This document shows positions 1 through 64,000 of a stretch of DNA of 64,000 nt, piece after piece. The position numbers were made by a program, and so were the translations under genes. The notes beneath the pieces are model-generated. The model saw only the letters and a program-made list of their open reading frames with translations. It was not told the origin of the DNA and made no database searches. This DNA is from Proteobacteria bacterium CG1_02_64_396 (GTDB lineage: Bacteria > Pseudomonadota > MNWR01 > CG1-02-64-396). Numbering within the stretch: the stretch's first letter is position 1; each line of letters starts with the position of its first letter. The stretch covers positions 1-64,000 of the forward strand of contig MNWR01000093.1 in the NCBI GenBank assembly GCA_001872725.1. The letters run 5' to 3'.

Positions 1-287
1 GGGATCATTATGTGGATCTATGCTGCACGGGATAGCGCCGAAAATCGGCAAAAAAAAACACGTGTAACGCCCCAATAAAGGGCGAATGGTCTTCTTTTGC
101 CCGAACGCAAAAATAGGTCATAAACTGGGCGAAAAATGACCTTAAAAAGGTCGCCATGAAAGGTTTTTCATATGGACTAGGCGACTCTTCTAAAAAAATT
201 CGTCGTCACTAGTACCGGGTGGGATGCGGGGATTTTTGGGCACGGATTCAGGTACTCATGAACCCAAAACCCAGGAGGATCACCCCG
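1..287. other. Upstream region of the lasso precursor gene, no gene seen
   Basis: This AT-richer stretch has no convincing coding frame. It holds a small perfect hairpin at 138-152 (GACCTT, AAA loop, AAGGTC). Bases 91-153 resemble bases 59875-59940, upstream of an outer-membrane protein gene, which suggests a shared dispersed intergenic element. The promoter of the precursor gene should lie here, but I could not pick out a convincing -35/-10 pair. The ribosome binding site AGGAGG at 273-278 belongs to the gene that starts at 288. Confidence 0.5.
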
Positions 288-470
288 ATGTCCGATGTCC
301 ACATCTTCAATCGCACGCACGCAGCCGACAGCAACGCCGCCCCGTCGATCCAAGCCCGCAAACCCTACACCCCCCCCGCGTGCGTCGACCTCTCCGCCCA
401 GGCGACGCAAGGCAAGATTTATTCGACCAAGGAGGCGACAGGCTACTTCGGGATTGTGGGGGTGTCATAA
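288..470 (+). CDS. Lasso peptide precursor A1 (predicted core GKIYSTKEATGYFGIVGVS)
   Basis: This 60-residue peptide has the layout of a lasso precursor. Its leader (residues 1-41) carries YTPPACVDL at 27-35, matching the YxxP-type motif that the PqqD-like B1 protein binds in this family. The leader ends ...ATQ, with Thr at the penultimate position as is usual. The predicted 19-residue core then starts with Gly42 and has Glu at core position 8, the correct spacing for a Gly1-Glu8 isopeptide ring. Tyr12/Phe13 of the core could be the steric plug, and the core ends in Ser. The start at 288 is chosen because AGGAGG lies 9 bases upstream; an in-frame ATG at 258 has no such site. The lasso enzymes lie in the following 16 kb, and a second precursor with the same leader motif lies at 9461-9604. 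Motif placement is seen; ring formation is inferred. Confidence 0.85.
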   Translation: MSDVHIFNRTHAADSNAAPSIQARKPYTPPACVDLSAQATQGKIYSTKEATGYFGIVGVS

Positions 471-503
471 GCACGGATCTGGCCATCGTTCGAGCCTTGC
501 CCA

Positions 504-540
504 ACGCCCCCGGGGATTCTCCCCTGGGGGCGTCGTTTTT
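504..540 (+). terminator. Terminator or attenuator after precursor A1
   Basis: A GC-rich hairpin (arms about 504-516 and 520-533, with a TTC loop) is followed by GTCGTTTTT. It sits between the precursor gene and the next gene at 604. Such an element lets the precursor be made in excess over the modifying enzymes by partial termination. Confidence 0.75.
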
Positions 541-603
541 GGGGCTTTCCCCCATGATCGCGTGCCCCCCCGTTGCCGAACCCAGAAACCCGGAGCATGA
601 GCC

Positions 604-2217
604 ATGACCACCCCGGCAGGGACCAACGTCATCGACTTCGCCCGTCACCATGCGGCGTTTCGCAATCCCGCGTATCGGTTCGAGGTCTCTTCGCGCAGGA
701 TCCTCCCCGGCGCCGATCCGAGCGATTATCTCAAGGTTTATTACCCCTACCTCGATATCGCCCAGGTCGAGGCGGTCTTCGGCAACGCCGTCTACCCCTC
801 CCGTTTTTACGGAGGGCGTGGCTACAACCTGGAACACAGCCTGACCGACCGCCACATCGCAACCCTGAATGGGCGGGGGATCGGGGTGAGCCTGACCCTG
901 ACCGGCCACTATTTCGACGAGGCGGTCTACCGGGCCAATGGGCCGTTTCTGGAGCGCTTCCATCGCCCCGGCAACGCCATCGTCTGCACCAACGACACCC
1001 TGGCCCGCCGCATTCGCCGCGACTTCCCCGATTACCTGCTTAAAGCCAGTCTCATCAAACACCTGACGACGGTGGACAAGGTCGAGCAGGCGCTCGAACT
1101 CTACGACCGCGCCGTCATTCCGATGGACATGAACGACGACGACCTCTTTCTGGCCGCCTTGCCCGACAAGGAGCGGATTGTTCTGTTCGCCAACGCCAAC
1201 TGTGCCTATGCCTGTCCGGCCCGCACCTGTTATGTCGCCATCTCCCAACGCCACTGGGGCAAGGAGAAAACCCCCGGGGCGGGGTGCTCAACGCCGTGGC
1301 TGCCGCGCCAGGAGACCGGCCACACCTTCTTCGATGTCGACAAGTTCGCCCGCATGGGTTTTTCCCACTTCAAGCTGGTGCCCCGCCTCAACCCCAATTC
1401 CGAAGCGGTGTTGCGGATGTTGGCCGCCCCAAAAAAGGGGGCCGGGGTCGCTCGCCCCGCAGCCGCTCCCGCCGCGACGATCCACTCCTTTCCCAAATGT
1501 GGCCGCACCTGGCTGCGCACCCTGCTGGCCCACTATCTCAACCGCCACTTCGACTTGCAGGTGACGGTCAACCTGCAAACCCTGTTCACCCTCATCCCCA
1601 ACGATCGCCCCGGCCTGAAGGGGGTGGAGCATTACCCGTTTGGCCACGTGGCCCGGATGCCCCTGGTGGTGGCCAGCCACGCCGCCGCCTCGCTCCGCCG
1701 TGGGGGCGATATTCTGCTGCTGCGTTCGATCCCCGACGTGGTGGTCTCCGATTATTTCCAGCACCGCAAGCTGGGGGCGTTCGCGGGGAGCCTGTCGGAG
1801 TTCATAGCGTGGGAGGAGGGGAGCCTGAGCCGCTATTGCGACTACCTGAACGGCTGGGCCGCGCAAGATGCGTGGCTGGGGATGCACGTGCTCACCTACG
1901 AAGGGCTGCATGCCGACACGGCGGGGGAGCTAACCCGGCTGTTGTGCCATCTGGGGGTGGAGGTCGATCCCGACCAGGTGGCCGAGGCGGTGGCCGAGGC
2001 GAGCTTTGCGGCGATGCAGCGGGAGGAACAAGGGGCGGGCCATGCCGGGATGCCCGACCCTAACGGCGATCCCGAGATGTTCAAGGTGCGCAAGGGGAAG
2101 GTGGGGGGGTATCGCGACTACCTCGACCAGGTCGAGATCGAGCGGCTGCAAACCCTCGTCGCGCAGCGGCTCTCCCCCGAGGCGCGGGCCATGTTCGAAC
2201 ATTTCGGGCTTGGTTGA
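604..2217 (+). CDS. Two-domain protein: cysteine-bearing barrel-like (U32-like) domain fused to a sulfotransferase
   Basis: The protein has 537 residues. The C-terminal half (about 290-537) is a PAPS-dependent sulfotransferase. It has the 5'-phosphosulfate loop SFPKCGRTW at 295-303, a 3'-phosphate motif RSIPDVVVSDY, and the RKGKVGGYRDYL segment near the C-terminus. The N-terminal half looks like the TIM-barrel fold of the peptidase U32/UbiU group and has Cys at 200, 204, 209 and 228 (CAYACPARTC, then GAGC), which could hold an iron-sulfur cluster. That assignment is tentative. The start at 604 follows the A1 attenuator, and the next gene starts 4 bases after the stop, so the two are probably co-transcribed with A1. 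The likely job is to sulfate or otherwise modify the A1 product. I know of no established function for this domain fusion. Confidence 0.7.
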   Translation: MTTPAGTNVIDFARHHAAFRNPAYRFEVSSRRILPGADPSDYLKVYYPYLDIAQVEAVFGNAVYPSRFYGGRGYNLEHSLTDRHIATLNGRGIGVSLTLTGHYFDEAVYRANGPFLERFHRPGNAIVCTNDTLARRIRRDFPDYLLKASLIKHLTTVDKVEQALELYDRAVIPMDMNDDDLFLAALPDKERIVLFANANCAYACPARTCYVAISQRHWGKEKTPGAGCSTPWLPRQETGHTFFDVDKFARMGFSHFKLVPRLNPNSEAVLRMLAAPKKGAGVARPAAAPAATIHSFPKCGRTWLRTLLAHYLNRHFDLQVTVNLQTLFTLIPNDRPGLKGVEHYPFGHVARMPLVVASHAAASLRRGGDILLLRSIPDVVVSDYFQHRKLGAFAGSLSEFIAWEEGSLSRYCDYLNGWAAQDAWLGMHVLTYEGLHADTAGELTRLLCHLGVEVDPDQVAEAVAEASFAAMQREEQGAGHAGMPDPNGDPEMFKVRKGKVGGYRDYLDQVEIERLQTLVAQRLSPEARAMFEHFGLG

Positions 2218-2221
2218 GCCG

Positions 2222-4252
2222 ATGGGTCCGATGGCAGCGCCGTCCATGTCGGTATTGTTGATTTCGCCGCCGCTCAATTCCCTGACGCATCCCCATGCGA
2301 GCCTTCCGGTGTTGACCGCCTTTTTGCGCGCCCGTGGCGTGCGGGTGGTGCAGCGCGATTTGGGGATCGAGGTGATGGAGGAGCTGTTCTCTGCGGCGGG
2401 GATCGCGGCGTTGGGGGGGCGAATTCGACGCAAGGCGGCTGCGGAGGATCCCGAAAGGGGGGGCAAGCGGCTGCGCGAAGCGCTTCTGATGGTCGATGTC
2501 GTGGCCGAGGGGATCGAGGCGGCCAAGGGGGTCATGCGCGACCGGGAGGCGTTTTACGATCCCGAACGCTACCTGCATGCCCACCGTCTGCTCGCCCGGG
2601 GGTTCGATCTGATCGAGGCGGCCCACCCCAACCTGCGTTTCAACGGCGATGCCCTGTCGATGCGCCACCCCGCCACCTTCGACAGCTGCGAGGCCTTCGC
2701 CGCCGATCCCGAGTCCCACCCTTTCCATGAAGCGATTCAGCGTCGACTTGCCGAACTCGTCGGCTCGGGCCCCTTCGACTGGATCGGCCTTTCGGTCACC
2801 TACACCGGGCAACTCCATTTCGCCTTTGCCCTGGCCCGCATGGCGCACGAGCTCTTCCCCGGGGTACCGGTCGTCATGGGGGGGGCGGCGATCAGTCTGG
2901 CCGAGGATACCCTGCGTCGCTTTGCGCAGCGGGCGTTTGCCCTGGCCGACGGTTTTGTTTTCGGCGAGGGGGAGGGGCCGCTGGGCAATCTGCTCAATCT
3001 GGTGTGCGATCCAGCGCAGGCGGGGGGGATTCACAAAAACCTGATGCTCTCCCCCGCCGTTCGCGCCCGGTTTGCGCTGCCCGACGACCTGGCGACGATC
3101 GCCCCCGTTACCGATCTCGACCAGTTGCCGACCCCCGACTACGGGGGGCTCGACTTGAGCCGCTACCTCACCCCCGAACCGATCTTCTTTTTGGGCAACA
3201 CCCGGACTTGCTACTACGGCCAATGCGCCTTTTGCTCCTGCGGCTACGGCCACAAGGGGCGCTACGCCATCCGTTCGATGGCGAAGATCGAGCAGGATCT
3301 GCGCACCCTCAAGGAGCGGTTCGGCGCCCGCTGCCTGTTCTTCACCGACGATTGTCTTCCCCCCAAGCGCGGCCGGGAGATTGCCGAGTTTTTACACGGC
3401 GCCGGTTTGGACTTTGTTTGGTCGGCGTGGCTGCGTTACGAAAAGAGTTTCGACGACGACACGGTCGCGGCGCTGGTGCGCAGCGGTTTGCGGCAGGTCT
3501 CGTTTGGCAACGAGTCGGGATCGGCGCAGATGCTGGAGACGATGCGCAAAGGGACCGATCCGCAACGGGGGGTCGAGACGATCCGGCGGATGGCGGCCCA
3601 CGGGGTCGGGATCGACCTGCAAAACTTCATCGGTTTTCCCGGCGAGACCCACGAGCAGGCGCAGGAGACGGTCCGTTTTCTCGTCGCGCTCAAGACGATG
3701 GTCACCACCTGCGCCTTCGGCGCCTACTACGTCGCCCACGGATCGCCGGTGGCGTTGGAGCCGACCGCCTTCGGGGTGTCGGATCTGCGCCTGATCGACC
3801 CCGAGCGGTTGATCCCCTCCTACCACTACACGGTTGACCGTGGCCCCGATCCCGCCGAGCTGCCCGATCTGTACAAGCGTTTTGCCGGTTTCATCCACCT
3901 GAACTTTCTGACCGGAACCTTCTTTTTGGAATTGGGGATCGGCGCCCACACCCTGCTCTATCACGAGCGGTACGGCTCCGCGTGGGTATGCAGCCGTTTG
4001 CCGCTATTGCTGCGGCGGCGCGGTCAATGGCAATCGGGCGACCGTTGGGGCGATGGGGTGCGTCGGGTGCTGCACCCGGACGGCAGTCTGTCGGCCTTCG
4101 ATTCCCACAGCGGCGTGTTGCTGCGGGTCGAGCAGGGGCAGGGATGTCTGGCGGTTCTGGAGGGTGGGGCCGATGTACCCGATGCCAAGGTGCGCAGCGA
4201 TTTGAATCTGCTCTTCAGGGAGGGGTTGGTCGGTCGGGAGCGGTCGTCTTGA
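2222..4252 (+). CDS. Cobalamin-binding radical SAM protein
   Basis: This protein of about 676 residues has a BchE-like layout. An N-terminal B12-binding-type Rossmann segment (SVLLISPPLN onward, with the GLSVTYTGQ and VMGGAAIS segments) is followed by a radical SAM domain. The cluster-binding cysteines are 330, 335 and 338 in CYYGQCAFC, a Cx4Cx2C spacing seen in some B12-radical SAM proteins rather than the usual Cx3Cx2C. Family members carry out methylations, cyclisations and other C-H chemistry. The gene starts 4 bases after the sulfotransferase fusion and follows precursor A1, so it is a candidate tailoring enzyme for that peptide. ATGs at 2231 and 2246 are possible alternative starts, because no clear ribosome binding site decides. 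The role in the pathway is inferred. Confidence 0.8.
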   Translation: MGPMAAPSMSVLLISPPLNSLTHPHASLPVLTAFLRARGVRVVQRDLGIEVMEELFSAAGIAALGGRIRRKAAAEDPERGGKRLREALLMVDVVAEGIEAAKGVMRDREAFYDPERYLHAHRLLARGFDLIEAAHPNLRFNGDALSMRHPATFDSCEAFAADPESHPFHEAIQRRLAELVGSGPFDWIGLSVTYTGQLHFAFALARMAHELFPGVPVVMGGAAISLAEDTLRRFAQRAFALADGFVFGEGEGPLGNLLNLVCDPAQAGGIHKNLMLSPAVRARFALPDDLATIAPVTDLDQLPTPDYGGLDLSRYLTPEPIFFLGNTRTCYYGQCAFCSCGYGHKGRYAIRSMAKIEQDLRTLKERFGARCLFFTDDCLPPKRGREIAEFLHGAGLDFVWSAWLRYEKSFDDDTVAALVRSGLRQVSFGNESGSAQMLETMRKGTDPQRGVETIRRMAAHGVGIDLQNFIGFPGETHEQAQETVRFLVALKTMVTTCAFGAYYVAHGSPVALEPTAFGVSDLRLIDPERLIPSYHYTVDRGPDPAELPDLYKRFAGFIHLNFLTGTFFLELGIGAHTLLYHERYGSAWVCSRLPLLLRRRGQWQSGDRWGDGVRRVLHPDGSLSAFDSHSGVLLRVEQGQGCLAVLEGGADVPDAKVRSDLNLLFREGLVGRERSS

Positions 4253-4293
4253 TCCGCCAGGGTTCCATCCTCGCCCGAGCCCGGCGGCCGTCT

Positions 4294-4842
4294 TCAGTCC
4301 CCCTCCCGTCTCCCCGGACCCCGGTTCATCAATGCGTCGATCAGGGGGAAGAGCTTGAGGCCGATCAGGTAGAGCTCGCCATGGCGTTGCCGTAGGGCCC
4401 GTTGTTGCTCGGCGTCGAGCCCTTGCGCGTGCAAATGTTTGCGCACGGCGGCGATCGGAAGCCCCGCCAGGTCGGGATCGAGGCTGCACAAACGGGCAAA
4501 ACGGCGTTGCAGCGCCACCGTCTGTTCCAACTGTGCCCGCGCCTGCTCCAGTGCGATGGCCCCCCGCTGAAGAAGTCGCAGCGGGGTACAAAAAAAGGCG
4601 CCGCAGATGTGGGGACGGGGCGCCGCGTGGATGGTGCATGCCCGGTCGAAATGACGACAAGGCAAGGCGAAGATTGTTTTTTCGCCCCTGCGCCCGATGG
4701 AAAACCCCAGCGAGCGCGCCAGCGCAAGATCCTCGTCGCCGTAGATCCTCCCCACGTCGAACAGGGTGCCGTCGCAACATAAACCGCAGTCGATGCACAG
4801 TTGCTCGATCTGCTCCCGCGACGCCCCGGTATGTTGGTCCAT
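4294..4842 (-). CDS. YkgJ-type CxxCxxCC cysteine-cluster protein
   Basis: The protein has 182 residues. It begins with CIDCGLCC at about 16-23 and later has CRHFDRACTIH and CGAFFC, the pattern of the YkgJ family (PF03692), whose members are thought to bind zinc or an iron-sulfur cluster. The C-terminal half is helical and lacks cysteines. Most family members have no assigned reaction. It is the last gene of a minus-strand run with the lasso B2 protease gene (4983-5456) and a 46-codon reading frame, and it converges on the radical SAM gene. A supporting role in the lasso pathway, such as metal delivery, is only inferred from position. Confidence 0.75.
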   Translation of the reverse strand: MDQHTGASREQIEQLCIDCGLCCDGTLFDVGRIYGDEDLALARSLGFSIGRRGEKTIFALPCRHFDRACTIHAAPRPHICGAFFCTPLRLLQRGAIALEQARAQLEQTVALQRRFARLCSLDPDLAGLPIAAVRKHLHAQGLDAEQQRALRQRHGELYLIGLKLFPLIDALMNRGPGRREGD

Positions 4843-4845
4843 CGT

Positions 4846-4986
4846 TTATCCCCTTTTGGGATCGAGCCGCGATGCGATCCTTGCCGCGACGATCCCGGAA
4901 TCGGGATCGATCAAGGCGGGGATGCCGTGCCCGTGGTGTTCTTGCTTGATCGCCACGAGCGCAACCGGACCGGGAAAATCGGTCAT
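4846..4986 (-). CDS. Small 46-residue protein of unknown function in the lasso cluster
   Basis: This short reading frame begins with an ATG overlapping the stop codon of the B2 gene (ATGA overlap) and ends 3 bases before the start of the YkgJ-type gene, so translational coupling is likely. The peptide starts MTDFPGPVALVAIKQ and contains HHGHG and IDPDSG. It has no signal peptide, membrane segment or YxxP leader motif, so it does not look like a third precursor. I do not recognise it. The tight packing is the main reason to think it is real. Confidence 0.45.
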   Translation of the reverse strand: MTDFPGPVALVAIKQEHHGHGIPALIDPDSGIVAARIASRLDPKRG

Positions 4987-5456
4987 TCATTCCCCCCGTA
5001 CTCGAATGCCCCCACCACCGCGAATCCCAAAAACGACCTCCCCCCGGTCACCGCCACCCGGTCGGTGGCGACCCAGGCATGGGCCTTGAGCCCCTTGGCT
5101 TCGTCTTTGGCGACCCCGAGGCAGAGTAGGTAGGGGATGCGGTGCACCCGCAGCGCCAGCGCCGCCACCATCGCCTGGGCCAGACACTTCGACTGCCAGG
5201 GGGTGATCGCGGCGGTCGCCTCGATCAGTCGTCCCAGGCGGTAGGCGCGGCTCATTTGCGCACGTGTCGCCAAGGGGATGGCGGGGCCGTCGGGATTCAT
5301 AACCCCCAGATGGGGGGCGATGCGGCGGAAGGGGGCGATGAGCAGCGCCAGCCGCGCCAGCCCCAGCAGCACGAAGACCGGCAGGAACCAGACCTTTTCG
5401 AGTTTGGAGCGGCGGGCAAGGGTGCGGGCCTTGCGTAGGATGAGGGCGGGGGTCAT
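4983..5456 (-). CDS. Lasso peptide B2 leader protease (transglutaminase-like)
   Basis: This 157-residue protein matches the stand-alone B2 family, the cysteine protease that cuts the leader from a lasso precursor (the C-terminal half of McjB-type proteins). The presumed catalytic residues are Cys91 (in SKCLAQA), His126 (in KAHAWV) and Asp132 (in ATDRV). A hydrophobic stretch lies at about 23-42. The start at 5456 is chosen because the open frame upstream runs through a tandem repeat array that cannot be part of this domain. It acts after the B1 protein (6004-6285) has bound the leader. An 84-bp repeat array separates the two genes. The 46-codon frame and YkgJ-type gene follow with overlap or near contact. 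Confidence 0.87.
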   Translation of the reverse strand: MTPALILRKARTLARRSKLEKVWFLPVFVLLGLARLALLIAPFRRIAPHLGVMNPDGPAIPLATRAQMSRAYRLGRLIEATAAITPWQSKCLAQAMVAALALRVHRIPYLLCLGVAKDEAKGLKAHAWVATDRVAVTGGRSFLGFAVVGAFEYGGNE

Positions 5457-5479
5457 GGGGTTTTCATTGAGGGAGGATG

Positions 5480-5963
5480 TTCGGCGACGGGGTCGGGTTT
5501 GGTGAGATCGCCGCTTTTGTAGGAGCGGACCCCGTCCGCGAACGGTTTGCCCGCCCTGCCCGGTTCGGCGACGGGGTCGCCCCCCACGACAGCGCCGCTT
5601 TTGTAGGAGCGGACCCCGTCCGCGAACGGTTTGCCCGCCCCGCCTGGTTCGGCGACGGGGTCGCCTCCTACAACATTGCCGTTTTTGTAGGAGCGGACCC
5701 TGTCCGCGAACGATTTGCCCGCCCCGCCTGGTTCGGCGACGGGGTCGCCTCCTACGACATCGCCGCTTTTGTAGGAGCGGACCCTGTCCGCGAACGGTTT
5801 GCCCGCCCCGCCTGGTTCGGCGACGGGGTCGCCCCCCACGACATCGCCGCCTTCGTAGGAGCGGACCCCGTCCGCGAACGGTTTGCCCGCCCCGCCTGGT
5901 TCGGCGACGGGGTCGCCCCCCACGACATCGTCGCCTTCGTAGGAGCGGACCCCGTCCGCGAAC
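5480..5963. repeat. Six-copy 84-bp tandem array of inverted REP palindromes (REPIN-like)
   Basis: GTAGGAG followed by the palindrome GCGGACCCCGTCCGC (or with CCT in the loop) begins at 5519, 5603, 5687, 5771, 5855 and 5939, exactly 84 bases apart. Between these lie inverted copies of a sister palindrome (GGCGACGGGGTCGCC then TCCTAC). Each unit is thus a pair of REP sequences in opposite orientation. Because 84 is a multiple of three, several frames stay open on both strands, but none looks like a protein. The array lies between the genes for B1 and B2. Single or paired copies recur at about 9.8-10.0, 51.95 and 57.29 kb. Confidence 0.9.
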
Positions 5964-6003
5964 AGACGGCGCGGCGTTTGTGAGGTCGTTGCGACGTTCC
6001 CCC

Positions 6004-6285
6004 TCAACACACCTGCACCACCTCGTGCTCCAGCATTTGCGCCACGAAGGCGAGCGTGTCGGCCTGGGCGGTTGCCTCATCGACCTCATAAACAGCGCAG
6101 AGCTTCTCGGCGATCTCGGCCACGGTTAGCGGCTTCTCCAACCAGCCCCAGATGTCCGATCCGGTGGCGTCGATGCCGTAATACTTCCCCTTGGCGATGC
6201 TCATCATGACGACCTCGCCGTCCATGTCGGTGGCGATCAGGTCGGGGTTGCGCTCGATGCGGGTGGTCAGGGCGATGTTGGCCAC
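6004..6285 (-). CDS. Lasso peptide B1 protein (PqqD-like leader-recognition protein)
   Basis: The protein has 93 residues with the compact PqqD fold pattern: N-terminal strands (IERNPDLIATDMDGEVVMMSI), then KGKYYGIDATGSDIWGWL and a helical C-terminal half. This is the RiPP recognition element that binds the YxxP part of lasso leaders and presents them to the B2 protease. Both precursors in this window carry YTPPxxVDL, so this one protein may serve both. It lies between the sulfotransferase (6404-7261) and the repeat array, on the same strand as B2. Confidence 0.9.
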   Translation of the reverse strand: MANIALTTRIERNPDLIATDMDGEVVMMSIAKGKYYGIDATGSDIWGWLEKPLTVAEIAEKLCAVYEVDEATAQADTLAFVAQMLEHEVVQVC

Positions 6286-6403
6286 GTCGGGTTCCTCGTT
6301 GAGATGTGGGTGGTCGGTGAAACGGTGTCAGGTGAAGGGTATTTCCACGGGGCGGTGTTGGGAATTGCACCCCTCGGGTTTTGCCCGGGGATGACGGGGC
6401 GGT

Positions 6404-7261
6404 TCACACCGGATTCCCCGCATCGTCCAAATAACCCAGCCGCCGCATCACTTCCCCGTGGTCGGTGACGATTTTGGCTACCTGCTCGGGGTTGAGCTTG
6501 TCGCGCCACCCCCCGGTTTTCCCTTCGCCGAAGAAGGCCCCCGCTTTGCGGGAGCGCTCCCGGAACCCCTTTTCCGCCTCCTGCGCCCGCAGATTTTCGA
6601 TGGCGGCGGCGTCGATGGCCCGGCTCACCCGCTCGGGATTGCTCGGCAGTCCCAGCAGGGTGGCGGCGCGGGTGAAGGTGGACAGGGGGGCGTTTTTCAT
6701 GTCCTCGAAGCGGATGACCTCCAGTCGGATCCCTTCGGCCTCGATCCAACTCAAAACGTGGTCCGACCAGGTTCCCATCGGCTGATGTACCTGGTTGCCG
6801 ATGCCATGGGTTCCCATGACCAGCCCGAAATCGGGGTTGCCCATCGCGGCGATGGTGTCGTCCAGATTCATCCCCATGTGGCGGGCAAACGAGGGGGCGA
6901 CATCGAGGGGGTTGCGCACGATGTAGAGCGCTGCGGTGGTCGCCTCGGCGGGGAAGAGCGCATCGCCATTCGCAAGGCGAACGTAGGCGTCGTGCACCTT
7001 GACGTAGCGGGGCTCAGGCTCCGCCCCGCTCCAGCGGTAAACCAGGGGGCGCAAATGCATGATCTCGTCGGGGGTCAGGTCGGCCGAATCGAATCCCAAC
7101 ACCTCGTCGATCCACCGCCGTCCACTGGCGATGCCATCGGTCTGCATGTTGTTGATGTCGATCTGCGCCTCCTCCTTCCCCCGCAGGGCGGTCAAAAAGG
7201 CGCGAAACCAGGTGTTGCCCGATTTAGGATAGGAGGCCAGCCAGTAGCTCGATCCACTCAT
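6404..7261 (-). CDS. Sulfotransferase, candidate lasso peptide tailoring enzyme
   Basis: This 285-residue, single-domain sulfotransferase carries the 5'-phosphosulfate loop SYPKSGNTWFRAFL near the N-terminus, a 3'-phosphate motif IVRNPLDVAPSFARH in the middle, and GKTGGWRDKL near the C-terminus. It would transfer sulfate from PAPS to a hydroxyl group. Its start overlaps the stop of the first HPr-kinase-like gene by 4 bases, so they form one operon with precursor A2 and B1. Together with the fused sulfotransferase at 604-2217 it gives the cluster two sulfotransferases. The substrate could be a Ser, Thr or Tyr of a lasso peptide, which is inference from context. Confidence 0.88.
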   Translation of the reverse strand: MSGSSYWLASYPKSGNTWFRAFLTALRGKEEAQIDINNMQTDGIASGRRWIDEVLGFDSADLTPDEIMHLRPLVYRWSGAEPEPRYVKVHDAYVRLANGDALFPAEATTAALYIVRNPLDVAPSFARHMGMNLDDTIAAMGNPDFGLVMGTHGIGNQVHQPMGTWSDHVLSWIEAEGIRLEVIRFEDMKNAPLSTFTRAATLLGLPSNPERVSRAIDAAAIENLRAQEAEKGFRERSRKAGAFFGEGKTGGWRDKLNPEQVAKIVTDHGEVMRRLGYLDDAGNPV

Positions 7262-8151
7262 GCTTCACCTGTGTGGACAAGGTCGAGCAAGCGGTCGGTC
7301 AGGGCGCCGACGTAATCGCCGCCGCCAGGGTAGGACAGAGCCCAAAGCCGGATGTGTCCCGATAGGGCGGCGATTTGGGCCATGTGCTGGGTTTTGAGGC
7401 CCATGTGGTCCATGAAGGAGATGCGGTAGGTGTTTTTGCGCAGCGGCATGAAGCGGTTCATCCCCCACAGCGGTTCGGCGACGATTTCTTCCAGTGTGGT
7501 GGCTGAAAGGAGCACGACCCAGCGCACCGGCGACGGTTGGGTTGTGACGGCATCGGCCAACGGGAGGTGGTAGCGCTCCAACCCCGGTCGGACGGGGGTC
7601 AGGTCGTCGCGGGGGATGTCGAGCATCTTCAGCGCGTTGCGCCACAGCTTGAGGCGGGGGATTCCCGGCAGCGCTCGGTGTTGCTCGTCCAGGGCGATCA
7701 CGTCGTCGGCCACGATGCGATGCCCCCGTTTCATCAGCTCGGCGGCCAGGGTCGATTTGCCGCTGCCCGAACTGCCCAAAATCAAGATCGCCTGCCCGTT
7801 GATTTCGACGGCGGCGCCGTGCATGACCAAGCGGTCGCGCTGGAAAAGCAGCGCCGCCAATGGGGAGGCGAGCAAGAAGTTGCGGATGCTGGCCTCGTCG
7901 CTGCCGGGTTCGGGATCGATGACGATGCGATTGCCGCCCCGCACCCAGAACCGGGCCACCTTGGGGATTGCCAGCCACAGGTTGTGGCGGTCGGCCCGGG
8001 TCAGGGGGCCGATGCGGGGAATCTCGGCGGGACCATCCTTGGGGATGGGTCCGATCTCGACGATGGCGTCGGGGAGGCCGTCCGAAAGGGGGAGCTCCGG
8101 CAGGGGGAGGTCGCTTTCCAGGGTCAGGCCGCAAAGGCGGTAACGGCTCAT
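7258..8151 (-). CDS. HPr-kinase-like protein 1 (lasso-cluster type)
   Basis: The protein has 297 residues. A P-loop GSSGSGKST at about residue 130 follows a VMHGAAVEINGQ segment, as in the HPr kinase catalytic core, and RIVADDV follows. The HPr kinase regulatory domain is absent. Relatives in lasso clusters, such as PadeK of paeninodin, phosphorylate the C-terminal serine of the precursor. Both precursors here end in Ser. The start at 8151 (MSRYRLCGLTLES) aligns with the paralogue's start (MSHRHLLYGLTLES). An in-frame ATG 24 bases upstream is possible. It overlaps the sulfotransferase gene by 4 bases and is separated from its paralogue by a 141-bp palindromic element. Confidence 0.85.
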   Translation of the reverse strand: MSRYRLCGLTLESDLPLPELPLSDGLPDAIVEIGPIPKDGPAEIPRIGPLTRADRHNLWLAIPKVARFWVRGGNRIVIDPEPGSDEASIRNFLLASPLAALLFQRDRLVMHGAAVEINGQAILILGSSGSGKSTLAAELMKRGHRIVADDVIALDEQHRALPGIPRLKLWRNALKMLDIPRDDLTPVRPGLERYHLPLADAVTTQPSPVRWVVLLSATTLEEIVAEPLWGMNRFMPLRKNTYRISFMDHMGLKTQHMAQIAALSGHIRLWALSYPGGGDYVGALTDRLLDLVHTGEA

Positions 8152-8191
8152 GGGGTGGGCCTCGTGGCGGTGCATTCCGTCCCCCCCGATG

Positions 8192-8332
8192 AGGCGTCAT
8201 TCCGGGGCCCCGGAGTCCCGAAGGGATGCAGGGGAACCCGGAATCCACCGCTTGGCATGGCGTTCCAGGGATGGGGCGTGGTTGGTTTCGGGTGGATTCC
8301 GGGTTCGGCTGCGGCGTCCCGGAATGACGCCT
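8192..8332. repeat. 141-bp nested palindromic element (MITE-like)
   Basis: The ends are perfect 15-base inverted repeats (AGGCGTCATTCCGGG at 8192-8206 and its complement at 8318-8332). Inside lies a second perfect 16-base pair (8234-8249 and 8291-8306, GAACCCGGAATCCACC and its complement). The whole could fold into a long hairpin. It has no coding capacity and fills the gap between the two kinase genes. Such elements are usually non-autonomous mobile repeats. Confidence 0.75.
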
Positions 8333-8374
8333 GGGTGGGGGCGGGCGGGGGAAAGGTAACAACCCGTGCCGCCA

Positions 8375-9298
8375 TCATCCGCCCGTCCCCTGCGCCGGGG
8401 CGTTCCGGGCGATGTCGTCCAAAATCAACCCGGCCAGCTTCTCGGCCGGGTAATCCCCCCCGGCGGGGCGGAGGATGCGGCACAGCCGGATGCGACCGGC
8501 GAGCAGGCCGATTTGCGCCAATTGTGCCTCGTGACGCCCCATGGCGGAGCCGAAGCGGCGGCGGTAAAGGTTGCGCGACAACGGCAAAAAGCGGTTGCGC
8601 CCCTCGATCGCTTCGAAACGCAGATCGTGGCCGTCATGGGGGATCAGGATGTAAACCCAGCGCACCGGCATGGGGGCGAGCGGCTGGGCGTGGGCCAGGG
8701 GGAGGTGGTACTTCTCGAAGTCCCTGCCGATGCGTTGCAAACCCGAGGTGTCGATGGCCAGATCGTCGGCCGCCTCCTGCCACAACTTGATGCGGGGGAT
8801 GCCGGGGATGGCATTGCCGTCGGCGCAGACCGGCACCACGTCGTCGGCCAGCACCGGGTGGCCCCGTTTCATGAAGGCGGCGGCCAGGGTCGATTTGCCT
8901 GCCCCCGAGCGGCCCAAACACAGCAACGCCTGCCCATCGAGCGCCACCGCATTGCCGTGCAGCACCAAAAAACCCCGCTGCAACAGGATCGCCCCCAACA
9001 TCGAGCCGAGCAGGAAGAGGCGCAGCGTGTCTTCGTCGGCCCCCGGTTCGGCATCGATCACGACCCGATTCCCCCCCTGGGCGAGGAAGCTGCCGACCTG
9101 GGGAACGCGCAGCCAAACGGCGTCGGCGGCGATCTTGAGGTTGGGGGTCAAACGGCTCGATTCGGGCAGCAGCGCTTCGGACGCCTGGCCCCGGACGATG
9201 CACACGTCGGCCGCCCCGTCGGCGGCGATTTCAGGCGCTTCGGGCAGGGGGATGACGCTTTCGAGGGTCAGTCCGTAGAGGAGGTGGCGGTGGGACAT
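8375..9298 (-). CDS. HPr-kinase-like protein 2 (lasso-cluster type)
   Basis: This 307-residue paralogue of the protein at 7258-8151 shares the N-terminal GLTLES start, the QGGNRVVIDAEPG segment, VLHGNAVALDGQ, the P-loop LGRSGAGKSTLAAAFMKRGH and VLADDVVPV. The two clearly come from a duplication but have diverged. It lies directly downstream of precursor A2 on the minus strand, behind that gene's terminator-like hairpin. It is a candidate for phosphorylating the C-terminal Ser of one or both precursors. Two kinases and two precursors suggest one kinase per peptide or successive additions, but this is inference. Confidence 0.85.
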   Translation of the reverse strand: MSHRHLLYGLTLESVIPLPEAPEIAADGAADVCIVRGQASEALLPESSRLTPNLKIAADAVWLRVPQVGSFLAQGGNRVVIDAEPGADEDTLRLFLLGSMLGAILLQRGFLVLHGNAVALDGQALLCLGRSGAGKSTLAAAFMKRGHPVLADDVVPVCADGNAIPGIPRIKLWQEAADDLAIDTSGLQRIGRDFEKYHLPLAHAQPLAPMPVRWVYILIPHDGHDLRFEAIEGRNRFLPLSRNLYRRRFGSAMGRHEAQLAQIGLLAGRIRLCRILRPAGGDYPAEKLAGLILDDIARNAPAQGTGG

Positions 9299-9398
9299 GG
9301 GACTCGGGGGATCGATGAAGTGTGAAAAAGTCCCGGCAGATTAAGGGGTGAACGGCGATTGGCAAGTAAAGGGTCGACATGACGGCGGGGCGACCCAA

Positions 9399-9437
9399 AA
9401 CAACGCCCCGCGCCGGGATGCCGGGGCGGGGCGTTGT
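9399..9437 (-). terminator. Terminator or attenuator after precursor A2
   Basis: Read on the minus strand, a long GC-rich stem (CAACGCCCCG...CGGGGCGTTG) is followed by TTTT. It lies 24 bases after the A2 stop codon and before the kinase gene, mirroring the hairpin that follows precursor A1. Confidence 0.75.
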
Positions 9438-9460
9438 CAAAAGGCCGAGGTTCGCAGGGG

Positions 9461-9604
9461 TTAAGAGGGGCCTACGGCGGTGCCGCTCTCGATGGGGGCG
9501 ACGGTTGTTTTCGCCTCGGTCTCTTCCAGCGCCTCCAGGTCGACGATGCTGGGGGGGGTGTAGGCAAGACGTTGGGCGGTTTCGGGGGTTGGGGCGGTGT
9601 GCAT
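9461..9604 (-). CDS. Lasso peptide precursor A2 (predicted core AKTTVAPIESGTAVGPS)
   Basis: This 47-residue peptide has a predicted 30-residue leader with YTPPSIVDL at 15-23, the same motif as precursor A1 (YTPPACVDL). The leader ends ...EETE, with Thr at the penultimate position. The 17-residue core would begin with Ala31 and place Glu at core position 9, the Ala1/acidic-9 spacing seen in paeninodin, and it ends in Ser. AGGAG lies 10 bases before the ATG at 9604. Downstream on the same strand are a hairpin terminator, two HPr-kinase-like genes, a sulfotransferase, B1 and B2. The shared leader motif, ring spacing and context together make this a strong call, though no product is proven. Confidence 0.82.
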   Translation of the reverse strand: MHTAPTPETAQRLAYTPPSIVDLEALEETEAKTTVAPIESGTAVGPS

Positions 9605-10092
9605 AGGTGGGACGCTCCTGAAGGGGGGTGACGATGGGGCGGGTGCCCCACGGGGTGGGTGTTTCGCAGGCTTTTACCCCCCCCGTCCCGTGAAGTCAAG
9701 GCAGGAATTCGGCCCAATGGGGTCGGTGGAGGGAGACGTCGTGTCGCGGCGGTTCTTCCCCCCAAGACCGGTTGGCCCACCGATGGATTCGGTCCGCCCC
9801 ACGTAGGAGGCGACCCCATCGCCGAACCAAGCAGGGCGGGCCACCCATTCGCAGGCAGCGCAGCAACCTCACAAACGCCGCGCCGTCTGTTCGCGGACTT
9901 CGGTCCGCTCCTACAAAAGCGGCGATCTCACCGAACCCGATGCCGCCGCCGAATCCGATGTCGTAGGAGGCGACCCTGTCGCCGAACCCTTGCTGTTTCA
10001 AAACCCAGCGGCCGCCTTGCCGCGATTGGGATCCCCGCCGCGCCGTGTATCATCCCTCCCCCTTGTCGCGCCCTTCCCGGAGTCGCCCACCC
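9605..10092. repeat. Intergenic region with three REP palindromes between divergent precursor A2 and cyclase genes
   Basis: REP copies lie at 9803-9827 (+), 9889-9914 (inverted) and 9963-9987 (+). Each has GTAGGAG next to a GGCGAC/GTCGCC- or GCGGAC/GTCCGC-type palindrome. The first two form an inverted pair like those in the 5.5-6.0 kb array. Promoters for both divergent genes should lie here, but none was recognised. No gene is seen in the 488 bases. Confidence 0.75.
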
Positions 10093-11976
10093 ATGTTTGC
10101 CGCCATTCTGACCCTCGACGACAGTGCCGCCCCCGAGCAGTGGGGCGACCCCGAGCGCTTGCTGGCCGCCCTGGCACCTTTGACCCCCCCTGAGCGAACC
10201 GGCATTCATCGCGGCGAGCGGCTGCTGGCGGTTCAGCTGCGCCATCGCGGCCACGGCGACCCCGACGAGCCGCTCCCCCTGGTGTGCCCCCGCAGCGGCA
10301 GGGTCATCCTCTTCTGGGGGCGGCTCGACAACCGGGGTGAGTTGCGGGCGCAGTTGGGGATGGAGGAGGGGGGCGACGCCGCGCTGGTACTGGCGGGGTA
10401 CGAGCGCTGGGGGCGGTCGCTGCCCGAGCATCTGGTTGGCGATTTCGCCTTCATGGCGGTCGATCCCCGCGAAGGGAGCGCCCTGCTTGTTCGCGATCCC
10501 CTGGGGATCAAGCCGCTCTATTACCTGAACACCGGTAAAGCGCTGATCGTCGCCTCTTCGGCGGCGGTCTTCCCCACCTTGGGGCGCGACCGCCCCGAAC
10601 CCGACCCCGACTGGATGGCCCGTTTTCTGGCTTGCACTTCAAAAAGTCACACCACCACCGGTTTTTCCGGGGTGCTCAAGCTCCCCGGCAGCCATCTGCT
10701 TGGCGTCGCCAACGGGGCGACGAGCGAGCCCAGGCGCTACTTCGAATTCCGTAACGATCCCCCCTTCGCCCTGCGCCATGACGAACGTTGGGTCGAGGCC
10801 TACCGGGAGCGGCTAGAAGAGGCGATCACCTGCCGTCTCGATCCCGACCACCCCATTGGGACCGAACACAGCGGCGGCCTCGATTCCTCCAGCATCGCCG
10901 CCTACCTGGCTCATCTGCTCGGCAATCCCGGCGACCGGCTGCACGCCTTCGGCTACGCCTTCAGCGAGGAGGAGCCCGACTGCATCCTGGGGACCAGCCT
11001 CTATGCCGGCATCCGGCACAACCATGTGATCACCAACCGGATGTTCGAAGACAAAAACGAACGGATCGACGAGGCGCTGCGGGTGCTGGGCTACCCCGAG
11101 GAGCACGGCAACGGCTCGGGCCACATCTTGTTTTACCGGGAATGCCAACTGCGGGGGATCCCGACCCTGCATTCGGGCTTCGGGGGGGACGAGGTGGTGA
11201 CCCAATCGGGCCATCACCTGCGCCACGAAATGCTCGACCGAGGCCATTACGGCCCCCTGTTCGGCATCCTGCCGGGCAATCCGATCACCCGGAGTTTGCG
11301 CTGGGGCAAGGCGGTGGCGACCCGGCTGCCCAATTCCGACCATTTTGGCCCCATTCTGGCGGTGCAAGAGCGGGCTCAGGCGGGGTGGTTTTTGCGGGGC
11401 GAAATGGTGGAGCGGCTCGATCTGGTGGCCGACCATCTCCAGCGGGCCCGATATGCCGCCCCCTACCGGCGCATCAACGAGTTTGCCCTGGGACGTCTCG
11501 GCGAGGCGTTTGTCCCCACCCGCCTAGAAAACTGCACGTCGATGGCGGCCGCCTACGGGGTCGATTACCGCTGGCCCCTGCTCGATGTGCGCTTGATTCA
11601 GCAATACCTCGACACCCCCGCCATCGAAAAGGCCGATCGCCGCATGGGGCGATTGCTGCATCGCCGCGCCGTCGCCCCGGTGCTGGGCCCCAAGGTGGCA
11701 TGGAAGCCCGAAAAATCGATGGGCAATCTGGTGGGCGAGGTTCAGGGGAACCTCGCCAAGGTCGTGGCCCAAGTCCGCGTGGCCGAGGCGCGGTTGCACC
11801 CCGCCTTGGAGCCCTTGATCGACCGGACCCTGCTGCGGGCGCGGATCGAGGCGGCCGAGGCGCTGGGGGACAGCCGAGTGTTGGAGCAGGTTCATGCGCA
11901 GCTCAGAACGTTGCTCCCCCTGGTTTGGCTCGACCGCTGGCTGCACGAAGGGGCGGCGACGGGGGGGCAGGGGTGA
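10093..11976 (+). CDS. Lasso cyclase C (asparagine-synthetase-like lasso peptide synthetase)
   Basis: This 627-residue protein has asparagine synthetase B architecture. An N-terminal glutamine-amidotransferase-like domain (about 1-190) lacks the catalytic Cys2, since it starts MFAAIL. A C-terminal ATP-pyrophosphatase domain carries the SGGLDSSS loop at about 258-265. Lasso cyclases use this domain to adenylate the side chain of Glu/Asp at core position 7-9, and the N-terminal amine then attacks to close the ring. Here that residue would be Glu8 of A1 or Glu9 of A2. The start at 10093 has GGAG 10 bases upstream. It is first in a plus-strand operon with the ATP-grasp, ABC exporter and nucleotidyltransferase-like genes, which overlap by 4, 17 and 4 bases. 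Confidence 0.9.
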   Translation: MFAAILTLDDSAAPEQWGDPERLLAALAPLTPPERTGIHRGERLLAVQLRHRGHGDPDEPLPLVCPRSGRVILFWGRLDNRGELRAQLGMEEGGDAALVLAGYERWGRSLPEHLVGDFAFMAVDPREGSALLVRDPLGIKPLYYLNTGKALIVASSAAVFPTLGRDRPEPDPDWMARFLACTSKSHTTTGFSGVLKLPGSHLLGVANGATSEPRRYFEFRNDPPFALRHDERWVEAYRERLEEAITCRLDPDHPIGTEHSGGLDSSSIAAYLAHLLGNPGDRLHAFGYAFSEEEPDCILGTSLYAGIRHNHVITNRMFEDKNERIDEALRVLGYPEEHGNGSGHILFYRECQLRGIPTLHSGFGGDEVVTQSGHHLRHEMLDRGHYGPLFGILPGNPITRSLRWGKAVATRLPNSDHFGPILAVQERAQAGWFLRGEMVERLDLVADHLQRARYAAPYRRINEFALGRLGEAFVPTRLENCTSMAAAYGVDYRWPLLDVRLIQQYLDTPAIEKADRRMGRLLHRRAVAPVLGPKVAWKPEKSMGNLVGEVQGNLAKVVAQVRVAEARLHPALEPLIDRTLLRARIEAAEALGDSRVLEQVHAQLRTLLPLVWLDRWLHEGAATGGQG

Positions 11977-13214
11977 GCCTCTCCCGCTGGTGGCGCTTGC
12001 TGCTGCGCGAGGTGATTCGGCGCCCGTTTCCCCATGGGGTGCTCCATCCGCGCTTTTTGCTGCCGGGGCAGTCCCGGCAGGTGGGTATCCACCGCACGTT
12101 GTGGCGGATGGGGCGGCCCCGCTCCATTCCCGTGCTGGTGTGGTGGCCGTTGGAATTGTTGCTTTGGCTGCGTTGGGCCCTTTGGAGCGGCTGGGGCCCC
12201 TTGTGGCGGACGGTGCGGCGGTTGGGCCCTGTGGTGGCCGAGGCGGAGGGGATCCCGGTTTGGCGGCAGGGGTTGAGACTGGCCCGAATCAGCCTGCTGG
12301 GGGGGATCCCGGCGGCGGCGCTGTACCCCTTTTGCCTCTATCGCGCAGACGGTGCCCGGCGAATGTGGGATTACCTCTACGACACCGAGACGGTCCCCTT
12401 CCATCGCTGGGAGAGCGCCCCTTTGGGGCTCTCCCGCGCTTCGCTGGACCTGGTGCAGGACAAGGCGGCCTTGAGCGAGGCGGCCCGGGCGCTGGGGGTC
12501 GCCACGGCGGGGAATTTGGGGGTGTTGCCGAAAGGAGGAACGCCCGATTTGCCCCCCTACCTCGACCATCCCGGCGGCATCTTCGTCAAGCTGCGCAGCG
12601 GCAATCGGGCCGAGGATGCCTTCGCCTTGGCGCGCCAGGGTGGGCGGCTTTCGATCCGCTGCCTGCACGGCAAAACCCTTGAGGAACAAGCATTGCCGGA
12701 TCACCTACGCGCTATGGCGGCCAAGGACGATCTGCTGGTGCAGCCGCTGCTGACCACCCACCCCGATCTGCAAACGGCGTGCGCCATCGACGACGTTGCC
12801 ACCCTGCGTTTGATCACCCGGCGGGTCGGCGAAGAGGTAGTGTCGGCGTGGGCCATGGTGGAGCTGGCGGTTGAGCGCTCCGAGGAGGGGCATCCCCTTT
12901 ATGTCATTCTTGCGCTGGCGGAGGATGGGCGGATCAAGCGTTTTCCCGAGGCTGTCCCCCTGCCTGCCGAGGCGCGTGCGCGCATCGCCAAGGTGGAGGC
13001 GCTTCTATCGGGGCAAATCCTGCCGGGATGGACGGCGATGCGGCAGGGGAGTCTTCTGCTGCACCAACGGCTGCTGCCCGACCTGGCGACCATCGCTTGG
13101 GATTGGGCGCTGACCCCGCAAGGGGGGCGTTTGTTGGAGGGCAATTTCGGTTGGGGGATGCAGCTCCCGCAAACCATACACGGGGGGCTGTTGAGGGATG
13201 GACGCGATGGGTGA
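11973..13214 (+). CDS. ATP-grasp protein of the sugar-transfer-associated type
   Basis: The protein has 413 residues, starting at a GTG that overlaps the cyclase stop (GTGA). The N-terminal third is rich in hydrophobic and basic residues (WWPLELLLWLRWALWSGWG), suggesting membrane contact. The rest fits an ATP-grasp fold: GIFVKLRSGNRAEDAF for the nucleotide-binding lysine strand, DDLLVQPLL, and GRLLEGNFGWGMQLPQ near the end for metal-binding residues. It resembles the ATPgrasp_ST family (PF14397). ATP-grasp enzymes join carboxylates to amines or thiols. In this operon it could add a group to the lasso peptide, but the substrate cannot be read from the sequence. Confidence 0.7.
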   Translation: MSLSRWWRLLLREVIRRPFPHGVLHPRFLLPGQSRQVGIHRTLWRMGRPRSIPVLVWWPLELLLWLRWALWSGWGPLWRTVRRLGPVVAEAEGIPVWRQGLRLARISLLGGIPAAALYPFCLYRADGARRMWDYLYDTETVPFHRWESAPLGLSRASLDLVQDKAALSEAARALGVATAGNLGVLPKGGTPDLPPYLDHPGGIFVKLRSGNRAEDAFALARQGGRLSIRCLHGKTLEEQALPDHLRAMAAKDDLLVQPLLTTHPDLQTACAIDDVATLRLITRRVGEEVVSAWAMVELAVERSEEGHPLYVILALAEDGRIKRFPEAVPLPAEARARIAKVEALLSGQILPGWTAMRQGSLLLHQRLLPDLATIAWDWALTPQGGRLLEGNFGWGMQLPQTIHGGLLRDGRDG

Positions 13215-14955
13215 TCTGAACGTGCAGGGGCAATCGGCCACACCGGCGGAACTACGCCGTTTTTTAAAGGTGCTTTGGCATTTCGACCGACGCGCCGTCG
13301 CCTTTTTGCTGACCACCAACATTTTGGCGGCGCTGACCGCCGGGGCGGGGTTCGTCCTGCTGTTGCCGTTGCTGTCGCTGGCCGGGGTGATGGGGGCGGG
13401 CGGGGACGGCTGGAGTGCCACCTTCGAAGCGATGCTGGGAACGGTGGGGCTGCACCTGAATCTGGCCACCGCTTTGATCCTCTTCGTGGTGCTGGTGGGG
13501 CTGCAAACCTGGTTGACCTTGCTGCGTGATCGGCAATCCCAGGCGCTGCAACTGCGCTTTGGCGACCATCTGCGCCTGACCCTTTACCACGCCATGGCGG
13601 CCGCCCGCTGGCGCTGGCTGACCCGACGCCACAGCGCCGACCTGCTCGGGGTGCTGACCAACGACATTCAGCGGGTCGGATCGGGAACCTTCCATCTGCT
13701 GCAATTGCTCACCACCGCGCTGCTGACCACCGTCTACCTTGGCGTGGCGTTGCTGATTTCGCCCTTCGTTACCGCACTGGCGCTGGTTACCGGCGCCCTG
13801 CTCTGGTTGGTGCTGCGCCGTGGCGACACGGTGGCCAAACACAGCGGCGCCCTGCTCAGTCAGGCGACTCGGGGGATGTTCACCCTGGCCCAAGAATTCT
13901 TGGCGGCGATGAAACTGACCAAGATCCACGGCGAGGAGGGGGAAAACGTCGCCCTGTTCGAGGGGATCACCTCTCGGCTGCGGGGGCATCAACTGCGCTT
14001 CAACCACGTCCGCACCCGGGTGATGGCGACCTACAAAATCGGCGGGGCGCTGGTGCTGGCGGGGTTGACCTGGGTGGCGCTGGATGTACTGCACCTGCCC
14101 ACCGCCAGCCTCTTGGTACTCATCGCCCTGTTCGCCAAGCTGCTCCCCTCGCTGTCGCAGGTGCAAACCGGAATCCAGCAGCTTTGGCACATGTTGCCCG
14201 CCTTCACCACCTGGCGGCTGTTGGTGGCCGAGGGGGAGGAACACGCCGATCCGACCCGTCATGTGCCGGGGGGGGAGGCGCCCGCGCTGCTGCGCGCCAT
14301 CGCCCTTGAGGCGGTTGCCTACCGCCACCCCACCTCCGATTTTGTGGTCAATGCCGCCGAGCTGCACATTCCGGCCCGCGCCACCACCGCCATCGTTGGC
14401 CCCTCGGGCAGCGGCAAGACGACCCTGCTCGATCTGATCTGCGGGTTGATCCCCCCCGATCATGGGGCGCTGCGACTCGACGATCTGCCGCTGGAACAGG
14501 CGCTCACCCAGGGCTGGCGGAGCAAGATCGCCTACGTCCCGCAAGAGACCACCATCCTCGACGGGACGGCGCGGGAGAACCTGCTCTGGGGCAACCGGGC
14601 CAGCGAAGAAGAGATCGCCGACGCCCTGCGCCACGCCGCCGCCGAGTTTTTGCTCGCCCTGCCCCAGGGACTCGACACCCAGGTCGGGGAGCGAGGGGTG
14701 CGGTTGTCGGGGGGTGAAAAACAGCGGCTCGCCCTGGCCCGCGCCCTGCTGCGCCGCCCGGAGCTGCTGATCTTGGACGAGGCGACCAGTGCGCTCGACC
14801 GCGACAACGAACGGGCGATTTTAGAGGCGGTGCGGGGGCTGCACGGGCAGATGACGATTCTGATCGTCACCCACCGTCACGAGTGGCTCGACGGCTTGAT
14901 CGACGGTCGGGCCGAGGTGGCGGCGGGGGTGGTCGGGGGATGGAGTCCGGCATGA
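13198..14955 (+). CDS. ABC exporter (permease fused to ATPase), lasso peptide export/immunity
   Basis: The protein has 585 residues with an N-terminal six-helix ABC exporter membrane domain (about 20-330) and a C-terminal ATPase. The ATPase has Walker A GPSGSGKTT, signature LSGGEKQRLALARALL, Walker B LLILDEATSALD and the switch histidine in VTHRH. There is no N-terminal C39 peptidase, as expected for lasso exporters such as McjD, because the leader is removed by B2. It overlaps the ATP-grasp gene by 17 bases and the next gene by 4. An ATG at 13207 is an alternative start. It likely exports the mature peptide(s) and gives self-protection. Confidence 0.88.
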   Translation: MDAMGDLNVQGQSATPAELRRFLKVLWHFDRRAVAFLLTTNILAALTAGAGFVLLLPLLSLAGVMGAGGDGWSATFEAMLGTVGLHLNLATALILFVVLVGLQTWLTLLRDRQSQALQLRFGDHLRLTLYHAMAAARWRWLTRRHSADLLGVLTNDIQRVGSGTFHLLQLLTTALLTTVYLGVALLISPFVTALALVTGALLWLVLRRGDTVAKHSGALLSQATRGMFTLAQEFLAAMKLTKIHGEEGENVALFEGITSRLRGHQLRFNHVRTRVMATYKIGGALVLAGLTWVALDVLHLPTASLLVLIALFAKLLPSLSQVQTGIQQLWHMLPAFTTWRLLVAEGEEHADPTRHVPGGEAPALLRAIALEAVAYRHPTSDFVVNAAELHIPARATTAIVGPSGSGKTTLLDLICGLIPPDHGALRLDDLPLEQALTQGWRSKIAYVPQETTILDGTARENLLWGNRASEEEIADALRHAAAEFLLALPQGLDTQVGERGVRLSGGEKQRLALARALLRRPELLILDEATSALDRDNERAILEAVRGLHGQMTILIVTHRHEWLDGLIDGRAEVAAGVVGGWSPA

Positions 14956-16220
14956 GCACATCCGAAACCTTCATCATGACCGACCGGGTGCGGTCGCTGG
15001 TCTACGGGGCGTTGGCCCCCTCTCCGCCGGACGACTTGGCGCAGCGGGTCGCCGCCTTGAATCCCGAGGAGTGGCAGGCGGTGCTGCATTTGGTCCGGCA
15101 ACATCGGGTGGGGCCGATGCTGTTTTGGGGGTTGAGCCGGGGCGGACTGCTGGAGCGGGTGCCACACGAGGTGGCGGCAACCTTGCAACAGCAGCAGCGC
15201 CGTTGGGGTATGCGCAATCTAAAAACCCACGCCGAATTGGTGCGGGTGTGCCGGTTGCTTGAAGAGGCGGGGATCGAAACCATCGCCCTCAAGGGGGCCT
15301 ATCTGGCGACCTTCGCCTACCCCTCGCTGGGGCTGCGCCCACTGCGCGACATCGACCTGCTGGTTCATCCCGACGACGGAATGAAGGCATTCGAAATCTT
15401 GCAAGGCCAGGGTTATGTCCCCGAGGAGCACGGCGATGCCCAGGCCTATGTCACCCAGATCAAACATCTGCCCCGGCTTGACCATCCCCATGGGGTGTCG
15501 GTCGAGTTGCACCTACGCCTGACCTCGCCGCGCGGAGACTTCGCCGACCGCCCCTGGATCGTCGATGACGAGGCCACCCTGTGGGGGCGGAGCGTCGTTC
15601 GGACGGTCGGGGGGAGCGATCTCCGTTTTTTGGAGCCGGTTGATCTGCTTCTACATTTGGCGCTGCACGCCACGGTCGATCACCGCCTGAGCATCGGCCC
15701 CCTCGGGATGGTCGATTTTGCTTGGCTGGCCCACACCCATGATCTCGATTGGGAGCGGGTCATGGCCCGCGCCTGCACCTGCGGTTTAGAAAAACAGACG
15801 CTGTCGGTTTTGGGGCTGGCGGCCCGTCGTTTCGGTACGCCGCTTCCCGCGTTGGTGTTGGGGCGTCTTGATGGCAACGAAGCCTGGCTGGAGAGCGCCG
15901 ATCATCTGATTTATGCCGACGCCGAGCATTTGTTCGTCATGAAGCGGGCGGTGATGGGGTTGGCGCAAGGGTCGTTGGGCGACCGGTTGCGGCAACTGGC
16001 GGCTTTGTTGTTCCCCGAACGAGATGCGTTGGCTGCCGAGTGTCGTGTTCGGCCCGGTCCCTGGCTGGCGCTGAATTACCCTTCGTACTGGATCAAACGG
16101 TTGCGCAAACTCTTTTCTCGCTCCGGCGCTTCGGTTCTAAGGCATCGCCACAGCCTTAAAACCGTGGCCGATCATCAAAGTGCTTTTGATGACTGGTTGG
16201 CGAGGGGGCCCAAACCGTAA
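14952..16220 (+). CDS. Nucleotidyltransferase-like protein (NTP_transf_5 type)
   Basis: This 422-residue protein starts at an ATG overlapping the exporter stop (ATGA). It carries the segment IALKGAYLATFAYPSLGLRP followed by LRDIDLLVHPDD, the metal-binding Asp-x-Asp pattern of the uncharacterised nucleotidyltransferase family PF14907. That family occurs often in clusters with PqqD-like proteins, lasso enzymes and HPr-kinase-like proteins. Relatives may add nucleotides to a kinase product or a peptide terminus, but no reaction is established. It ends the plus-strand lasso operon; hemC begins 124 bases on. Confidence 0.75.
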   Translation: MSTSETFIMTDRVRSLVYGALAPSPPDDLAQRVAALNPEEWQAVLHLVRQHRVGPMLFWGLSRGGLLERVPHEVAATLQQQQRRWGMRNLKTHAELVRVCRLLEEAGIETIALKGAYLATFAYPSLGLRPLRDIDLLVHPDDGMKAFEILQGQGYVPEEHGDAQAYVTQIKHLPRLDHPHGVSVELHLRLTSPRGDFADRPWIVDDEATLWGRSVVRTVGGSDLRFLEPVDLLLHLALHATVDHRLSIGPLGMVDFAWLAHTHDLDWERVMARACTCGLEKQTLSVLGLAARRFGTPLPALVLGRLDGNEAWLESADHLIYADAEHLFVMKRAVMGLAQGSLGDRLRQLAALLFPERDALAAECRVRPGPWLALNYPSYWIKRLRKLFSRSGASVLRHRHSLKTVADHQSAFDDWLARGPKP

Positions 16221-16344
16221 ATCGTCGGGGATGCCAGATGGAGCGGTTTTGCCCATAATGCGACGATCAAATTCATGTCAGTCCCCGTTGTGTGGGCTCC
16301 GCGAACCCCGCCGACACAAGTTTTATCGACCCGACGAAGACCCC

Positions 16345-17337
16345 ATGACCGCCAAAATCTCCCTCGACGCCGTCCGTTCCGAATTACCCAAACTCCTCAA
16401 ACCCCGTGGCCCCCTCGACAAGGTGGTCATCGCCACCCGTGGCTCCAAGCTGGCGCTGTGGCAGAGCAACTGGGTCAAACGGTTGCTTGAGGCGGCCCAC
16501 CCCGAGATCACGGTGGAGCTGCTGATTATGAAAACCCAGGGCGACATCATCCTCGATGTGCCGCTGGCTCAGGTGGGGGGTAAGGGGCTCTTTGTGAAGG
16601 AGCTTGAAGAGGCGCTGCTCGACGGGCGGGCCGATCTGGCGGTGCACTCGATGAAGGATGTCCCCACGGTGCTCCCCGAGGGGTTGGGGATCACGGTAAT
16701 GCTGCCGCGCGAAGATCCCCGCGATGCTTTTCTCTCGGTGAAGTACGACAGCTTCGCGGCGCTGCCCCAGGGGGCCAAGGTGGGGACCTCCTCCCTGCGG
16801 CGCAAGGCGCAATTGCTGGCGGTGCGGCCCGATCTGCACATCTTCGACCTGCGCGGCAACGTCGATACCCGCATCCGCAAGCTCGAAGAGGGGCAATACG
16901 ACGCCATCATCCTGGCCCACGCCGGGGTGCGCCGCCTGGGGGTGACCCAGCACGTCAAGGGGGTGCTCGATCCCGAGGTGATGCTCCCCGCCGTGGCGCA
17001 GGGGGTGGTGGGGATCGAAACGCGGTTGAATGACGAAAAGTTGCTGGCCGGGATCGACTTCCTCCACGACGAGGCGGCGACCGTGGCCGCCACCGCCGAG
17101 CGGGCGCTGCTGCGCCGTCTGGAGGGGGGGTGTCAGGTCCCCATCGCCGCCCACGCCACCCTCGAAGGGGGGGGGCTGGTGCTCGAAGGGCTGGTCGCCG
17201 GTCTAGATGGCAAACAGATTCTGCGCAAGGGTAAGGCGGGTCTGCCCGAGGATGCCCAATGGCTGGGGACCACCCTGGCCGAGGATTTGATTGCCGCCGG
17301 GGCCGACAAGCTGCTGGCCGAGCTGGAGGGGCGTTAA
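16345..17337 (+). CDS. hemC: Hydroxymethylbilane synthase (porphobilinogen deaminase)
   Basis: This 330-residue enzyme joins four porphobilinogen units into hydroxymethylbilane in tetrapyrrole synthesis. Visible family segments are ATRGSKLALWQ, TQGDIILD, GKGLFVKELEEALL, AVHSMKDVPT, GTSSLRRKAQL, DLRGNVDTR and the dipyrromethane cofactor cysteine in GGCQVPI. The start at 16345 (MTAKISLD) gives the usual length with a short N-terminal extension. It heads a haem block with hemD 5 bases downstream. Confidence 0.96.
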   Translation: MTAKISLDAVRSELPKLLKPRGPLDKVVIATRGSKLALWQSNWVKRLLEAAHPEITVELLIMKTQGDIILDVPLAQVGGKGLFVKELEEALLDGRADLAVHSMKDVPTVLPEGLGITVMLPREDPRDAFLSVKYDSFAALPQGAKVGTSSLRRKAQLLAVRPDLHIFDLRGNVDTRIRKLEEGQYDAIILAHAGVRRLGVTQHVKGVLDPEVMLPAVAQGVVGIETRLNDEKLLAGIDFLHDEAATVAATAERALLRRLEGGCQVPIAAHATLEGGGLVLEGLVAGLDGKQILRKGKAGLPEDAQWLGTTLAEDLIAAGADKLLAELEGR

Positions 17338-17342
17338 GCCCG

Positions 17343-18107
17343 ATGACCCCCCTCGTGCTCTTGACCCGTCCTCGCGCCCAATCGGAGGCGATGCTGGGGG
17401 CAGTAAAGGCGCGGGGCTGGGAGGCGCTGGTCTGGCCCCTCAAGGCGATTGAGCCGCCGAGTAACCCGGCCCCCGCCGAAGCTGCGCTGCGTGATCTTCA
17501 ACCGGGGGACACCCTGTTTTTTGGCAGTGCCAACGCGGCTGAGGGCTGGGTGGGCAAGGCCAAGAGGTTGGGGATCGCCCCCTTTTCGAAGGGGGTCGAG
17601 GTGTGGTGTGTTGGTGGGGCGACCGCGCGGGCGTTGGCCGCCCATGGTTGCCAGCCAACGTTGATTCCCGAGCAGGCCAACTCCGAAGGGGTGTGGGATC
17701 AAGCGCTGCGGGAGGGGCGGCTCGATCCGCCACGCCGGATGATTCTCCCCCGCGGCGAGCATGGCCGGGAGTGGTTGGGGGAGCAGTTGACGGCGCGAGG
17801 GTGGCAGGTGCTGCCGGTGGCAGTCTATCGGGTGGTCGATGTGCGACCCGATATGGGGGCGCTGGAGCGGGTGCTGAGTCCCGGACGACCCGTGGCGGCG
17901 CTGTTGTTTCAGGCCTCGGCGGTCGCCCCTGCCGTGGAGGCCCTATCGGCTGTGGCCGTCCCGGTGTGCTGGGGCGCCCTCTCCGAACCGGTCGCTCGGG
18001 CATTGCGTGAACGGGGCATCGAGCCGTTCCAGGGTGCCGACCACCGCGCCGACGCCTTGCTCGATGCCCTGATGCAGTGCCAAGGTTTTGGGCCGTCGCC
18101 CCATTGA
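17343..18107 (+). CDS. hemD: Uroporphyrinogen-III synthase
   Basis: This 254-residue protein is consistent with HemD, which cyclises hydroxymethylbilane with inversion of ring D. The family is poorly conserved. Supporting segments are [10 protein letters not shown] at the N-terminus, [34 protein letters not shown] and PVAVYRVV. It begins 5 bases after hemC and is followed by hemB, as expected for a haem operon. Confidence 0.9.
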
Positions 18108-18138
18108 GTTGTTTGCGATTTCATCTGCTGGAGCCCTC

Positions 18139-19110
18139 ATGACCATCCGTACCCGCCGTCTGCGCCGCACCGACAACCTGCGCCGCATGGTGCAGGAGAC
18201 CCGTCTGGCCGCGACCGACCTGATCGCCCCCCTCTTCGTGGTGCCGGGCCGCGGGATCCGCAAACCGATTGGTTCGATGCCGGGGGTTAATCAGACCTCC
18301 ATCGACGAGCTGATCGCCGATTGCCAGCGTCTCTACGGGCTTGGGGTTCCCGCCGTCATCCTTTTTGGTATCCCCGCCCACAAAGATGCGGTGGGCTCCG
18401 AGGCCTACGCCGAGCACGGCATCGTGCAAGAGGCGGTGCGGGCGCTGAAGAAAGCGCTGCCCGATCTGGTTGTGATCACCGACGTCTGCCTGTGCGAATA
18501 CACCGATCACGGTCACTGCGGCATCATTCATGACGGCGAGGTCCTCAACGATCCCACCGTCCAGGTGCTGGTGCGCGAGGCGGTCAGCCATGCCAAGGCT
18601 GGAGCCGACATGGTCGCCCCTTCCGACATGATGGACGGCCGGGTCGCCGCCATTCGGGCGGGGCTCGACGCCGCCGGCTTCGAACACATCCCCATCATGG
18701 CCTACTCCACCAAGTTCGCCTCGGGCTACTACGGCCCCTTTCGCGAGGCGGCCGAGTCGACCCCCGCCTTCGGCGACCGCCGGGCGTATCAAATGGATCC
18801 GGCCAATCGGCTGGAGGCGATCCGCGAAAGCCTGATCGACGAGGCCGAGGGGGCCGACATCCTCATGGTCAAGCCGGCGCTCGCCTACCTCGACATCCTG
18901 CGCGACATTCGCGAGGTCACCCGGCTGCCCCTGGCCGCCTACAACGTCAGCGGCGAGTACAGCATGATCAAACTGGCGGGACAGGCGGGGGTGATCGACG
19001 GCGACCGGGTGATGATGGAGACCCTGATCGGCATGCGCCGAGCCGGGGCCGATCTGATCCTCACCTATTTCGCCGAGGATGCCGCCCGTCTGCTCAAGGA
19101 GGGTTTGTGA
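18139..19110 (+). CDS. hemB: Delta-aminolevulinic acid dehydratase (porphobilinogen synthase)
   Basis: This 323-residue enzyme condenses two 5-aminolevulinate molecules to porphobilinogen. Family hallmarks are [10 protein letters not shown], the metal-site region [24 protein letters not shown], the Schiff-base lysine region [14 protein letters not shown] and [11 protein letters not shown]. Its stop codon overlaps the GTG start of the next gene. Its place between hemD and hemX is unusual compared with the common hemCDXY order. Confidence 0.96.
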
Positions 19111-20120
19111 GCGAACCAACCCGCACCGATACCCCACCGCCTGAACCGAAGGTCGTAGGCAACGATCCGGTCGAGGAACAGGTGACCCCAAGCGATTCTC
19201 GACCCGACGCACGACAAGAGGCAGAGAGGGTCGAGGTCTTGCAGGACCAAGAGCCTCACAAGGCGACCGACGAAGCCGCACCGCCTCGCCAAGGTGGGGG
19301 CTTGGGGCGCAAATGGTTGATTTTGGCGCTGCTGATCGTCGCGGTACCGGTCGGTTGGCTGGGTTGGCGCGCCCAGGACTACCATGCCGATCAGGGCCAT
19401 TGGCCCACGGTCGCCACCATGAAGGGGTGGCTGTCGGGGCAGGTGGAACCGACCCCTTTCGAGCGGGCGTGGCAGGAGCAGCATCGCACGATGCAAAGCA
19501 AGGTTTTGGGACTTGAGCGGCAAAACAGTGCGCTTTCAGACCGGGTGCAAACCCTGGAGGAGGAGCGCCGCGAGCTGAGCCAACGTTTCGATGCCCTGGC
19601 CAGCCGTTTAGAAGCCGGACTGGCGGCTCAGTCGCTCCCAGTTCAAACCGACGCTGGAATGAGCGACAACGGCGAAGCGCTGGCCGCTCTGGGGCGTCGG
19701 CTGCAAACCCTGGAACAACAGGTGGCTGCCGGGTTAATCCCCCAGGCCACCGCCCCTGAGCTGGTGCAAGCGTTGTGGGATCGGGGTTGGTTTGGCGCCG
19801 TGGCAGCCTTGGTCGAAAACCCCGACGACCGTCGTTTGGCCCAAGGTGCCCAGCGGGTTCGTGGCGAACTGTTGCAACTGCTGCAAGGCGGTGAATCGGT
19901 GGAGGAAGAGCATTACTGGGGTGGCTTGGTCACCCTGCGCCAGGGGGCAAGTACAAACGGTCGGCAGGCGACGCTGGCATTGCTGCTGGGCGACTGGCAG
20001 GGGCTGGCCCGAGCCATCGAGCAACTTCAAGGGTCGGCACCCCAAACGGGCGCCACCTTCGAGCAATTTGAGGCGCTACGGCGTCAAGGTGAGGGGCGAT
20101 GGGCTTCCTCCGCATCCTGA
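19107..20120 (+). CDS. hemX: HemX-like membrane protein
   Basis: The protein has 337 residues and a GTG start overlapping the hemB stop. The first 65 residues are charged and Pro-rich, followed by one membrane helix ([18 protein letters not shown]). A coiled-coil-rich periplasmic part ([21 protein letters not shown]) and a helical C-terminal domain come next. This fits HemX, annotated as a putative uroporphyrinogen-III C-methyltransferase but lacking a methyltransferase fold. The real role, probably organising haem synthesis at the membrane, is unproven. The downstream hemY overlaps by 22 bases. Confidence 0.8.
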
Positions 20121-21247
20121 TTGTTTCGCTCACCCTGGGGCTGGCCGGTTGGGCTGCCGTGGCGGTGGGGCCGTCGACACTGCTTGCTCCGGTCACCCTG
20201 CAAGGAGGTGATTGGGCGCTGAGCGCGCCGCTGTGGTTGCTGGTGTTGCTGCTGCTGGCGGTCGCGGCGCTGGGGAGCGGGTTGATTCATTTGCTGACCC
20301 TGCCGGGGCGGCTACGCCGCTGGCGGCAACGCCGTGCTCGTGAGCGGATCTGGGGGGCGGCCGAGGCGGGACTGATCGAGGCGTTGCGCGGCGAACATGG
20401 GGTCGGAATGCGACGCTTCGAAAACCTATCGGTTCAGTACCCCGATCTGGTGTTGATGCGCTGGTTGCGACCCCTGCTCGGTTCGGGTCCTCGTCCCGAC
20501 GGTAGAGACGGCCAGGTGATCGGACTGCGGCAACAGGCCCTCAACGCCGAACAATCGGGCGATTGGGCTCAGGTGCGGCAGGCGGCGCTGCAATGGGTCG
20601 ATTTGGCCCCCAAAAGCGGGGGGGGTTGGTGGTACGGCTTTGCAGCCGAGTTGCACCTCGACCCCGAACAGGCCGAGCGCTGGCTTAGCGGCCTGAAGGG
20701 GGATCGTTCCGCCAAAGAGAGGGCCAAGCAGATGCTGGCCTGGGTTCGGGCTTGGCGTTTTTTTCAGCAAGGGGATCTGGCTTCGGCGTTTGCTCAGGCC
20801 TATGCGGGGCGGGACGACCTTCGTGTGCGCCGTTTTGCGGTGATGCTCGGCGCTTTGCTCGGCAAAGAGAGTGCGGTCAAGCGGTTGGAGATGGCCGACA
20901 TGGCCCCCTTGGTTCCCTATGGTTGCAAGCACTTGGAGCGTAGTGAGGCGACGGATCGCCTCGCACGGCTGGAGTCGATTTGGCGTCGGGCCGTGCGTCC
21001 CGAACTCTTCGCCCCCCTGGTCGCCCAGTGCGCTGCGGTTGCAGAAATCCCTGCGCTGGCTCGCGAGGCTCAGGCACAAATCGCCCTGACGCGTCATACT
21101 CGGGCAGAAATTGTATGTCCTCATTGCCAGACGGCATGGCCCGATGTGGCGCCGGTGTGCCCGGGTTGCGGTCGCGGGGTTTGGGAGTCGCTACGTCCCA
21201 TGGTGAGCCCTGTCTGGCTGGGTGGCGATGGGCGCTTGTCGCACTGA
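20099..21247 (+). CDS. hemY: HemY-like tetratricopeptide membrane protein
   Basis: The protein has 382 residues. Two membrane helices at the N-terminus (about 4-22 and 38-62) are followed by a helical TPR-like region, as in proteobacterial HemY of the hemCDXY operon. This is not the protoporphyrinogen oxidase of the same name. It ends with a rubredoxin-like zinc ribbon (CPHC, then CPGC 15 residues later), also typical of TPR proteins of the LapB type. It overlaps hemX and closes the haem block before the ATP synthase promoter. Confidence 0.78.
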   Translation: MGFLRILIVSLTLGLAGWAAVAVGPSTLLAPVTLQGGDWALSAPLWLLVLLLLAVAALGSGLIHLLTLPGRLRRWRQRRARERIWGAAEAGLIEALRGEHGVGMRRFENLSVQYPDLVLMRWLRPLLGSGPRPDGRDGQVIGLRQQALNAEQSGDWAQVRQAALQWVDLAPKSGGGWWYGFAAELHLDPEQAERWLSGLKGDRSAKERAKQMLAWVRAWRFFQQGDLASAFAQAYAGRDDLRVRRFAVMLGALLGKESAVKRLEMADMAPLVPYGCKHLERSEATDRLARLESIWRRAVRPELFAPLVAQCAAVAEIPALAREAQAQIALTRHTRAEIVCPHCQTAWPDVAPVCPGCGRGVWESLRPMVSPVWLGGDGRLSH

Positions 21248-21268
21248 TTTCCAGTTTCGAATTGTGGT

Positions 21269-21297
21269 TTGACAGGCAACTCCCCCCTCCCTAGAAT
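21269..21297 (+). promoter_or_regulatory. Sigma-70 promoter for the ATP synthase operon
   Basis: TTGACA at 21269-21274 (perfect -35) is followed after exactly 17 bases by TAGAAT at 21292-21297 (-10, one mismatch from TATAAT). It lies 33 bases before the atpI start, so the expected leader is short. Confidence 0.85.
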
Positions 21298-21329
21298 CCC
21301 GCGCCTTTAACGTATACCCCCAGGTAGCC

Positions 21330-21746
21330 ATGCACGTCTCCAGCGTGATTCGCAATCAAACCGTGGTCGTGTTGTTGATGGCCGGGGTGCTGAATTGGAG
21401 CCTGGGGCGCCAAGAGGCGCTGGCCTTTTTGGTTGGTGGAGGCTTGGTTCTTTCGGCCTTCATCATGATGTGGGGGCGGATGAACGGCGCGTTTTCGGCC
21501 CCGGCCGAGGGTGCGGGGCGGGTGCTCATGATGGGGGCGATGATTCGCTTTATCTGGGTTGCTGCAGGATGCGCCGCCGCCATTGCCTGGTTGCGTCTGC
21601 CGGTGGCGCCGCTGCTGGCAGGGTTGATTGCCCCCCCGATGGTGGGCTGGATCAACGGGGTCTGGGTCGCCTGGCATGAAATCAAGGCTCATCCGGTTCA
21701 GGGTGTAGGCGTTCGCCCCGAACCCAAAAAATCGCAACGTCCTTAA
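21330..21746 (+). CDS. atpI: ATP synthase protein I
   Basis: This 138-residue membrane protein has four predicted helices (for example VVVLLMAGVLNWSLG, ALAFLVGGGLVLSAFIMMW and APLLAGLIAPPMVGWINGVWVAW). Position as first gene of the atp operon and size fit AtpI, an assembly factor for the c-ring that is not part of the finished enzyme. It lies 33 bases after the promoter and 33 bases before atpB. Confidence 0.85.
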   Translation: MHVSSVIRNQTVVVLLMAGVLNWSLGRQEALAFLVGGGLVLSAFIMMWGRMNGAFSAPAEGAGRVLMMGAMIRFIWVAAGCAAAIAWLRLPVAPLLAGLIAPPMVGWINGVWVAWHEIKAHPVQGVGVRPEPKKSQRP

Positions 21747-21779
21747 ACTTTTTCGTTTTGATAGCAGTGGGAGTTCCCG

Positions 21780-22514
21780 ATGGCGGCTGAGCACGGCGGC
21801 AGCGCGATTTCGCACCACCTGCAACATTGGACTGTCCCCTTCATGGGGGGGCATCTCAATATGGACTCGCTGATTTCCTCCTGGGTGGTGTGCGCCATTT
21901 TGGTTGGGGTTGGTTTGCTGGTGCGCAAGGGGCTGGTGACCGACGGCGCCCCCAGCCGCTTGCAGAACCTGGTCGAGATGCTGGTGGAGTTCATCAACAA
22001 CACCGTGCGCGACAACTTCCCTGGTAAGAATCCCCACATCGCACCGCTGGCGCTGACCATCTTCGCCTTCGTGCTGCTGTGCAACACCATCGACATCCTG
22101 CCTGTTTATTTGGGGATCAAGACCCCGACCGCCGACATCAACCTGCCGGTGGCGATGGCGCTGGTCGTGTTCTCGATGACCCTCTACTACAGCATCAAGG
22201 TCAAGGGGTTGGGGTACTTCAAAACCTACCTCTTCCACCCGTTCGGTAAGTTCTTGATGCCGGTCAACATCGTCATGACCGCCATCGAAGAGCTGGCCAA
22301 GCCCCTTTCGCTCTCGTTCCGGCTCTTCGGCAACATGTTTGCCGGCGAGGTGATCTTCCTGCTCTTTGCCTCCCTGATTCCCTGGTGGATGCACTTTGTG
22401 CCGGGGGTGCTGTGGTCGGGCTTCCACCTCTTTGTCGGTCTGATTCAGGCATTCATTTTCATGATCCTCACCGTGGTCTATCTCTCGATGGCCCATCAGG
22501 TCGACGAACACTAA
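21780..22514 (+). CDS. atpB: ATP synthase Fo subunit a
   Basis: This 244-residue membrane protein forms the proton half-channels beside the c-ring. The conserved helix with the essential arginine is visible (EELAKPLSLSFRLFGNMFAGEVI), as are the C-terminal segment VGLIQAFIFMILTVVYLSMA and the N-terminal HHLQHWTVPF stretch. Length and operon place are standard. Confidence 0.96.
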   Translation: MAAEHGGSAISHHLQHWTVPFMGGHLNMDSLISSWVVCAILVGVGLLVRKGLVTDGAPSRLQNLVEMLVEFINNTVRDNFPGKNPHIAPLALTIFAFVLLCNTIDILPVYLGIKTPTADINLPVAMALVVFSMTLYYSIKVKGLGYFKTYLFHPFGKFLMPVNIVMTAIEELAKPLSLSFRLFGNMFAGEVIFLLFASLIPWWMHFVPGVLWSGFHLFVGLIQAFIFMILTVVYLSMAHQVDEH

Positions 22515-22581
22515 AACCCGCTTCGTTTTTCGTCCTATCTCGAATCGGCTCAATCGAGCCAACACATTGGAGGCATTCATC

Positions 22582-22830
22582 ATGTCGGAGATGCTCAGCG
22601 CGGCCACCCTCATCAGCGTCGGCCTGATCCTCGGGGCCGCTGGCCTCGGTTCCGCCATCGGTTGGGGTCTGATCACCTCGAAGGCTCTGGAGGGGATCGC
22701 CCGTCAGCCTGAGATGCGTCCTCAGCTGATGTTCAACATGTTCATCTTCGCCGGCCTGATGGAGTCGTTCCCCTTCATCATCATGGCCTTCGGCCTCTGG
22801 TTCCTGTTCGCCAATCCCTTCGCGGGCTAA
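22582..22830 (+). CDS. atpE: ATP synthase Fo subunit c
   Basis: This 82-residue hairpin of two membrane helices forms the rotor ring. The polar loop is ARQPE. The ion-binding carboxylate is Glu61 in GLMESFPF, followed by Ser. Sodium-type rings also need a Gln in the first helix, which is Trp (GWGL) here, so proton coupling is more likely. The start at 22582 is chosen for the ATTGGAGG site 13 bases upstream and the normal length. Confidence 0.96.
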   Translation: MSEMLSAATLISVGLILGAAGLGSAIGWGLITSKALEGIARQPEMRPQLMFNMFIFAGLMESFPFIIMAFGLWFLFANPFAG

Positions 22831-22945
22831 TCGAACCGGTAGGGCGTCGCTCCTCCCTTCGTGGAGGGGTGCCGCTCGGGCTGGTCTTTTGATGTCCGGT
22901 CCCCAAACCGCAACATGTTTATGTTCGTAACCAGAGGGTAGAGCC

Positions 22946-23422
22946 GTGGAGCTAGGACTTACCTTGGTGGGTCAGGTCATTACCTTCCTGATCCTCCTGT
23001 TCCTCCTCAAACGCTATGTGTATGGCCCCATCACCGGGTTGATGGACCAGCGGGCGGAAAAAATTGCCCAGGGTCTGAATCAAGCCGACGAGGCCAAGCG
23101 CCGTCTGCAAGAGGCCGAGATCGAGGCCGCCGAGTTGGCCAAGGCTGCCAAAACCAAGGCCCTTGAGATCCTCAATCAGGCCGAGAAATCGGCCGGTCAG
23201 CTGCGCGAGGAGTCGGTCGCCAAGGCCCGTGAAGAGGCCGAGGGGATCGTCGCCGCCGCCCGTGAAGAGATCGCCGCCGAGGTTCAAAAGGCGCGCGGTC
23301 AGCTCCAGGCCGAGCTCGCCGACATGATTGTCCTGGGCGCCTCCCGCATTCTCGAAGCCGAGTTGGACGCCGAGCGTCACAAGGCGGTGATCGGGGATGT
23401 CATCAGCCGGATGGAGCACTAA
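22946..23422 (+). CDS. atpF: ATP synthase Fo subunit b
   Basis: This 158-residue peripheral stalk subunit has one N-terminal membrane helix (VGQVITFLILLFLLKRYVY) and then a long charged coiled coil rich in Ala, Glu and Lys. It starts with GTG at 22946, with AGAGGGTAGAG upstream. atpH follows after 3 bases. It links subunit a to F1. Confidence 0.95.
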   Translation: MELGLTLVGQVITFLILLFLLKRYVYGPITGLMDQRAEKIAQGLNQADEAKRRLQEAEIEAAELAKAAKTKALEILNQAEKSAGQLREESVAKAREEAEGIVAAAREEIAAEVQKARGQLQAELADMIVLGASRILEAELDAERHKAVIGDVISRMEH

Positions 23423-23425
23423 GCC

Positions 23426-23962
23426 ATGTCGATTGGAGTCGTTGCCCGGCGTTATGCCCAGGCGACCTACGAGGTTGCGGCGGGTGGTGGCGATCTGGCC
23501 CCCTGGCGGGAAGGGATGGCTCTGTTGGCCGCCGTCGCCCGGGACGCCGAGTTCGCCTCCTTTGTCGACAATCCGGCGGTGAGCCAGGCGGCCAAATCGC
23601 AGGTGGTTGAGAAGCTGTTGGCCGGTACCCACGAGGGGGTTCGCCGCTTGGGACAGGTCCTATTGAGCAACGGTCGCATCGCCATTGCCCCCGAGATCCT
23701 GGAGGCCTTCGAGCAGTTCGCGCTTGAAGCCGCTGGGGTGATGGGGGGTGAGGTTGTCTCCGCCGTGGCGCTGAGCGATGCCCAGCGCGGCGAGTTGGAA
23801 GCGGCCCTGGCCAAGCGTTTCGGCGCCAAGGTTAAGCTGGCCTACCGGATCGATCCCTCCGTGCTGGGTGGGGTCCGGGTACAGCTTAAAGATACCGTCA
23901 TCGACGGCACTTTGGCCCGGCGTCTGGAGCTACTGCGCCAGCGATTGGCGGCAGCTGCCTGA
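23426..23962 (+). CDS. atpH: ATP synthase F1 subunit delta
   Basis: This 178-residue subunit joins the b stalk to the alpha3beta3 head. Family features are RRYAQATYEVA at the N-terminus, helical bundles, and the C-terminal AYRIDPSVLGGVRVQLKDTVIDGTLARRLELLRQ segment (seen as AYRIDPSVLGG and DGTLARRLELL). A palindrome-bearing gap of 115 bases follows before atpA. Confidence 0.95.
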   Translation: MSIGVVARRYAQATYEVAAGGGDLAPWREGMALLAAVARDAEFASFVDNPAVSQAAKSQVVEKLLAGTHEGVRRLGQVLLSNGRIAIAPEILEAFEQFALEAAGVMGGEVVSAVALSDAQRGELEAALAKRFGAKVKLAYRIDPSVLGGVRVQLKDTVIDGTLARRLELLRQRLAAAA

Positions 23963-23974
23963 TCCAAGTCCATT

Positions 23975-24063
23975 CCAGTCCGGTTCGGACTGGCACGAAT
24001 ACGTCCAAAATTGAGTAGGGCGGCTTGATGCCGCCAAAGTGTTGGCGGGCTACCCCGCCCTAC
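23975..24063. repeat. Palindromic intergenic element between atpH and atpA
   Basis: A hairpin CCAGTCC/GGACTGG lies at 23975-23993. An inverted repeat GTAGGGCGG (24015-24023) pairs with CCGCCCTAC (24055-24063), with an inner CCGCCAA/TTGGCGG pair. This looks like a small dispersed repeat inserted within the operon. It could act as an RNA stability or processing element. Confidence 0.6.
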
Positions 24064-24077
24064 CGAGAGACAGCGCC

Positions 24078-25586
24078 ATGGAACTCAAAAGCACCGAAAT
24101 CAGCAAGATCATCAAAGAGCAACTGGCCGGAGCCCTGGCCGGTCTTGAGACCGCCAATGTCGGACGTGTTCTTAAAGTCTCCGACGGCATCTCCGTGATC
24201 CACGGGCTCGAAAACGCCGCCTACGGTGAAATGCTGGAATTCCCGGGTGGGGTTCCCGGCATGGTCCTCAACCTTGAGGAAGACAGCGTCGGCGCCGTGA
24301 TCTTCGGCGACTACCTGCACATCCGCGAAGGGGACGAGGTTCGCGCCACGGGCAAGATCCTTGAGGTTCCCGTTGGCGATGCCATGGTCGGCCGCGTGGT
24401 CAACGCCGTGGGCGCCCCCATCGACGGCCTGGGCCCCATCGCCACCGACAAGACCGACCGGGTTGAGAAAATTGCCCCCGGTATCATTGCCCGTGAGCCG
24501 GTGGGCGTCCCCATGCAGACCGGGATTAAGGCGATCGATGCTCTGGTTCCGATCGGACGTGGTCAGCGCGAGCTGATTATTGGCGACCGCCAGACCGGTA
24601 AAACCACCGTGGCCATCGACGCCATCATCAACCAGAAGGGCTCCGGGGTAGTCTGCGTTTACGTCGCCGTGGGTCAGAAGAACTCCTCGGTTGCCAACGT
24701 GGTGCGGGTCCTTAAAGAGCACGGCGCGATGGATCACACCATCGTCGTGAACGCCTCGGCTGCCGAGTCGGCCGCCATGCAGTATCTGGCCCCCTACGTC
24801 GGTTGCACCATCGCCGAGCACTTCCGCGATACCGGTCGCGATGCCCTGATCATTTATGACGATCTGACCAAGCAGGCCTGGGCCTACCGTCAGATCTCCT
24901 TGCTGCTGCGCCGTCCTCCGGGGCGCGAGGCCTACCCCGGCGACGTGTTCTACCTCCACAGCCGTCTGCTGGAGCGCGCCTGCCGCTTGAACAAAAACTT
25001 CGGTGGCGGTTCGCTGACCGCGCTGCCCATCATCGAAACCCAAGCGGGCGACGTGTCGGCCTTCGTGCCCACCAACGTCATTTCGATCACCGACGGCCAG
25101 ATCTACCTCGAAACCGATCTGTTCAACTCGGGCATCCGTCCGGCCATCAACGCAGGTCTCTCGGTCTCCCGCGTCGGCGGCGCCGCCCAGACCAAAATCG
25201 TCAAGAAGCTTTCCGGCGGCCTGCGGACCGACTTGGCCCAGTACCGCGAGCTGGCCGCGTTCGCCCAGTTCGCCTCCGATCTCGACGCCGCCACCCGCGG
25301 TCAGTTGGAGCGCGGCAAGCGGGCCACCGAACTGCTCAAACAGGGTGAGAACCAGCCCTTGAGCGTGGCCGAGCAATCGGCGGTGCTCTATGCCCTGGGC
25401 AAGGGGTTGGTGGACGATGTGGCCGCCGACAAGATCGTCGACTTCGAGCGCGCTTTGCAGACCTATCTGCGCAGCGAGAAGAGCGATTTGGTTGCCAAGA
25501 TGAACGCCGAGAAGGCACTGACCGACGAGATCGAGTCGGAGCTGCGCGCCGCCATCGAGGCCTTTAAGTCCTCCCACACCTACTGA
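24078..25586 (+). CDS. atpA: ATP synthase F1 subunit alpha
   Basis: This 502-residue regulatory subunit of the F1 head has a P-loop [15 protein letters not shown] at about 170-184 and other standard segments: [38 protein letters not shown] (seen as [14 protein letters not shown]) and the arginine-finger region [10 protein letters not shown]. The start at 24078 is used because upstream sequence is repeat-derived. Confidence 0.97.
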
Positions 25587-25620
25587 TCGCCTGCGAGTCG
25601 GTTGAGCAAGAGGATCGCCC

Positions 25621-26481
25621 ATGCCCAGTACCAAAGAGATCCGGTCGCAAATCAAAGGCATCAAAAACACGCAGAAGATCACGCGTGCAATGCAGATGGT
25701 GGCCGCCTCCAAAATGGTCAAGGCGCAGGAGCGGGTGCTGCAAGCCCGCCCCTACGCTGCAAAAATCCGTGAGGTCATCGGGCACGTCCTGAAGGCCCAT
25801 CCCGAGTTCAAACACCCCTTTTTGGCCGCCAAGACGGACGATCAGATTAAAAAGGTCGGTGTTCTGGTGATCTCTACCGACAAAGGGCTGTGCGGCCCTC
25901 TGAACACCAACGCTCAACGGCAGATGATCGCCCTGACCAAACAGTATGGTCAGGCCAATCTCGAGATTTTCGCCATTGGCCGTCGTTCGGCCCTCTTTGC
26001 CCGTCGGTTGGGTCTGGAAGAGGGTGCGGTGCGCACCGAGGTGCCCGACAGTCCCGAGCTGTCCGACGTGATCGGTGTGGTCACGGTGGCGCTGCAGGCG
26101 CTCAACGAGGGGCGGATTGACAAGCTGCTGTTGGTCTACAGTGAGTTCGTCAACACCATGAGCCAGGTGACCCGGGTCGAGACCCTGGTTCCGGCCGTCT
26201 TTGAGGCGACCGCTCAGGAGGGGGTTTGGGACTACCTGTATGAGCCCGAATCCAAGCCGGTGGTGGAGGCGCTGGTGCGCCGCTATATCGAGGCGGTGGT
26301 CTACCACGGCTTGCTTGAAAACAAGGCATCCGAGCAGAGCGCCCGGATGGTGGCCATGAAGAACGCCACCGAGAATGCCAAGAAACTGATTTTCGAGTTG
26401 ACCTTGAGCTACAACAAGGCGCGTCAGGCCGCCATCACCAAGGAGCTGGCCGAGATCGCCGCCGGCGCCGAGGCGGTTTAA
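25621..26481 (+). CDS. atpG: ATP synthase F1 subunit gamma
   Basis: This 286-residue central shaft subunit has the N-terminal helix [20 protein letters not shown], the mid segment [13 protein letters not shown] and the C-terminal helix [17 protein letters not shown] with [15 protein letters not shown]. These are the standard family signatures. It lies 34 bases after atpA. Confidence 0.97.
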
Positions 26482-26524
26482 GGCCGGTCAACCCTCGATA
26501 CCGATTTTGATTGTTTCTTTTTAA

Positions 26525-27934
<1,410 letters not shown>

Positions 27935-27978
27935 TTCAAGCCCCTTTTTTCCAAGGTCTGACCCAAGAGGCATAAGCC

Positions 27979-28392
27979 ATGGCTACGATTCGTGTTGATG
28001 TCGTCACCGCCGAGCGGCGGGTCTACCAAGGGGATGCCGACTTTGTTGTTGTCCCCGGCGAGATGGGTGAGTTGGGGATTCTTCCCCGGCACACCCCCCT
28101 GCTGACCCGCATCAAACTCGGTGAAATCCGCGTCAAGCGGGGCGAAGAAACCGATTATATCTTTGTCAACGGCGGCATCCTTGAGGTGCAGCCCGATCAG
28201 GTCACCGTGCTGGCCGATACCGCCGAGCGGGCCGAGGACATCGACGAGGCGCTGGCCGTTGAGGCACAGCGTCGCGCCGAGGAGCTGCGCGAAAAGGTCG
28301 CCTCCGATATGGATGTCGCCCATGCCGAGGCCGCTCTGCAAGAGGCGTTGACCCGCCTCAAAGTATTGCGCCGTCGGGCCCATCGGGCCTGA
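27979..28392 (+). CDS. atpC: ATP synthase F1 subunit epsilon
   Basis: This 137-residue subunit has an N-terminal beta-sandwich ([20 protein letters not shown]) and a C-terminal helical hairpin (AEEL through RRRAHRA), which regulates rotation. It ends the operon; a strong terminator follows 19 bases later. Confidence 0.96.
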
Positions 28393-28411
28393 TTGCCGAT
28401 TTGCATGACCC

Positions 28412-28438
28412 AAAAGGGGGCTTCGGCCCCCTTTTTTT
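28412..28438 (+). terminator. Rho-independent terminator of the atp operon
   Basis: A perfect stem AAAGGGGGC / GCCCCCTTT with loop TTCG is followed by a T run. It lies between atpC and glmU. Confidence 0.92.
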
Positions 28439-28460
28439 ATTGGTGTTCGAGGAGCAGAAG

Positions 28461-29861
28461 ATGAATCAGGCGACGGTCGGGTGGGGGGTGCTGATTCTGG
28501 CGGCGGGCAAGGGGACGCGGATGAAATCGGTCCTCCCCAAGGTGGCGCACCATTTTGCCGGTACGCCAATGCTGCTCCATGTGGTGGCACGCGCTCAAGC
28601 TGCCGAACCGGCGCGGGTCGCGGTGGTGCTCGGTCACGGGCGCGACCAGGTTGAGGCTCTGCTCGACCCCGGCGTGGATGTCGTTCATCAAGAGGAGCAG
28701 AAGGGCACGGGACACGCCGTGGCCATCACACGCGAATGCTGGGGTGACGAAGAGGTCCTGGTGGTCCTCTCCGGCGATACCCCGCTGGTCCCCACCCCTC
28801 TGATCCGATCCCTCGCCGAGGCGGCCCGCGATCCCCGGGTTGGTGTGGCGATGGCCACCATGCAGCTGCCCGATCCCCATGGGTATGGCCGCATCCTGCG
28901 CGATGAAAGCGGCGGCATTGTCGGAATCGTCGAAGAAAAAGATGCCAGCGCCGCGCAGCGGGCGATCACCGAGGTCAATCCCGGTATCTACGCCTTCCGC
29001 CTCCCCTGGCTGTGGCATGCCTTGGAGCGCGTGGACGACGACAACGTCCAGGGGGAGCTCTACCTGACCGACGTGATTGCCCTGGCCCGAGCCGACCACA
29101 TGCAGGTGGTTGGCGTTGAGGAACCCGAGGGGTGGCTGCTGTCGGGCATCAATTCCCGTCAGCAACTGGTCGCGCTTGAAAACCGGTGGATGCGGCAGAC
29201 GGTCGAAGCCTGGATGAGCCAGGGGGTGACTTGCCACAACCCCGAGCAAATCCGCATCGAAGGGCAGGTGACCCTGGGGCATGACGTCAGCCTGCATGGA
29301 CCTCTGGTATTGCAGGGAAAGGTCGAGATTGCCTCGGGTGTGCTGGTCGAGCCCTATTGCTTGATTCGCGACAGCCGCATCGGCCCAGACGCGGTGATCC
29401 ACGCCTACAGCCATATGGAACAAGCGCATGTGGAGGCGGGGGTTCAGCTTGGCCCCTATGCCCGACTTCGTCCCGGCGCCCAGTTGCAGGAGGGGGCCAA
29501 GGTCGGCAATTTCGTCGAGATCAAGAAGGCGGTGATTGGCCCCGGCGCGAAAGTGAACCATTTGAGCTACATTGGCGATGCCTCGGTGGGGGCCGGTAGC
29601 AACATCGGTGCCGGGGTCATCACCTGCAATTACGACGGTTACAACAAATTTCGCACCGAGATCGGTGCGGGTGCTTTTATCGGTTCCGACTGTCAGCTGG
29701 TCGCGCCGGTGACGGTGGGGGATGGGGCAATCGTTGGGGCGGGAACCACGGTGACCGGCGACGTGCCGAGTGACGCCCTGGCGGTCAGCCGCACCCCGCA
29801 AAAAAACATTGAAGGGTATGCCGCCAAAAAGCGGATGCAGCAGCGCAAAAAAGAGGGGTAA
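28461..29861 (+). CDS. glmU: Bifunctional UDP-N-acetylglucosamine pyrophosphorylase / glucosamine-1-phosphate acetyltransferase
   Basis: This 466-residue enzyme makes UDP-GlcNAc for peptidoglycan and lipopolysaccharide. The N-terminal uridylyltransferase has LAAGKGTRMKSVLPKVAHH, and the C-terminal left-handed beta-helix has hexapeptide repeats and the acetyltransferase region ITCNYDGYNKFRT. The start at 28461 is taken after the GGAGCAGAAG site; the longer frame upstream would run into the atp terminator. glmS follows after 6 bases, the classic atp-glmU-glmS order. Confidence 0.96.
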   Translation: MNQATVGWGVLILAAGKGTRMKSVLPKVAHHFAGTPMLLHVVARAQAAEPARVAVVLGHGRDQVEALLDPGVDVVHQEEQKGTGHAVAITRECWGDEEVLVVLSGDTPLVPTPLIRSLAEAARDPRVGVAMATMQLPDPHGYGRILRDESGGIVGIVEEKDASAAQRAITEVNPGIYAFRLPWLWHALERVDDDNVQGELYLTDVIALARADHMQVVGVEEPEGWLLSGINSRQQLVALENRWMRQTVEAWMSQGVTCHNPEQIRIEGQVTLGHDVSLHGPLVLQGKVEIASGVLVEPYCLIRDSRIGPDAVIHAYSHMEQAHVEAGVQLGPYARLRPGAQLQEGAKVGNFVEIKKAVIGPGAKVNHLSYIGDASVGAGSNIGAGVITCNYDGYNKFRTEIGAGAFIGSDCQLVAPVTVGDGAIVGAGTTVTGDVPSDALAVSRTPQKNIEGYAAKKRMQQRKKEG

Positions 29862-29867
29862 CACACT

Positions 29868-31673
29868 ATGTGCGGCATCGTCGGGACGGTTGGGGTCGAC
29901 AACGGGGTTCCCTACCTGGTGCAGGGGCTCAAACGGCTGGAATACCGAGGCTATGACTCGGCGGGGGTTGCCGTCGTCGACCTGCACGGCGACCTGCGCC
30001 AGGTGCGACGGTTGGGCAAAGTGGCCGAATTGGAGGCAGCAACCCACGATTGCGCCCTCTACGGCACGCTGGGAATCGGCCATACCCGCTGGGCGACCCA
30101 CGGCGCCCCCTCCGAGCGCAACGCTCACCCCCATGTGGTCGACGGGGTGGCGGTGGTGCACAACGGCATCATTGAAAACCACGAGACGCTGCGCCAGCAG
30201 CTGAGCGAACAGGGGGCGATGTTCACCTCCGAGACCGACACCGAGGTGATCCCCCAACTGATTGCCGCGCTGTTGCGGCAAGGTAAGGGGGGGGAGGAGG
30301 CGTTTCAAGCCGCTGTCGAGACCCTGGAGGGGGCCTACGCCATCGTTGCCATTCTGCCGGGCGAAAACCGCCTCTTCATCGCCCGTAAGGGGTCGCCCCT
30401 GATGATTGGTTTGGGGAGAGAAGAGGCCTGGATCGCCTCGGACGCCCTGCCCATCGTTCCCTACTCCCGTGACGTGATTTACCTTGAAAACGGCGACTGG
30501 GGTTGGGTGTCGGGGGGGGCTGTCGCTCTGTTCAATGGCGGTCAAGCGGTGGAGCGGCAAGCGGTGCACAGTCGTCTTGACGATGCCGCCGCCGACAAGG
30601 GGCCCTACCGCCACTACATGCTTAAAGAGATCTTCGAGCAGGGTGAGGTGGCGGCCCGACTGTTGGAAGAGCGGCTTCGTCCCGGCAACCGCATCAGCGA
30701 TCATGGCATGGCACTCCCTAGCCAGGTGAAGGCGATCCTCTTTTTGGCCTGCGGCACCTCTTATCATGCCGGGATGGTCGCCACCTACCTGGTCGGGGAG
30801 TGGCTTGGGATCCCCGCCACCTGCGAGGTCGCCTCTGAGTTTCTCTACCGCCCCGGCGTGATTGCCGATGGCACCTTGGTGGTTCCGATCTCGCAATCGG
30901 GGGAGACCGCAGACACCCTGGCGGCGGTGCGCCGTGCCCCCACCATGGGAAGCAACATCCATGTGGTGGCGGTGTGCAATGTGCCTGAGTCGTCGCTCAC
31001 CCGCCTGGCCGAGGGGGTGATCTACACCGATGCCGGCCCCGAGATCGGGGTCGCCTCGACCAAAGCCTTCACCACCCAGATTTTGGCGCTGGCGACCCTG
31101 CTGCTGGCGATTAAGCAGCGCACAACTGACCTGGATCCAGCGCTTATCGAGGACCTGCAAACCCTACCCCGCAAGTTGGGCCAGGCGCTGGAGCAGGCTG
31201 AGATCATCGCCGCCCACGCCCGCGATTACCGGGATTGCACCTCGGCCCTGTTTTTGGGCAGAGGGCGCTATTTTCCCATCGCCTTGGAGGGAGCGCTCAA
31301 GCTCAAAGAGATCAGTTACATTCACGCCGAGGGTTATGCTGCGGGCGAGATGAAACACGGCCCCATCGCCCTGATCGACGAGAAGATGCCGGTGGTGGTG
31401 CTCTTGCCCGACGGTCCCTTGCTCGAAAAAGCGCTCTCCAACGTTGAAGAGGTTAAGGCTCGCGGTGGACGGGTGATCGCGGTCAGCGATGTTCCCGAAC
31501 GGGTGCCGCAAAACCTGGTGGAGTGGACGATCTCGGTTCCCAGGGGGGGAGTGGTCGGCAGCCCAATTCTGCACGTCATTCCCCTGCAGTTGTTGGCCTA
31601 TTACGTGGCCATCGAAAAGGGGACCGATGTCGACCAACCCCGAAATCTGGCCAAGTCGGTGACGGTGGAGTAG
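29868..31673 (+). CDS. glmS: Glutamine-fructose-6-phosphate aminotransferase (isomerising)
   Basis: This 601-residue enzyme makes glucosamine-6-phosphate from fructose-6-phosphate and glutamine. It starts MCGIVG with the catalytic Cys2, and has GHTRWATHG and the two sugar-isomerase (SIS) domains (ACGTSYHAG, SQSGETADT and GRGRYFPIALEGALKLKEISY, seen in shorter parts). It ends ...AKSVTVE as usual. No upstream glmS ribozyme fits in the 6-base gap to glmU. Confidence 0.97.
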   Translation: MCGIVGTVGVDNGVPYLVQGLKRLEYRGYDSAGVAVVDLHGDLRQVRRLGKVAELEAATHDCALYGTLGIGHTRWATHGAPSERNAHPHVVDGVAVVHNGIIENHETLRQQLSEQGAMFTSETDTEVIPQLIAALLRQGKGGEEAFQAAVETLEGAYAIVAILPGENRLFIARKGSPLMIGLGREEAWIASDALPIVPYSRDVIYLENGDWGWVSGGAVALFNGGQAVERQAVHSRLDDAAADKGPYRHYMLKEIFEQGEVAARLLEERLRPGNRISDHGMALPSQVKAILFLACGTSYHAGMVATYLVGEWLGIPATCEVASEFLYRPGVIADGTLVVPISQSGETADTLAAVRRAPTMGSNIHVVAVCNVPESSLTRLAEGVIYTDAGPEIGVASTKAFTTQILALATLLLAIKQRTTDLDPALIEDLQTLPRKLGQALEQAEIIAAHARDYRDCTSALFLGRGRYFPIALEGALKLKEISYIHAEGYAAGEMKHGPIALIDEKMPVVVLLPDGPLLEKALSNVEEVKARGGRVIAVSDVPERVPQNLVEWTISVPRGGVVGSPILHVIPLQLLAYYVAIEKGTDVDQPRNLAKSVTVE

Positions 31674-31676
31674 TCG

Positions 31677-33422
31677 ATGACCACGGGGAAGGCCGCGCCC
31701 ATGCGCCAGCGGCTGTCCAAGCTACTGCGCAACGAGCAGGTCGCTCTCAATCTGTTGGCGGTATTCATCGGCGCGGCGGTTGGCTACGCGGCGGTCGGCT
31801 TTCGCCACCTCATAACCCTGTTTCAAACCCTCTTTCTCGGCTCGGGGGACGAACTACTCGTCACCGAAGATCTGCCCTGGTTTTTGGTGATCCTCGGTCC
31901 GGTCGGGGGGGGGCTGGCGGTGGGGATGCTGCTGCACCGGTTTTCCCGCGATGCGGCAGGCAACGGCATTCCCGAGGTGATCGAGGCGGTGGCGGTCAAG
32001 GGGGGGGTGATCGGTTGGCGGTCGGCCTGGGTGCGGGCCTTGGCCGCCTCAATCTCCATAGGCTCGGGGGGCTCGGTGGGTCGGGAGGGGCCAATGGTTC
32101 ATCTAGGCTCGGCCATCGCCTCGCTGGCCGGGCAGCGGCTGCAACTCTCTCGGCGCTGGATGAAAACCCTGGTCGCCTGCGGCGCGGCTGCGGCGGTGGC
32201 CGCCTCGTTCAACACCCCGATTGCCGGGGTGATGTTTTCGCTGGAGGTGATCTTGGGGGAATACGGCTTGGCCGCCTTCTCCCCCATCGTGGTGGCGGCG
32301 GTGATCGCTACCGTCATCATCCGGGCCCACTTCGGCAACTTCCCCGCTTTTATCGTCCCCGAGTTTGGCCTGGTCTCGAACTTGGAGATCCCAGCCTACA
32401 TTTTGCTCGGGGTGGGGGCCGCCGTCGTTTCTACCGCCTTCATCAAACTCCTCTACGGATTCGAGGATCTTTACAGTCGCGTTCCAGTGCAGCGGCAGTT
32501 CCGCCCCGCCTTGGCCGGTTTGCTGGTGGGAATCCTGGGGCTCGCCTTTCCGCAGATTTTGGGGACCGGCTACCACGCCACCGATCAGGCACTCTCCGAA
32601 GCGCTCCCCTTTCTGCTGCTGTGCGGCATCCTAGTGGCCAAGATTTTAGCCTCCTCGTTTTGTGTCGCCTCGGGGATGGTGGGAGGGGTCTTTGGTCCTT
32701 CGCTGGTGATTGGAGCGATGTACGGGGGCGCCTTCGGCTTGGTGGCCCATTCGATTTTCCCCGACATCTCTTCGACCTCGGGCGCCTACGCCCTGGTCGG
32801 AATGGCGGGGGTGGTGGCGGCGACCCAGGCGGCCCCGATTTCGGCGATTTTGATGATTTTCGAGCTGACCACCGACTACCACATCGTCCTGCCGATGATG
32901 GTCAGCGTCATGCTCGCCACGTTGCTCACCAAGGCGTGGTGCGGTGATTCGATCTATACCTTAAGGTTGCGCCGTCGTGGTCTCGACATCCGCCAGGGGC
33001 AGGAGCTCTCCCTGCTCAAAAACCTGGAGGTGAGCGAGGTGATGCGGATTGACTTCGACGTGGTGGGGGAGGGGATGCCGATTGGGCGGCTCAAGCAGAT
33101 TCTGGCCCAATCCCGATACGAAACCGTCTTTGTGGTGGACGGGGCGGGCAAGCTTGCCGGGGTGGTCTCTTTTTCGGACATCAAGCGGGTCGCGTTTGGC
33201 AGCGAACTCGACGATTTGGTGGTTGCCCGTGAAATTGCCTCTTCCCCGGTCCACACCGTGCCCAAGGAATCGACACTCTTCGACGCGTTTCGCATCATCG
33301 ATCAGCAGGGGCACGACATCTTGCCGGTGGTCGAGTCTTACGATCCCGATCAGGTCATCGGGGTGATTACCCGGGAAGATCTCATCCGCGCTTACAACAA
33401 AACCCAGATCGAACTGCGTTGA
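31677..33422 (+). CDS. ClC-family chloride channel/antiporter with C-terminal CBS domains
   Basis: This 581-residue membrane protein has ClC core motifs GSGGSVGREGPMVHLG (selectivity filter and gating Glu), FNTPIAGVMFSLE, and SGMVGGVFGPSLVIGA. A C-terminal cytoplasmic part from about residue 450 has two CBS repeats (VSEVMRIDFDVV..., VVAREIASSPVHTVPKEST...). It would exchange or conduct chloride under nucleotide control. It starts 3 bases after glmS, so it is probably co-transcribed. The next gene, another CBS-domain protein, lies beyond a 455-base gap. Confidence 0.92.
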   Translation: MTTGKAAPMRQRLSKLLRNEQVALNLLAVFIGAAVGYAAVGFRHLITLFQTLFLGSGDELLVTEDLPWFLVILGPVGGGLAVGMLLHRFSRDAAGNGIPEVIEAVAVKGGVIGWRSAWVRALAASISIGSGGSVGREGPMVHLGSAIASLAGQRLQLSRRWMKTLVACGAAAAVAASFNTPIAGVMFSLEVILGEYGLAAFSPIVVAAVIATVIIRAHFGNFPAFIVPEFGLVSNLEIPAYILLGVGAAVVSTAFIKLLYGFEDLYSRVPVQRQFRPALAGLLVGILGLAFPQILGTGYHATDQALSEALPFLLLCGILVAKILASSFCVASGMVGGVFGPSLVIGAMYGGAFGLVAHSIFPDISSTSGAYALVGMAGVVAATQAAPISAILMIFELTTDYHIVLPMMVSVMLATLLTKAWCGDSIYTLRLRRRGLDIRQGQELSLLKNLEVSEVMRIDFDVVGEGMPIGRLKQILAQSRYETVFVVDGAGKLAGVVSFSDIKRVAFGSELDDLVVAREIASSPVHTVPKESTLFDAFRIIDQQGHDILPVVESYDPDQVIGVITREDLIRAYNKTQIELR

Positions 33423-33877
33423 CTGTGGATCAGCCCATCCACGCCATTATCGATTTCCCTGCGCCACAATTGCCCGCCAATCGATAGGCCGATCAAGTAT
33501 TTTGATGACGCGAGGTTGACCGGCATCACATGTCGATCTCGTGCGTGATATTCCTCACGCCGCTTAAGGGTGTTGCGGCGCACAAACCGCCCGTCCCGAT
33601 AGCCTTGAGAAACGCCGATTAAAAGCCTCCCGTCTTTTTAACCCGGATTTTTCATCAATTTTCCCGATGATCGCGAACAAGAAACAAGCGAGGGCGGAAC
33701 AATACCGATGAAAAATCCGGGTTAAGCGACGCCTCGCAAAACGCGCAGTTTTGCGCATTGCCAAACAGGTACCTACGTTCCTGGTTTTGGCCGCCATCCG
33801 CAGGTCGCAAGGAAGCGCCGAATCAACCAACGCTTCCCTGGTTTTGCCGACATTGCGGTATTTTTGTGGAGCCCTGA
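33423..33877. repeat. Gap with an 88-bp inverted-repeat element (33638-33725)
   Basis: The gap holds TTAACCCGGATTTTTCATC at 33638-33656 and its perfect complement at 33707-33725, separated by 50 bases, the shape of a MITE or end-remnant of an insertion sequence. Flanking sequence is lower in GC than the surrounding genes. Short frames here on the minus strand are not convincing genes. No tRNA is seen. The start of the next gene has GGAG 7 bases upstream. Confidence 0.65.
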
Positions 33878-34684
33878 ATGTTCGTTTTGCGCACCGACAC
33901 CCCCCTGGTCGAGGTGGTCCGACTCATGGTCGGGACCGGGCTTGGGGCCATGCCGACCCGTTCCGAGAATGGGGTCGGAGGGGTGTGGACCGAATCGGAG
34001 TTGCTCAAGGTGGTGCGCCACGGGGGTGGAGACGCTTTGATCGATGGACCGCAGCATCCCCCGGTGACGGTGCACGAAGGGGTCCGCTTTCGCCAGGCGC
34101 TCAAGGTGTTTGCTCAGACCAACGCCCGGGTGCTGCTCAAGGTCGACGACGTAGGGATGGTGGTCGATGCCATCGACCAACCGACCCTCGCCCAGCGCTT
34201 GGTCGATTGGATAAACGAGCGGCAGGAGCCGGTCGACTTCTTGATGCGGGTGCCGGTGACCCTGACCGAGGATTACGGCAATTTGGGGGAGGTGGTCGAT
34301 GCCATGCTGGACGGCCGGGTGTTGGCCATTCCGTTCGTCGACAGCAAGGGGCGGCTGCTCTATTGGTTAACCGCCAGCGATCTGCTCCAAGCCTGGTTGG
34401 AGTGGGGCGAGCTGATTTGGGATCAACCCCCCGTCGCAGCGGCGCGGACGACCGAAAGCCTGATGACGGTGCCCGAGGGGATGGCATTGAACACGGTATT
34501 GAAGAAGATGATGGCGGGTCGGGTGCGGCGGATGCCGGTATTGGGCGGCCAGGAGCGGTTATGTGGCGTGATCTCGATGATCGATATCTTGGCCTTTGCC
34601 AACGAGCATTTACCGCAAGAGGCCCAACTCGAACGGCCCGGCGATTGGCGCCCCAGTCGGTTGGCTGCGGTGACCACCACCTAA
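33878..34684 (+). CDS. CBS-domain protein
   Basis: This 268-residue soluble protein appears to be made of two CBS pairs: an N-terminal pair (DTPLVEVVRLMVGTGLGAMP..., PPVTVHEGVRFRQALKVF) and a C-terminal pair (MRVPVTLTEDYGNLGEVVDAML, MTVPEGMALNTVLKKMMAGRV then RMPVLGGQERLCGVISMIDIL; shown in shorter parts). CBS pairs sense adenine nucleotides. There is no attached enzyme or membrane domain. The gene lies after a ClC channel with its own CBS domains, but the gap argues against one operon. The function is unknown. Confidence 0.8.
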   Translation: MFVLRTDTPLVEVVRLMVGTGLGAMPTRSENGVGGVWTESELLKVVRHGGGDALIDGPQHPPVTVHEGVRFRQALKVFAQTNARVLLKVDDVGMVVDAIDQPTLAQRLVDWINERQEPVDFLMRVPVTLTEDYGNLGEVVDAMLDGRVLAIPFVDSKGRLLYWLTASDLLQAWLEWGELIWDQPPVAAARTTESLMTVPEGMALNTVLKKMMAGRVRRMPVLGGQERLCGVISMIDILAFANEHLPQEAQLERPGDWRPSRLAAVTTT

Positions 34685-34706
34685 CCTACTATTTTGCCCT
34701 GCCTGA

Positions 34707-35432
34707 CTACAGCGGCCACGCCCCCTGGTCGGCCACCACCTCCAGCAAACCCCCTTCCGGCAACACCCACCCCGCAGGACAACAGGCGGGGTTTTCTAGA
34801 AATCCACGCAGCACCGACCGTTTTGATTCCCCAGCCACCCACAAAAAACTCCCGCGACTGCATTTGAGGCTGGGGGGGGTGAGGGTCAGGCGGGTTTGTC
34901 CCGTTGGACTTGTCGCCACCATGACGCGGTGCGTCGCCTCGTGTTCTAGGGGCGAACCGGGAAAAAGGCTGGCGGTATGACCGTCGCCCCCCAGCCCCAG
35001 CAGGATCCCGTCCCACCACCCCTCTTTCCCCAGATGGCGCACGATTTCGCGGCCGTAGTGTGCCGCCGCCGTTTCGGGATCTCCCTCGCTCGGCATGACA
35101 TGCACCCGCTCGGGCGACACAGCGTTGTTCATCAGCGCCAAGGCCCGTGTGGCGTTGTGCTCGGAATGGCCGGGGGGGACGAAACGTTCGTCGACCCACC
35201 ACAGATGGACCCCCTCGGGCAAGGCCAAGGTTTCGCCAGGGGGGGCGCCCCAGAGCCGAAAAAGAGGGTCGGGGGTCGATCCCCCCGACAGCAGCAAATG
35301 GGCGGCCCCTCGCGCCGCAACCGCCGCAGAAAGCCGCTCGTGCAGCGTCGCCGCCAGCCAGCGGGCGCAAGCGGCAGGATCGGGCAGCACCGTCAAATTC
35401 AGACGGGGATCCAAACTCAGGTGTCCAGCCAT
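34707..35432 (-). CDS. pgl: 6-phosphogluconolactonase
   Basis: This 241-residue enzyme hydrolyses 6-phosphogluconolactone to 6-phosphogluconate. Family motifs are LLSGGSTP, WWVDERFVPPGHSEHN and LGLGGDGHTASLFPG. The start at 35432 (MAGHLSLDP) overlaps the end of zwf by 16 bases. Genes for steps one to three of the oxidative pentose phosphate pathway lie together on the minus strand. Confidence 0.94.
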   Translation of the reverse strand: MAGHLSLDPRLNLTVLPDPAACARWLAATLHERLSAAVAARGAAHLLLSGGSTPDPLFRLWGAPPGETLALPEGVHLWWVDERFVPPGHSEHNATRALALMNNAVSPERVHVMPSEGDPETAAAHYGREIVRHLGKEGWWDGILLGLGGDGHTASLFPGSPLEHEATHRVMVATSPTGQTRLTLTPPSLKCSRGSFLWVAGESKRSVLRGFLENPACCPAGWVLPEGGLLEVVADQGAWPL

Positions 35433-36916
35433 GTCCGGCCATCCCGCTGCATCAGATCCTTGCCCTCGGCGGTCCCCCAGGTTCCGGCGGTGTAGACCGG
35501 CAGTTCGATCAAACCTTGACCCTGCCAGGCGGCGACAATCCCGTCGATAAAGCGCCAGGCCCATTCGATTTCGTCGGAGCGGGCGAAGAGGGTGGCGTCG
35601 CCGCCGATGGCATCAAGGATCAGTCGTTCATAAGCCTCGGGGCTGCTCCCCAGGGCGCGGGCGGCGTCGAAGTCCATCTCGACCGGTTCGATCTGCATGG
35701 CGCTACCTGGCGCCTTGATGCCGAAGTGGAGCGAGATCCCCTCGTTGGGTTGGATCCGCAGTACGATCCGGTTGGGCTCAAGGTTGGGGCAATCGCAGGC
35801 GGCCGATTGCAGCACGGTGTGGGGGGGCTGTTTGAAGGCGATGACGATCTGGGTGGTGCGGTGGGGCAAGCGTTTGCCGCAGCGGATGTAAAACGGCACT
35901 CGCGCCCAGCGCCAGTTGTCGATGTGCAGCTTCATCGCCATGTAGGTCTCGGTGGTCGAGGCGGGATCGACCCCGGGCTCTTCGCGGTAGGCGCTCGACT
36001 TGGTTCCCTCCACGGCCCCCCGGTCGTATTGCCCACGGGCGGTGTCGGCCAGTGCTGCCTCGCCGGTCAGGGGGCGGATCGCTCGCAACACCTTAACCTT
36101 TTCGTCGCGCACCGCGTTGGCCTCGAAGGCTGCGGGGGGCTCCATCGCCACGAGGGTCAGCAGTTGCAGAGCGTGGTTCTGCACCATGTCGCGGATGATC
36201 CCGGCCTGATCGAAGTAACCGCCTCGCCCCTCGACCCCCAGGGTTTCGGCGACCGTGATCTGCACATGGTCGACGTAATGGTGGTTCCACAGGGGTTCGA
36301 AGATCCCGTTGCCCAGGCGAAAGGCCAGGATGTTCTGCACCGTCTCTTTGCCCAGGTAGTGGTCGATGCGAAAGATCTGATCCTCGCGAAAGACCTCGTG
36401 GATTTGGGCGTTAAGCTCCATGGCGCTGGCCAGATCGGTGCCGAACGGTTTTTCGACCACGATCCGTCGCCAGCCCGAATCGACCCCCTCGGCGGCCAGC
36501 CCCGATCCGGCCAGATTGGCGACGATGTCGGCGTAGTGGCGCGGTGGGGTCGAGAGGTAGTAGAGGCGATTGCCCGATAGCTTGAGGTTCTTTTCGATCT
36601 GGGCCAAATGGTCGTGCAGGCGGCAGAAGCCGTCGGTTTCGGTCAGGTCGCCACTGATATAGCTGATCCGCTCGGCCAGATCGTTCCAAACCTCGTGATC
36701 GAACCACGCCCCCTTGGTCTTGCGTACCGACTGGCGCAGTCCCGCCAGGAACTCCTCCCGGCTCCAGTTGCGTCGGGCGTAACCGACGATGGCGGTGTTG
36801 GGGGCCAGCAGACCGTCGACCGCCAATTGGTAGAGCGAGGGAATCAGCTTGCGGTGGGTCAGGTCGCCGCTGGCGCCGAAGATGACGATGGAGGCGGGGG
36901 TGTGGCGGCGCCCCAT
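35417..36916 (-). CDS. zwf: Glucose-6-phosphate 1-dehydrogenase
   Basis: This 499-residue enzyme oxidises glucose-6-phosphate with NADP+ or NAD+. It has the nucleotide fold FGASGDLTHRKLIPSLYQL and the active-site segment RIDHYLGKETVQN, both standard. gnd lies 1 base upstream and pgl overlaps downstream, giving a gnd-zwf-pgl operon. Confidence 0.97.
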   Translation of the reverse strand: MGRRHTPASIVIFGASGDLTHRKLIPSLYQLAVDGLLAPNTAIVGYARRNWSREEFLAGLRQSVRKTKGAWFDHEVWNDLAERISYISGDLTETDGFCRLHDHLAQIEKNLKLSGNRLYYLSTPPRHYADIVANLAGSGLAAEGVDSGWRRIVVEKPFGTDLASAMELNAQIHEVFREDQIFRIDHYLGKETVQNILAFRLGNGIFEPLWNHHYVDHVQITVAETLGVEGRGGYFDQAGIIRDMVQNHALQLLTLVAMEPPAAFEANAVRDEKVKVLRAIRPLTGEAALADTARGQYDRGAVEGTKSSAYREEPGVDPASTTETYMAMKLHIDNWRWARVPFYIRCGKRLPHRTTQIVIAFKQPPHTVLQSAACDCPNLEPNRIVLRIQPNEGISLHFGIKAPGSAMQIEPVEMDFDAARALGSSPEAYERLILDAIGGDATLFARSDEIEWAWRFIDGIVAAWQGQGLIELPVYTAGTWGTAEGKDLMQRDGRTWLDT

Positions 36917-36917
36917 G

Positions 36918-37820
36918 TCAGTCCCCCGCCTTTTTTACCGCGTGGCCGCCGAATTGATTGCGCATGGCGGCCAGCAGTTTGCCTCCGAAAGAGGCCTCTT
37001 GGCGGGAGCGGAAGCGGGCGAACAGGGCGTGGGCCAGCACCGTGGCCGGGACGTCGTGGTCGATGGCCGCCTCGACCGTCCAGCGTCCTTCGCCGGAGTC
37101 GGCAACCCAGTCGCTCAAGGCGTCGAGTTTCGGGTCTTCATGCAGGGCGTTGCCGATCAGCTCCAGCAGCCAAGAACGCACCACCGAGCCGTTCATCCAC
37201 AGGTCCGAAACTTGGGCCAGGTCGAGGTCGGGGTAGGCAGCCTCCAGCAGTTCATACCCCTCGGCGTAGGCTTGCATCATCCCGTATTCGATGCCGTTGT
37301 GGACCATCTTGACGAAGTGGCCCGAGCCGATGGGGCCGGTGTGCATCTGCCCGCCAGGGGCCGCCAGGGTTTCAAGAATCGGGCGAACCAGCGCGTAGCT
37401 TTCGGGCGCCCCGCCCCCCATCAGGCAGTAGCCGTTCTCCAAACCCCAGATGCCGCCCGAGGTGCCGATGTCCATGAATCGCACCCCGGTCGCCTCGACC
37501 CGTTTGCCCCGCTCGATGGAGTCCTTGTAACGACTGTTGCCACCGTCGATGAGTAAATCGCCGGGGGCGAGCAGGGGGAGCAGTTCGTCGATGGCGGCGT
37601 CGACCGCTGCCCCCGCCGGAATCATCAACCAGACGATGCGGGGGGAGGGGAGTAGTGCGGGGATATCGTTCAAGTGTGCCGCGGGAATGCCCCCCTTGGC
37701 GGCGTATTCGGCAATCTTTTCGGGGGTGCGGTTGTGAACGGCGACGCGATGGCCGCCGCGCAGCAGCCGCTCAGCCATGTTGCCCCCCATACGACCCAGA
37801 CCGACGATGGCGATGTCCAT
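36918..37820 (-). CDS. gnd: 6-phosphogluconate dehydrogenase, decarboxylating, short form
   Basis: The protein has 300 residues with the dinucleotide fold VGLGRMGGNMAERLLRGGH and the catalytic segment GSGHFVKMVHNGIEYGMMQAY (shown as HFVKMVHNGIEYGMM). At about 300 residues it belongs to the short, often NAD+-dependent GntZ/YqeC type rather than the 470-residue form. It converts 6-phosphogluconate to ribulose-5-phosphate and CO2. It is first of the gnd-zwf-pgl operon. Confidence 0.93.
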   Translation of the reverse strand: MDIAIVGLGRMGGNMAERLLRGGHRVAVHNRTPEKIAEYAAKGGIPAAHLNDIPALLPSPRIVWLMIPAGAAVDAAIDELLPLLAPGDLLIDGGNSRYKDSIERGKRVEATGVRFMDIGTSGGIWGLENGYCLMGGGAPESYALVRPILETLAAPGGQMHTGPIGSGHFVKMVHNGIEYGMMQAYAEGYELLEAAYPDLDLAQVSDLWMNGSVVRSWLLELIGNALHEDPKLDALSDWVADSGEGRWTVEAAIDHDVPATVLAHALFARFRSRQEASFGGKLLAAMRNQFGGHAVKKAGD

Positions 37821-37940
37821 AAAAACCCCTTGTGGATGGATTCAAAATTGAAGAAAGGATCGCAAGGGTAGATCGCAGCTCCATGATCGGCGAGTGGTGG
37901 CCGTCAAGCCATGTCGATGGAGGATGGGGTAGACCCAGTA

Positions 37941-37971
37941 AAAAGGGGAGCCAACCGGCTCCCCTTTTTTT
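37941..37971. terminator. Bidirectional rho-independent terminator
   Basis: A perfect stem AAAAGGGGAGCC / GGCTCCCCTTTT with an AACC loop is flanked by A and T runs. It lies downstream of the FmdB-type gene (minus strand). Confidence 0.92.
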
Positions 37972-37989
37972 GATCGAACACGCGATGGA

Positions 37990-38232
37990 TCAACCGACCC
38001 CGCAGGCTCCTCCGGCGCAGCCGCCGCCGCTGGCACAAGGGGGGGCGCTGTCGCTACCCGGGGAAGAGGGCTTGTACCAGCCGCCCCCCTTAAGCTGAAA
38101 GCCGGCGGCGCTCATCAGCTTTTCGACCGGTTTGCCACAAGCGGGGCACCCCTCGGGGGCGGGATCGCTCATTTTTTGGCGCACCTCGAATTGGTGGCCG
38201 CAGTCGGTGCAGCGGTATTCGTAAATCGGCAT
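37990..38232 (-). CDS. FmdB-family zinc-ribbon protein
   Basis: This 80-residue protein begins MPIYEYRCTDCGHQFEV and has a second knuckle CPACGK, giving one zinc ribbon as in the FmdB/CxxC_CxxC_SSSS family. It has a Ser/Pro/Gly tail ending with Cys-rich GGGCAGGACGVG. Such proteins are annotated as putative regulators, but the function is unproven. A strong terminator follows. Confidence 0.88.
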   Translation of the reverse strand: MPIYEYRCTDCGHQFEVRQKMSDPAPEGCPACGKPVEKLMSAAGFQLKGGGWYKPSSPGSDSAPPCASGGGCAGGACGVG

Positions 38233-38382
38233 GGGACAACCTCCAACAGACCCAGGGGGGGGAATATCAGCAAACGGTGATGAATTGTAGGGTCAAGGCC
38301 GGAAGTGACAAGGGCAGGGAGTGGGGCGGGCTCCGTCGAATATCTGGGATGCCCAGATGTCTCCCCCTCGACGGTCACGTCG

Positions 38383-39147
38383 CTACAACGAAAACAGCCG
38401 CCCGAGCAGCCCCGATTTCATTTTGACCTGTTGGACGGGGGTGTGGTGCAGGATGGCGCGGGGGTTGTCGAAGGTAAGAATCCTGGCTTGATCCTCCCCC
38501 ATCCAGCTGCTCAGGGTTTCAAAGGCGCCGTGTAAAGAGGGGGGGCGGTAGACTGGGTCGTGGGCATCGGAGGCGACCGCGTGGATCCACCCCTTTTGCA
38601 GCCACCGTTTCACCGTGGCTTGGATCTTCGCGCTGAACTGCCCGGTGACGCTCATGGCGGTGACCTGAAGCAGAATGCCCTCCTCGACCCAGGCGGCAAT
38701 CCGATCTTCGTGTTGCACCAGATAGGGCTGCCGCTCGGGGTGGGCGATCACCGGGCGCAGCCCGGCATCCTGCAAACGCATCAGGGTCTCGTCGGTGCCG
38801 GGGGGGAGCGAGCCGCCGCCAAATTCGATGAGGATCCCCTTGCGCCCGCCGTAGGTGGGGACCAGCCCATGACGGTAGCGCTCGGTCACGTCGGGGTGGA
38901 TGCGTACCTCCCCCCCCATCTCCAATTCCAGCGCGATCCCCTCGGTACGCAGAAGCTCCCGCGCCGTATCGAGGGCCCGCTCGATCTCGGCCCGGATGTT
39001 TTCGAAGGTACCGTTGTGATGGTGGGGGGTGCAGACCAGGGTTCGGGTCCCCTTCGCGACGGCGATGCGGGCCATTTCGAGAAAGGTTGGAACATCTTTG
39101 GCGCCGTCGTCGATGCCGGGGAGAACGTGACTGTGGATGTCGATCAA
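38383..39147 (-). CDS. PHP-domain tyrosine-protein phosphatase of the CpsB/YwqE type
   Basis: This 254-residue metal-dependent phosphatase has the metal-binding motifs DIHSHVLPGIDDG at the N-terminus, CTPHHHNG, IAHPERQ and ASDAHD. Relatives dephosphorylate the tyrosine kinases that control capsule or exopolysaccharide export. No polysaccharide locus lies nearby, so the partner is unknown. It lies 18 bases after the Sua5/YciO gene on the minus strand. Confidence 0.9.
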   Translation of the reverse strand: MIDIHSHVLPGIDDGAKDVPTFLEMARIAVAKGTRTLVCTPHHHNGTFENIRAEIERALDTARELLRTEGIALELEMGGEVRIHPDVTERYRHGLVPTYGGRKGILIEFGGGSLPPGTDETLMRLQDAGLRPVIAHPERQPYLVQHEDRIAAWVEEGILLQVTAMSVTGQFSAKIQATVKRWLQKGWIHAVASDAHDPVYRPPSLHGAFETLSSWMGEDQARILTFDNPRAILHHTPVQQVKMKSGLLGRLFSL

Positions 39148-39165
39148 CGGGGTGCCGCCCTTGGT

Positions 39166-39780
39166 TTAAATAAACTCGGAGATGTCTCCGGCGCCGCTGC
39201 GCACCACCTCGGGGGGTGAGCAGGTCAGGTCGACGACGCTGGAGGGGGTGCCCGATAGGATGCCCCCGTCGATGACCAGATCGACCTGTTTTTCTAGGCG
39301 GTTGCGGATCTCCAGGGGATCGGTCAACGCCTCTTCACCGGGAAGAGCCACGGTGGTGGAGAGGATGGGGCGCCCCAATGCTCGAAGCAGGGCCTGGCAA
39401 ACGGAGTGATCGGGGACACGCAGGCCGATGGTTTTTCGTCGGGATTGCAAGAGTTTGGGGACCTCCCGGGTCGCCTCTAAAATAAAGGTGTAGGGGCCGG
39501 GGAGATGGTGTTTGAGGATGCGAAAGGCGGGGTTGTCGACCTTGGCGTAGGTCGACAGATCCGACAGATCGGGGCAAATCAACGAAAGTTGGTGTTTGTC
39601 GTCGATCTTTTTGAGCGCTCGAATCCGCTCCACCCCCTGTTTTGAGAGCAGGTCGCAGCCCAGGCCGTAGGTGGTATCTGTGGGGTAGACGATCACCCCG
39701 CCCCCTTCGAGAATGCGCGCCGCCTGGGCGATCAGTCGCGGCTGAGGGGTGCCGGGGTGGATTTCAAAATATTGGGCCAT
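39166..39780 (-). CDS. Sua5/YciO/YrdC-family protein (L-threonylcarbamoyladenylate synthase type)
   Basis: This 204-residue single-domain protein has PTDTTYGLGCDL, RALKKIDDKHQLSLICPDLSDLS (key KxR/K region, shown in part), GPYTFILEAT and LRVPDH. The family makes threonylcarbamoyl-AMP for tRNA t6A. The size and sequence are closer to YciO than to TsaC, whose role is less clear. The start at 39780 (MAQYFEIHP) is preferred over an upstream ATG at 39828, which has no clear ribosome site. It diverges from the C26 hydrolase gene, with only 46 bases between them. Confidence 0.87.
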   Translation of the reverse strand: MAQYFEIHPGTPQPRLIAQAARILEGGGVIVYPTDTTYGLGCDLLSKQGVERIRALKKIDDKHQLSLICPDLSDLSTYAKVDNPAFRILKHHLPGPYTFILEATREVPKLLQSRRKTIGLRVPDHSVCQALLRALGRPILSTTVALPGEEALTDPLEIRNRLEKQVDLVIDGGILSGTPSSVVDLTCSPPEVVRSGAGDISEFI

Positions 39781-39826
39781 GATGCCACCACTTCTTAAGA
39801 ACGAACCAACCATTAGGAATCTTTCC

Positions 39827-40726
39827 ATGAGCCTACCAGATCCCCGCCGCAGCCGTCCTAGGAGTCTGTCGGGCTTGAGCGTCCGTAGCGAGCCGAGTGG
39901 GGAATCGAGGCCAAATTTTCACGGTTTTGAGGATCATAGTGGTGGCTATGTGACGAGAAACCGGGGGAATTTGGACCGATTACCCGCCGGCGCAGTAGGA
40001 CGATCTCAAGTCCGACAGACTCCTAGGATTGGGGTGACCTTGGATTATTTCCCCGAGGGGTATGGCGGGTTTTCTCCCGTCGCCTGGCAGGCCCTGAGGG
40101 TCAACTATTTCACCGCCCTCTACACCGTCGGGTTGTTGCCGGTGGCCATTCCCCTGCTGCCGCAGCAGGCGGTCGGAGCGATGATCGACGAGCTCGACGC
40201 CCTGGTGATTAGCGGCGGCGATTTCGACATTCCCCCCCGGTACTACGGCAAGGAGGAGGAGCCGGGACTGGGGCGGGTGGCCGAGCCGCGTACCGTCTGG
40301 GAGTGGGGGCTGTTGCACGAGGCGTTGGGGCGCGATTTGCCAATCCTGGGAATCTGCGGCGGCATGCAGCTGCTCAACGTCGCGTGTGGCGGCACCCTGA
40401 TTCAAGACCTGCCCACGGTGGGGAACATGGGGCATCAGCAACAGAATCCCCGCTGCGAGCCCCACCATGCGATGCGCTGGCGCGAGGACTCCCCCTGGTC
40501 TGGAGAGGTATGGCAGGTCAACTCGACCCACCATCAGGCGGTGGACGAGGTGGGGCCCGGTTTGCAGGTTTGGGGTTCGGCCGAGGATGGCATCGTCGAG
40601 GCGATTGCGGCGCTCGACGGCGATCTGCTTGGGGTGCAATGGCACCCGGAATATCTGTTTGAGGCGGGGATCGAGGGGGGGGTATTGGCCTTTTGGGCCG
40701 ACCGGGTGCGCAAGAGCCTGGGCTGA
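39827..40726 (+). CDS. Class I glutamine-amidotransferase-like hydrolase (peptidase C26) with an inserted 55-residue segment
   Basis: This 299-residue protein of the gamma-glutamyl-GABA hydrolase (PuuD) type has the nucleophile Cys in GICGGMQLLN and the catalytic His in VQWHPEY. The normal first strand (RIGVTLDYFPEG) starts near residue 66. It is preceded by 55 residues encoded by a MITE-like insertion (39858-40026) that kept the frame open; before the insertion the protein would have begun MSLPDPRRSRPRIGVTL. AGGAA lies 7 bases before the ATG at 39827. The insertion sits ahead of the fold, so the enzyme may still work. It likely cleaves gamma-glutamyl amides. Confidence 0.88.
   Translation: MSLPDPRRSRPRSLSGLSVRSEPSGESRPNFHGFEDHSGGYVTRNRGNLDRLPAGAVGRSQVRQTPRIGVTLDYFPEGYGGFSPVAWQALRVNYFTALYTVGLLPVAIPLLPQQAVGAMIDELDALVISGGDFDIPPRYYGKEEEPGLGRVAEPRTVWEWGLLHEALGRDLPILGICGGMQLLNVACGGTLIQDLPTVGNMGHQQQNPRCEPHHAMRWREDSPWSGEVWQVNSTHHQAVDEVGPGLQVWGSAEDGIVEAIAALDGDLLGVQWHPEYLFEAGIEGGVLAFWADRVRKSLG
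39858..40026. mobile_element. MITE-like insertion with CTAG target duplication inside the C26 hydrolase gene
   Basis: CTAG at 39858-39861 and 40023-40026 flank a 161-base element. Its ends are 18-base inverted repeats (GAGTCTGTCGGGCTTGAG at 39862-39879; the other end at 40005-40022 matches at 17 of 18). It has no transposase gene. Element plus duplication adds 165 bases, a multiple of three, and the frame across it has no stop codon. A 4-base CTAG duplication is typical of some IS5-group elements, so it may be mobilised by such a transposase elsewhere in the genome. Confidence 0.87.
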
Positions 40727-40846
40727 ACCGTTCCAATGCGGAATTTTATGCACCCCTTTACACCTGCCCCCCTGACGGGGGCGTTCCAAATGACTATCAT
40801 CCCCGATCCTATTTTTTGGCTCCTTTAATCGAGAGGTTTTCCCTCT

Positions 40847-42307
40847 ATGTCCCGCCCCCCGATTCGCCAAGCGTTAACCTTTGACGATGTCCTGCTCGAA
40901 CCGCGCCGATCTTCGATTCTTCCCCGAGAGGTCAACCCCGCCAGCCGCCTGACCCGGGGGATCGAACTCAACATCCCCCTGGTTTCCGCCGCCATGGATA
41001 CCGTGACCGAGGCCCGTTCGGCGGTCTGTTTGGCTCAGGAGGGGGGGGTGGGCATTGTCCACAAAAACCTGCCCATCGAGCGGCAAGCCGAAGAGGTCCG
41101 TCAGGTTAAACGGTACCTGTCGGGGGTGGTGGGGGAGCCGATCACCATCGGCCCCGATGCCCCGATCTCGCAGGTACTTGCAATCAAAGAGCGCTACGGT
41201 TTTTCGGGGATTCCGGTGGTGCGGGAAGGTAAGCCGGTTGGGATCATCACCAATCGCGACCTGCGGTTTGCCACCTCGCTCGACAAGCCGGTCTCTTCAT
41301 TGATGACCACCAACCTCATCACCATCGATCAGGGCGCTCCATTGGAGGAGGCCAAGCGGCTGTTGCATCAACACCGCATCGAAAAACTGATCATGGTCGA
41401 CGAGGCAGGCAAGCTGGCCGGACTCATCACCGTGAAAGATATGGAGCAAGCGGTCGCCCACCCCAACGCCTGTAAAGACGAACGGGGCCGACTGCGGGTT
41501 GGCGCCGCCATTGGCCCCGGCCCCGATGGCATGGACCGCTTCGAGGCGTTGCGCGAGGCGGGGGTCGACGTGGTGGTGGTCGATACCGCCCACGGCCACT
41601 CCGAGGGGGTGATGGGGATGGTCGCCGACATCAAGCGGCGCTACCCCGAATTCCAGGTGATTGCCGGCAACGTCGCCACCACCGAGGCGGTGCGCGATCT
41701 GATCCAGCGCGGCGCCGACGCGGTGAAGGTGGGGATTGGCCCCGGTTCGATCTGCACCACCCGAATGGTGGCAGGGGTCGGGGTTCCCCAGATCACCGCC
41801 ATCATGGATGCGGTCGAGGCGGCCGAAGGCAGCGGTGTGCCGATCATCGCCGACGGTGGCATCAAGTTCTCGGGCGACATCGTTAAAGCGCTGGCCTCGG
41901 GCGCCTCATGCGTCATGCTCGGCGGCATGTTGGCCGGGACCGACGAATCGCCCGGCGAGGTGGTGTACTTTCAAGGGCGGGCCTACAAGTCCTATCGTGG
42001 CATGGGCTCGATTGGCGCCATGCAAAAAGGGTCGAAGGACCGCTACTTCCAGGCCGAGGTCGACAACGCCCTCAAGCTCGTTCCCGAAGGGGTCGAGGGG
42101 CGGGTCCCCTACAAGGGGCCGATGGCGGCGGTGATCCACCAGTTGGTCGGCGGCATCCGGGCCGGAATGGGCTACCTGGGGGCGGCGACGATTGCCGACA
42201 TGCAGCAGCGCGCCCGCTTTGTGCAGATCACCGGGGCGGGCCTGCGCGAATCCCACGTCCACGATGTGCAAATCACCACCGAAGCGCCCAACTACCGTTT
42301 GGATTGA
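40847..42307 (+). CDS. guaB: Inosine-5'-monophosphate dehydrogenase
   Basis: This 486-residue enzyme makes XMP from IMP, the first committed step to GMP. It starts [13 protein letters not shown], has two CBS repeats in the middle, and the catalytic cysteine loop [18 protein letters not shown]. The C-terminal part has the YRGMGS and flap segments. It lies upstream of guaA with an NYN-domain gene between. Confidence 0.97.
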
Positions 42308-42394
42308 TCGGTTTCGATGCCGCCCCTTCAGCCCACACGGGGGCAGCTTTTTATAACGTGGGTTTTTCCTTTATAGAAAATTGAGGTTTATGAG

Positions 42395-42979
42395 ATGCGT
42401 GTTGTGCAGATGATGGACGGTGCCTACATCGAGAAGATGCTGGCCCACCACTTTCGCGGCTCCGATGGCCGGGTACGTCAAATTGACTTCACCGCGTTCA
42501 GCAATGAGTTGATCGCCGAGCACGACGAGCTTCTGCGCGCTTACTACTACCACTGCCCCCCCTTCGTGGCCGACGACGACGAGGACTCCCATCGGGTGCG
42601 CGCCAACAAGGAGCGCTTCTTCGCCTACCTCAAGAGCCAGGTGGGGATCACCGTGCGTATGGGCCGCCTGGAGCGTCGTCCCGCCGGCGAAGGGCGTTAT
42701 ACCTACATCCAGCGTGGGGTGGGGGAGTGGATCACCACCGATCTGCTGACCTTGACCTTCGGCGGCCGCTTGGATGCCGTGGTGCTGGTGGGGGGCGATT
42801 CGAGCCTGATTCCCGCCCTGGAGCGGGTGCAGGCGATGGGGGTCGAGGTGCGCCTGGCCTGCCATCCCGAGGCGACCCCCGGCGGCATCTGGGATCTGGC
42901 CGACCGCATCATCGACCTCGATGAGGCCTTCTTGAATCGCTGTGCCCGCGACAACCTCAACGGCGGCTACAACGATTGA
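42395..42979 (+). CDS. NYN-domain protein (LabA/DUF88-like)
   Basis: This 194-residue protein begins VVQMMDGAYIEKML with an Asp near the N-terminus and has LDAVVLVGGDSSLIPALERVQAMGVEV, shown here as VVLVGGDSSLIPAL, then LADRIIDLDEAF. This is the PIN-like nuclease fold of the NYN family, with acidic residues for metal binding. It is likely an RNase or RNA-processing protein. It sits between guaB and guaA (spacings 87 and 64 bases), hinting at co-expression, but no link to GMP synthesis is known to me. Confidence 0.83.
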   Translation: MRVVQMMDGAYIEKMLAHHFRGSDGRVRQIDFTAFSNELIAEHDELLRAYYYHCPPFVADDDEDSHRVRANKERFFAYLKSQVGITVRMGRLERRPAGEGRYTYIQRGVGEWITTDLLTLTFGGRLDAVVLVGGDSSLIPALERVQAMGVEVRLACHPEATPGGIWDLADRIIDLDEAFLNRCARDNLNGGYND

Positions 42980-43043
42980 TCGTTTTGCGGGCCGGGAGGG
43001 GGGGCGATCCCTCTTTCCGGCCCTTTTTCATTGGTAAAAACCC

Positions 43044-44600
43044 ATGACCCCCAATCACGACCGCATCCTCATCCTCGACTTCGGCGGCCAGACCACCCAG
43101 CTCATCGGGCGGCGGGTGCGCGAGGCCAAGGTCTACTGCGAAATCCACCCCTTCGATCTGAGCATCGAGGAGATCCGCGCCTTAGGGGCCAAAGGGATCA
43201 TCCTCTCCGGCGGTCCCAAGTCGGTCTATGAAGAGGGGGCGCCCGCCGTGGCCGAAGGACTCTTCGAGCTTGGGGTGCCGGTGTTGGGGATCTGCTACGG
43301 GATGCAGTTGATGAGCCGCTATTTCGGCGGCGAGGTGGTGGCGGCGGGCAAACGGGAGTTCGGCCACGCCGAGCTGACCGGTGTGGGCGAGATTTCCGAC
43401 CTCTTCAAAGGGTTCTTGGTCGACAACCAGGCCCATATTTGGATGAGCCACGGCGACCATGTCGCCAAGATCCCCGAGGGGTTTCGGATCACCGCCAGTA
43501 CCCCCAACGCGCCGGTCGCCGCCATCGCCGACGAGTCGCGCCGTCTCTACGGGGTGCAGTTCCACCCCGAGGTGCGCCATTCCCGGCGCGGCGAGATTCT
43601 GATCGAGACCTTTGTCCGTCAGATTTGCGGCTGCGAGGGGGATTGGACCCCAGCCCACATCATCGACGAGCAGACGGCGCTGATTCGGCAAATGGTGGGA
43701 AGCGACCAGGTGATTCTGGGGCTCTCGGGGGGGGTCGATTCCTCGGTGGCGGCTGCCTTGATTCACCGCGCCATCGGCGATCAGCTCACCTGCGTCTTCG
43801 TCGACACCGGGCTGCTGCGGCTGCACGAGGGGGACCAGGTGATGGCGACCTTCGCCGAGCACTTGGGGGTCAAGGTGATCCGGGTCGACGCCTCCGAGCG
43901 CTTCTTCGGCGAGCTGGAGGGGGTCGAGGATCCCGAGGCCAAACGCAAGATCATCGGTCGGCTTTTCGTCGAGATCTTCGAGGAGCAGGCCAATCAACTG
44001 CGTGACGCCAAGTGGCTTGCCCAGGGGACGATCTACCCCGACGTGATCGAGTCGGCCAAGGCCAAGAGCGGCAAGGCGGTGGCGATCAAGAGTCACCACA
44101 ACGTCGGCGGCCTGCCTGAGCGCATGGGGCTCAAGCTGCTGGAGCCGCTGCGCGATCTGTTCAAAGACGAGGTGCGTGCGGTCGGGGTCGAGCTGGGGTT
44201 GCCCCGCTCCATGGTCTTCCGCCACCCCTTCCCCGGTCCGGGGCTGGCGGTGCGCATTCTCGGGGCGGTCAGCCGCGAGGCTGCCGACACCTTGCGGCTG
44301 GCCGATGCAATCTTCATCGAAGAGTTGTGGAATTTTGATCTTTACGACCACATCGCCCAGGCCTTCGTTGTCTTCCTGCCGGTCAAGAGCGTCGGGGTGA
44401 TGGGGGACGGGCGCACCTACGAAAACGTGGTGGCGCTGCGGGCGGTCGAGACCTCCGACTTTATGACCGCCAGTTTCTACCCGATTCCGCACGAGATCCT
44501 CGGCAAGGTGAGCAACCGCATCATCAACGAGGTCAAGGGGATCAACCGGGTGGTCTACGACGTGTCGAGCAAACCCCCCGCCACCATCGAGTGGGAGTAA
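43044..44600 (+). CDS. guaA: GMP synthase (glutamine-hydrolysing)
   Basis: This 518-residue enzyme converts XMP to GMP. The class I amidotransferase domain has the nucleophile in GICYGMQLM and the His in GVQFHPEV. The ATP-pyrophosphatase domain has [11 protein letters not shown], and the dimerisation domain ends in KPPATIEWE. All parts are complete. Confidence 0.97.
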
Positions 44601-44735
44601 ACATTCCGGCGAAACACCGGATGTTCCCTCTCGCCCCAACCCTCTGCCCGTTGGCACGCAAGAGGGGTCATACCAGCGCCAAGATGCGATGCTTGAATCG
44701 CCTTCCCTGTTGTGCACCCCTCCTGCGGAGCCTCC

Positions 44736-46154
44736 ATGCCCCCCCACCGTCACACCAAGATCGTCGCCACGCTGGGTCCCGCCACTGACTCCCCCGAGAT
44801 GATCGAGGCGCTGCTGCGGGCCGGGGTTGATCTGTTCCGGCTGAATTTCTCGCACAGCGATCACGCCACCCACGCCCTGCTGATCGCCACCATCCGGCTG
44901 GTCGAGGCCTACCTGCAACGCCCTATCGCCATCCTGCAAGACCTCAAAGGGCCCGAGATCCGCACCCGCGATGTGGCCGATACGTTCCGCCCCCTGCATC
45001 AGGGGGAACACGTCGTGCTCGCTCCCGGCCCCGGTCCCATTCAGGGCACAGGTCCACTCTTCATCACCTTCGAACACCTGGCTGAAGATGTGCACGAGGG
45101 GCAGCGGGTTTTCATCGACGACGGCTCCATCGCCCTGATGGTCGAGGCGGTGATGGGGGTCGAAGTCCACTGCCGGGTTGAGCGGGGGGGGGTGCTTAAG
45201 AGCCGTAAGGGGGTCAACTTTCCCGGCGCCAACCTCTCGCTCCCTTTTCTCACCGACAAGGACTACGCCGATCTCGATTTCGGTATCGAAAACGGGGTCG
45301 ACATCGTCGCCGCCTCGTTTGTGCGCAGCGGCTCCGATGTGCGCCGGGTGCGCGATTACATCCGGGAGCGGGGCAGCAAGGCGATGGTGATGGCCAAGAT
45401 CGAAACCCGGCAGGCGGTCGACAATTTAGAGGAGGTCATCCGCGAGGCCGACGCAGTGATGGTGGCCCGGGGCGACTTGGGGGTGGAGATCCCGGTCGAG
45501 AAGGTGCCGATGGTGCAAAAGCGGATCATCGATCTGGCGGTGCACTTGGGTAAGCCGGTGCTCACCGCCACCCACATGCTCGAATCGATGACCCACCACG
45601 CCTACCCGACCCGAGCCGAGGTGACCGACGTGGCCAACGCGGTGCTCGACGGCACCGACGCGGTGATGTTGTCGGGGGAGACCGCCAATGGCGAATACCC
45701 AGTGGAGTCGGTGCTCACCATGGTGCGGGTGATCCAGGAGGCCGAAGGGGTGCAGCGCTACCAGCCCGCCTTCCAGGAATGGGAGCCCGATCTGGCCTCG
45801 GGGATTGGACGGGCCGCCTGCGTCTTGGCTCAAAGCCTCAAGGCCCAAGCGATCCTCTGTCCCACCGCCTCGGGAGCGACGGCGCGGCGCATCGCCATGT
45901 TCCGTCCCGAACGGCCCATTGTCGCCCTCTCGGTTGAGCCGCTGGTGCTACGTCAGTTGCTGCTCTCCCACGGGGTCTTCCCGATTCGGATGCGGGCGAT
46001 GGAGAGCCTCGATCAGATGGTGGAGGACAGCCACGACCTGGCGGTCGAGACTGGCTTCGTCAAAGCGGGGGATGTGGTGGTGCAGGTCTTCGGGCTGCCG
46101 GTGGGGGTGGCGGGGTCGACCAACACGATTCAGGTCCATCGCATCGAGGGTTGA
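44736..46154 (+). CDS. pyk: Pyruvate kinase
   Basis: This 472-residue glycolytic enzyme moves phosphate from phosphoenolpyruvate to ADP. Standard segments are TKIVATLGPATDSPEM, FRLNFSHSDH, LQDLKGPEIR, the active site MAKIETRQAV, ARGDLGVEIP, and LTATHMLESM. The C-terminal domain has LCPTASGATARRIAMFRP. The start at 44736 follows GGAG. It converges on the membrane-protein gene on the other strand. Confidence 0.96.
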   Translation: MPPHRHTKIVATLGPATDSPEMIEALLRAGVDLFRLNFSHSDHATHALLIATIRLVEAYLQRPIAILQDLKGPEIRTRDVADTFRPLHQGEHVVLAPGPGPIQGTGPLFITFEHLAEDVHEGQRVFIDDGSIALMVEAVMGVEVHCRVERGGVLKSRKGVNFPGANLSLPFLTDKDYADLDFGIENGVDIVAASFVRSGSDVRRVRDYIRERGSKAMVMAKIETRQAVDNLEEVIREADAVMVARGDLGVEIPVEKVPMVQKRIIDLAVHLGKPVLTATHMLESMTHHAYPTRAEVTDVANAVLDGTDAVMLSGETANGEYPVESVLTMVRVIQEAEGVQRYQPAFQEWEPDLASGIGRAACVLAQSLKAQAILCPTASGATARRIAMFRPERPIVALSVEPLVLRQLLLSHGVFPIRMRAMESLDQMVEDSHDLAVETGFVKAGDVVVQVFGLPVGVAGSTNTIQVHRIEG

Positions 46155-46181
46155 GCCTGTTGTTGCACCGCCGCCCAACGA

Positions 46182-46601
46182 TCACCGGAGTACGAACTGC
46201 GGATCGAACACCGCCCAGCCGGTGAGGATGACGAACAGCCGCACCAGCAGCACCCCCCGCGCCTGGAGGTGGTGTTCCGCACGCAGCGCAAGGCTGTTTT
46301 TGTCATCGGCAGCAGCCACCTTGGCAAGCGCCACACCGCTCTTGGCTTGCAGCGCGTAGAGGATGTAAAGGGTCATCAGCAGCGCCCAATGGCACCACAA
46401 AATGAAATCGGCCCCCCCCTCGTGGGTGACGAGCTGGCCGTACCAGTCGCGGTGCATGTAGAGGTAGAAGGGGACCAGCAGATCGAAGAGCATCGCCCCC
46501 CCCATGATCGCCACGTGCAGAGGGCGGATCTTGTGCAAGAAGAAGGCGGCGATCATCAGCAGGTAGATCAGGGCGGCGGCTTGCAAGACTTCGCTGGACA
46601 C
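46182..46601 (-). CDS. Small membrane protein of unknown function
   Basis: This 139-residue protein has four likely membrane helices ([54 protein letters not shown] and [15 protein letters not shown]). His residues near the second and third helices ([14 protein letters not shown]) could bind metal or haem, which is speculative. Between the last two helices is a charged loop. I do not recognise the family. It is convergent with pyk and divergent from purT. Confidence 0.75.
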
Positions 46602-46695
46602 GGCGTTTCCCCGGCAGGTGAACGAAAAGGGGGGGAAGGGTAACCCCGTCGCCCCGTCGAATCAGCTTCAATACCCATCGAACTCAGGAGTTCCC

Positions 46696-47895
46696 ATGCA
46701 CATCGGCACCCCCCTTTCCCCCTCGGCGACCCGCGTCATGCTTTTGGGCAGCGGCGAACTGGGCAAAGAGGTTGTCATTGCCCTGCAACGGCTGGGGGTG
46801 GAGACCATCGCGGTCGATCGTTATCCCAATGCCCCCGCCATGCAGGTCGCCCACCGCAGCTTTGTGCTCCCCATGACCGATCCCGTCGCCCTGAAGAGGC
46901 TCATCTTGCTGGAGCGGCCCCACCTGATCGTCCCCGAGATCGAAGCGATCGCCACCGACATGCTGTTGGAGATCGAGCACGAGGGGGTGGCCGAGGTGAT
47001 CCCGACGGCGCGGGCGACCCGCTTGACCATGAACCGGGAGGGGATCCGCCGTTTGGCCGCCGAAGAACTGGGGCTGCCCACCTCTCCTTACGCGTTTGCC
47101 TCTTCCTTGGAGGAACTGCAAGCGGCCATCGACAGCGGCATCGGCTACCCCTGCGTCGTCAAGCCGGTGATGTCCTCCTCGGGTAAGGGGCAGTCGGTGG
47201 TAAAAGGGGCCGAGGAGGTTGCGGCCGCCTGGAATGACGCCGGCAGTTCGGGACGAGTCGATTCGGGCCGGGTCATCGTCGAGGGGTTCATCGACTTCGA
47301 TTTCGAGATCACCCTGCTTACGGTGCGGGCCATAGGGCACTCGGGCGCGGTCGAGACCTTCTTTTGCGACCCCATCGGCCACAAGCAGGTCCACGGCGAT
47401 TACGTCGAGAGTTGGCAGCCCCAGGCGATGAGCGATGCCGCGTTGAATCAAGCTCAGGAGATCGCTGCCACCGTCACCAGCAGCCTGGGGGGACGTGGTC
47501 TCTTCGGGGTCGAGCTCTTCGTGCAGGGGGAGAAGGTCTGGTTTTCCGAGGTCAGCCCCCGCCCCCATGACACCGGCATGGTGACCATGGCGACCATGCG
47601 TTTGAACGAATTCGAGCTGCATGCCCGCGCCATCCTCGGTTTGCCGGTCGATACCACCCTGCGCCGCCCTGGTGCCAGCGCCGTGATCTACGGCGGCATC
47701 GAGGGGGAAGGGGTCCGTTTCGAGGGGGTGGAGCGGGCACTCACCGTTCCCGAGAGCGAGGTGCGGCTGTTCGGCAAGCCCGAGTCCTGGCAACGCCGTC
47801 GTATGGGGGTGGCGCTGGCCGGTGCCGACGATGTCGAGACGGCGCGGGCGCGAGCCTTAGAGGCAGCGGGGAAGGTGAAGGTGGTCAAGGGGTAG
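46696..47895 (+). CDS. purT: Formate-dependent phosphoribosylglycinamide formyltransferase
   Basis: This 399-residue ATP-grasp enzyme uses formate and ATP for the third step of purine synthesis, replacing the folate-dependent PurN. Hallmarks are [13 protein letters not shown] at the N-terminus, [29 protein letters not shown], and [14 protein letters not shown]. The start at 46696 gives the usual length. A bidirectional terminator lies downstream. Confidence 0.96.
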
Positions 47896-47969
47896 ACCTG
47901 GGGTTTCAACCCCAAGGGACGCGCTGATCGATGCAGCGTCCCCCTTGAAAAAGCGCCGATCAATTCGGC

Positions 47970-48008
47970 AAAAAAAGCCCCGGCAGTCACCTGCCGGGGC
48001 TTTTTTTT
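47970..48008. terminator. Bidirectional rho-independent terminator
   Basis: AAAAAAAGCCCCGGCAG and its complement CTGCCGGGGCTTTTTTT flank a TCAC loop. It serves purT (+) and the DUF4389-type gene (-), whose stop codon touches its edge. Confidence 0.92.
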
Positions 48009-48451
48009 CAACCCTCCTCAGTGGGGGGTGTGGCCGGTTTGCGGCGGGTGCGCTGTTTCGGGGGGGTGTCGGCATCGACCCCGGCGGCTGCATCCTCGGG
48101 GTCGATGATCTCCCCCACAACCTCCTCGGCGCTTTCAGATTCAGGCTCAACCACTTCGGCTTGAACCTCCTCCTCATCGTCGGGCTCGGCCTGGGGCCAA
48201 TCCTTAAACGGGAAGGGGCGCACGTCGCTGGCGAAGGTCTGGTAGCGGAAGATCTCGTTGGTGTAGGCGGCCAGTTGTGCCCCGAGGCGGCTCAGCCGCA
48301 CCTCCCGCTCTCCGCTGAAGAGCACGAAAAGAAACTGCACCACGGTCACCGCCCCCACCACAATGCGGGCGAGCCAAAACAAGACGACAAACAGCAGAAT
48401 GTACAGGCCCCGGATCCAGGTACTCGGGGCGGTCAGGTGTTCCTGAAGCAT
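48008..48451 (-). CDS. DUF4389-like membrane protein
   Basis: This 147-residue protein has an N-terminal membrane stretch (WIRGLYILLFVVLFWLARIV then a second, weaker FLFVLFSG), a segment QLAAYTNEIFRYQTF and a long acidic tail ending in a basic Lys/Arg patch. It resembles DUF4389 proteins, whose role is unknown. The ATG at 48451 is chosen because GGAG lies 6 bases upstream; a TTG five codons earlier overlaps that site. It follows hemH by 20 bases. Confidence 0.75.
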   Translation of the reverse strand: MLQEHLTAPSTWIRGLYILLFVVLFWLARIVVGAVTVVQFLFVLFSGEREVRLSRLGAQLAAYTNEIFRYQTFASDVRPFPFKDWPQAEPDDEEEVQAEVVEPESESAEEVVGEIIDPEDAAAGVDADTPPKQRTRRKPATPPTEEG

Positions 48452-48471
48452 GATGGGCTCCTTCAAGGTGT

Positions 48472-49503
48472 TCAGGGGATTTTGATCCAGCCGCCTAGGT
48501 GGTTCAGGCTCAATCGGGTTAAGGCCTCGATATGCTCGGGGGTGTCGTTGAGGGCGTCAATGTAACGCAGCATCTCCCCCCCGGCGGCCTTGAAGTGTTC
48601 GTGGTAGCCGACCGCGACCTCCTCCAAGGTTTCTAAGCAATCGGCGGCAAAACCGGGGCAGACCACATCGACCCGTTTCACCCCTTGCTGGGCCAGAGTG
48701 CTCAAGGCCTCGTCGGTGTAGGGGGTCAGCCAGGGCTCTTTGCCGAAGCGCGATTGGTAGGCCAGCGACCACCGCCCCGTCTCTAGTCCCAGGGTTTGGG
48801 CCAACAATCGGGCTGTGGATTGGCATTGTTCCGGGTAAGGGTCGCCCGCGTCGGCGTAGCGCTGCGGCATACCGTGGAACGACAGCAGCAGGTGGTCGGG
48901 TTTGTCTGCGTTGGCCCAGCGTGCCTGAATATGGGCAGCAAGGGTGGCCACATGATGAGGATCGTCGTGGTAATCGCGGATCCAGCGCAGTTCGGGCATC
49001 CGCCGCCAGGTGGTGAGCTCGGCCATCACCGCGTCGAAGGCCGACCCGGTGGTGGCTGCGCTGTATTGGGGGAACATCGGCACAATGAGGATGCGCTCAC
49101 ACCCCATGGCATCCAGGGCTTGCAGCCCCTGGGCGATGGAGGGGGCGCCGTAGCGCATCCCTAGCACCACCGGGATTGTCGCCCCGGTTTGGCGACCGAG
49201 CGCCTGGGCCAGCGCCTGGCTCTGACGGCGAGAGATCGCCAGCAACGGGGAGCCATCCTCACCCCACACCGCCTGGTAGAGGGCCGCCGATTTGGCCGGG
49301 CGGGTGTTGAGGATGATGCCGTGCAGGATCGGCCACCACCTCCAGCGCGGCAGCTCCACCACCCTGGGGTCGCTCAGAAATTGGGCCAGATAGGGTTTAA
49401 GGGCGGCGGCGGTTGGCGCCTCGGGGGTGCCGAGGTTGACCAGCAGCACCCCGCAGGGGGGGGCGTCGGCAGGGGGCGGGGCGGGGGAGCGGAAGTCGGA
49501 CAT
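48472..49503 (-). CDS. hemH: Ferrochelatase
   Basis: This 343-residue enzyme inserts iron into protoporphyrin IX. Family segments are GVLLVNLGTPEAP, YRAIWG-like YQAVWGEDGSPL, VPMFPQYSAATTGS, the active-site LLSFHGMPQRYADAGDPYPEQC, and CPGFAADCLETLEE. There is no clear ribosome binding site. An in-frame ATG at 49542 is possible as a longer start. It completes the haem genes in this window, which supports the multihaem cytochromes nearby. Confidence 0.94.
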   Translation of the reverse strand: MSDFRSPAPPPADAPPCGVLLVNLGTPEAPTAAALKPYLAQFLSDPRVVELPRWRWWPILHGIILNTRPAKSAALYQAVWGEDGSPLLAISRRQSQALAQALGRQTGATIPVVLGMRYGAPSIAQGLQALDAMGCERILIVPMFPQYSAATTGSAFDAVMAELTTWRRMPELRWIRDYHDDPHHVATLAAHIQARWANADKPDHLLLSFHGMPQRYADAGDPYPEQCQSTARLLAQTLGLETGRWSLAYQSRFGKEPWLTPYTDEALSTLAQQGVKRVDVVCPGFAADCLETLEEVAVGYHEHFKAAGGEMLRYIDALNDTPEHIEALTRLSLNHLGGWIKIP

Positions 49504-49576
49504 GGTGGTCGCCGCGTCTCTTTCACGTTGCTTCGAGGCCATAGGGGCCGCTTTAATCGGACCTTCAAGGTTCATC

Positions 49577-50788
49577 ATGTCGCAAACCACGAGGAAGGTC
49601 ATGCCCGATTCCACCCCAGCAGCCCTCAAGCTCGCCCCCCGTATGGGGGAGATCTCCTCCTTCCAGGTCATGGATCTGCTCAGTCGGGCCAAGGCCCTTG
49701 AAGAGCAAGGGATCGACGTGGTCCACATGGAGATCGGCGAACCCGACTTCAATACCCCCGCACCGATTGTGGCGGCGGGGATCGCTGCGTTGCAGAACGG
49801 TCTGACCCACTACACCCCGGCGCTGGGGTTGCCCGAACTGCGGGCTGCCATCGCCCGCCACTACCAAACCGAGTACGGGGTCACGGTCGATCCGGAGCGG
49901 GTGATCGTCACCCCCGGCGCCTCGGGGGCGCTCAGCGCCCTGATGGCGGCGTTGATCGCCCCCGGCGACCAGGTGCTGATGGCCGATCCCGGTTACCCCT
50001 GCAACCGCAATTTCGTGCGGCTGGCCGAGGGGGAGACGGTGCGGGTGCCGGTCAACATCGAGACCGCTTACCAGCTCACCCCCGAATTGGTCGAGTACTT
50101 CTGGGATGACAAAACCAAAGCGGTCCTACTCGCCTCCCCCTCCAACCCCACCGGGACGGTGGTGCCCAAGGACGACCTGGCGGGGATTGTCGAGATCGCC
50201 AATCGTCGCGGCGGCCGGGTAATCGTCGACGAGATCTACCACGGCTTGCTTTTCGACGCCCCCACCACCACGGCTCTGGCATTGAGCGACCAGGCGATTG
50301 TGGTCAACAGCTTTTCAAAGTTTTACGGCATGACCGGCTGGCGCCTGGGCTGGATGGTGGTCCCCCCCGATTTGGTCCGCCCGCTCGAAAAACTGGTGCA
50401 GAGCCTCTTCATCGCCGCAGCCACCCCGGCTCAATATGCGGCGCTGGCGGCGTTTTCACCTGAAACCCGAGCGATCCTTGAGGAGCGGCGCGACATTCTC
50501 AAGCAGCGGCGCGACTTCCTGCTTCCGGCGCTACGCGGCTTGGGTTTCGACATCCCGGTGACCCCCCAGGGGGCATTTTACCTCTACGCCGATTGCAGTC
50601 GTCTGACCCGCAGCAGCAAGGCACTGGCGACCCAGTTGTTGGAACGGGCCCATGTGGCGGTCACCCCCGGCGGCGATTTTGGGGAATACCGGGCCGACCG
50701 GCACATCCGCTTTGCCTACACCACCGGCCTCGATCATTTGGAAGAGGGGGTACGGCGCATCGGCGCCTTCCTTAATGGGGGGCGCTAA
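49577..50788 (+). CDS. Pyridoxal-phosphate-dependent class I aminotransferase
   Basis: This 403-residue enzyme has the fold-type I features EIGEPDFNTP, GLTHYTPALGLPELR, ASPSNPTGTV, VDEIYHGL, and the PLP lysine in NSFSKFYGMTGWRLGWM. The substrate amino acid cannot be read from these motifs; relatives act on aspartate, alanine or aromatic amino acids. An ATG at 49601 is an alternative start. It is divergent from hemH. Confidence 0.92.
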   Translation: MSQTTRKVMPDSTPAALKLAPRMGEISSFQVMDLLSRAKALEEQGIDVVHMEIGEPDFNTPAPIVAAGIAALQNGLTHYTPALGLPELRAAIARHYQTEYGVTVDPERVIVTPGASGALSALMAALIAPGDQVLMADPGYPCNRNFVRLAEGETVRVPVNIETAYQLTPELVEYFWDDKTKAVLLASPSNPTGTVVPKDDLAGIVEIANRRGGRVIVDEIYHGLLFDAPTTTALALSDQAIVVNSFSKFYGMTGWRLGWMVVPPDLVRPLEKLVQSLFIAAATPAQYAALAAFSPETRAILEERRDILKQRRDFLLPALRGLGFDIPVTPQGAFYLYADCSRLTRSSKALATQLLERAHVAVTPGGDFGEYRADRHIRFAYTTGLDHLEEGVRRIGAFLNGGR

Positions 50789-50878
50789 GTTCGGAACGAC
50801 CCCACCGAGAATGGCTCTCAACCTGAGCCGTGGGGCGCCGCGAGAGTGCCCCCGTACATGTTGAGAGGAGGATCGATC

Positions 50879-51847
50879 ATGTCTTCATGGCGCTGGTTGT
50901 GGATCGCTTCACTGGTGGCAGCCTCTGCCCCCGCTTGGGCCGACATCGCCCATCCCCCGATTGTCCCCGAGGGTCGTTTCGACATCGGCATTGGCAATTC
51001 GATGTTGGATCGTCGGGAGTCGGTGGTCGCTTATGCCGGCTATGGACAGCAACAGGGCAAAAACAACGTGTATGACCTGGACCGCGTTTGGGAGGGGCGG
51101 ATTGGTGCCGACCTGCATCGTGAGCAATTCGGGGTGGCGGTGGGGTTGTTCGCCTCGGATGGCACCGGCGCGGGCGACACCTCGGCCCCTCTAAATCGCG
51201 ACGATTTTAAATACCGCACCCTGAATCTTGAGGGGGCGTACCACTTTGCCGCCGGCACCTTGCAGATTGGGGGCGACGCCCTGCGCACCCAGCGTCATTT
51301 GCAAACCAGCAGCCTGGGAACCACCCAAGCCGGTACAACCAGCTTCACCGAGACCCTCTACTGGATTCAGTACACCCAACGGTTGGGCGACAGCCACTTC
51401 CTCGGCCTCTATGTGCGACCCAAGCGCAGCTTCAACTACAGCTACGACGGCACCCTGAGCAAGACGGTCAACGAGGAGGAACCGGCGGTTTATCGCGTGG
51501 GATGGGGCGGCGTACAGGGGGAGGGGGGCGACAAGCGGGTTTATGGGCTCGACTTCTGGATCAGCAACGCCGCCGGACGCAAGGGGACCGGCTACGTCGT
51601 CTCGGGGGGGCAGTCCTTCGGTCCCTTTGCGGTGGCGGCCCGCTTCGACGACGAGACCGGCACCGTCTCGTCGGGGACCTTCGCACGCAAGGATCTTCTG
51701 ATAGAGGGGTATTGGCGCCCCGGCGATTGGGGGACGATGGGGCTCTACTACGATTGGAATTTCGACAACTACGACCTCTCGCTGGCCCAACCCAACCAGA
51801 CCAATCGCAATACGCGGTTTGGGTTCAAGGTGACGGGGGAGTTTTGA
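50879..51847 (+). CDS. Outer-membrane beta-barrel protein
   Basis: This 322-residue protein has a Sec signal peptide (WRWLWIASLVAASAPAWA, cut near residue 20) and alternating strands rich in Tyr, Gly and aromatic girdle residues (for example TGYVVSGGQSFGPFAVAARF). It ends in Phe (KVTGEF), the usual outer-membrane insertion signal. GAGGA precedes the start at 50879. The substrate or role is unknown. About 88 bases at its 3' end recur identically at 57537-57624. Confidence 0.82.
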   Translation: MSSWRWLWIASLVAASAPAWADIAHPPIVPEGRFDIGIGNSMLDRRESVVAYAGYGQQQGKNNVYDLDRVWEGRIGADLHREQFGVAVGLFASDGTGAGDTSAPLNRDDFKYRTLNLEGAYHFAAGTLQIGGDALRTQRHLQTSSLGTTQAGTTSFTETLYWIQYTQRLGDSHFLGLYVRPKRSFNYSYDGTLSKTVNEEEPAVYRVGWGGVQGEGGDKRVYGLDFWISNAAGRKGTGYVVSGGQSFGPFAVAARFDDETGTVSSGTFARKDLLIEGYWRPGDWGTMGLYYDWNFDNYDLSLAQPNQTNRNTRFGFKVTGEF

Positions 51848-52162
51848 AGGTTGTTTTTCCGCAGCGTCGGACGGTCCGGACCCGACCGATGCTGCGAACG
51901 TGCGCGCCCTGATCTTGCCTCCATCCCTGGGCTGCCAAAATCGGGAACGTCAGTAGGAGGCGACCCCGTCGCCGAAGCGGTTGTAGATGCTGTCGTAGGA
52001 GGCGACCCCGTCGCCGAAGAAGCTCTGCCGAAAAAGGCAGGAAAACCCTTATTCGGCGTTTCCATAGAGAACCCCTAAAAACCGCCTTCCTGGCGGTTTT
52101 TAGGTTTCCAAAGGTGTTACCGAGCATGTGCCAACCTTCGGGCCCAACACGACAACGAGGTG
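51848..52162. repeat. Intergenic REP copies and a terminator
   Basis: Two direct REP copies (GTAGGAG then a GGCGAC/GTCGCC palindrome) start at 51953 and 51995. The surrounding 51930-52070 also matches 57262-57390 in patches (CCAAAATC, GGAACGT, AAGCTCTGC, CGGCGTTTCC). A perfect 12-base stem at 52075-52103 (CTAAAAACCGCC and its complement) can end transcription from both sides. No gene is seen. Confidence 0.8.
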
Positions 52163-52771
52163 TTACTGCTTGGCCCCGAACAGGTCGTCGATGGGGGTAT
52201 CGAACAGGTGGTTGGCGTAGTTGCTGATGGTTTTCACCGCGATGGCCAGCAGGATGTCCAACACATGCCGCTGCTCGTAACCCGCCGCCAAAAACGCCGC
52301 AACCTCTTCGCGGCTGGCCTTGCCCCGTCGATCCACCAGCACCCGAGTGAATTGGTGCAGCGCCCGCAGGCGGGGTTCGGGAATTTCCCCCTGGTCCAGG
52401 ATGGCTTGGGTCACCGCTCTGGGGACTTGGGCCATGTTGTCGGCCATGAAGCAATGGGCCGCCGTGCAGTAATCGCATTGGTTTTCCCGGCTGACCGTCA
52501 AAAGAACGATCTCCTGCTCCACGGGGGTCAAGCCCGAATCGGTACGGAAACGGTCGTAGCCCAGCAGGTAGGTTTCCAGCAAATGCGGCGCATTGGCCAT
52601 GTAGGCGTAGGTGTTGGGAATGAAGCCCAGTTTGCTGTGGGCCGTTTCCAACAACGTGCGGGTCCGTGCCTCGGCGGTGTCGATCCGCTGGGCGGGCAGG
52701 TCGAGGGCGGGGTGGTGGTTGGCGGCGCAGGCGCTTGTGGCGGTGCAACTTGCGGCAGAGCAGGTGTTCAT
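52163..52771 (-). CDS. Carboxymuconolactone-decarboxylase/AhpD-like protein
   Basis: This 202-residue helical protein has the redox-type CxxC of AhpD-like proteins in ENQCDYCTAAH, followed by helices typical of the CMD family (peroxidase-related). The N-terminal 30 residues have several extra Cys (CSAASCTATSACAA). Members act as alkylhydroperoxidase partners or decarboxylases. It is divergent from an AraC-type regulator gene 133 bases away, which may control it. Confidence 0.85.
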   Translation of the reverse strand: MNTCSAASCTATSACAANHHPALDLPAQRIDTAEARTRTLLETAHSKLGFIPNTYAYMANAPHLLETYLLGYDRFRTDSGLTPVEQEIVLLTVSRENQCDYCTAAHCFMADNMAQVPRAVTQAILDQGEIPEPRLRALHQFTRVLVDRRGKASREEVAAFLAAGYEQRHVLDILLAIAVKTISNYANHLFDTPIDDLFGAKQ

Positions 52772-52904
52772 GGCGTGGTCTCCGTGGTGGATGGAATGCC
52801 CGTCTGGGCTACGGAGACGATGTTAGGGATGGTGACTGGACGTTAAATGCCGGTTAGTCCTATTTTTATGCCAATTCGTCCATTTTATTCGGTGCGGGGT
52901 GGGT

Positions 52905-53834
52905 ATGGATGTTCTTAACGATCTGCTGAGCACCATGAACATGCGCGGCGATGTGTATTTTCGCTGCGCCTTCACCGCCCCCTGGGGGATGCGGATCGCC
53001 CCGGTTTCGGTGGCGGAATTCCACATCGTCGTCCAGGGGGCGTGCTGCATTCAGGTGTTGGATCGGCCCGACCCGGTGGTGTTGCAAGCTGGGGATGTTG
53101 TGTTGTTTCCCCACGGCCAGGCCCATGTTTTGTTGGACGCCACCGACACCACCCCCGCCCCCGCCCACGACATTGTTCCCCAGATCCCCAGCAACTACGG
53201 CCCGGTGGTGTACGGAGGGGGCGGGGTCGGCGCCGACATCATCTGCGGTTATTTCGAGTTCGACCGGGGGACCAACCGGGCGCTGCTGGAGGCTTTGCCG
53301 CAATTTGTGCACGTTCAGGGGCAGGCCATCGCCGCCGATTTTCCCTGGTTGAACCACACCCTGCATTTCATCGCCCACGAAACCGGCCATCCGCGCCACG
53401 GCACCGAGGGGGTGGTCAACCGGCTCGTCGAGGTGATGTTCATTCAGATCATGCGGGCCTACATCGCCAGCCAACCCCACGCGGGTGGGTTGCTGGGGGC
53501 CATCGCCGATCCCCGGCTTGGACGGGCGCTGGCGGCCCTGCACCGTCGCCCCGAAACCCCCTGGCGCCTGGAGGATCTGGCCGACGTTGCGGGGATGTCC
53601 CGCTCCGCTTTTGCCGCCGGGTTTCAGTCCCAGGTGGGGCAATCCCCCATGCAATACCTGACCGCTTGGCGTATGGGCAAAGCGGCCACCCTGTTGACCA
53701 CCACCGTCCAAGGGCTGGCCGACATTGCCGAGCAGTGCGGCTATACCTCGCCGGTGGCCTTTGCCAAGGCGTTCAAGCGCCACTTCGGGGTGGGACCGGG
53801 GCGGTATCGCAAGGGGTTGTTGGATCCTTCGTAA
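52905..53834 (+). CDS. AraC-family transcriptional regulator with cupin domain
   Basis: This 309-residue protein has an N-terminal cupin sensor domain (AEFHIVVQGACCIQV, LQAGDVVLFPHGQAH) and a C-terminal AraC double helix-turn-helix (WRLEDLADVAGMSRSAFAAGF, DIAEQCGYTSPVAFAKAFKRHFG, both shown in part). It resembles regulators next to AhpD-like genes and likely controls the divergent gene at 52163-52771. A GTG at 52899 is an alternative start. Confidence 0.88.
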   Translation: MDVLNDLLSTMNMRGDVYFRCAFTAPWGMRIAPVSVAEFHIVVQGACCIQVLDRPDPVVLQAGDVVLFPHGQAHVLLDATDTTPAPAHDIVPQIPSNYGPVVYGGGGVGADIICGYFEFDRGTNRALLEALPQFVHVQGQAIAADFPWLNHTLHFIAHETGHPRHGTEGVVNRLVEVMFIQIMRAYIASQPHAGGLLGAIADPRLGRALAALHRRPETPWRLEDLADVAGMSRSAFAAGFQSQVGQSPMQYLTAWRMGKAATLLTTTVQGLADIAEQCGYTSPVAFAKAFKRHFGVGPGRYRKGLLDPS

Positions 53835-53909
53835 GATTCCCCCTCTTGGTGCGAATGGGGGGGTAATGCTCCCGCGAAGGAGCCCCCATCCCCTGAAGGA
53901 GGATCTGCC

Positions 53910-54530
53910 ATGTTTCGCATCCTGACCCTGGTTTTAAGCCTGTCCGCCCTGGCCGTGAGCCCCGCTCTGGCGGCAAGCCACGCCAACCCCTGCAACCCCT
54001 GTCGCCCCGCCGCGACGAACGCCAACCCGTGCAGCCCGGCGCCGCAGGCCAATCCCTGCAATCCCTGTGCGATGCCCCATGCCACCCCCCCCGCCAACCC
54101 CCCCGCCAACCCGTGCGCGATGCCGTCGCCCAAAAAACCGGCCAATCCCTGCAACCCGTGCGCGATGCCATCCGGCCAAGGGACGAGCCACAACACCCCG
54201 ATCCGCCCCCACGCCTTCGATACCTTCCAGCAAGCGGTCGCCCTGGGGCAGAAGCTCTGGAGCGACGACGAGCACTTGGGGGAAAACGGGGTCTCTTGCC
54301 TGTCGTGCCATTCCGGGTTCGACAAGCTTCACTTCGAGGCCAACCAGAACTTCCCCCACTTCGTCCCCATGACCGGCGATGTGGTCACCCTGGACCAGAT
54401 GATCAACTACTGCCTGCTCAACCCGATGGGGGGTAAGGCGCTCGATCCCAACAGCCGCGAGATGACCGCCATGGCCGCCTTTTATCGGGCCTACCGTCTC
54501 CAGTACCTTCAGGGGCGCGTTGCCCGATGA
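53910..54530 (+). CDS. Periplasmic c-type cytochrome with NPC-repeat segment
   Basis: This 206-residue protein has a signal peptide (ILTLVLSLSALAVSPALA). It is followed by a stretch of about 65 residues with ANPCNPC-type repeats (NPCNPC three times, plus NPCS and NPCA), and then a helical domain with one haem-binding motif CLSCH near residue 130. The repeat region's Cys could bind metal or carry redox disulfides. AAGGAGG sits just upstream. The gene overlaps the five-haem cytochrome by 4 bases, so they probably work together in periplasmic electron transfer. Confidence 0.82.
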   Translation: MFRILTLVLSLSALAVSPALAASHANPCNPCRPAATNANPCSPAPQANPCNPCAMPHATPPANPPANPCAMPSPKKPANPCNPCAMPSGQGTSHNTPIRPHAFDTFQQAVALGQKLWSDDEHLGENGVSCLSCHSGFDKLHFEANQNFPHFVPMTGDVVTLDQMINYCLLNPMGGKALDPNSREMTAMAAFYRAYRLQYLQGRVAR

Positions 54531-55729
54531 GGCTGCGGCCCCTCATCACCGGACTGCTCCTGGCCCTGTCGCCCTCCCTCGGGATGGCGGCGGGGCCACA
54601 GGTGGCGGGGCCACAGGTGGCTGAACCGGAACTGCCCGCCGGTTATTGGGATCGCCCCATCCCCCCCCAGGGGCAAGCCCCCCAGCACTGGCCCCATCCC
54701 CAGGGGTCGTTGCGGCCCAGCGATTGCGGCAGTTGCCACGTTGCGCAATACCGGGACTGGCAAGGCTCGCTCCATGCCCATGCCGCTTCCCCCGGTTTGA
54801 TGGGGCAATTCCCTGGGTTGGGCCGGGAGGAGGCCGCCGCCTGTTTAAACTGCCATGCCCCCCTGGCCGAGCAGGGTCTGCCGGACCAACCCGATTGGTT
54901 GGGGCTGCTGGAACGGCGCAGCCAGGACCGGCAACGGGCCGAACTTCCCCACGCGGGGGTCTCTTGCGCCGCCTGCCATGTGCGGGGCAACGCCCGTTTT
55001 GGTCCCCCCCGGCGGGGGGAAACGGCCACCGGCTGGATCGACGGCGGCGCCCACGGCGGCTTCACGGCGCTGCCTGCCTTCGAAACGTCCGAGTTCTGCG
55101 CCGCCTGCCACCAATTCCCCCAATCCATGGCGATCAACGGTAAACCGCTGGAAAACACCCTGGCCGAATGGCGGGCCAGCCGCTTCGCCCGGCAGGGGGT
55201 GACGTGTCAGGGGTGCCACATGCCGGAGCGCCGCCATGGGTTCAAGGGGATTCACGACCCGGCCACCGTCACCTCGGGGCTCGCCTTCAATCTGGTCGTT
55301 GCCCCCCGCGCCGCAACCCTGACCCTAACCTCGACCGGCATCGGCCATTACTTTCCTACTTACGTTACCCCGGCGGTTGAGGTGGTGGCCGAGGCGCTGG
55401 GGGGGGAGGGGACGGTGGTGCGGCAGTGGCGTTGGACGATTCAACGCCGGGTTTCCGCCGATTCGGGGCGGTGGGAGGAGATCGAAGACACCCGGATCGC
55501 TCCAGGGGAGGCGCGCCCCTTTGTGGCGGCCCCCTTGCCGCCAGGGGCGACGGCGGTGCGTTGGACCGTCACCGTGGAGCCCGACGCCTTCTACAAGGGG
55601 GTGTACCGGGGGTTGCTGGCGGGGGCGTTGCCCGACCCGGCTCGCCGTTTGATCGAAGCGGCAATCACTCGGGCCGAGGAGGGGGATTACCCGCTTTGGC
55701 AGCAGGTTCGGGCGATTCCGGGGCGTTGA
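54527..55729 (+). CDS. Five-haem cytochrome c (cytochrome c-554-like)
   Basis: This 400-residue secreted protein has a signal peptide (ITGLLLALSPSLGMAA) and five CxxCH motifs: CGSCH, CLNCH, CAACH twice, and CQGCH. The layout matches multihaem cytochromes of the c-554 group (PF13435). After the haem part, from about residue 255, comes a beta-rich C-terminal domain without haem sites. It overlaps the NPC-repeat cytochrome by 4 bases. The end overlaps the 3' end of the convergent anti-sigma gene by 65 bases. The electron donor and acceptor are unknown. Confidence 0.88.
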   Translation: MRLRPLITGLLLALSPSLGMAAGPQVAGPQVAEPELPAGYWDRPIPPQGQAPQHWPHPQGSLRPSDCGSCHVAQYRDWQGSLHAHAASPGLMGQFPGLGREEAAACLNCHAPLAEQGLPDQPDWLGLLERRSQDRQRAELPHAGVSCAACHVRGNARFGPPRRGETATGWIDGGAHGGFTALPAFETSEFCAACHQFPQSMAINGKPLENTLAEWRASRFARQGVTCQGCHMPERRHGFKGIHDPATVTSGLAFNLVVAPRAATLTLTSTGIGHYFPTYVTPAVEVVAEALGGEGTVVRQWRWTIQRRVSADSGRWEEIEDTRIAPGEARPFVAAPLPPGATAVRWTVTVEPDAFYKGVYRGLLAGALPDPARRLIEAAITRAEEGDYPLWQQVRAIPGR

Positions 55730-55967
55730 GGGCCTGATCCAGGTGCTGAGCAATCCGCGCCTTAACCTGGGGATCGAGCGGCTGGCTGGGGGGGGCAGGG
55801 GGCTGACCGATGCCGAACACCCGGTGCATCAACCCCATCTGCCGGTCGAAATGACGGCAGGCCACGCAGATCAGCAGATGCAGATGCAAATCCAGCCGCT
55901 CCCGCAGGGTCAACGGGCGGTCCAACCGTTGGGACACCAAAACGCTGGCTTGACGGCAGTTGAGCAT
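55665..55967 (-). CDS. Zinc-finger anti-sigma factor
   Basis: This 100-residue protein has the zinc-binding anti-sigma pattern HLHLLICVACRHF (His, then CxxC) in its first 40 residues and a Pro/Ala-rich C-terminal tail. There is no membrane helix, so it would act in the cytoplasm, possibly as a redox or metal switch. It begins 1 base after the sigma factor stop codon. Confidence 0.8.
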   Translation of the reverse strand: MLNCRQASVLVSQRLDRPLTLRERLDLHLHLLICVACRHFDRQMGLMHRVFGIGQPPAPPSQPLDPQVKARIAQHLDQALNAPESPEPAAKAGNPPPRPE

Positions 55968-55968
55968 G

Positions 55969-56541
55969 TCAGTCCTCCCGTGGGGGGCGGCGCCCCAGGC
56001 CGTGGTGTTCCAGGCAACCCCGAAGCGACACCCTGGCCCGGTGCAACAACACGTACAGGTGGTTCGCCGTCGCGTCGATTTCCTTACACACCACCTCGGC
56101 CTCCTCCCCTTCAAGATCGCGCAGGGCGAACACCAGCCGTTGCCGGGGAGAAAGGCGCCGCAGGCATTCCTCCAGCCAGTGCCAAAATTGCTGCGATTCG
56201 GCCAGCTTGTGTGGATCGCCGCCCCAGTTTCCGGGGGGGGTGATCCAGCGCCCGGTTGGGTCGAACAGCGCCTCGACCCCCTCCTCGCCGACGTCGATTT
56301 CAACCCCCCCTTTGCGGTACTGGCGGCGCAGGTGGTCCACCACCTTGTGTTTGAGGATGCCCATCAGCCAGCTGCGTTCGCTGGCGTTGCCGTCGTAGCG
56401 CGAGCGCCCCTGCCATGCCGCCAGCAGGGTTTCTTGAACCACATCCTCGGCGGCATCCCCCACCCGCAGACGGGCGTAGCGGTAGAGGCTGTTGCCGTGT
56501 TCGTCGAGCCAGCGTTGCGGATCGATGGTGTGGGTGACCAT
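55969..56541 (-). CDS. ECF-type RNA polymerase sigma factor
   Basis: This 190-residue protein has a region-2 segment (YRYARLRVGDAAEDVVQETL, SWLMGILKHKVVDHLRR) and a region-4 helix-turn-helix (LSPRQRLVFALRDLEG, ATANHLYVLLHRAR). The start at 56541 follows an AAGGGGGGGG stretch; longer starts are possible. It pairs with the anti-sigma gene. Targets may include the peroxiredoxin-like gene divergently placed at 56693 or the cytochromes. No -35/-10 pair for it was identified. Confidence 0.9.
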   Translation of the reverse strand: MVTHTIDPQRWLDEHGNSLYRYARLRVGDAAEDVVQETLLAAWQGRSRYDGNASERSWLMGILKHKVVDHLRRQYRKGGVEIDVGEEGVEALFDPTGRWITPPGNWGGDPHKLAESQQFWHWLEECLRRLSPRQRLVFALRDLEGEEAEVVCKEIDATANHLYVLLHRARVSLRGCLEHHGLGRRPPRED

Positions 56542-56692
56542 GCCCCCCCCTTGGTGAGAGATTCGTTCCTCCGATGGTAGCGGCGGCGCGGGTTGATCGC
56601 CCTGATTCCCAAGAGGGCGCACGTGTAAGAATTTCCCCCCTGGAGCGATATGCGGTCATCCAATCCCTTTTCCCCTTGAAAGGATGACCGCC

Positions 56693-57226
56693 ATGCGCCT
56701 GACCGCCGGTTCCCCCGCTCCAGATTTTGCCGTGACCGACCTTGAAGGACGAACGGTCCGTCTTGCCGACTATCGGGGCAAACGGGTGATGCTCTCCTTC
56801 TACCGTTATGCCTCTTGCCCCCTGTGCAGCGTGCGGGTGCATCGCCTGGTCGACCAACTCGACCGCCTCCAAGCGCAAGGGCTTCACCTGCTGGCGGTGT
56901 ATGAATCGTCCGCCGAAAGCCTGAACAAACACGGCATCGACCGGTACCCCTTCCCGATCATCCCCGACCCCACCCGTAAGCTTTACCAGCGTTATGGGAT
57001 CGAGTCTTCGTGGTGGGGGATGATGAAGGGGATGGTGCGCAACATGGGGCCGCTGATGAAAACGATGCTGTCGGGCAAACTCGACATGGAGGGGGATGTG
57101 GCCATTGTCCCCGCCGACTTTTTGATCGAGGCCGACGGTGTTGTTGAGGTCGCCCATTACGGCACCCACATTGGCGATCACCTGCCGCTGGAACGGATCC
57201 ATGCGTGGTTGCGTCGCGAGCGCTGA
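56693..57226 (+). CDS. Peroxiredoxin-like (AhpC/TSA, redoxin) protein
   Basis: This 177-residue thioredoxin-fold protein begins GSPAPDFAVTDLEGRTVRLADYRGKRVMLSFYR (shown in parts) and has a CPLC redox pair in YRYASCPLCSVRV. It matches peroxiredoxin-like proteins of unknown substrate. The ATG at 56693 is preferred over 56684 because the AAAGGA site lies at the proper distance from it only. It is divergent from the ECF sigma factor and may belong to its regulon. Confidence 0.83.
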   Translation: MRLTAGSPAPDFAVTDLEGRTVRLADYRGKRVMLSFYRYASCPLCSVRVHRLVDQLDRLQAQGLHLLAVYESSAESLNKHGIDRYPFPIIPDPTRKLYQRYGIESSWWGMMKGMVRNMGPLMKTMLSGKLDMEGDVAIVPADFLIEADGVVEVAHYGTHIGDHLPLERIHAWLRRER

Positions 57227-57261
57227 GGAAGCGCTGATTGAATGGCGCTTCCGAGCGACCC

Positions 57262-57390
57262 AGGGATGGGCCGCCAAAATCAGGAACGTAGGAGGCGACC
57301 TAAGTCGCCGAAGCTCTGCTTTTGGTTTTTGCGGAGCATGCCGATTCAAGGCAGGAGGCCTTGAATCGGCGTTTCCCTAAGGAGGGTTCG
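57262..57390. repeat. Composite REP-type repeat
   Basis: The repeat holds one REP copy (GTAGGAG plus GGCGACC TAA GTCGCC, at 57288-57311) flanked by segments that match 51930-52070 (CCAAAATC, GGAACGT, AGGCAGGA, CGGCGTTTCC). A TTCAAGGC/GCCTTGAA inverted pair also lies within it. Confidence 0.75.
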
Positions 57391-57465
57391 GGTGTGCAGT
57401 GGGGGGCGGTAGCGCCCCCTACTGCGCGAAGTCCGCGTAGCACGATGAGAGAACTGCCCCGACCC

Positions 57466-57621
57466 GTCGTGCTGCTGGAGGGGTTCTGGCGTCCTGAGGA
57501 TGGGGGGACGGTGCGGCTCTACTACGATTGGAACCGCGACAACTACGACCTCTCGCTGGCCCAACCCAACCAGACCAATCGCAATACGCGGTTTGGGTTC
57601 AAGGTGACGGGGGAGTTTTGA
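57466..57621 (+). pseudogene. 3'-terminal fragment of an outer-membrane protein gene
   Basis: The last 50 codons match the end of the protein at 50879-51847 (EGFWRPEDGGT... against EGYWRPGDWGT...), with the final 25 or so residues identical (NYDLSLAQPNQTNRNTRF, then GFKVTGEF). There is no signal peptide and no N-terminal barrel. It looks like a remnant of a duplicated gene. The final 88 bases are identical at DNA level, so the copy is recent or corrected by gene conversion. Confidence 0.8.
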
Positions 57622-58077
57622 AGGGGGGGGGCGTCGTGTCGGATGGGAGGGGCGATACCCGCATCGCGCGCAACATCTGAGACGAGGCTGGATTCTCCCC
57701 CGTTGGGCTGGAGACGTACGGTTGCACATGGTCGGCAAACGACCGTGCGACTCAACGGTGAACAGAATCGACCAAGGGGCGCGATAGAGAGGCGGAACAA
57801 ACCGGCATGTCCGTTCCGCCCTGACCCCGTTCCGCCTTCCCAACAAAAAAGCCCCCGATTTGGGGGCTTTTTTGTTGGGGCCGTCCCCTCTGTTCCCCCC
57901 TCCCTTGACGCTGGGGGGGGGGCATATTAGGCTGGCGACGTCAACGAATCGGCGTGGTTAAAGTGATCGCGTCACACAACGACTGGATTACTTGATTTCC
58001 AGGAGAGCCCCATGCCCCCTGTTTTTGCCCCCACCACCCGCCCCACCGGTACACATCCTTACCCGCAGGAGCACCCC
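57622..58077. other. Gap with a terminator, no gene seen
   Basis: A strong terminator lies at 57841-57877: CAACAAAAAAGCCCCC pairs with GGGGGCTTTTTTGTTG. The rest holds no convincing coding frame. The ribosome site GGAG for the next gene lies just before 58078. Confidence 0.7.
57841..57877. terminator. Bidirectional rho-independent terminator
   Basis: A perfect 16-base stem with an A run and a T run surrounds a GATTT loop, so it can act from either side. Confidence 0.9.
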
Positions 58078-59772
58078 ATGAACACCCCGTGCCGTTTTCA
58101 GACCTCGTCGTGGCTGTTAACCGCCGTTTTTTGCGCGGGATTGCTGGTGCAAGGGTGTACGGCGGGTTGGAAAGGCGACGCCTCGGTAGGGGGAGGGGCC
58201 GACACCACCGCCCCGGTGGTTACCCCCCCGGCCAACCTCACAGTGGCCACCGTGGACGCCAGCGGCACCCCGGCCACCGATGCCACCATCGCCACCTTCT
58301 TGGCCGGGGCCGCAGCGACCGACAACGTCACCCCCAGCGGTAGTTTGACCCTTACGAACGACGCCCCGGCCACCTTCCCGATGGGGAGCACCACGGTGAC
58401 CTTCACCGCCACCGACGGCGCAGGCAATACCGGCAGCGCCACGGCGACGGTAACCGCGAGTGATTCAACCGCCCCGGTGGTTACCCCCCCGGCCAATATC
58501 ACAGTGGCCGCCGTGGACGCCAGCGGCACCCCGGCCACCGATGCCACCATCGCCGCCTTTTTGGCCGGGGCTGCGGCGACCGACAACGTCACCCCCGGCG
58601 TTAGTTTGACCCTTACGAACGACGCCCCGGCCACCTTCCCCGTGGGGAGCACCACGGTGACCTTCACCGCCACCGACGGCGCAGGCAACACCGGCAGCGC
58701 CACGGCGACGGTGACGGTGACGGTGGTCAGCGTGGTCAGCGCCATCGTGGCGGGGGATGTCCACACCGTGGCGCTGAAAAGCGACGGCACCCTCTGGAGC
58801 TGGGGGGACAACACCTTTGGCCAGCTCGGCGATGGCACCGTCAACAACAGCACCACCCCGGTGCAGGTCGCCATCAGCGGGGCCAACGCCATCGCGGCAG
58901 GGTTGAGCCACACCGTGGCGCTGAAAAGCGACGGCACCCTCTGGAGTTGGGGGGACAACACCTTCGGCCAGCTCGGCGACGGCACCGTCAACAACAGCGC
59001 CACCCCGGTGCAGGTCGCCATCAGCGGGGTCAGCGCCATCGAGGTGGGGGAGGGCCACACCGTGGCGCTGAAAAGCGACGGCACCCTCTGGAGCTGGGGG
59101 GACAACACCGTCGGCCAACTCGGCGACGGCACCTTCACCAGCAGCGCCACCCCGGTGCAGGTCCCCATCAGCGGGGTCAGCACCATCGCGGCGGGGGGTA
59201 ACCACACCGTGGCGCTGAAAAGCGACGGCACCCTCTGGAGCTGGGGGGCCAACTGGTACGGCCAGCTCGGCGACGGCACCTTCACCAACAGCGCCACCCC
59301 GGTGCAGGTGGTCGCCATCAGCGGGGTCAGCGCCATCGCGGTGGGGGATGATGGCCACAACCTGGCGCTGAAAAGTGACGGCACCCTCTGGAGCTGGGGG
59401 AGAAACTGGGCCGGCCAGCTCGGCGACGGCACCATCACCGACAGCGCCACCCCGGTGCAGATCGCCATCAGCGGGGTCAGCGCTTTCGCAGCGGGGACGG
59501 GCCACACCGTGGCGCTGAAAAGTGACGGCACCCTCTGGAGCTGGGGGTTCAACGCGTCCGGCCAGCTCGGCGACGGCACCTTTACCGACCGCGCCACCCC
59601 GGTGCAGATCGTCATCAACGGGGTCGGCGCCATCGCGACGGGGGGTGAGCACACCGTGGTGCTGAAAAGCGACGGCACCCTCTGGAGCTGGGGGGCCAAC
59701 GCGTCCGGCCAGCTCGGCGACGGCACCTCCAACAACATCAGCGCCACCCCGGTGCAGGTCGCCCCCTGGTGA
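58078..59772 (+). CDS. Lipoprotein with two HYR-like domains and seven RCC1-type repeats
   Basis: This 564-residue protein has a lipoprotein signal (LLTAVFCAGLLVQGC, lipid on Cys near residue 27). Two near-identical HYR-like beta domains (each with TAPVVTPPAN and VTFTATDGAGNTGSATATVT) are followed by seven repeats of HTVALKSDGTLWSWG then GQLGDGT and TPVQV, an RCC1-type beta-propeller of the usual seven blades. The start at 58078 follows GCAGGAGC; a longer start at 58012 would spoil the signal peptide. It is likely anchored in the outer membrane and surface facing, binding a protein or polysaccharide. The ligand is unknown. Confidence 0.88.
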   Translation: MNTPCRFQTSSWLLTAVFCAGLLVQGCTAGWKGDASVGGGADTTAPVVTPPANLTVATVDASGTPATDATIATFLAGAAATDNVTPSGSLTLTNDAPATFPMGSTTVTFTATDGAGNTGSATATVTASDSTAPVVTPPANITVAAVDASGTPATDATIAAFLAGAAATDNVTPGVSLTLTNDAPATFPVGSTTVTFTATDGAGNTGSATATVTVTVVSVVSAIVAGDVHTVALKSDGTLWSWGDNTFGQLGDGTVNNSTTPVQVAISGANAIAAGLSHTVALKSDGTLWSWGDNTFGQLGDGTVNNSATPVQVAISGVSAIEVGEGHTVALKSDGTLWSWGDNTVGQLGDGTFTSSATPVQVPISGVSTIAAGGNHTVALKSDGTLWSWGANWYGQLGDGTFTNSATPVQVVAISGVSAIAVGDDGHNLALKSDGTLWSWGRNWAGQLGDGTITDSATPVQIAISGVSAFAAGTGHTVALKSDGTLWSWGFNASGQLGDGTFTDRATPVQIVINGVGAIATGGEHTVVLKSDGTLWSWGANASGQLGDGTSNNISATPVQVAPW

Positions 59773-60176
59773 GCGTCAAAATACAAAAAATGTTGCGGGG
59801 GTTGATCGGCACCCCGCTTCCCAAGAAAACGGAACGGGGTCAATGGCATGCCAAGACCCTATGAGCTTCTTGTTTCCTTTTGCCCCAACTCAAAATAGAC
59901 CATAAGCCGAGTGCAAAATGGTCCCAAAAAGCCGTCGTCAATTGGCGGGGTGCGGGAGGGTGGGGGACGGATCGGGATTGGGTCAAAACACGGGACTGGG
60001 GGCCATTCAGGCAGGCCCATGCAAGTCCACAAAGGGTGGCCTACTGGCCTAAAACATCGCCCAAACCGCCGTATTTAACGTTTGGCCAACATTTGTTTTT
60101 ACCCCCCAGAATCGGCCGCCTTCTTAGCGGCAGGGGCTCCCTTTTTCAGCTCGTTGACTCATTGAGGAGAAGGATC
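59773..60176. other. Gap with an intergenic element, no gene seen
   Basis: Bases 59875-59940 resemble bases 91-153 of the window (shared CTTTTGCCC, CAAAA, CATAA and AAAATG patches). No coding frame is convincing. GAGGAGAAGGA at the right end is the ribosome site of the next gene. Confidence 0.5.
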
Positions 60177-60794
60177 ATGACGCTACGGTCGTCCACGTTG
60201 TTGTTGGCCGCGCTGGCCACTGCGGCAAGCGTGGCTGTTCCGACGGTTGCTGCTGCTGATGGCATGTACGTCGGTGTGGCCGGGACGCTGGCTCACACCA
60301 AGGTTGACACCACCTCGTTACAAGCCGCCGGTTTTAGCGGTTCGGTCACAGAGTGGGGAGTTGGCGGCACCGTGTTTGTGGGAAGTACACTCAGCGAATT
60401 GGGAGGTGGGAGTGCCCTTGCGGCCGAGGTCGGTTATTTGAGCAGCAAGGCTGCCTCGCGCGATATGACCTATTTGGGTGGTCCAGTCACCGGCGACATT
60501 AACGTTTCGGGGCTGACCGCCGCCGTCCTCTACCGCTTCGCTTCAGGAATGTTCCTCAAGGTTGGAGCCGCCAGCATCACCGCCAAGGAAAGCTTGGAGG
60601 CTCCTGCCGCTGGCTTGTCCAGCACCGATTCCACCAAGAGCACATCCCCCCTGTGGGGAATTGGCTTTGATTGGATGGCCAATCAACAATTCGGGGTTCG
60701 CCTCGAAATCGGCGGTTTGACCGCTGTTAAAGATTCGTTTGACACCAATAACACCGTCTCCCTGGCCAACCTGGGATTGCTCTTCCGCTTTTAA
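60177..60794 (+). CDS. Small outer-membrane beta-barrel protein
   Basis: This 205-residue protein has a signal peptide (LLLAALATAASVAVPTVAAA) followed by DGMYVGVAGTLAHTKVD and alternating barrel strands, ending LGLLFRF with the terminal Phe. It is of the OmpA/Opa-like eight-strand size. The start at 60177 follows a strong GGAGAAGGA site; the frame upstream of it lacks protein character. A terminator follows closely, so it is a single-gene unit. Confidence 0.82.
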   Translation: MTLRSSTLLLAALATAASVAVPTVAAADGMYVGVAGTLAHTKVDTTSLQAAGFSGSVTEWGVGGTVFVGSTLSELGGGSALAAEVGYLSSKAASRDMTYLGGPVTGDINVSGLTAAVLYRFASGMFLKVGAASITAKESLEAPAAGLSSTDSTKSTSPLWGIGFDWMANQQFGVRLEIGGLTAVKDSFDTNNTVSLANLGLLFRF

Positions 60795-60813
60795 TTCACA
60801 GCTCCACCTCCAT

Positions 60814-60843
60814 AAAAAAGGGCAGCCTCGGCTGCCCTTTTTT
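60814..60843. terminator. Bidirectional rho-independent terminator
   Basis: AAAAAAGGGCAGC and GCTGCCCTTTTTT pair around a CTCG loop, 20 bases after the outer-membrane protein gene. Confidence 0.92.
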
Positions 60844-61078
60844 ATGGGTAACTATTCAGCCCACCCCTAAAAAAACGCTTGACAAGGTTTTTCCAAGAAA
60901 ATCCAGCCCTCGCCTTAATCTGCCGGGCGCCGCTCAAAAGGGTGTTTCCTGTGCCCCATAAGGCGCCCTAACCCTCGCCGATGCAGCGGCCACTACGGGG
61001 GGCTGGCGCAAGCATGAAATTTTTGGTAAAAACGCATGAATTTTGCGAATTCTCATAAAATTTTATGGAGCATCGATC

Positions 61079-62347
61079 ATGTTGTTGGAGTTCCGGGTTC
61101 AAAACTTCCGTTCGATTCGGGATGAACAGGTGCTCACGTTGGTGGCTTCCCGCGACAAGGAGCTGGCCGATACCAACCTGATGCCAACCGGCCTCAAGGG
61201 GATTGATCAGGCGGTGCGCAGCGTGGTGGTTTATGGGGCCAACGCCAGCGGGAAAACGACAGTCTTAGCAGCGCTGGCGTATATGAGCTCAATGGTGGCC
61301 AAGTCGGCAGGGCATCCTCCAGGACAACCATTGGATGTCCTTCCCTTCAAGTTAGACCCAAGTTCCGTTGAGCAACCCAGCCAATTCGAAATGACTTTCG
61401 TACTTAAGGGCGTACGGTATCAGTATGGTTTTTCGCTTATAAAGCAAAGAATCATTGAAGAATGGCTATTGGTGTACCGTACGGCCAAACCCCAGCAATG
61501 GTTCCGGCGCACCTTCGATGTGGGGGCCAACGCCGATCGATATGAATTCAGTTCTTATTTGACTGGTCCGCGTCAACTTTGGCAGCAAGCCACTCGCCCT
61601 ACAACGTTGTTCCTGTCGGTAGCAGCTCAACTCAATAGTGCAATGTTGACAGTGGTTTACCAGTGGCTTTCGCGCATCGCTAGCCCCCAATTAAATCAAA
61701 CAACCGAACAATGGTTTCAACGAGAGCAGGGGAGGCAAGCTATCCAGCACCTTTTGGTATCAGCCGATACCGGAATTCAGAGTCTTGAGTTCATAGCTCG
61801 TAAGCAGCGCCAGCAGGGCATCCATATTGAGTTTGGAGAGGAAGGACCCCGGGTTGCTGGTCGTGATTGGCAAGAAACAGAGGTTTTAGTACCACAGTTC
61901 CTCCACAGAACAGTCAGTGGCACTGCGGCCAACTTTGAGCTTCAGGAAGAATCCCAGGGCACCCAACGCCTGTATGGGCTGGCAGGTTTGCTGCTCAACG
62001 TTCTTGACTCAGGCGAAGTTCTGCTTGCGGATGAACTCGACAGCAGCCTGCATCCACACTTGGTCAGGCAGTTGATCGGCCTTTTCCACAACCCCAAAAC
62101 CAATCCCCATGGCGCCCAACTGGTGTTCAGTACCCACGACACCTCGTTGCTCGACCAAACCCTGTTCCGGCGCGATCAAATCTGGTTCACCGAAAAAGGG
62201 GCCGACCAAGCAACTCGGCTTTATCCATTGACCTCCTTCAGTCCCCGTAAAGGGGAGGCGCTGGAAAGGGGGTATTTGGCGGGGCGTTATGGGGCGGTGC
62301 CATTTTTTGGCGATTCGTTTCTGTCCCCCGCGACCGGAAGGGGTTAA
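61079..62347 (+). CDS. rloA: RloA-like AAA15-family ATPase (AbiL-type defence protein)
   Basis: This 422-residue protein has an SMC/ABC-like ATPase. FRVQNFRSIRDEQVLTL and the P-loop VVYGANASGKTTVLAAL are at the N-terminus, and ESQGTQRLYGLAGLLLNVL, Walker B VLLADELDSSLHPHLV and STHDTSLLD at the C-terminus. It sits 9 bases before an RloB-type gene, the pairing seen in AbiL abortive-infection systems. The ATG at 61079 has ATGGAG 8 bases upstream. GC content is visibly lower than its neighbours, which supports recent transfer. It likely senses phage and controls the partner nuclease. Confidence 0.85.
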   Translation: MLLEFRVQNFRSIRDEQVLTLVASRDKELADTNLMPTGLKGIDQAVRSVVVYGANASGKTTVLAALAYMSSMVAKSAGHPPGQPLDVLPFKLDPSSVEQPSQFEMTFVLKGVRYQYGFSLIKQRIIEEWLLVYRTAKPQQWFRRTFDVGANADRYEFSSYLTGPRQLWQQATRPTTLFLSVAAQLNSAMLTVVYQWLSRIASPQLNQTTEQWFQREQGRQAIQHLLVSADTGIQSLEFIARKQRQQGIHIEFGEEGPRVAGRDWQETEVLVPQFLHRTVSGTAANFELQEESQGTQRLYGLAGLLLNVLDSGEVLLADELDSSLHPHLVRQLIGLFHNPKTNPHGAQLVFSTHDTSLLDQTLFRRDQIWFTEKGADQATRLYPLTSFSPRKGEALERGYLAGRYGAVPFFGDSFLSPATGRG

Positions 62348-62356
62348 GAGGGCGCT

Positions 62357-63037
62357 ATGGGTAGGGACAACCAGCCCAAACATCGGCAAGCCAAGGATCT
62401 GCGTCGTAAACATGGCAAGCGTCCGACCTACGACCGCATTCTGATCGTCAGCGAAGGAAGCAAAACCGAGCCGAATTATTTTGGGGAAATTCGGCAATCT
62501 AAGCGTTTGAGCACGGCCCACGTCGTGGTGGTGCCCAGTGAGTTGGGAACTGCCCCCAATCAGGTGGTGGCATACGCCAAGCGGTTGTTGGAGCAGGGCG
62601 ATTCCACCAAGAGAATTGCTCCGGGGGCCTTCGAGCAGGTTTTTGTGGCGTTCGACCGTGACGAGCACCTTACCTACCACGATGCGTTGGCCCAAGTTGA
62701 GGCCCTGAAGGGCAAATTGCGCAACGACAACCGCAAGCCGGTCCGTTTCACGGCCATCGTTTCGGTGCCCTGCTTCGAGTTGTGGTTGTTGTTGCACTTC
62801 GAGGATGTGCGTTCAGCTATGCACCGGGACGAGGTGGTGCGGCGTTTGAAGCGATATCTGCCCGGCTACGAAAAAGGAGGCGTGGGCCATTTTGTCGCCA
62901 CATGCGAGCATCTGGAGCAAGCCCGGCAGCGTGCTCAGGAGTTGTCCCGAACAACAACAGCACACGACGGCGAAGCGTCTTACACCAATGTGTACCTTTT
63001 GGTGGATGAGTTGATGGGGCAGGGGCAACCGGCTTAG
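62357..63037 (+). CDS. rloB: RloB-like protein (putative TOPRIM-type nuclease, AbiL partner)
   Basis: This 226-residue protein starts with a basic segment (KHRQAKDLRRKHGKRPTYDRI), then ILIVSEGSKTEPNYF, where the Glu fits the TOPRIM acidic site, FVAFDRDEH with two further acidic residues, and SVPCFELWLLLHFED, the RloB family hallmark (PF13707). It follows the RloA-type ATPase by 9 bases. The pair is a putative toxin-sensor module against phage. Evidence for function here is by homology only. Confidence 0.85.
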   Translation: MGRDNQPKHRQAKDLRRKHGKRPTYDRILIVSEGSKTEPNYFGEIRQSKRLSTAHVVVVPSELGTAPNQVVAYAKRLLEQGDSTKRIAPGAFEQVFVAFDRDEHLTYHDALAQVEALKGKLRNDNRKPVRFTAIVSVPCFELWLLLHFEDVRSAMHRDEVVRRLKRYLPGYEKGGVGHFVATCEHLEQARQRAQELSRTTTAHDGEASYTNVYLLVDELMGQGQPA

Positions 63038-63256
63038 CCGAGGTTGGGAGCCCCCGTTTCATTAACTCCGACGGCACCGCTACTGCTGGGCTTTGACCGT
63101 TGTGCGGATGCAGAACTCGGGTTCCACCCCCGGTAGAGTCATGGTGGGGGGGGCGCGTAGTGCTGTAACCAGGTCTACCATCAGATTTCCCAGCAAAGGC
63201 TCGCTCCTCAGACACTGGCCCGGTCGGACGTGTCCGCTCCGTCCCAGGCCGCAACC

Positions 63257-64000
63257 TCACACCCCCTGCCCCACCCCCGCCTTGGCATGTTCCCGCAAGA
63301 ACGCCGTCGCCTTCTCGGCCTCGACCGGCGCCCCCAGCCACATCCCCTGCACCAAGTCGCACCCTTGATTCCGTAAGAAATCGCGCTGCGCCTGGGTTTC
63401 GACCCCCTCGGCGATCACCTTGAGGTTCATGGTGTGCCCCATGGCGATGATGGTGGTGGCGATGGCGGCGTCGTCGGGGTCGGTGAGGATGTCGGTGACG
63501 AAGGAACGGTCGATCTTCAAGGTGGAGACCGGTAGCCGCTTGAGGTAGGCCAGCGAGGAGTAGCCGGTGCCAAAGTCGTCGATCGAAAAAACGATGCCGG
63601 CCCGGGATAGGGTTTCGAGCTGTTCGAACATTTCGGGGGTATGGCCCAGCAGCAGGCTTTCGGTGATCTCCAGTTCAAGCGTTCCCGGCTGCATGTCGAA
63701 GCGTTTTTGAATCTCCAACGCGGTGGTCACGAAGTTGGGATCGAGAAACTGCCTTGCCGAGACGTTGACGGCGATCCGTATGGGGGCGATCCCCTCGTTC
63801 CGCCAGGCCGCGAATTGTCGGCAGGCCTGTTCAAGCACCCAGCTCCCCAGGGGGACGATCAGCCCGGTCTCCTCGGCCAAAGGAATAAACCGGCTGGGTG
63901 GGATTGCGGCCAAACCTGGCTCTTCCCAACGCAGCAGCGCCTCCATTCCCCAAACCCCACCACCGGTTAAATCGACCTGGGGCTGAAAATTCAGGTGGAG
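63257..64000 (-). CDS. EAL-domain c-di-GMP phosphodiesterase, partial
   Basis: This is the C-terminal 247 residues of a larger protein whose start lies beyond base 64000. The EAL signature is EALLRW, preceded at the window edge by LNFQPQVDLTGG, with substrate-site segments NVSARQF, ELEITESLLL, IDDFGTGYSSLAYLKRLPV (seen in parts), KIDRSF and AEGVETQ. These residues are those needed for c-di-GMP hydrolysis, so the domain looks active. N-terminal domains cannot be seen. Confidence 0.92.
   Translation of the reverse strand, partial: LHLNFQPQVDLTGGGVWGMEALLRWEEPGLAAIPPSRFIPLAEETGLIVPLGSWVLEQACRQFAAWRNEGIAPIRIAVNVSARQFLDPNFVTTALEIQKRFDMQPGTLELEITESLLLGHTPEMFEQLETLSRAGIVFSIDDFGTGYSSLAYLKRLPVSTLKIDRSFVTDILTDPDDAAIATTIIAMGHTMNLKVIAEGVETQAQRDFLRNQGCDLVQGMWLGAPVEAEKATAFLREHAKAGVGQGV

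Follow-up and report, generated by a model that had tools for sequence, protein, structure and literature searches.

The 64 kb stretch of DNA analysed here (the window) contains, at 288-16220, a two-precursor lasso peptide cluster with a complete gene set. From its sequence, this is with a probability of roughly 85% a kinase-type cluster, similar to those of paeninodin and pseudomycoidin, making two lasso peptides that would be tailored by the enzymes listed below. Searches of all ORFs and with Pfam and NCBIfam HMMs, with scores judged against the cut-off of each model, found within this region every gene named in an initial annotation. Base 1 of the contig is also the first base of the window, and the cluster could therefore extend leftwards, beyond the contig end, onto a missing contig; on the right it is bounded by hemC (PF01379). 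The features are:

288..470, plus strand: precursor A1, 60 aa, leader with YTPPACVDL, predicted core GKIYSTKEATGYFGIVGVS with ring G1-E8 and a C-terminal Ser (sequence, SD-like AGGAGG upstream, motif scan)
504..533, plus strand: strong terminator-like hairpin, 12 pairs and a T tail, separating A1 from the next gene (consensus match only)
604..2217, plus strand: fusion protein UST, with an N-terminal four-Cys domain of ~280 aa and a C-terminal sulfotransferase (PF00685, AlphaFold models)
2231..4252, plus strand: B12-binding radical SAM protein (PF02310, PF04055)
4294..4842, minus strand: YkgJ-like CxxCxxCC protein of a lasso-associated subfamily (PF03692)
4983..5456, minus strand: B2, leader peptidase (NF033537 lasso_biosyn_B2, 80 bits, cut-off 33; PF13471)
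5507..5963, unstranded: 84-bp repeat array, 5.4 copies, between B2 and B1 (repeat detection)
6004..6285, minus strand: B1, PqqD-type leader-binding protein, RRE (NF033536 lasso_PqqD_Bac, 85 bits, cut-off 80; PF05402)
6404..7261, minus strand: stand-alone sulfotransferase ST (PF00685, E 3e-20)
7258..8151, minus strand: HPr-kinase-like K1 (PF07475)
8375..9298, minus strand: HPr-kinase-like K2 (PF07475)
9461..9604, minus strand: precursor A2, 47 aa, leader with YTPPSIVDL, predicted core AKTTVAPIESGTAVGPS with ring A1-E9 and a C-terminal Ser (sequence, motif scan)
10093..11976, plus strand: C, lasso cyclase, asparagine-synthetase-like (PF00733; PF13537, GATase_7)
11973..13214, plus strand: ATP-grasp protein of the PF14397 type
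13198..14955, plus strand: D, ABC exporter (PF00005, PF00664)
14952..16220, plus strand: N, nucleotidyltransferase-fold protein (PF14907)

The machinery common to lasso clusters is present throughout. B1, a PqqD-like RRE protein, and B2, a transglutaminase-like peptidase, are encoded by separate genes, as the initial annotation had proposed, and both exceed their NCBIfam cut-offs; leader binding is the known role of B1 proteins. The cyclase has a PF00733 match over the cut-off, its best NCBIfam match is the lasso model NF033535 lass_lactam_cya (E 6e-60), and it is 37% identical to the cyclase of a lasso cluster in another genome, G067. The proposed check for B1, B2 and C homology was thus positive for all three, the claim of a lasso cluster stands, and the ABC_tran and ABC_membrane domains of D bear out the claimed exporter. 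Points against a kinase-type lasso cluster include the cyclase score (203 bits, under the NCBIfam cut-off of 525), the contig end at the left, and the core starts, which are predictions because the Thr of G067 would be at position -5, not -2, if the core there begins at GK.

A1 and A2 share a YTPPxxVDL leader, a penultimate Thr and a final Ser and have the features expected of lasso precursors, the leader motif, Thr at -2 and an Asp or Glu at core positions 7-9 (E8 in A1, E9 in A2). A scan of all six frames of the 64 kb for Y..P..T-x-[GASC]..[DE]..S-stop gave exactly two matches, A1 and A2, with none in 30 triplet-shuffled copies of the sequence, in agreement with the two precursors claimed. 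The GK..E..S layout of the A1 core is also that of the Mariprofundus precursors. For the cores less water, the computed [M+H]+ values are 1959.02 (A1) and 1567.83 (A2). The hairpin downstream of A1 is possibly an attenuator.

The two HPr-kinase-like proteins expected were recovered with the Hpr_kinase_C model at 55.5 bits for K1 and 33.4 bits for K2 (cut-off 33.3), and N, predicted to be nucleotidyltransferase-like, matches NTP_transf_5 (PF14907), which we take to be the Pfam family of PsmN-type proteins, at 199.7 bits (cut-off 31.2). Counterparts of N are found in the Mariprofundus, G067 and Scalindua clusters, and ST is 52% and 46% identical to the Mariprofundus and Scalindua ST proteins, respectively. 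The two sulfotransferases anticipated correspond to two Sulfotransfer_1 domains, one of them within the fusion. The His-Lys-Asp-Asp residues described for lasso kinases (PMC9266682) are conserved in both K1 and K2 and, together with two Ser-terminated precursors and an N-type protein, these are the hallmarks of a kinase-type lasso cluster. A sulfotransferase gene has been noted in some such clusters (PMC8498205), and kinases, nucleotidyltransferases and sulfotransferases are all familiar additions to clusters of the kinase type (paeninodin, pseudomycoidin; PMC8498205, PMC9266682), so this part of the gene set is not new.

With the genes and their conservation as the observed part, the individual reactions can be proposed from sequence as follows. 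B1 would bind the YTPP leader of either precursor, and K1 and K2 would place a phosphate on the C-terminal Ser while the precursor is still linear, as suggested by their conserved His-Lys-Asp-Asp residues and the Ser at the end of both precursors. By analogy with PsmN, N would then add a sugar to the C-terminal phosphate, and ST and the fusion protein would transfer sulfate to at least one hydroxyl group. B2 would cleave two residues past the leader Thr, C would join the new N terminus to Glu (G1-E8 in A1, A1-E9 in A2) and D would export the product. The radical SAM protein, encoded beside A1 and the fusion, probably methylates or otherwise C-H-modifies only the A1 product. The genes for the phosphorylation and sulfation enzymes put forward in the initial annotation are in place, and a phosphorylated and sulfated product is what they would predict.

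The sulfotransferase domain of the fusion is readily apparent (PF00685, E 2e-17, residues 293-523); the N-terminal domain matches no family in Pfam and NCBIfam profile searches, including PF01136 in Pfam, a family that a profile search also failed to find in the source genome. Full-length counterparts are present in the Mariprofundus lasso cluster (65% identical) and in Candidatus Scalindua (42%), and the N-terminal domain has four invariant Cys residues spaced Cx3Cx4Cx18C. Relatives of this domain occur in bacteria of low-oxygen habitats. As modelled, the domain resembles a TIM barrel and is possibly U32-oxidase-like: in a fold search with the full-length model, the best non-sulfotransferase match was PDB 5D88 (E 1.9e-4), whereas the domain-only model returned generic TIM barrels, with 5D88 outside the top 50. 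Membership in the U32 family, suggested by eye and by that one fold match, was not borne out by sequence and stands only as a possibility. Profile comparisons, run with shuffle, reversal and positive controls, gave a probability of 1-4% and scores of 19-26. True U32 subfamilies score 82-323 against each other; scores of up to 21.6 came from 60 column-shuffled versions of the combined U32 profile, and 21.9 from an unrelated family. The Cys spacing also differs from the U32 motif, Cx6Cx15Cx3-4C (PMC6747719), and PDB sequence searches with the barrel domain gave nothing usable. The domain, with its four invariant cysteines and its sulfotransferase partner, stands for an enzyme-like family outside any existing classification. 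One rather unlikely idea is that the barrel hydroxylates the peptide as an oxygen-independent iron-sulfur enzyme, with its own sulfotransferase domain then sulfating that hydroxyl; in that case a single protein would form a module for both steps, hydroxylation and sulfation, and would contain a new kind of anaerobic peptide hydroxylase.

The cobalamin radical SAM, ATP-grasp and YkgJ-type proteins claimed are likewise all present. B12-binding and Radical_SAM domains identify the first, which is distant from the PhpK P-methyltransferases and the TIGR03975 RiPP C-methyltransferases (best NCBIfam E 4e-28) and scores far under both family cut-offs, at 97.9 bits against 600 and 97.5 bits against 281.85, respectively. 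The ATP-grasp protein matches ATPgrasp_ST (PF14397) at 39 bits (cut-off 31.4); it was not recognised as a graspetide ligase, PF14397 being the only match and no graspetide model being among those listed at E<=1. The YkgJ-like protein scores 21 bits with the CxxCxxCC model, just under the cut-off of 23, and all four sequences in the comparison keep CxxCGxCC. Searching PDB sequences with the ATP-grasp, YkgJ-like and N proteins gave nothing usable.

Most of the cluster has close relatives in Zetaproteobacteria, marine iron bacteria, the nearest of the relatives compared sharing only their phylum with the source genome. In Mariprofundus sp. KV (NZ_VWNB01000002.1), the genes are arranged as N, K, ST, YkgJ, C and as B1, B2, D, ATP-grasp, fusion, ATP-grasp, with three GK-x6-E...GPS precursors. 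G067 has B1, B2, D, ATP-grasp and K, C, N, YkgJ, with three precursors ending in GS; G075 and G211 both have N-K-ST-YkgJ-C, with B1-B2 on a separate contig. In the Scalindua genome, the fusion, a kinase and ST-kinase share one contig, and B1-B2-D-N lies on a second. Precursors were not found in G075, G211 or Scalindua with the motif used. The presence of fusion, ATP-grasp and YkgJ-like genes together in the kinase-type lasso cluster of Mariprofundus sp. KV shows that all three belong to the pathway.

These distributions bear on whether this is an ordinary kinase-type lasso cluster that by chance adjoins the genes for the fusion and for the ATP-grasp, YkgJ-like and radical SAM proteins. In general, proteins of the YkgJ and ATP-grasp types are common, and the radical SAM protein, with no counterpart in related clusters at E<=1e-60 among 150 relatives, could indeed have no connection with the cluster. 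The particular subfamilies of the other three, however, turn up again in independent lasso clusters from another family: that of the YkgJ-like protein is present in five of 399 genomes of the phylum, beside lasso genes in all five and nowhere else, and every ATP-grasp match below 1e-30 among the 150 relatives lies in a lasso cluster. For three of the four parts chance proximity is thus largely refuted, as a whole it is very improbable, and the ATP-grasp and CxxCxxCC proteins appear to be fixed parts of the pathway in this lineage. A division into two adjacent RiPP pathways, one of the kinase-type lasso kind comprising A2, K, N, B1, B2, C and D and the other, not a lasso pathway, comprising A1, the fusion and the radical SAM protein, would fit the same-strand A1-fusion-radical SAM block with its own terminator-like hairpin. 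A fusion-type protein is also found beside kinases in Scalindua and, as two genes and with a sulfotransferase, in a Magnetococcales genome that lacks lasso B2, and in Bacillota a RiPP family with kinases but no lasso enzymes is reported to lie often close to lasso clusters (PMC13381572). Yet A1 has the YTPP leader of A2, the penultimate Thr and the GK..E..S layout of precursors in related lasso clusters, and in Mariprofundus the B1-B2-D operon carries the fusion gene, flanked on both sides by ATP-grasp genes and adjoining a lasso-like precursor; this division is considered unlikely.

In the literature searched, largely open-access, no report was found of a sulfated lasso peptide or of a lasso role for a four-Cys fused domain, a PF14397 ATP-grasp, a CxxCxxCC or a B12 radical SAM protein. 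Lasso peptides bearing phosphate and sugar are already known. The pseudomycoidin cluster (psm) of Bacillus pseudomycoides likewise combines the lasso core with a K acting on the C-terminal Ser and a nucleotidyltransferase-type N (PMC9266682, PMC8498205) but, unlike the window, is not described in the reviews consulted as having a sulfotransferase fusion, ATP-grasp, CxxCxxCC or radical SAM protein. Paeninodin (Paenibacillus) and the proteobacterial SyanA/SyanK-type systems also have an HPr-kinase homolog that phosphorylates the C-terminal Ser (PMC8498205), and none of the four extra enzymes is described for them in the reviews consulted; G090, an uncharacterised cluster related to these, has C, ST, K and B1. 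The Bacillota LPP family (lppAKBSDN) shares an HprK-like kinase, RRE, NTP transferase and MsbA-like exporter with the window, but its core set has a signal-peptidase-like leader peptidase and no lasso cyclase where the window has B2 and C (PMC13381572). The uncharacterised cluster of Mariprofundus sp. KV shares the fusion, ST, K, N, YkgJ, ATP-grasp (there in two copies), B1, B2, C and D; it differs in having no radical SAM protein, one kinase rather than two, another gene order and cores of 24-25 residues. The initial view of an undescribed, heavily modified lasso product thus holds in part: the cluster is not alone and its kinase, nucleotidyltransferase and sulfotransferase are familiar, but the fused four-Cys domain, PF14397 ATP-grasp, YkgJ-like and B12 radical SAM proteins are the parts with no lasso role reported in this literature. 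Since three of these four are found again in independent clusters, their action as tailoring enzymes is open to testing, with clear predictions of mass.

The window begins at the first base of a contig from a 2.94-Mb genome, and fourteen genes that make up a lasso peptide cluster lie within positions 288-16220, in three blocks:

First block, one strand: precursor A1; fusion protein (unclassified domain plus sulfotransferase); B12 radical SAM protein
Second block, opposite strand: CxxCxxCC (YkgJ-like) protein; leader peptidase B2; leader-binding protein B1; stand-alone sulfotransferase ST; HPr-kinase-like proteins K1 and K2; precursor A2
Third block, plus strand: cyclase C; PF14397 ATP-grasp; ABC exporter D; PF14907 nucleotidyltransferase-type protein N, with hemC next

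The initial annotation of a lasso cluster with two precursors and tailoring genes is borne out by this gene content and by HMM searches, in which B1 and B2 score above the cut-offs of curated lasso models; the best match of C is the lasso cyclase model, with a score under that model's strict cut-off. Third-position GC is 75-88% across all cluster genes, both small precursor genes included, as expected for real genes in this genome. A strong terminator-like hairpin (504-533) is located immediately 3' of A1, so the genes downstream may be expressed less than this precursor. An array of 84-bp units with a palindromic look (5.4 copies, TGTAGGAGCGGACCCCGTCCGCGAAC..., 5507-5963) separates B1 from B2, whereas in relatives the two genes adjoin or nearly do; single related units are present upstream of C (9802-9828 and 9955-9988). 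Elsewhere, by eye, a large repetitive ORF (58012-59772) resembles RCC1-type repeats, with two HYR-like repeats N-terminally.

The leader and predicted core are ...KPYTPPACVDLSAQATQ/GKIYSTKEATGYFGIVGVS in A1 and ...LAYTPPSIVDLEALEETE/AKTTVAPIESGTAVGPS in A2. Both leaders have YTPPxxVDL and a Thr two residues ahead of the predicted core start, and both predicted cores end in Ser, with Lys at position 2 and Glu at 8 or 9. Across six frames of the 64 kb, the precursor-type motif identifies only A1 and A2, and it was absent from 30 shuffles.

A literature search found no description in lasso clusters of the fusion, the PF14397 ATP-grasp, the YkgJ-like protein or the B12 radical SAM protein. A related lasso cluster, in Mariprofundus sp. 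KV (another family), has N-K-ST-YkgJ-C on one strand, B1-B2-D-ATP-grasp-fusion-ATP-grasp on the other, and three precursors. A genome of the Mariprofundus family (G067) has B1-B2-D-ATP-grasp and K-C-N-YkgJ without sulfotransferases, and three precursors that match GK-x6-E only with Thr at -5. Two further genomes, G075 and G211, carry N-K-ST-YkgJ-C on one contig and B1-B2 on a separate one; in G075, reverse-transcriptase/maturase-like ORFs (L064, 51-2694) adjoin the former half. The YkgJ subfamily occurs in 5 of 399 phylum genomes, adjoining lasso genes in every case, and all strong ATP-grasp relatives in 150 genomes searched are within lasso clusters; both proteins are therefore lineage-specific lasso components. 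Three adjacent PF14397-like ATP-grasp stretches are also present in G007 (L058, 6400-9500), at a place where the queries used matched no lasso genes. For the radical SAM protein, no counterpart turned up in the genomes searched, so it is placed in the cluster by position only.

The N-terminal domain of the fusion protein (about 280 residues) has no match in Pfam or NCBIfam and is rare (3/399 phylum genomes). Cys 128, 200, 204, 209 and 228 are invariant in four sequences with identities down to 34%, the last four forming Cx3Cx4Cx18C, and these cysteines suggest a metal-cluster role. AlphaFold models, built from a four-sequence alignment, have a beta-alpha barrel-like order (mean pLDDT 65-68, below 50 in the Cys loop). 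Sulfotransferases aside, the fold that the full-length model matches best is that of the U32 protein 5d88 (E 1.9e-4), whereas 5d88 is absent from the top 50 fold matches of the domain-only model. The Cys spacing is unlike the U32 motif, and profile scores against U32 subfamilies (19-26) equal or slightly exceed those of controls but fall far short of true U32 pairs. We therefore designate the domain a four-Cys barrel, family unassigned. That it might hydroxylate the peptide without oxygen, in the manner of U32 enzymes, and so supply the fused sulfotransferase is an attractive but speculative idea.

The fusion protein is an optional part of the cluster. A second sulfotransferase accompanies it in both lasso clusters where it occurs, and also in Candidatus Scalindua. 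There (L014) its neighbours include a kinase and two other fusions, of a PF14907 nucleotidyltransferase with a methyltransferase domain and of a sulfotransferase with an HPr-kinase-like protein (13680-15200 and 16767-18557); B1-B2-D-N are on another contig of that genome. The module also occurs outside lasso clusters: in a Magnetococcales genome with no lasso B2 match, barrel and sulfotransferase are two overlapping genes beside a DUF4915 protein (L012, 6443-9189).

Gene content, the precursor pair, the conserved kinase catalytic residues and recurrence in relatives are direct observations. By protein family, B1, B2, C and D would provide leader binding, cleavage, ring closure and export, and phosphorylation of Ser, glycosylation of that phosphate, and sulfation would likewise be expected; any roles proposed for the barrel domain, the ATP-grasp, the radical SAM protein and the YkgJ-like protein are speculative. 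In known systems, lasso kinases, which need a His-Lys-Asp-Asp residue set, act on the linear precursor and phosphorylate its C-terminal Ser; PsmN extends the phosphate by one or two hexoses, and some kinase-type clusters have a sulfotransferase gene (PMC9266682, PMC8498205). As K1 and K2 retain the four residues and Ser is the last residue of A1 and A2 alike, one can sensibly expect phosphate, sugar and sulfate on the products, perhaps with one kinase for each precursor. The initial reading of a heavily modified lasso peptide holds in kind but overstated the newness of the kinase, nucleotidyltransferase and sulfotransferase, a gene content already known. It missed the better novelty: lasso tailoring genes, so far unreported, that are conserved as a set, one of which joins an unclassified four-Cys domain to a sulfotransferase.

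Follow-up and report, generated by a model that had tools for sequence, protein, structure and literature searches.

Lasso peptide precursor genes are short and easily missed in annotation. The locus at positions 9461–9604 of the window (the 64,000 nt stretch of contig MNWR01000093.1 that was analysed) raises the question of whether a 47-residue frame, A2, is a genuine precursor gene, and whether this frame or precursor A1 near the start of the window belongs to the enzyme genes that lie between and beyond the two. The evidence below makes it very likely that A2 is a genuine lasso peptide precursor gene; it is probably also the principal one of its cluster, and A1 and A2 probably share one leader-binding protein (B1), one leader peptidase (B2) and one cyclase (C).

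The A2 frame and its flanking sequences

A2 is encoded on the minus strand (positions 9461–9604), from an ATG start to a TAA stop, and consists of leader MHTAPTPETAQRLAYTPPSIVDLEALEETE and core AKTTVAPIESGTAVGPS. The leader has the motif YTPPSI at positions -16 to -11, a YxxPxL-like motif of the type bound by B1, and ends in Thr at -2 and Glu at -1. The core begins with a small residue, Ala1, has an acidic residue, Glu9, and ends in Ser17; the only other Ser in the core is at position 10. An Ala1-Glu9 ring is predicted from these residues. The 17-mer minus water has a calculated [M+H]+ of 1567.833, or 1647.799 with one phosphate. GC fractions by codon position are 0.65/0.56/0.77, values that carry little codon-usage signal over 47 codons.

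A Shine-Dalgarno sequence, AGGAGC (positions 9614–9619, minus strand, with AGGAG at 9619–9615), is 9 nt 5' of the ATG and is identical in A3, an unlinked copy described below. Direct reading of the sequence further upstream reveals a promoter-like pair, TTGACT-N17-TAAAAG (positions 9671–9699, minus strand), with 66 nt between the end of its -10 box and the ATG. It is conserved in the DNA alignment of A2 and A3, the A3 counterpart at the same place being CTGACA-N17-TAGAAG. The pair is absent from the list of a consensus promoter scanner because the scanner accepts only -10 boxes whose sixth base is T. Between the A2 stop codon and the next gene there is a strong hairpin (positions 9399–9438, minus strand; z of -4.29 relative to shuffled sequences), with -45.3 kcal/mol over an 86-nt stretch, which is a possible terminator or attenuator. 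A search with Rfam found no RNA element in positions 1–20000 of the window.

Organization of the gene cluster

A2 is followed on the minus strand by the hairpin and then by genes for two HprK-like kinases, K2 (positions 8375–9298) and K1 (7258–8175), a sulfotransferase (PF00685; 6404–7261), the PqqD-like leader-binding protein B1 (6004–6285; NF033536 above cut-off) and the leader peptidase B2 (4983–5456; NF033537 above cut-off, with the ATG at about 5456 read from the sequence). A CxxCxxCC (YkgJ-like) protein, a match below the curated cut-off, is encoded downstream of B2 (4294–4842, minus strand) and is also present in the cluster of locus L037. Divergent from A2, on the plus strand, are the lasso cyclase C of the asparagine-synthase family (10093–11976), an ATP-grasp protein (PF14397; 11973–13214), an ABC exporter, D (13198–14955), and a nucleotidyltransferase-like protein (14946–16220), the last being a family-level match to PF14907 only. 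The match of C to NF033535 (E 6e-60) is below the curated cut-off; C groups with cyclases that have B1 and B2 alongside, and the three are linked here as well.

A2 is the first gene of the enzyme operon and, by position, the operon's own precursor. The preliminary description had called it the second of two precursors. Two precursors are indeed present, but their ranking changes: A2 looks like the precursor that belongs to the enzyme operon, and A1, 9 kb away, looks like the outlier.

The two kinases are 47% identical and both retain the His-Lys-Asp-Asp set (H114, K135, D152 and D153 in K2; H119, K140, D157 and D158 in K1). They are probably sisters, i.e., lineage-specific duplicates (support 89/79), related clusters having one kinase. 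Specialisation of one kinase for each precursor was considered, and no link of K1 or K2 to either precursor emerged. Among 20 related loci, a kinase is present in 14, an ATP-grasp gene in 14, and a sulfotransferase in 12, in all 12 together with a kinase beside it; these counts are lower bounds because many of the comparison loci are incomplete at their ends.

An 84-bp tandem array (5.4 copies) lies between B1 and B2 at window positions 5507–5963. It is built around a palindrome-type repeat, GGCGACCCCGTCGCC, which has 89 matches in the genome, and copies of this type of repeat are also present between A2 and C (positions 9804–9988).

Profile search and comparison of cores

C alone as a query found no related loci in the contigs of other genomes; these were gathered with an alignment to which C homologues from genomes G184 and G067 were added. 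A hidden Markov model was then built from 17 precursors, anchored at the core start, that lie beside related cyclases in other genomes, with the present genome excluded. When 1636 frames from the window and locus L024 were scored, A2 ranked first (E 1.7e-4, 18.1 bits), A1 second (E 0.0055) and the next-best frame followed at 0.023. The first rank of A2 in a model made from the precursors of other genomes places it beyond chance. The third match (window positions 49440–49541) was rejected as a precursor: it has no Asp or Glu and therefore could not form a lasso core. All 17 related precursors end in Ser, as do A1, A2 and A3, but this is partly a result of selection, since a terminal Ser was a condition of the search that yielded three of the 17 (L025, L030 and L080); no such condition applied to the remaining 14.

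The A2 core aligns with the core GKTAEHPIESFFTGPS of an Azospirillum cluster (L027), with matches at K2, T3, P7, I8, E9, S10 and the final GPS. None of 4000 shuffled sequences, in which residue 1, the acidic residue and the last residue were held fixed, reached this score; when the comparison is with the best of all 17 cores, 39 of 4000 such shuffles reached the A2 score. The L027 leader is in the same register as that of A2 (Y-16, P-13, L-8, T-2 and E-1). An independent parallel is found in L033, where the core AKPIVSASEGTTTPTLTTIGPS, preceded by E, combines Ala1, Lys2 and Glu9 with a GPS end, and Ala is at -2. The Thr at -2 and the Ala1/Glu9 spacing that had been proposed for A2 are present in the sequence; the spacing has this parallel in L033, and a similar core occurs in L027. 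Searches of 60 relatives and some 400 genomes from the phylum yielded no A2 orthologue, the nearest kinship being at the phylum level.

Neither an aromatic residue nor any other bulky one that could lock a thread is present in the A2 tail, SGTAVGPS. This speaks for maturation of A2 to a branched-cyclic, unthreaded peptide or to a linear modified one, and several related cores have similar tails (SSSTTSPS in L025, SGVTTGLS in L034 and SSPTTGLS in L040). Yet all of these cores adjoin a lasso-type C, and a phosphate, sulfate or sugar at the C-terminus could take the part of the stopper. An unthreaded product is an unlikely alternative to a threaded lasso. Given that A2 shares with L025, L034 and L040 a tail devoid of bulky residues, a group on the last Ser might be the stopper of the threaded form favoured here.

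An unlinked precursor copy, A3

A search of the genome revealed a third precursor copy, A3, which is unlinked to the cluster (L002:1389–1650, about 42109–42370 of G000:C57). DNA identity between A3 and A2 is 82–84% from approximately 110 bases upstream of the ATG through the leader residues VDLE. The similarity ends before the core, which in A3 would be GGKIPGFTEWTAGNGWQYNAS. The two align without gaps, such that Ser/Thr-2, Glu-1, Gly/Ala1 and Glu9 coincide (A3 is Gly1/Glu9), and A3 ends in Ser, followed by a terminator-like hairpin with a T run. Here a cassette of promoter and leader has been duplicated at an unlinked position, where a different core follows it.

A functional role for A3 as a further precursor was rejected as unlikely. 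A one-base deletion just after the ATG produces a frameshift, with no nearby start codon in the leader frame, Tyr-16 is changed to Asp, and no lasso enzymes were found near A3. Codon differences from A2 are one synonymous and eight nonsynonymous. The frameshift and the change at Tyr-16 indicate that A3 has probably lost its function or is losing it. The missing base could stem from an error in the assembly, although the gap is outside any homopolymer. A3 is separated from a complete gene of acetyl-CoA synthetase type (L024:10616–12685) by a short frame on the same strand (L024:9466–9837), whose matches to AMP-binding enzymes are confined to their C-terminal domain. This frame looks like a partial duplicate and may have been left by an inserted element.

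That A2 is itself a decaying duplicate, with a frame open by accident and no product, is suggested by the state of this paralogue of the same genome, frameshifted and lacking Tyr-16, and by the lack of plug residues in the A2 tail. A2, however, has kept the start codon, the Shine-Dalgarno sequence, YxxP, Thr-2, Glu9 and Ser17; it is the first gene of an operon whose kinases, B1 and B2 all appear intact, and its core resembles those of the complete clusters L027 and L033. Decay of A2 is considered improbable. The decayed state of its sole paralogue, the plugless tail and a YxxP motif at -16 instead of -17 are nevertheless the points that stand against A2 as a functional precursor. A chance open reading frame, which the many long frames of GC-rich DNA and the weak codon-usage signal would allow, is very unlikely on the profile rank and E-value from unrelated genomes already, and the core similarity and the duplicated leader with a shared control region in A3 reduce it to a negligible alternative.

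A1 and the probable sharing of one enzyme set

A1 (positions 288–470, plus strand) encodes 60 aa with the core GKIYSTKEATGYFGIVGVS, for which a Gly1-Glu8 ring is predicted; the A1 product has a calculated [M+H]+ of 1959.022. Its leader reads YTPPACVDL where that of A2 reads YTPPSIVDL, so that the reported YTPPxxVDL is common to both exactly. The cores had been described as unrelated; their sequences do differ, but they follow a common plan of Lys2, an acidic residue at position 8 or 9 and a C-terminal Ser. A likeness of the A1 core to that of Shewanella locus L043a (GKAYSPVEMSINSGTGS) is good by eye but not significant (reached by 429 of 4000 shuffles).

A1 adjoins a gene for a protein with a C-terminal sulfotransferase domain (604–2217, plus strand) and is near one for a B12-binding radical SAM protein (2201–4252, plus strand). 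From their position these proteins may be linked to lasso maturation, and extra tailoring of A1 by the products of positions 604–4252 is possible. About 290 N-terminal residues of the 604–2217 protein precede the sulfotransferase domain and have no assignment.

B1 (NF033536 above cut-off) and B2 (NF033537) are each present in one copy in the genome, which is 98.5% complete, and C as a query at E 1e-60 finds a single copy, the cluster's own. Two other strong asparagine-synthase domains of the genome are on contigs without B1 or B2. Because B1, B2 and the lasso C are each single, A1 and A2 must share them if both are matured, and the two precursors probably do share this single set, though A1, 9 kb from A2, could have a different fate. 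This agrees with the earlier proposal of one enzyme set for two precursors; the formation of two lassos, with A1 entering the same enzymes, is what we infer from it. Sharing has a precedent in caulosegnins I-III of Caulobacter segnis, where three precursors with different cores and 8- and 9-residue rings use one enzyme set (PMC13352647). The arrangement differs in that a distance of 9 kb, occupied by a kinase-type cluster, separates A1 from A2. Related loci also have 2–4 precursors with different cores: two each in L028 and L043, and four in L029. The four in L029 (positions 7919–8818, Anaerolineales) are in tandem and have near-identical leaders and four different cores.

Proposed maturation and comparison with known systems

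The ribosome would produce the 47-residue A2 precursor, and B1 would bind its leader around Y-16xxP-13xI-11. One or both of the HprK-like kinases would phosphorylate the linear precursor, most likely at Ser17, and the sulfotransferase and nucleotidyltransferase may modify the product further. B2 would cleave after Glu-1 (residue 30), using Thr-2, and C would close the Ala1-Glu9 lactam around the tail. The ABC protein would then export the product. A1, with its Gly1-Glu8 ring, would enter the same B1/B2/C set, such that two products with 8- and 9-residue rings and exact masses are predicted.

Paeninodin has a 9-residue ring between Ala1 and Asp9. The plan proposed for A2 on this model, with a C-terminal Ser, agrees with Ser17 and with the HprK-like kinases of the same cluster; A2 differs in having Glu9 in place of Asp9 and an unrelated core. 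In the paeninodin system the kinase acts on the precursor, at the C-terminal Ser (PMC9266682). The kinase family has a His-Lys-Asp-Asp motif, and the C-terminal Ser is extremely conserved in kinase clusters (PMC9266682). The clusters of paeninodin (Paenibacillus dendritiformis), ThcoK and SyanK have a split B1/B2, a kinase with this motif and a C-terminal core Ser, as here (PMC9266682), but the A2 cluster has two kinases, two precursors and, in addition, sulfotransferase and ATP-grasp genes. The pseudomycoidin cluster of Bacillus pseudomycoides combines a kinase, which acts on the C-terminal Ser, with a nucleotidyltransferase, PsmN, which adds a hexose (PMC9266682); the A2 cluster has the same combination, its nucleotidyltransferase being a family-level PF14907 match only.

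The bsf cluster of Bradymonas sediminis is a Gram-negative example with a kinase, a nucleotidyltransferase and a split B (PMC10368454). Its leader has Ile-2 and BsfK modifies core Ser3 (PMC10368454), whereas Thr occupies -2 in A2, whose core contains no Ser other than those at positions 10 and 17. Because BsfK acts on Ser3, Ser17 is given for A2 as the most likely site. The leader YxxP motif has been quoted at -17 to -12 (PMC10368454), one residue off the -16 of A2. The cluster of Azospirillum sp. SYSU D00513 (L027) is the closest in core and leader register and also has B1, B2, C, a kinase, a sulfotransferase and an ATP-grasp protein. It differs from the A2 cluster in that its core starts with Gly1 in place of Ala1 and carries Phe-Phe in the tail, and in that it has a single kinase and yielded a single precursor.

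A2 is an added example of a known lasso system and not a new kind of system. The related loci point to a widespread tailoring set of kinase, sulfotransferase and ATP-grasp protein, whose action on Ser-ending lasso precursors is largely uncharacterised. As a speculation with low odds of being correct in full, A2 and its relatives may form a subfamily with this set over several phyla, where tails often lack bulky plugs, the stopper is a phosphate, sulfate or phospho-sugar that enzymes attach to the C-terminal Ser, and new precursors arise when promoter and leader are copied, even to unlinked positions as with A3, and the core diverges. A sulfotransferase gene has been noted as putative in lasso clusters of Firmicutes (PMC8498205).
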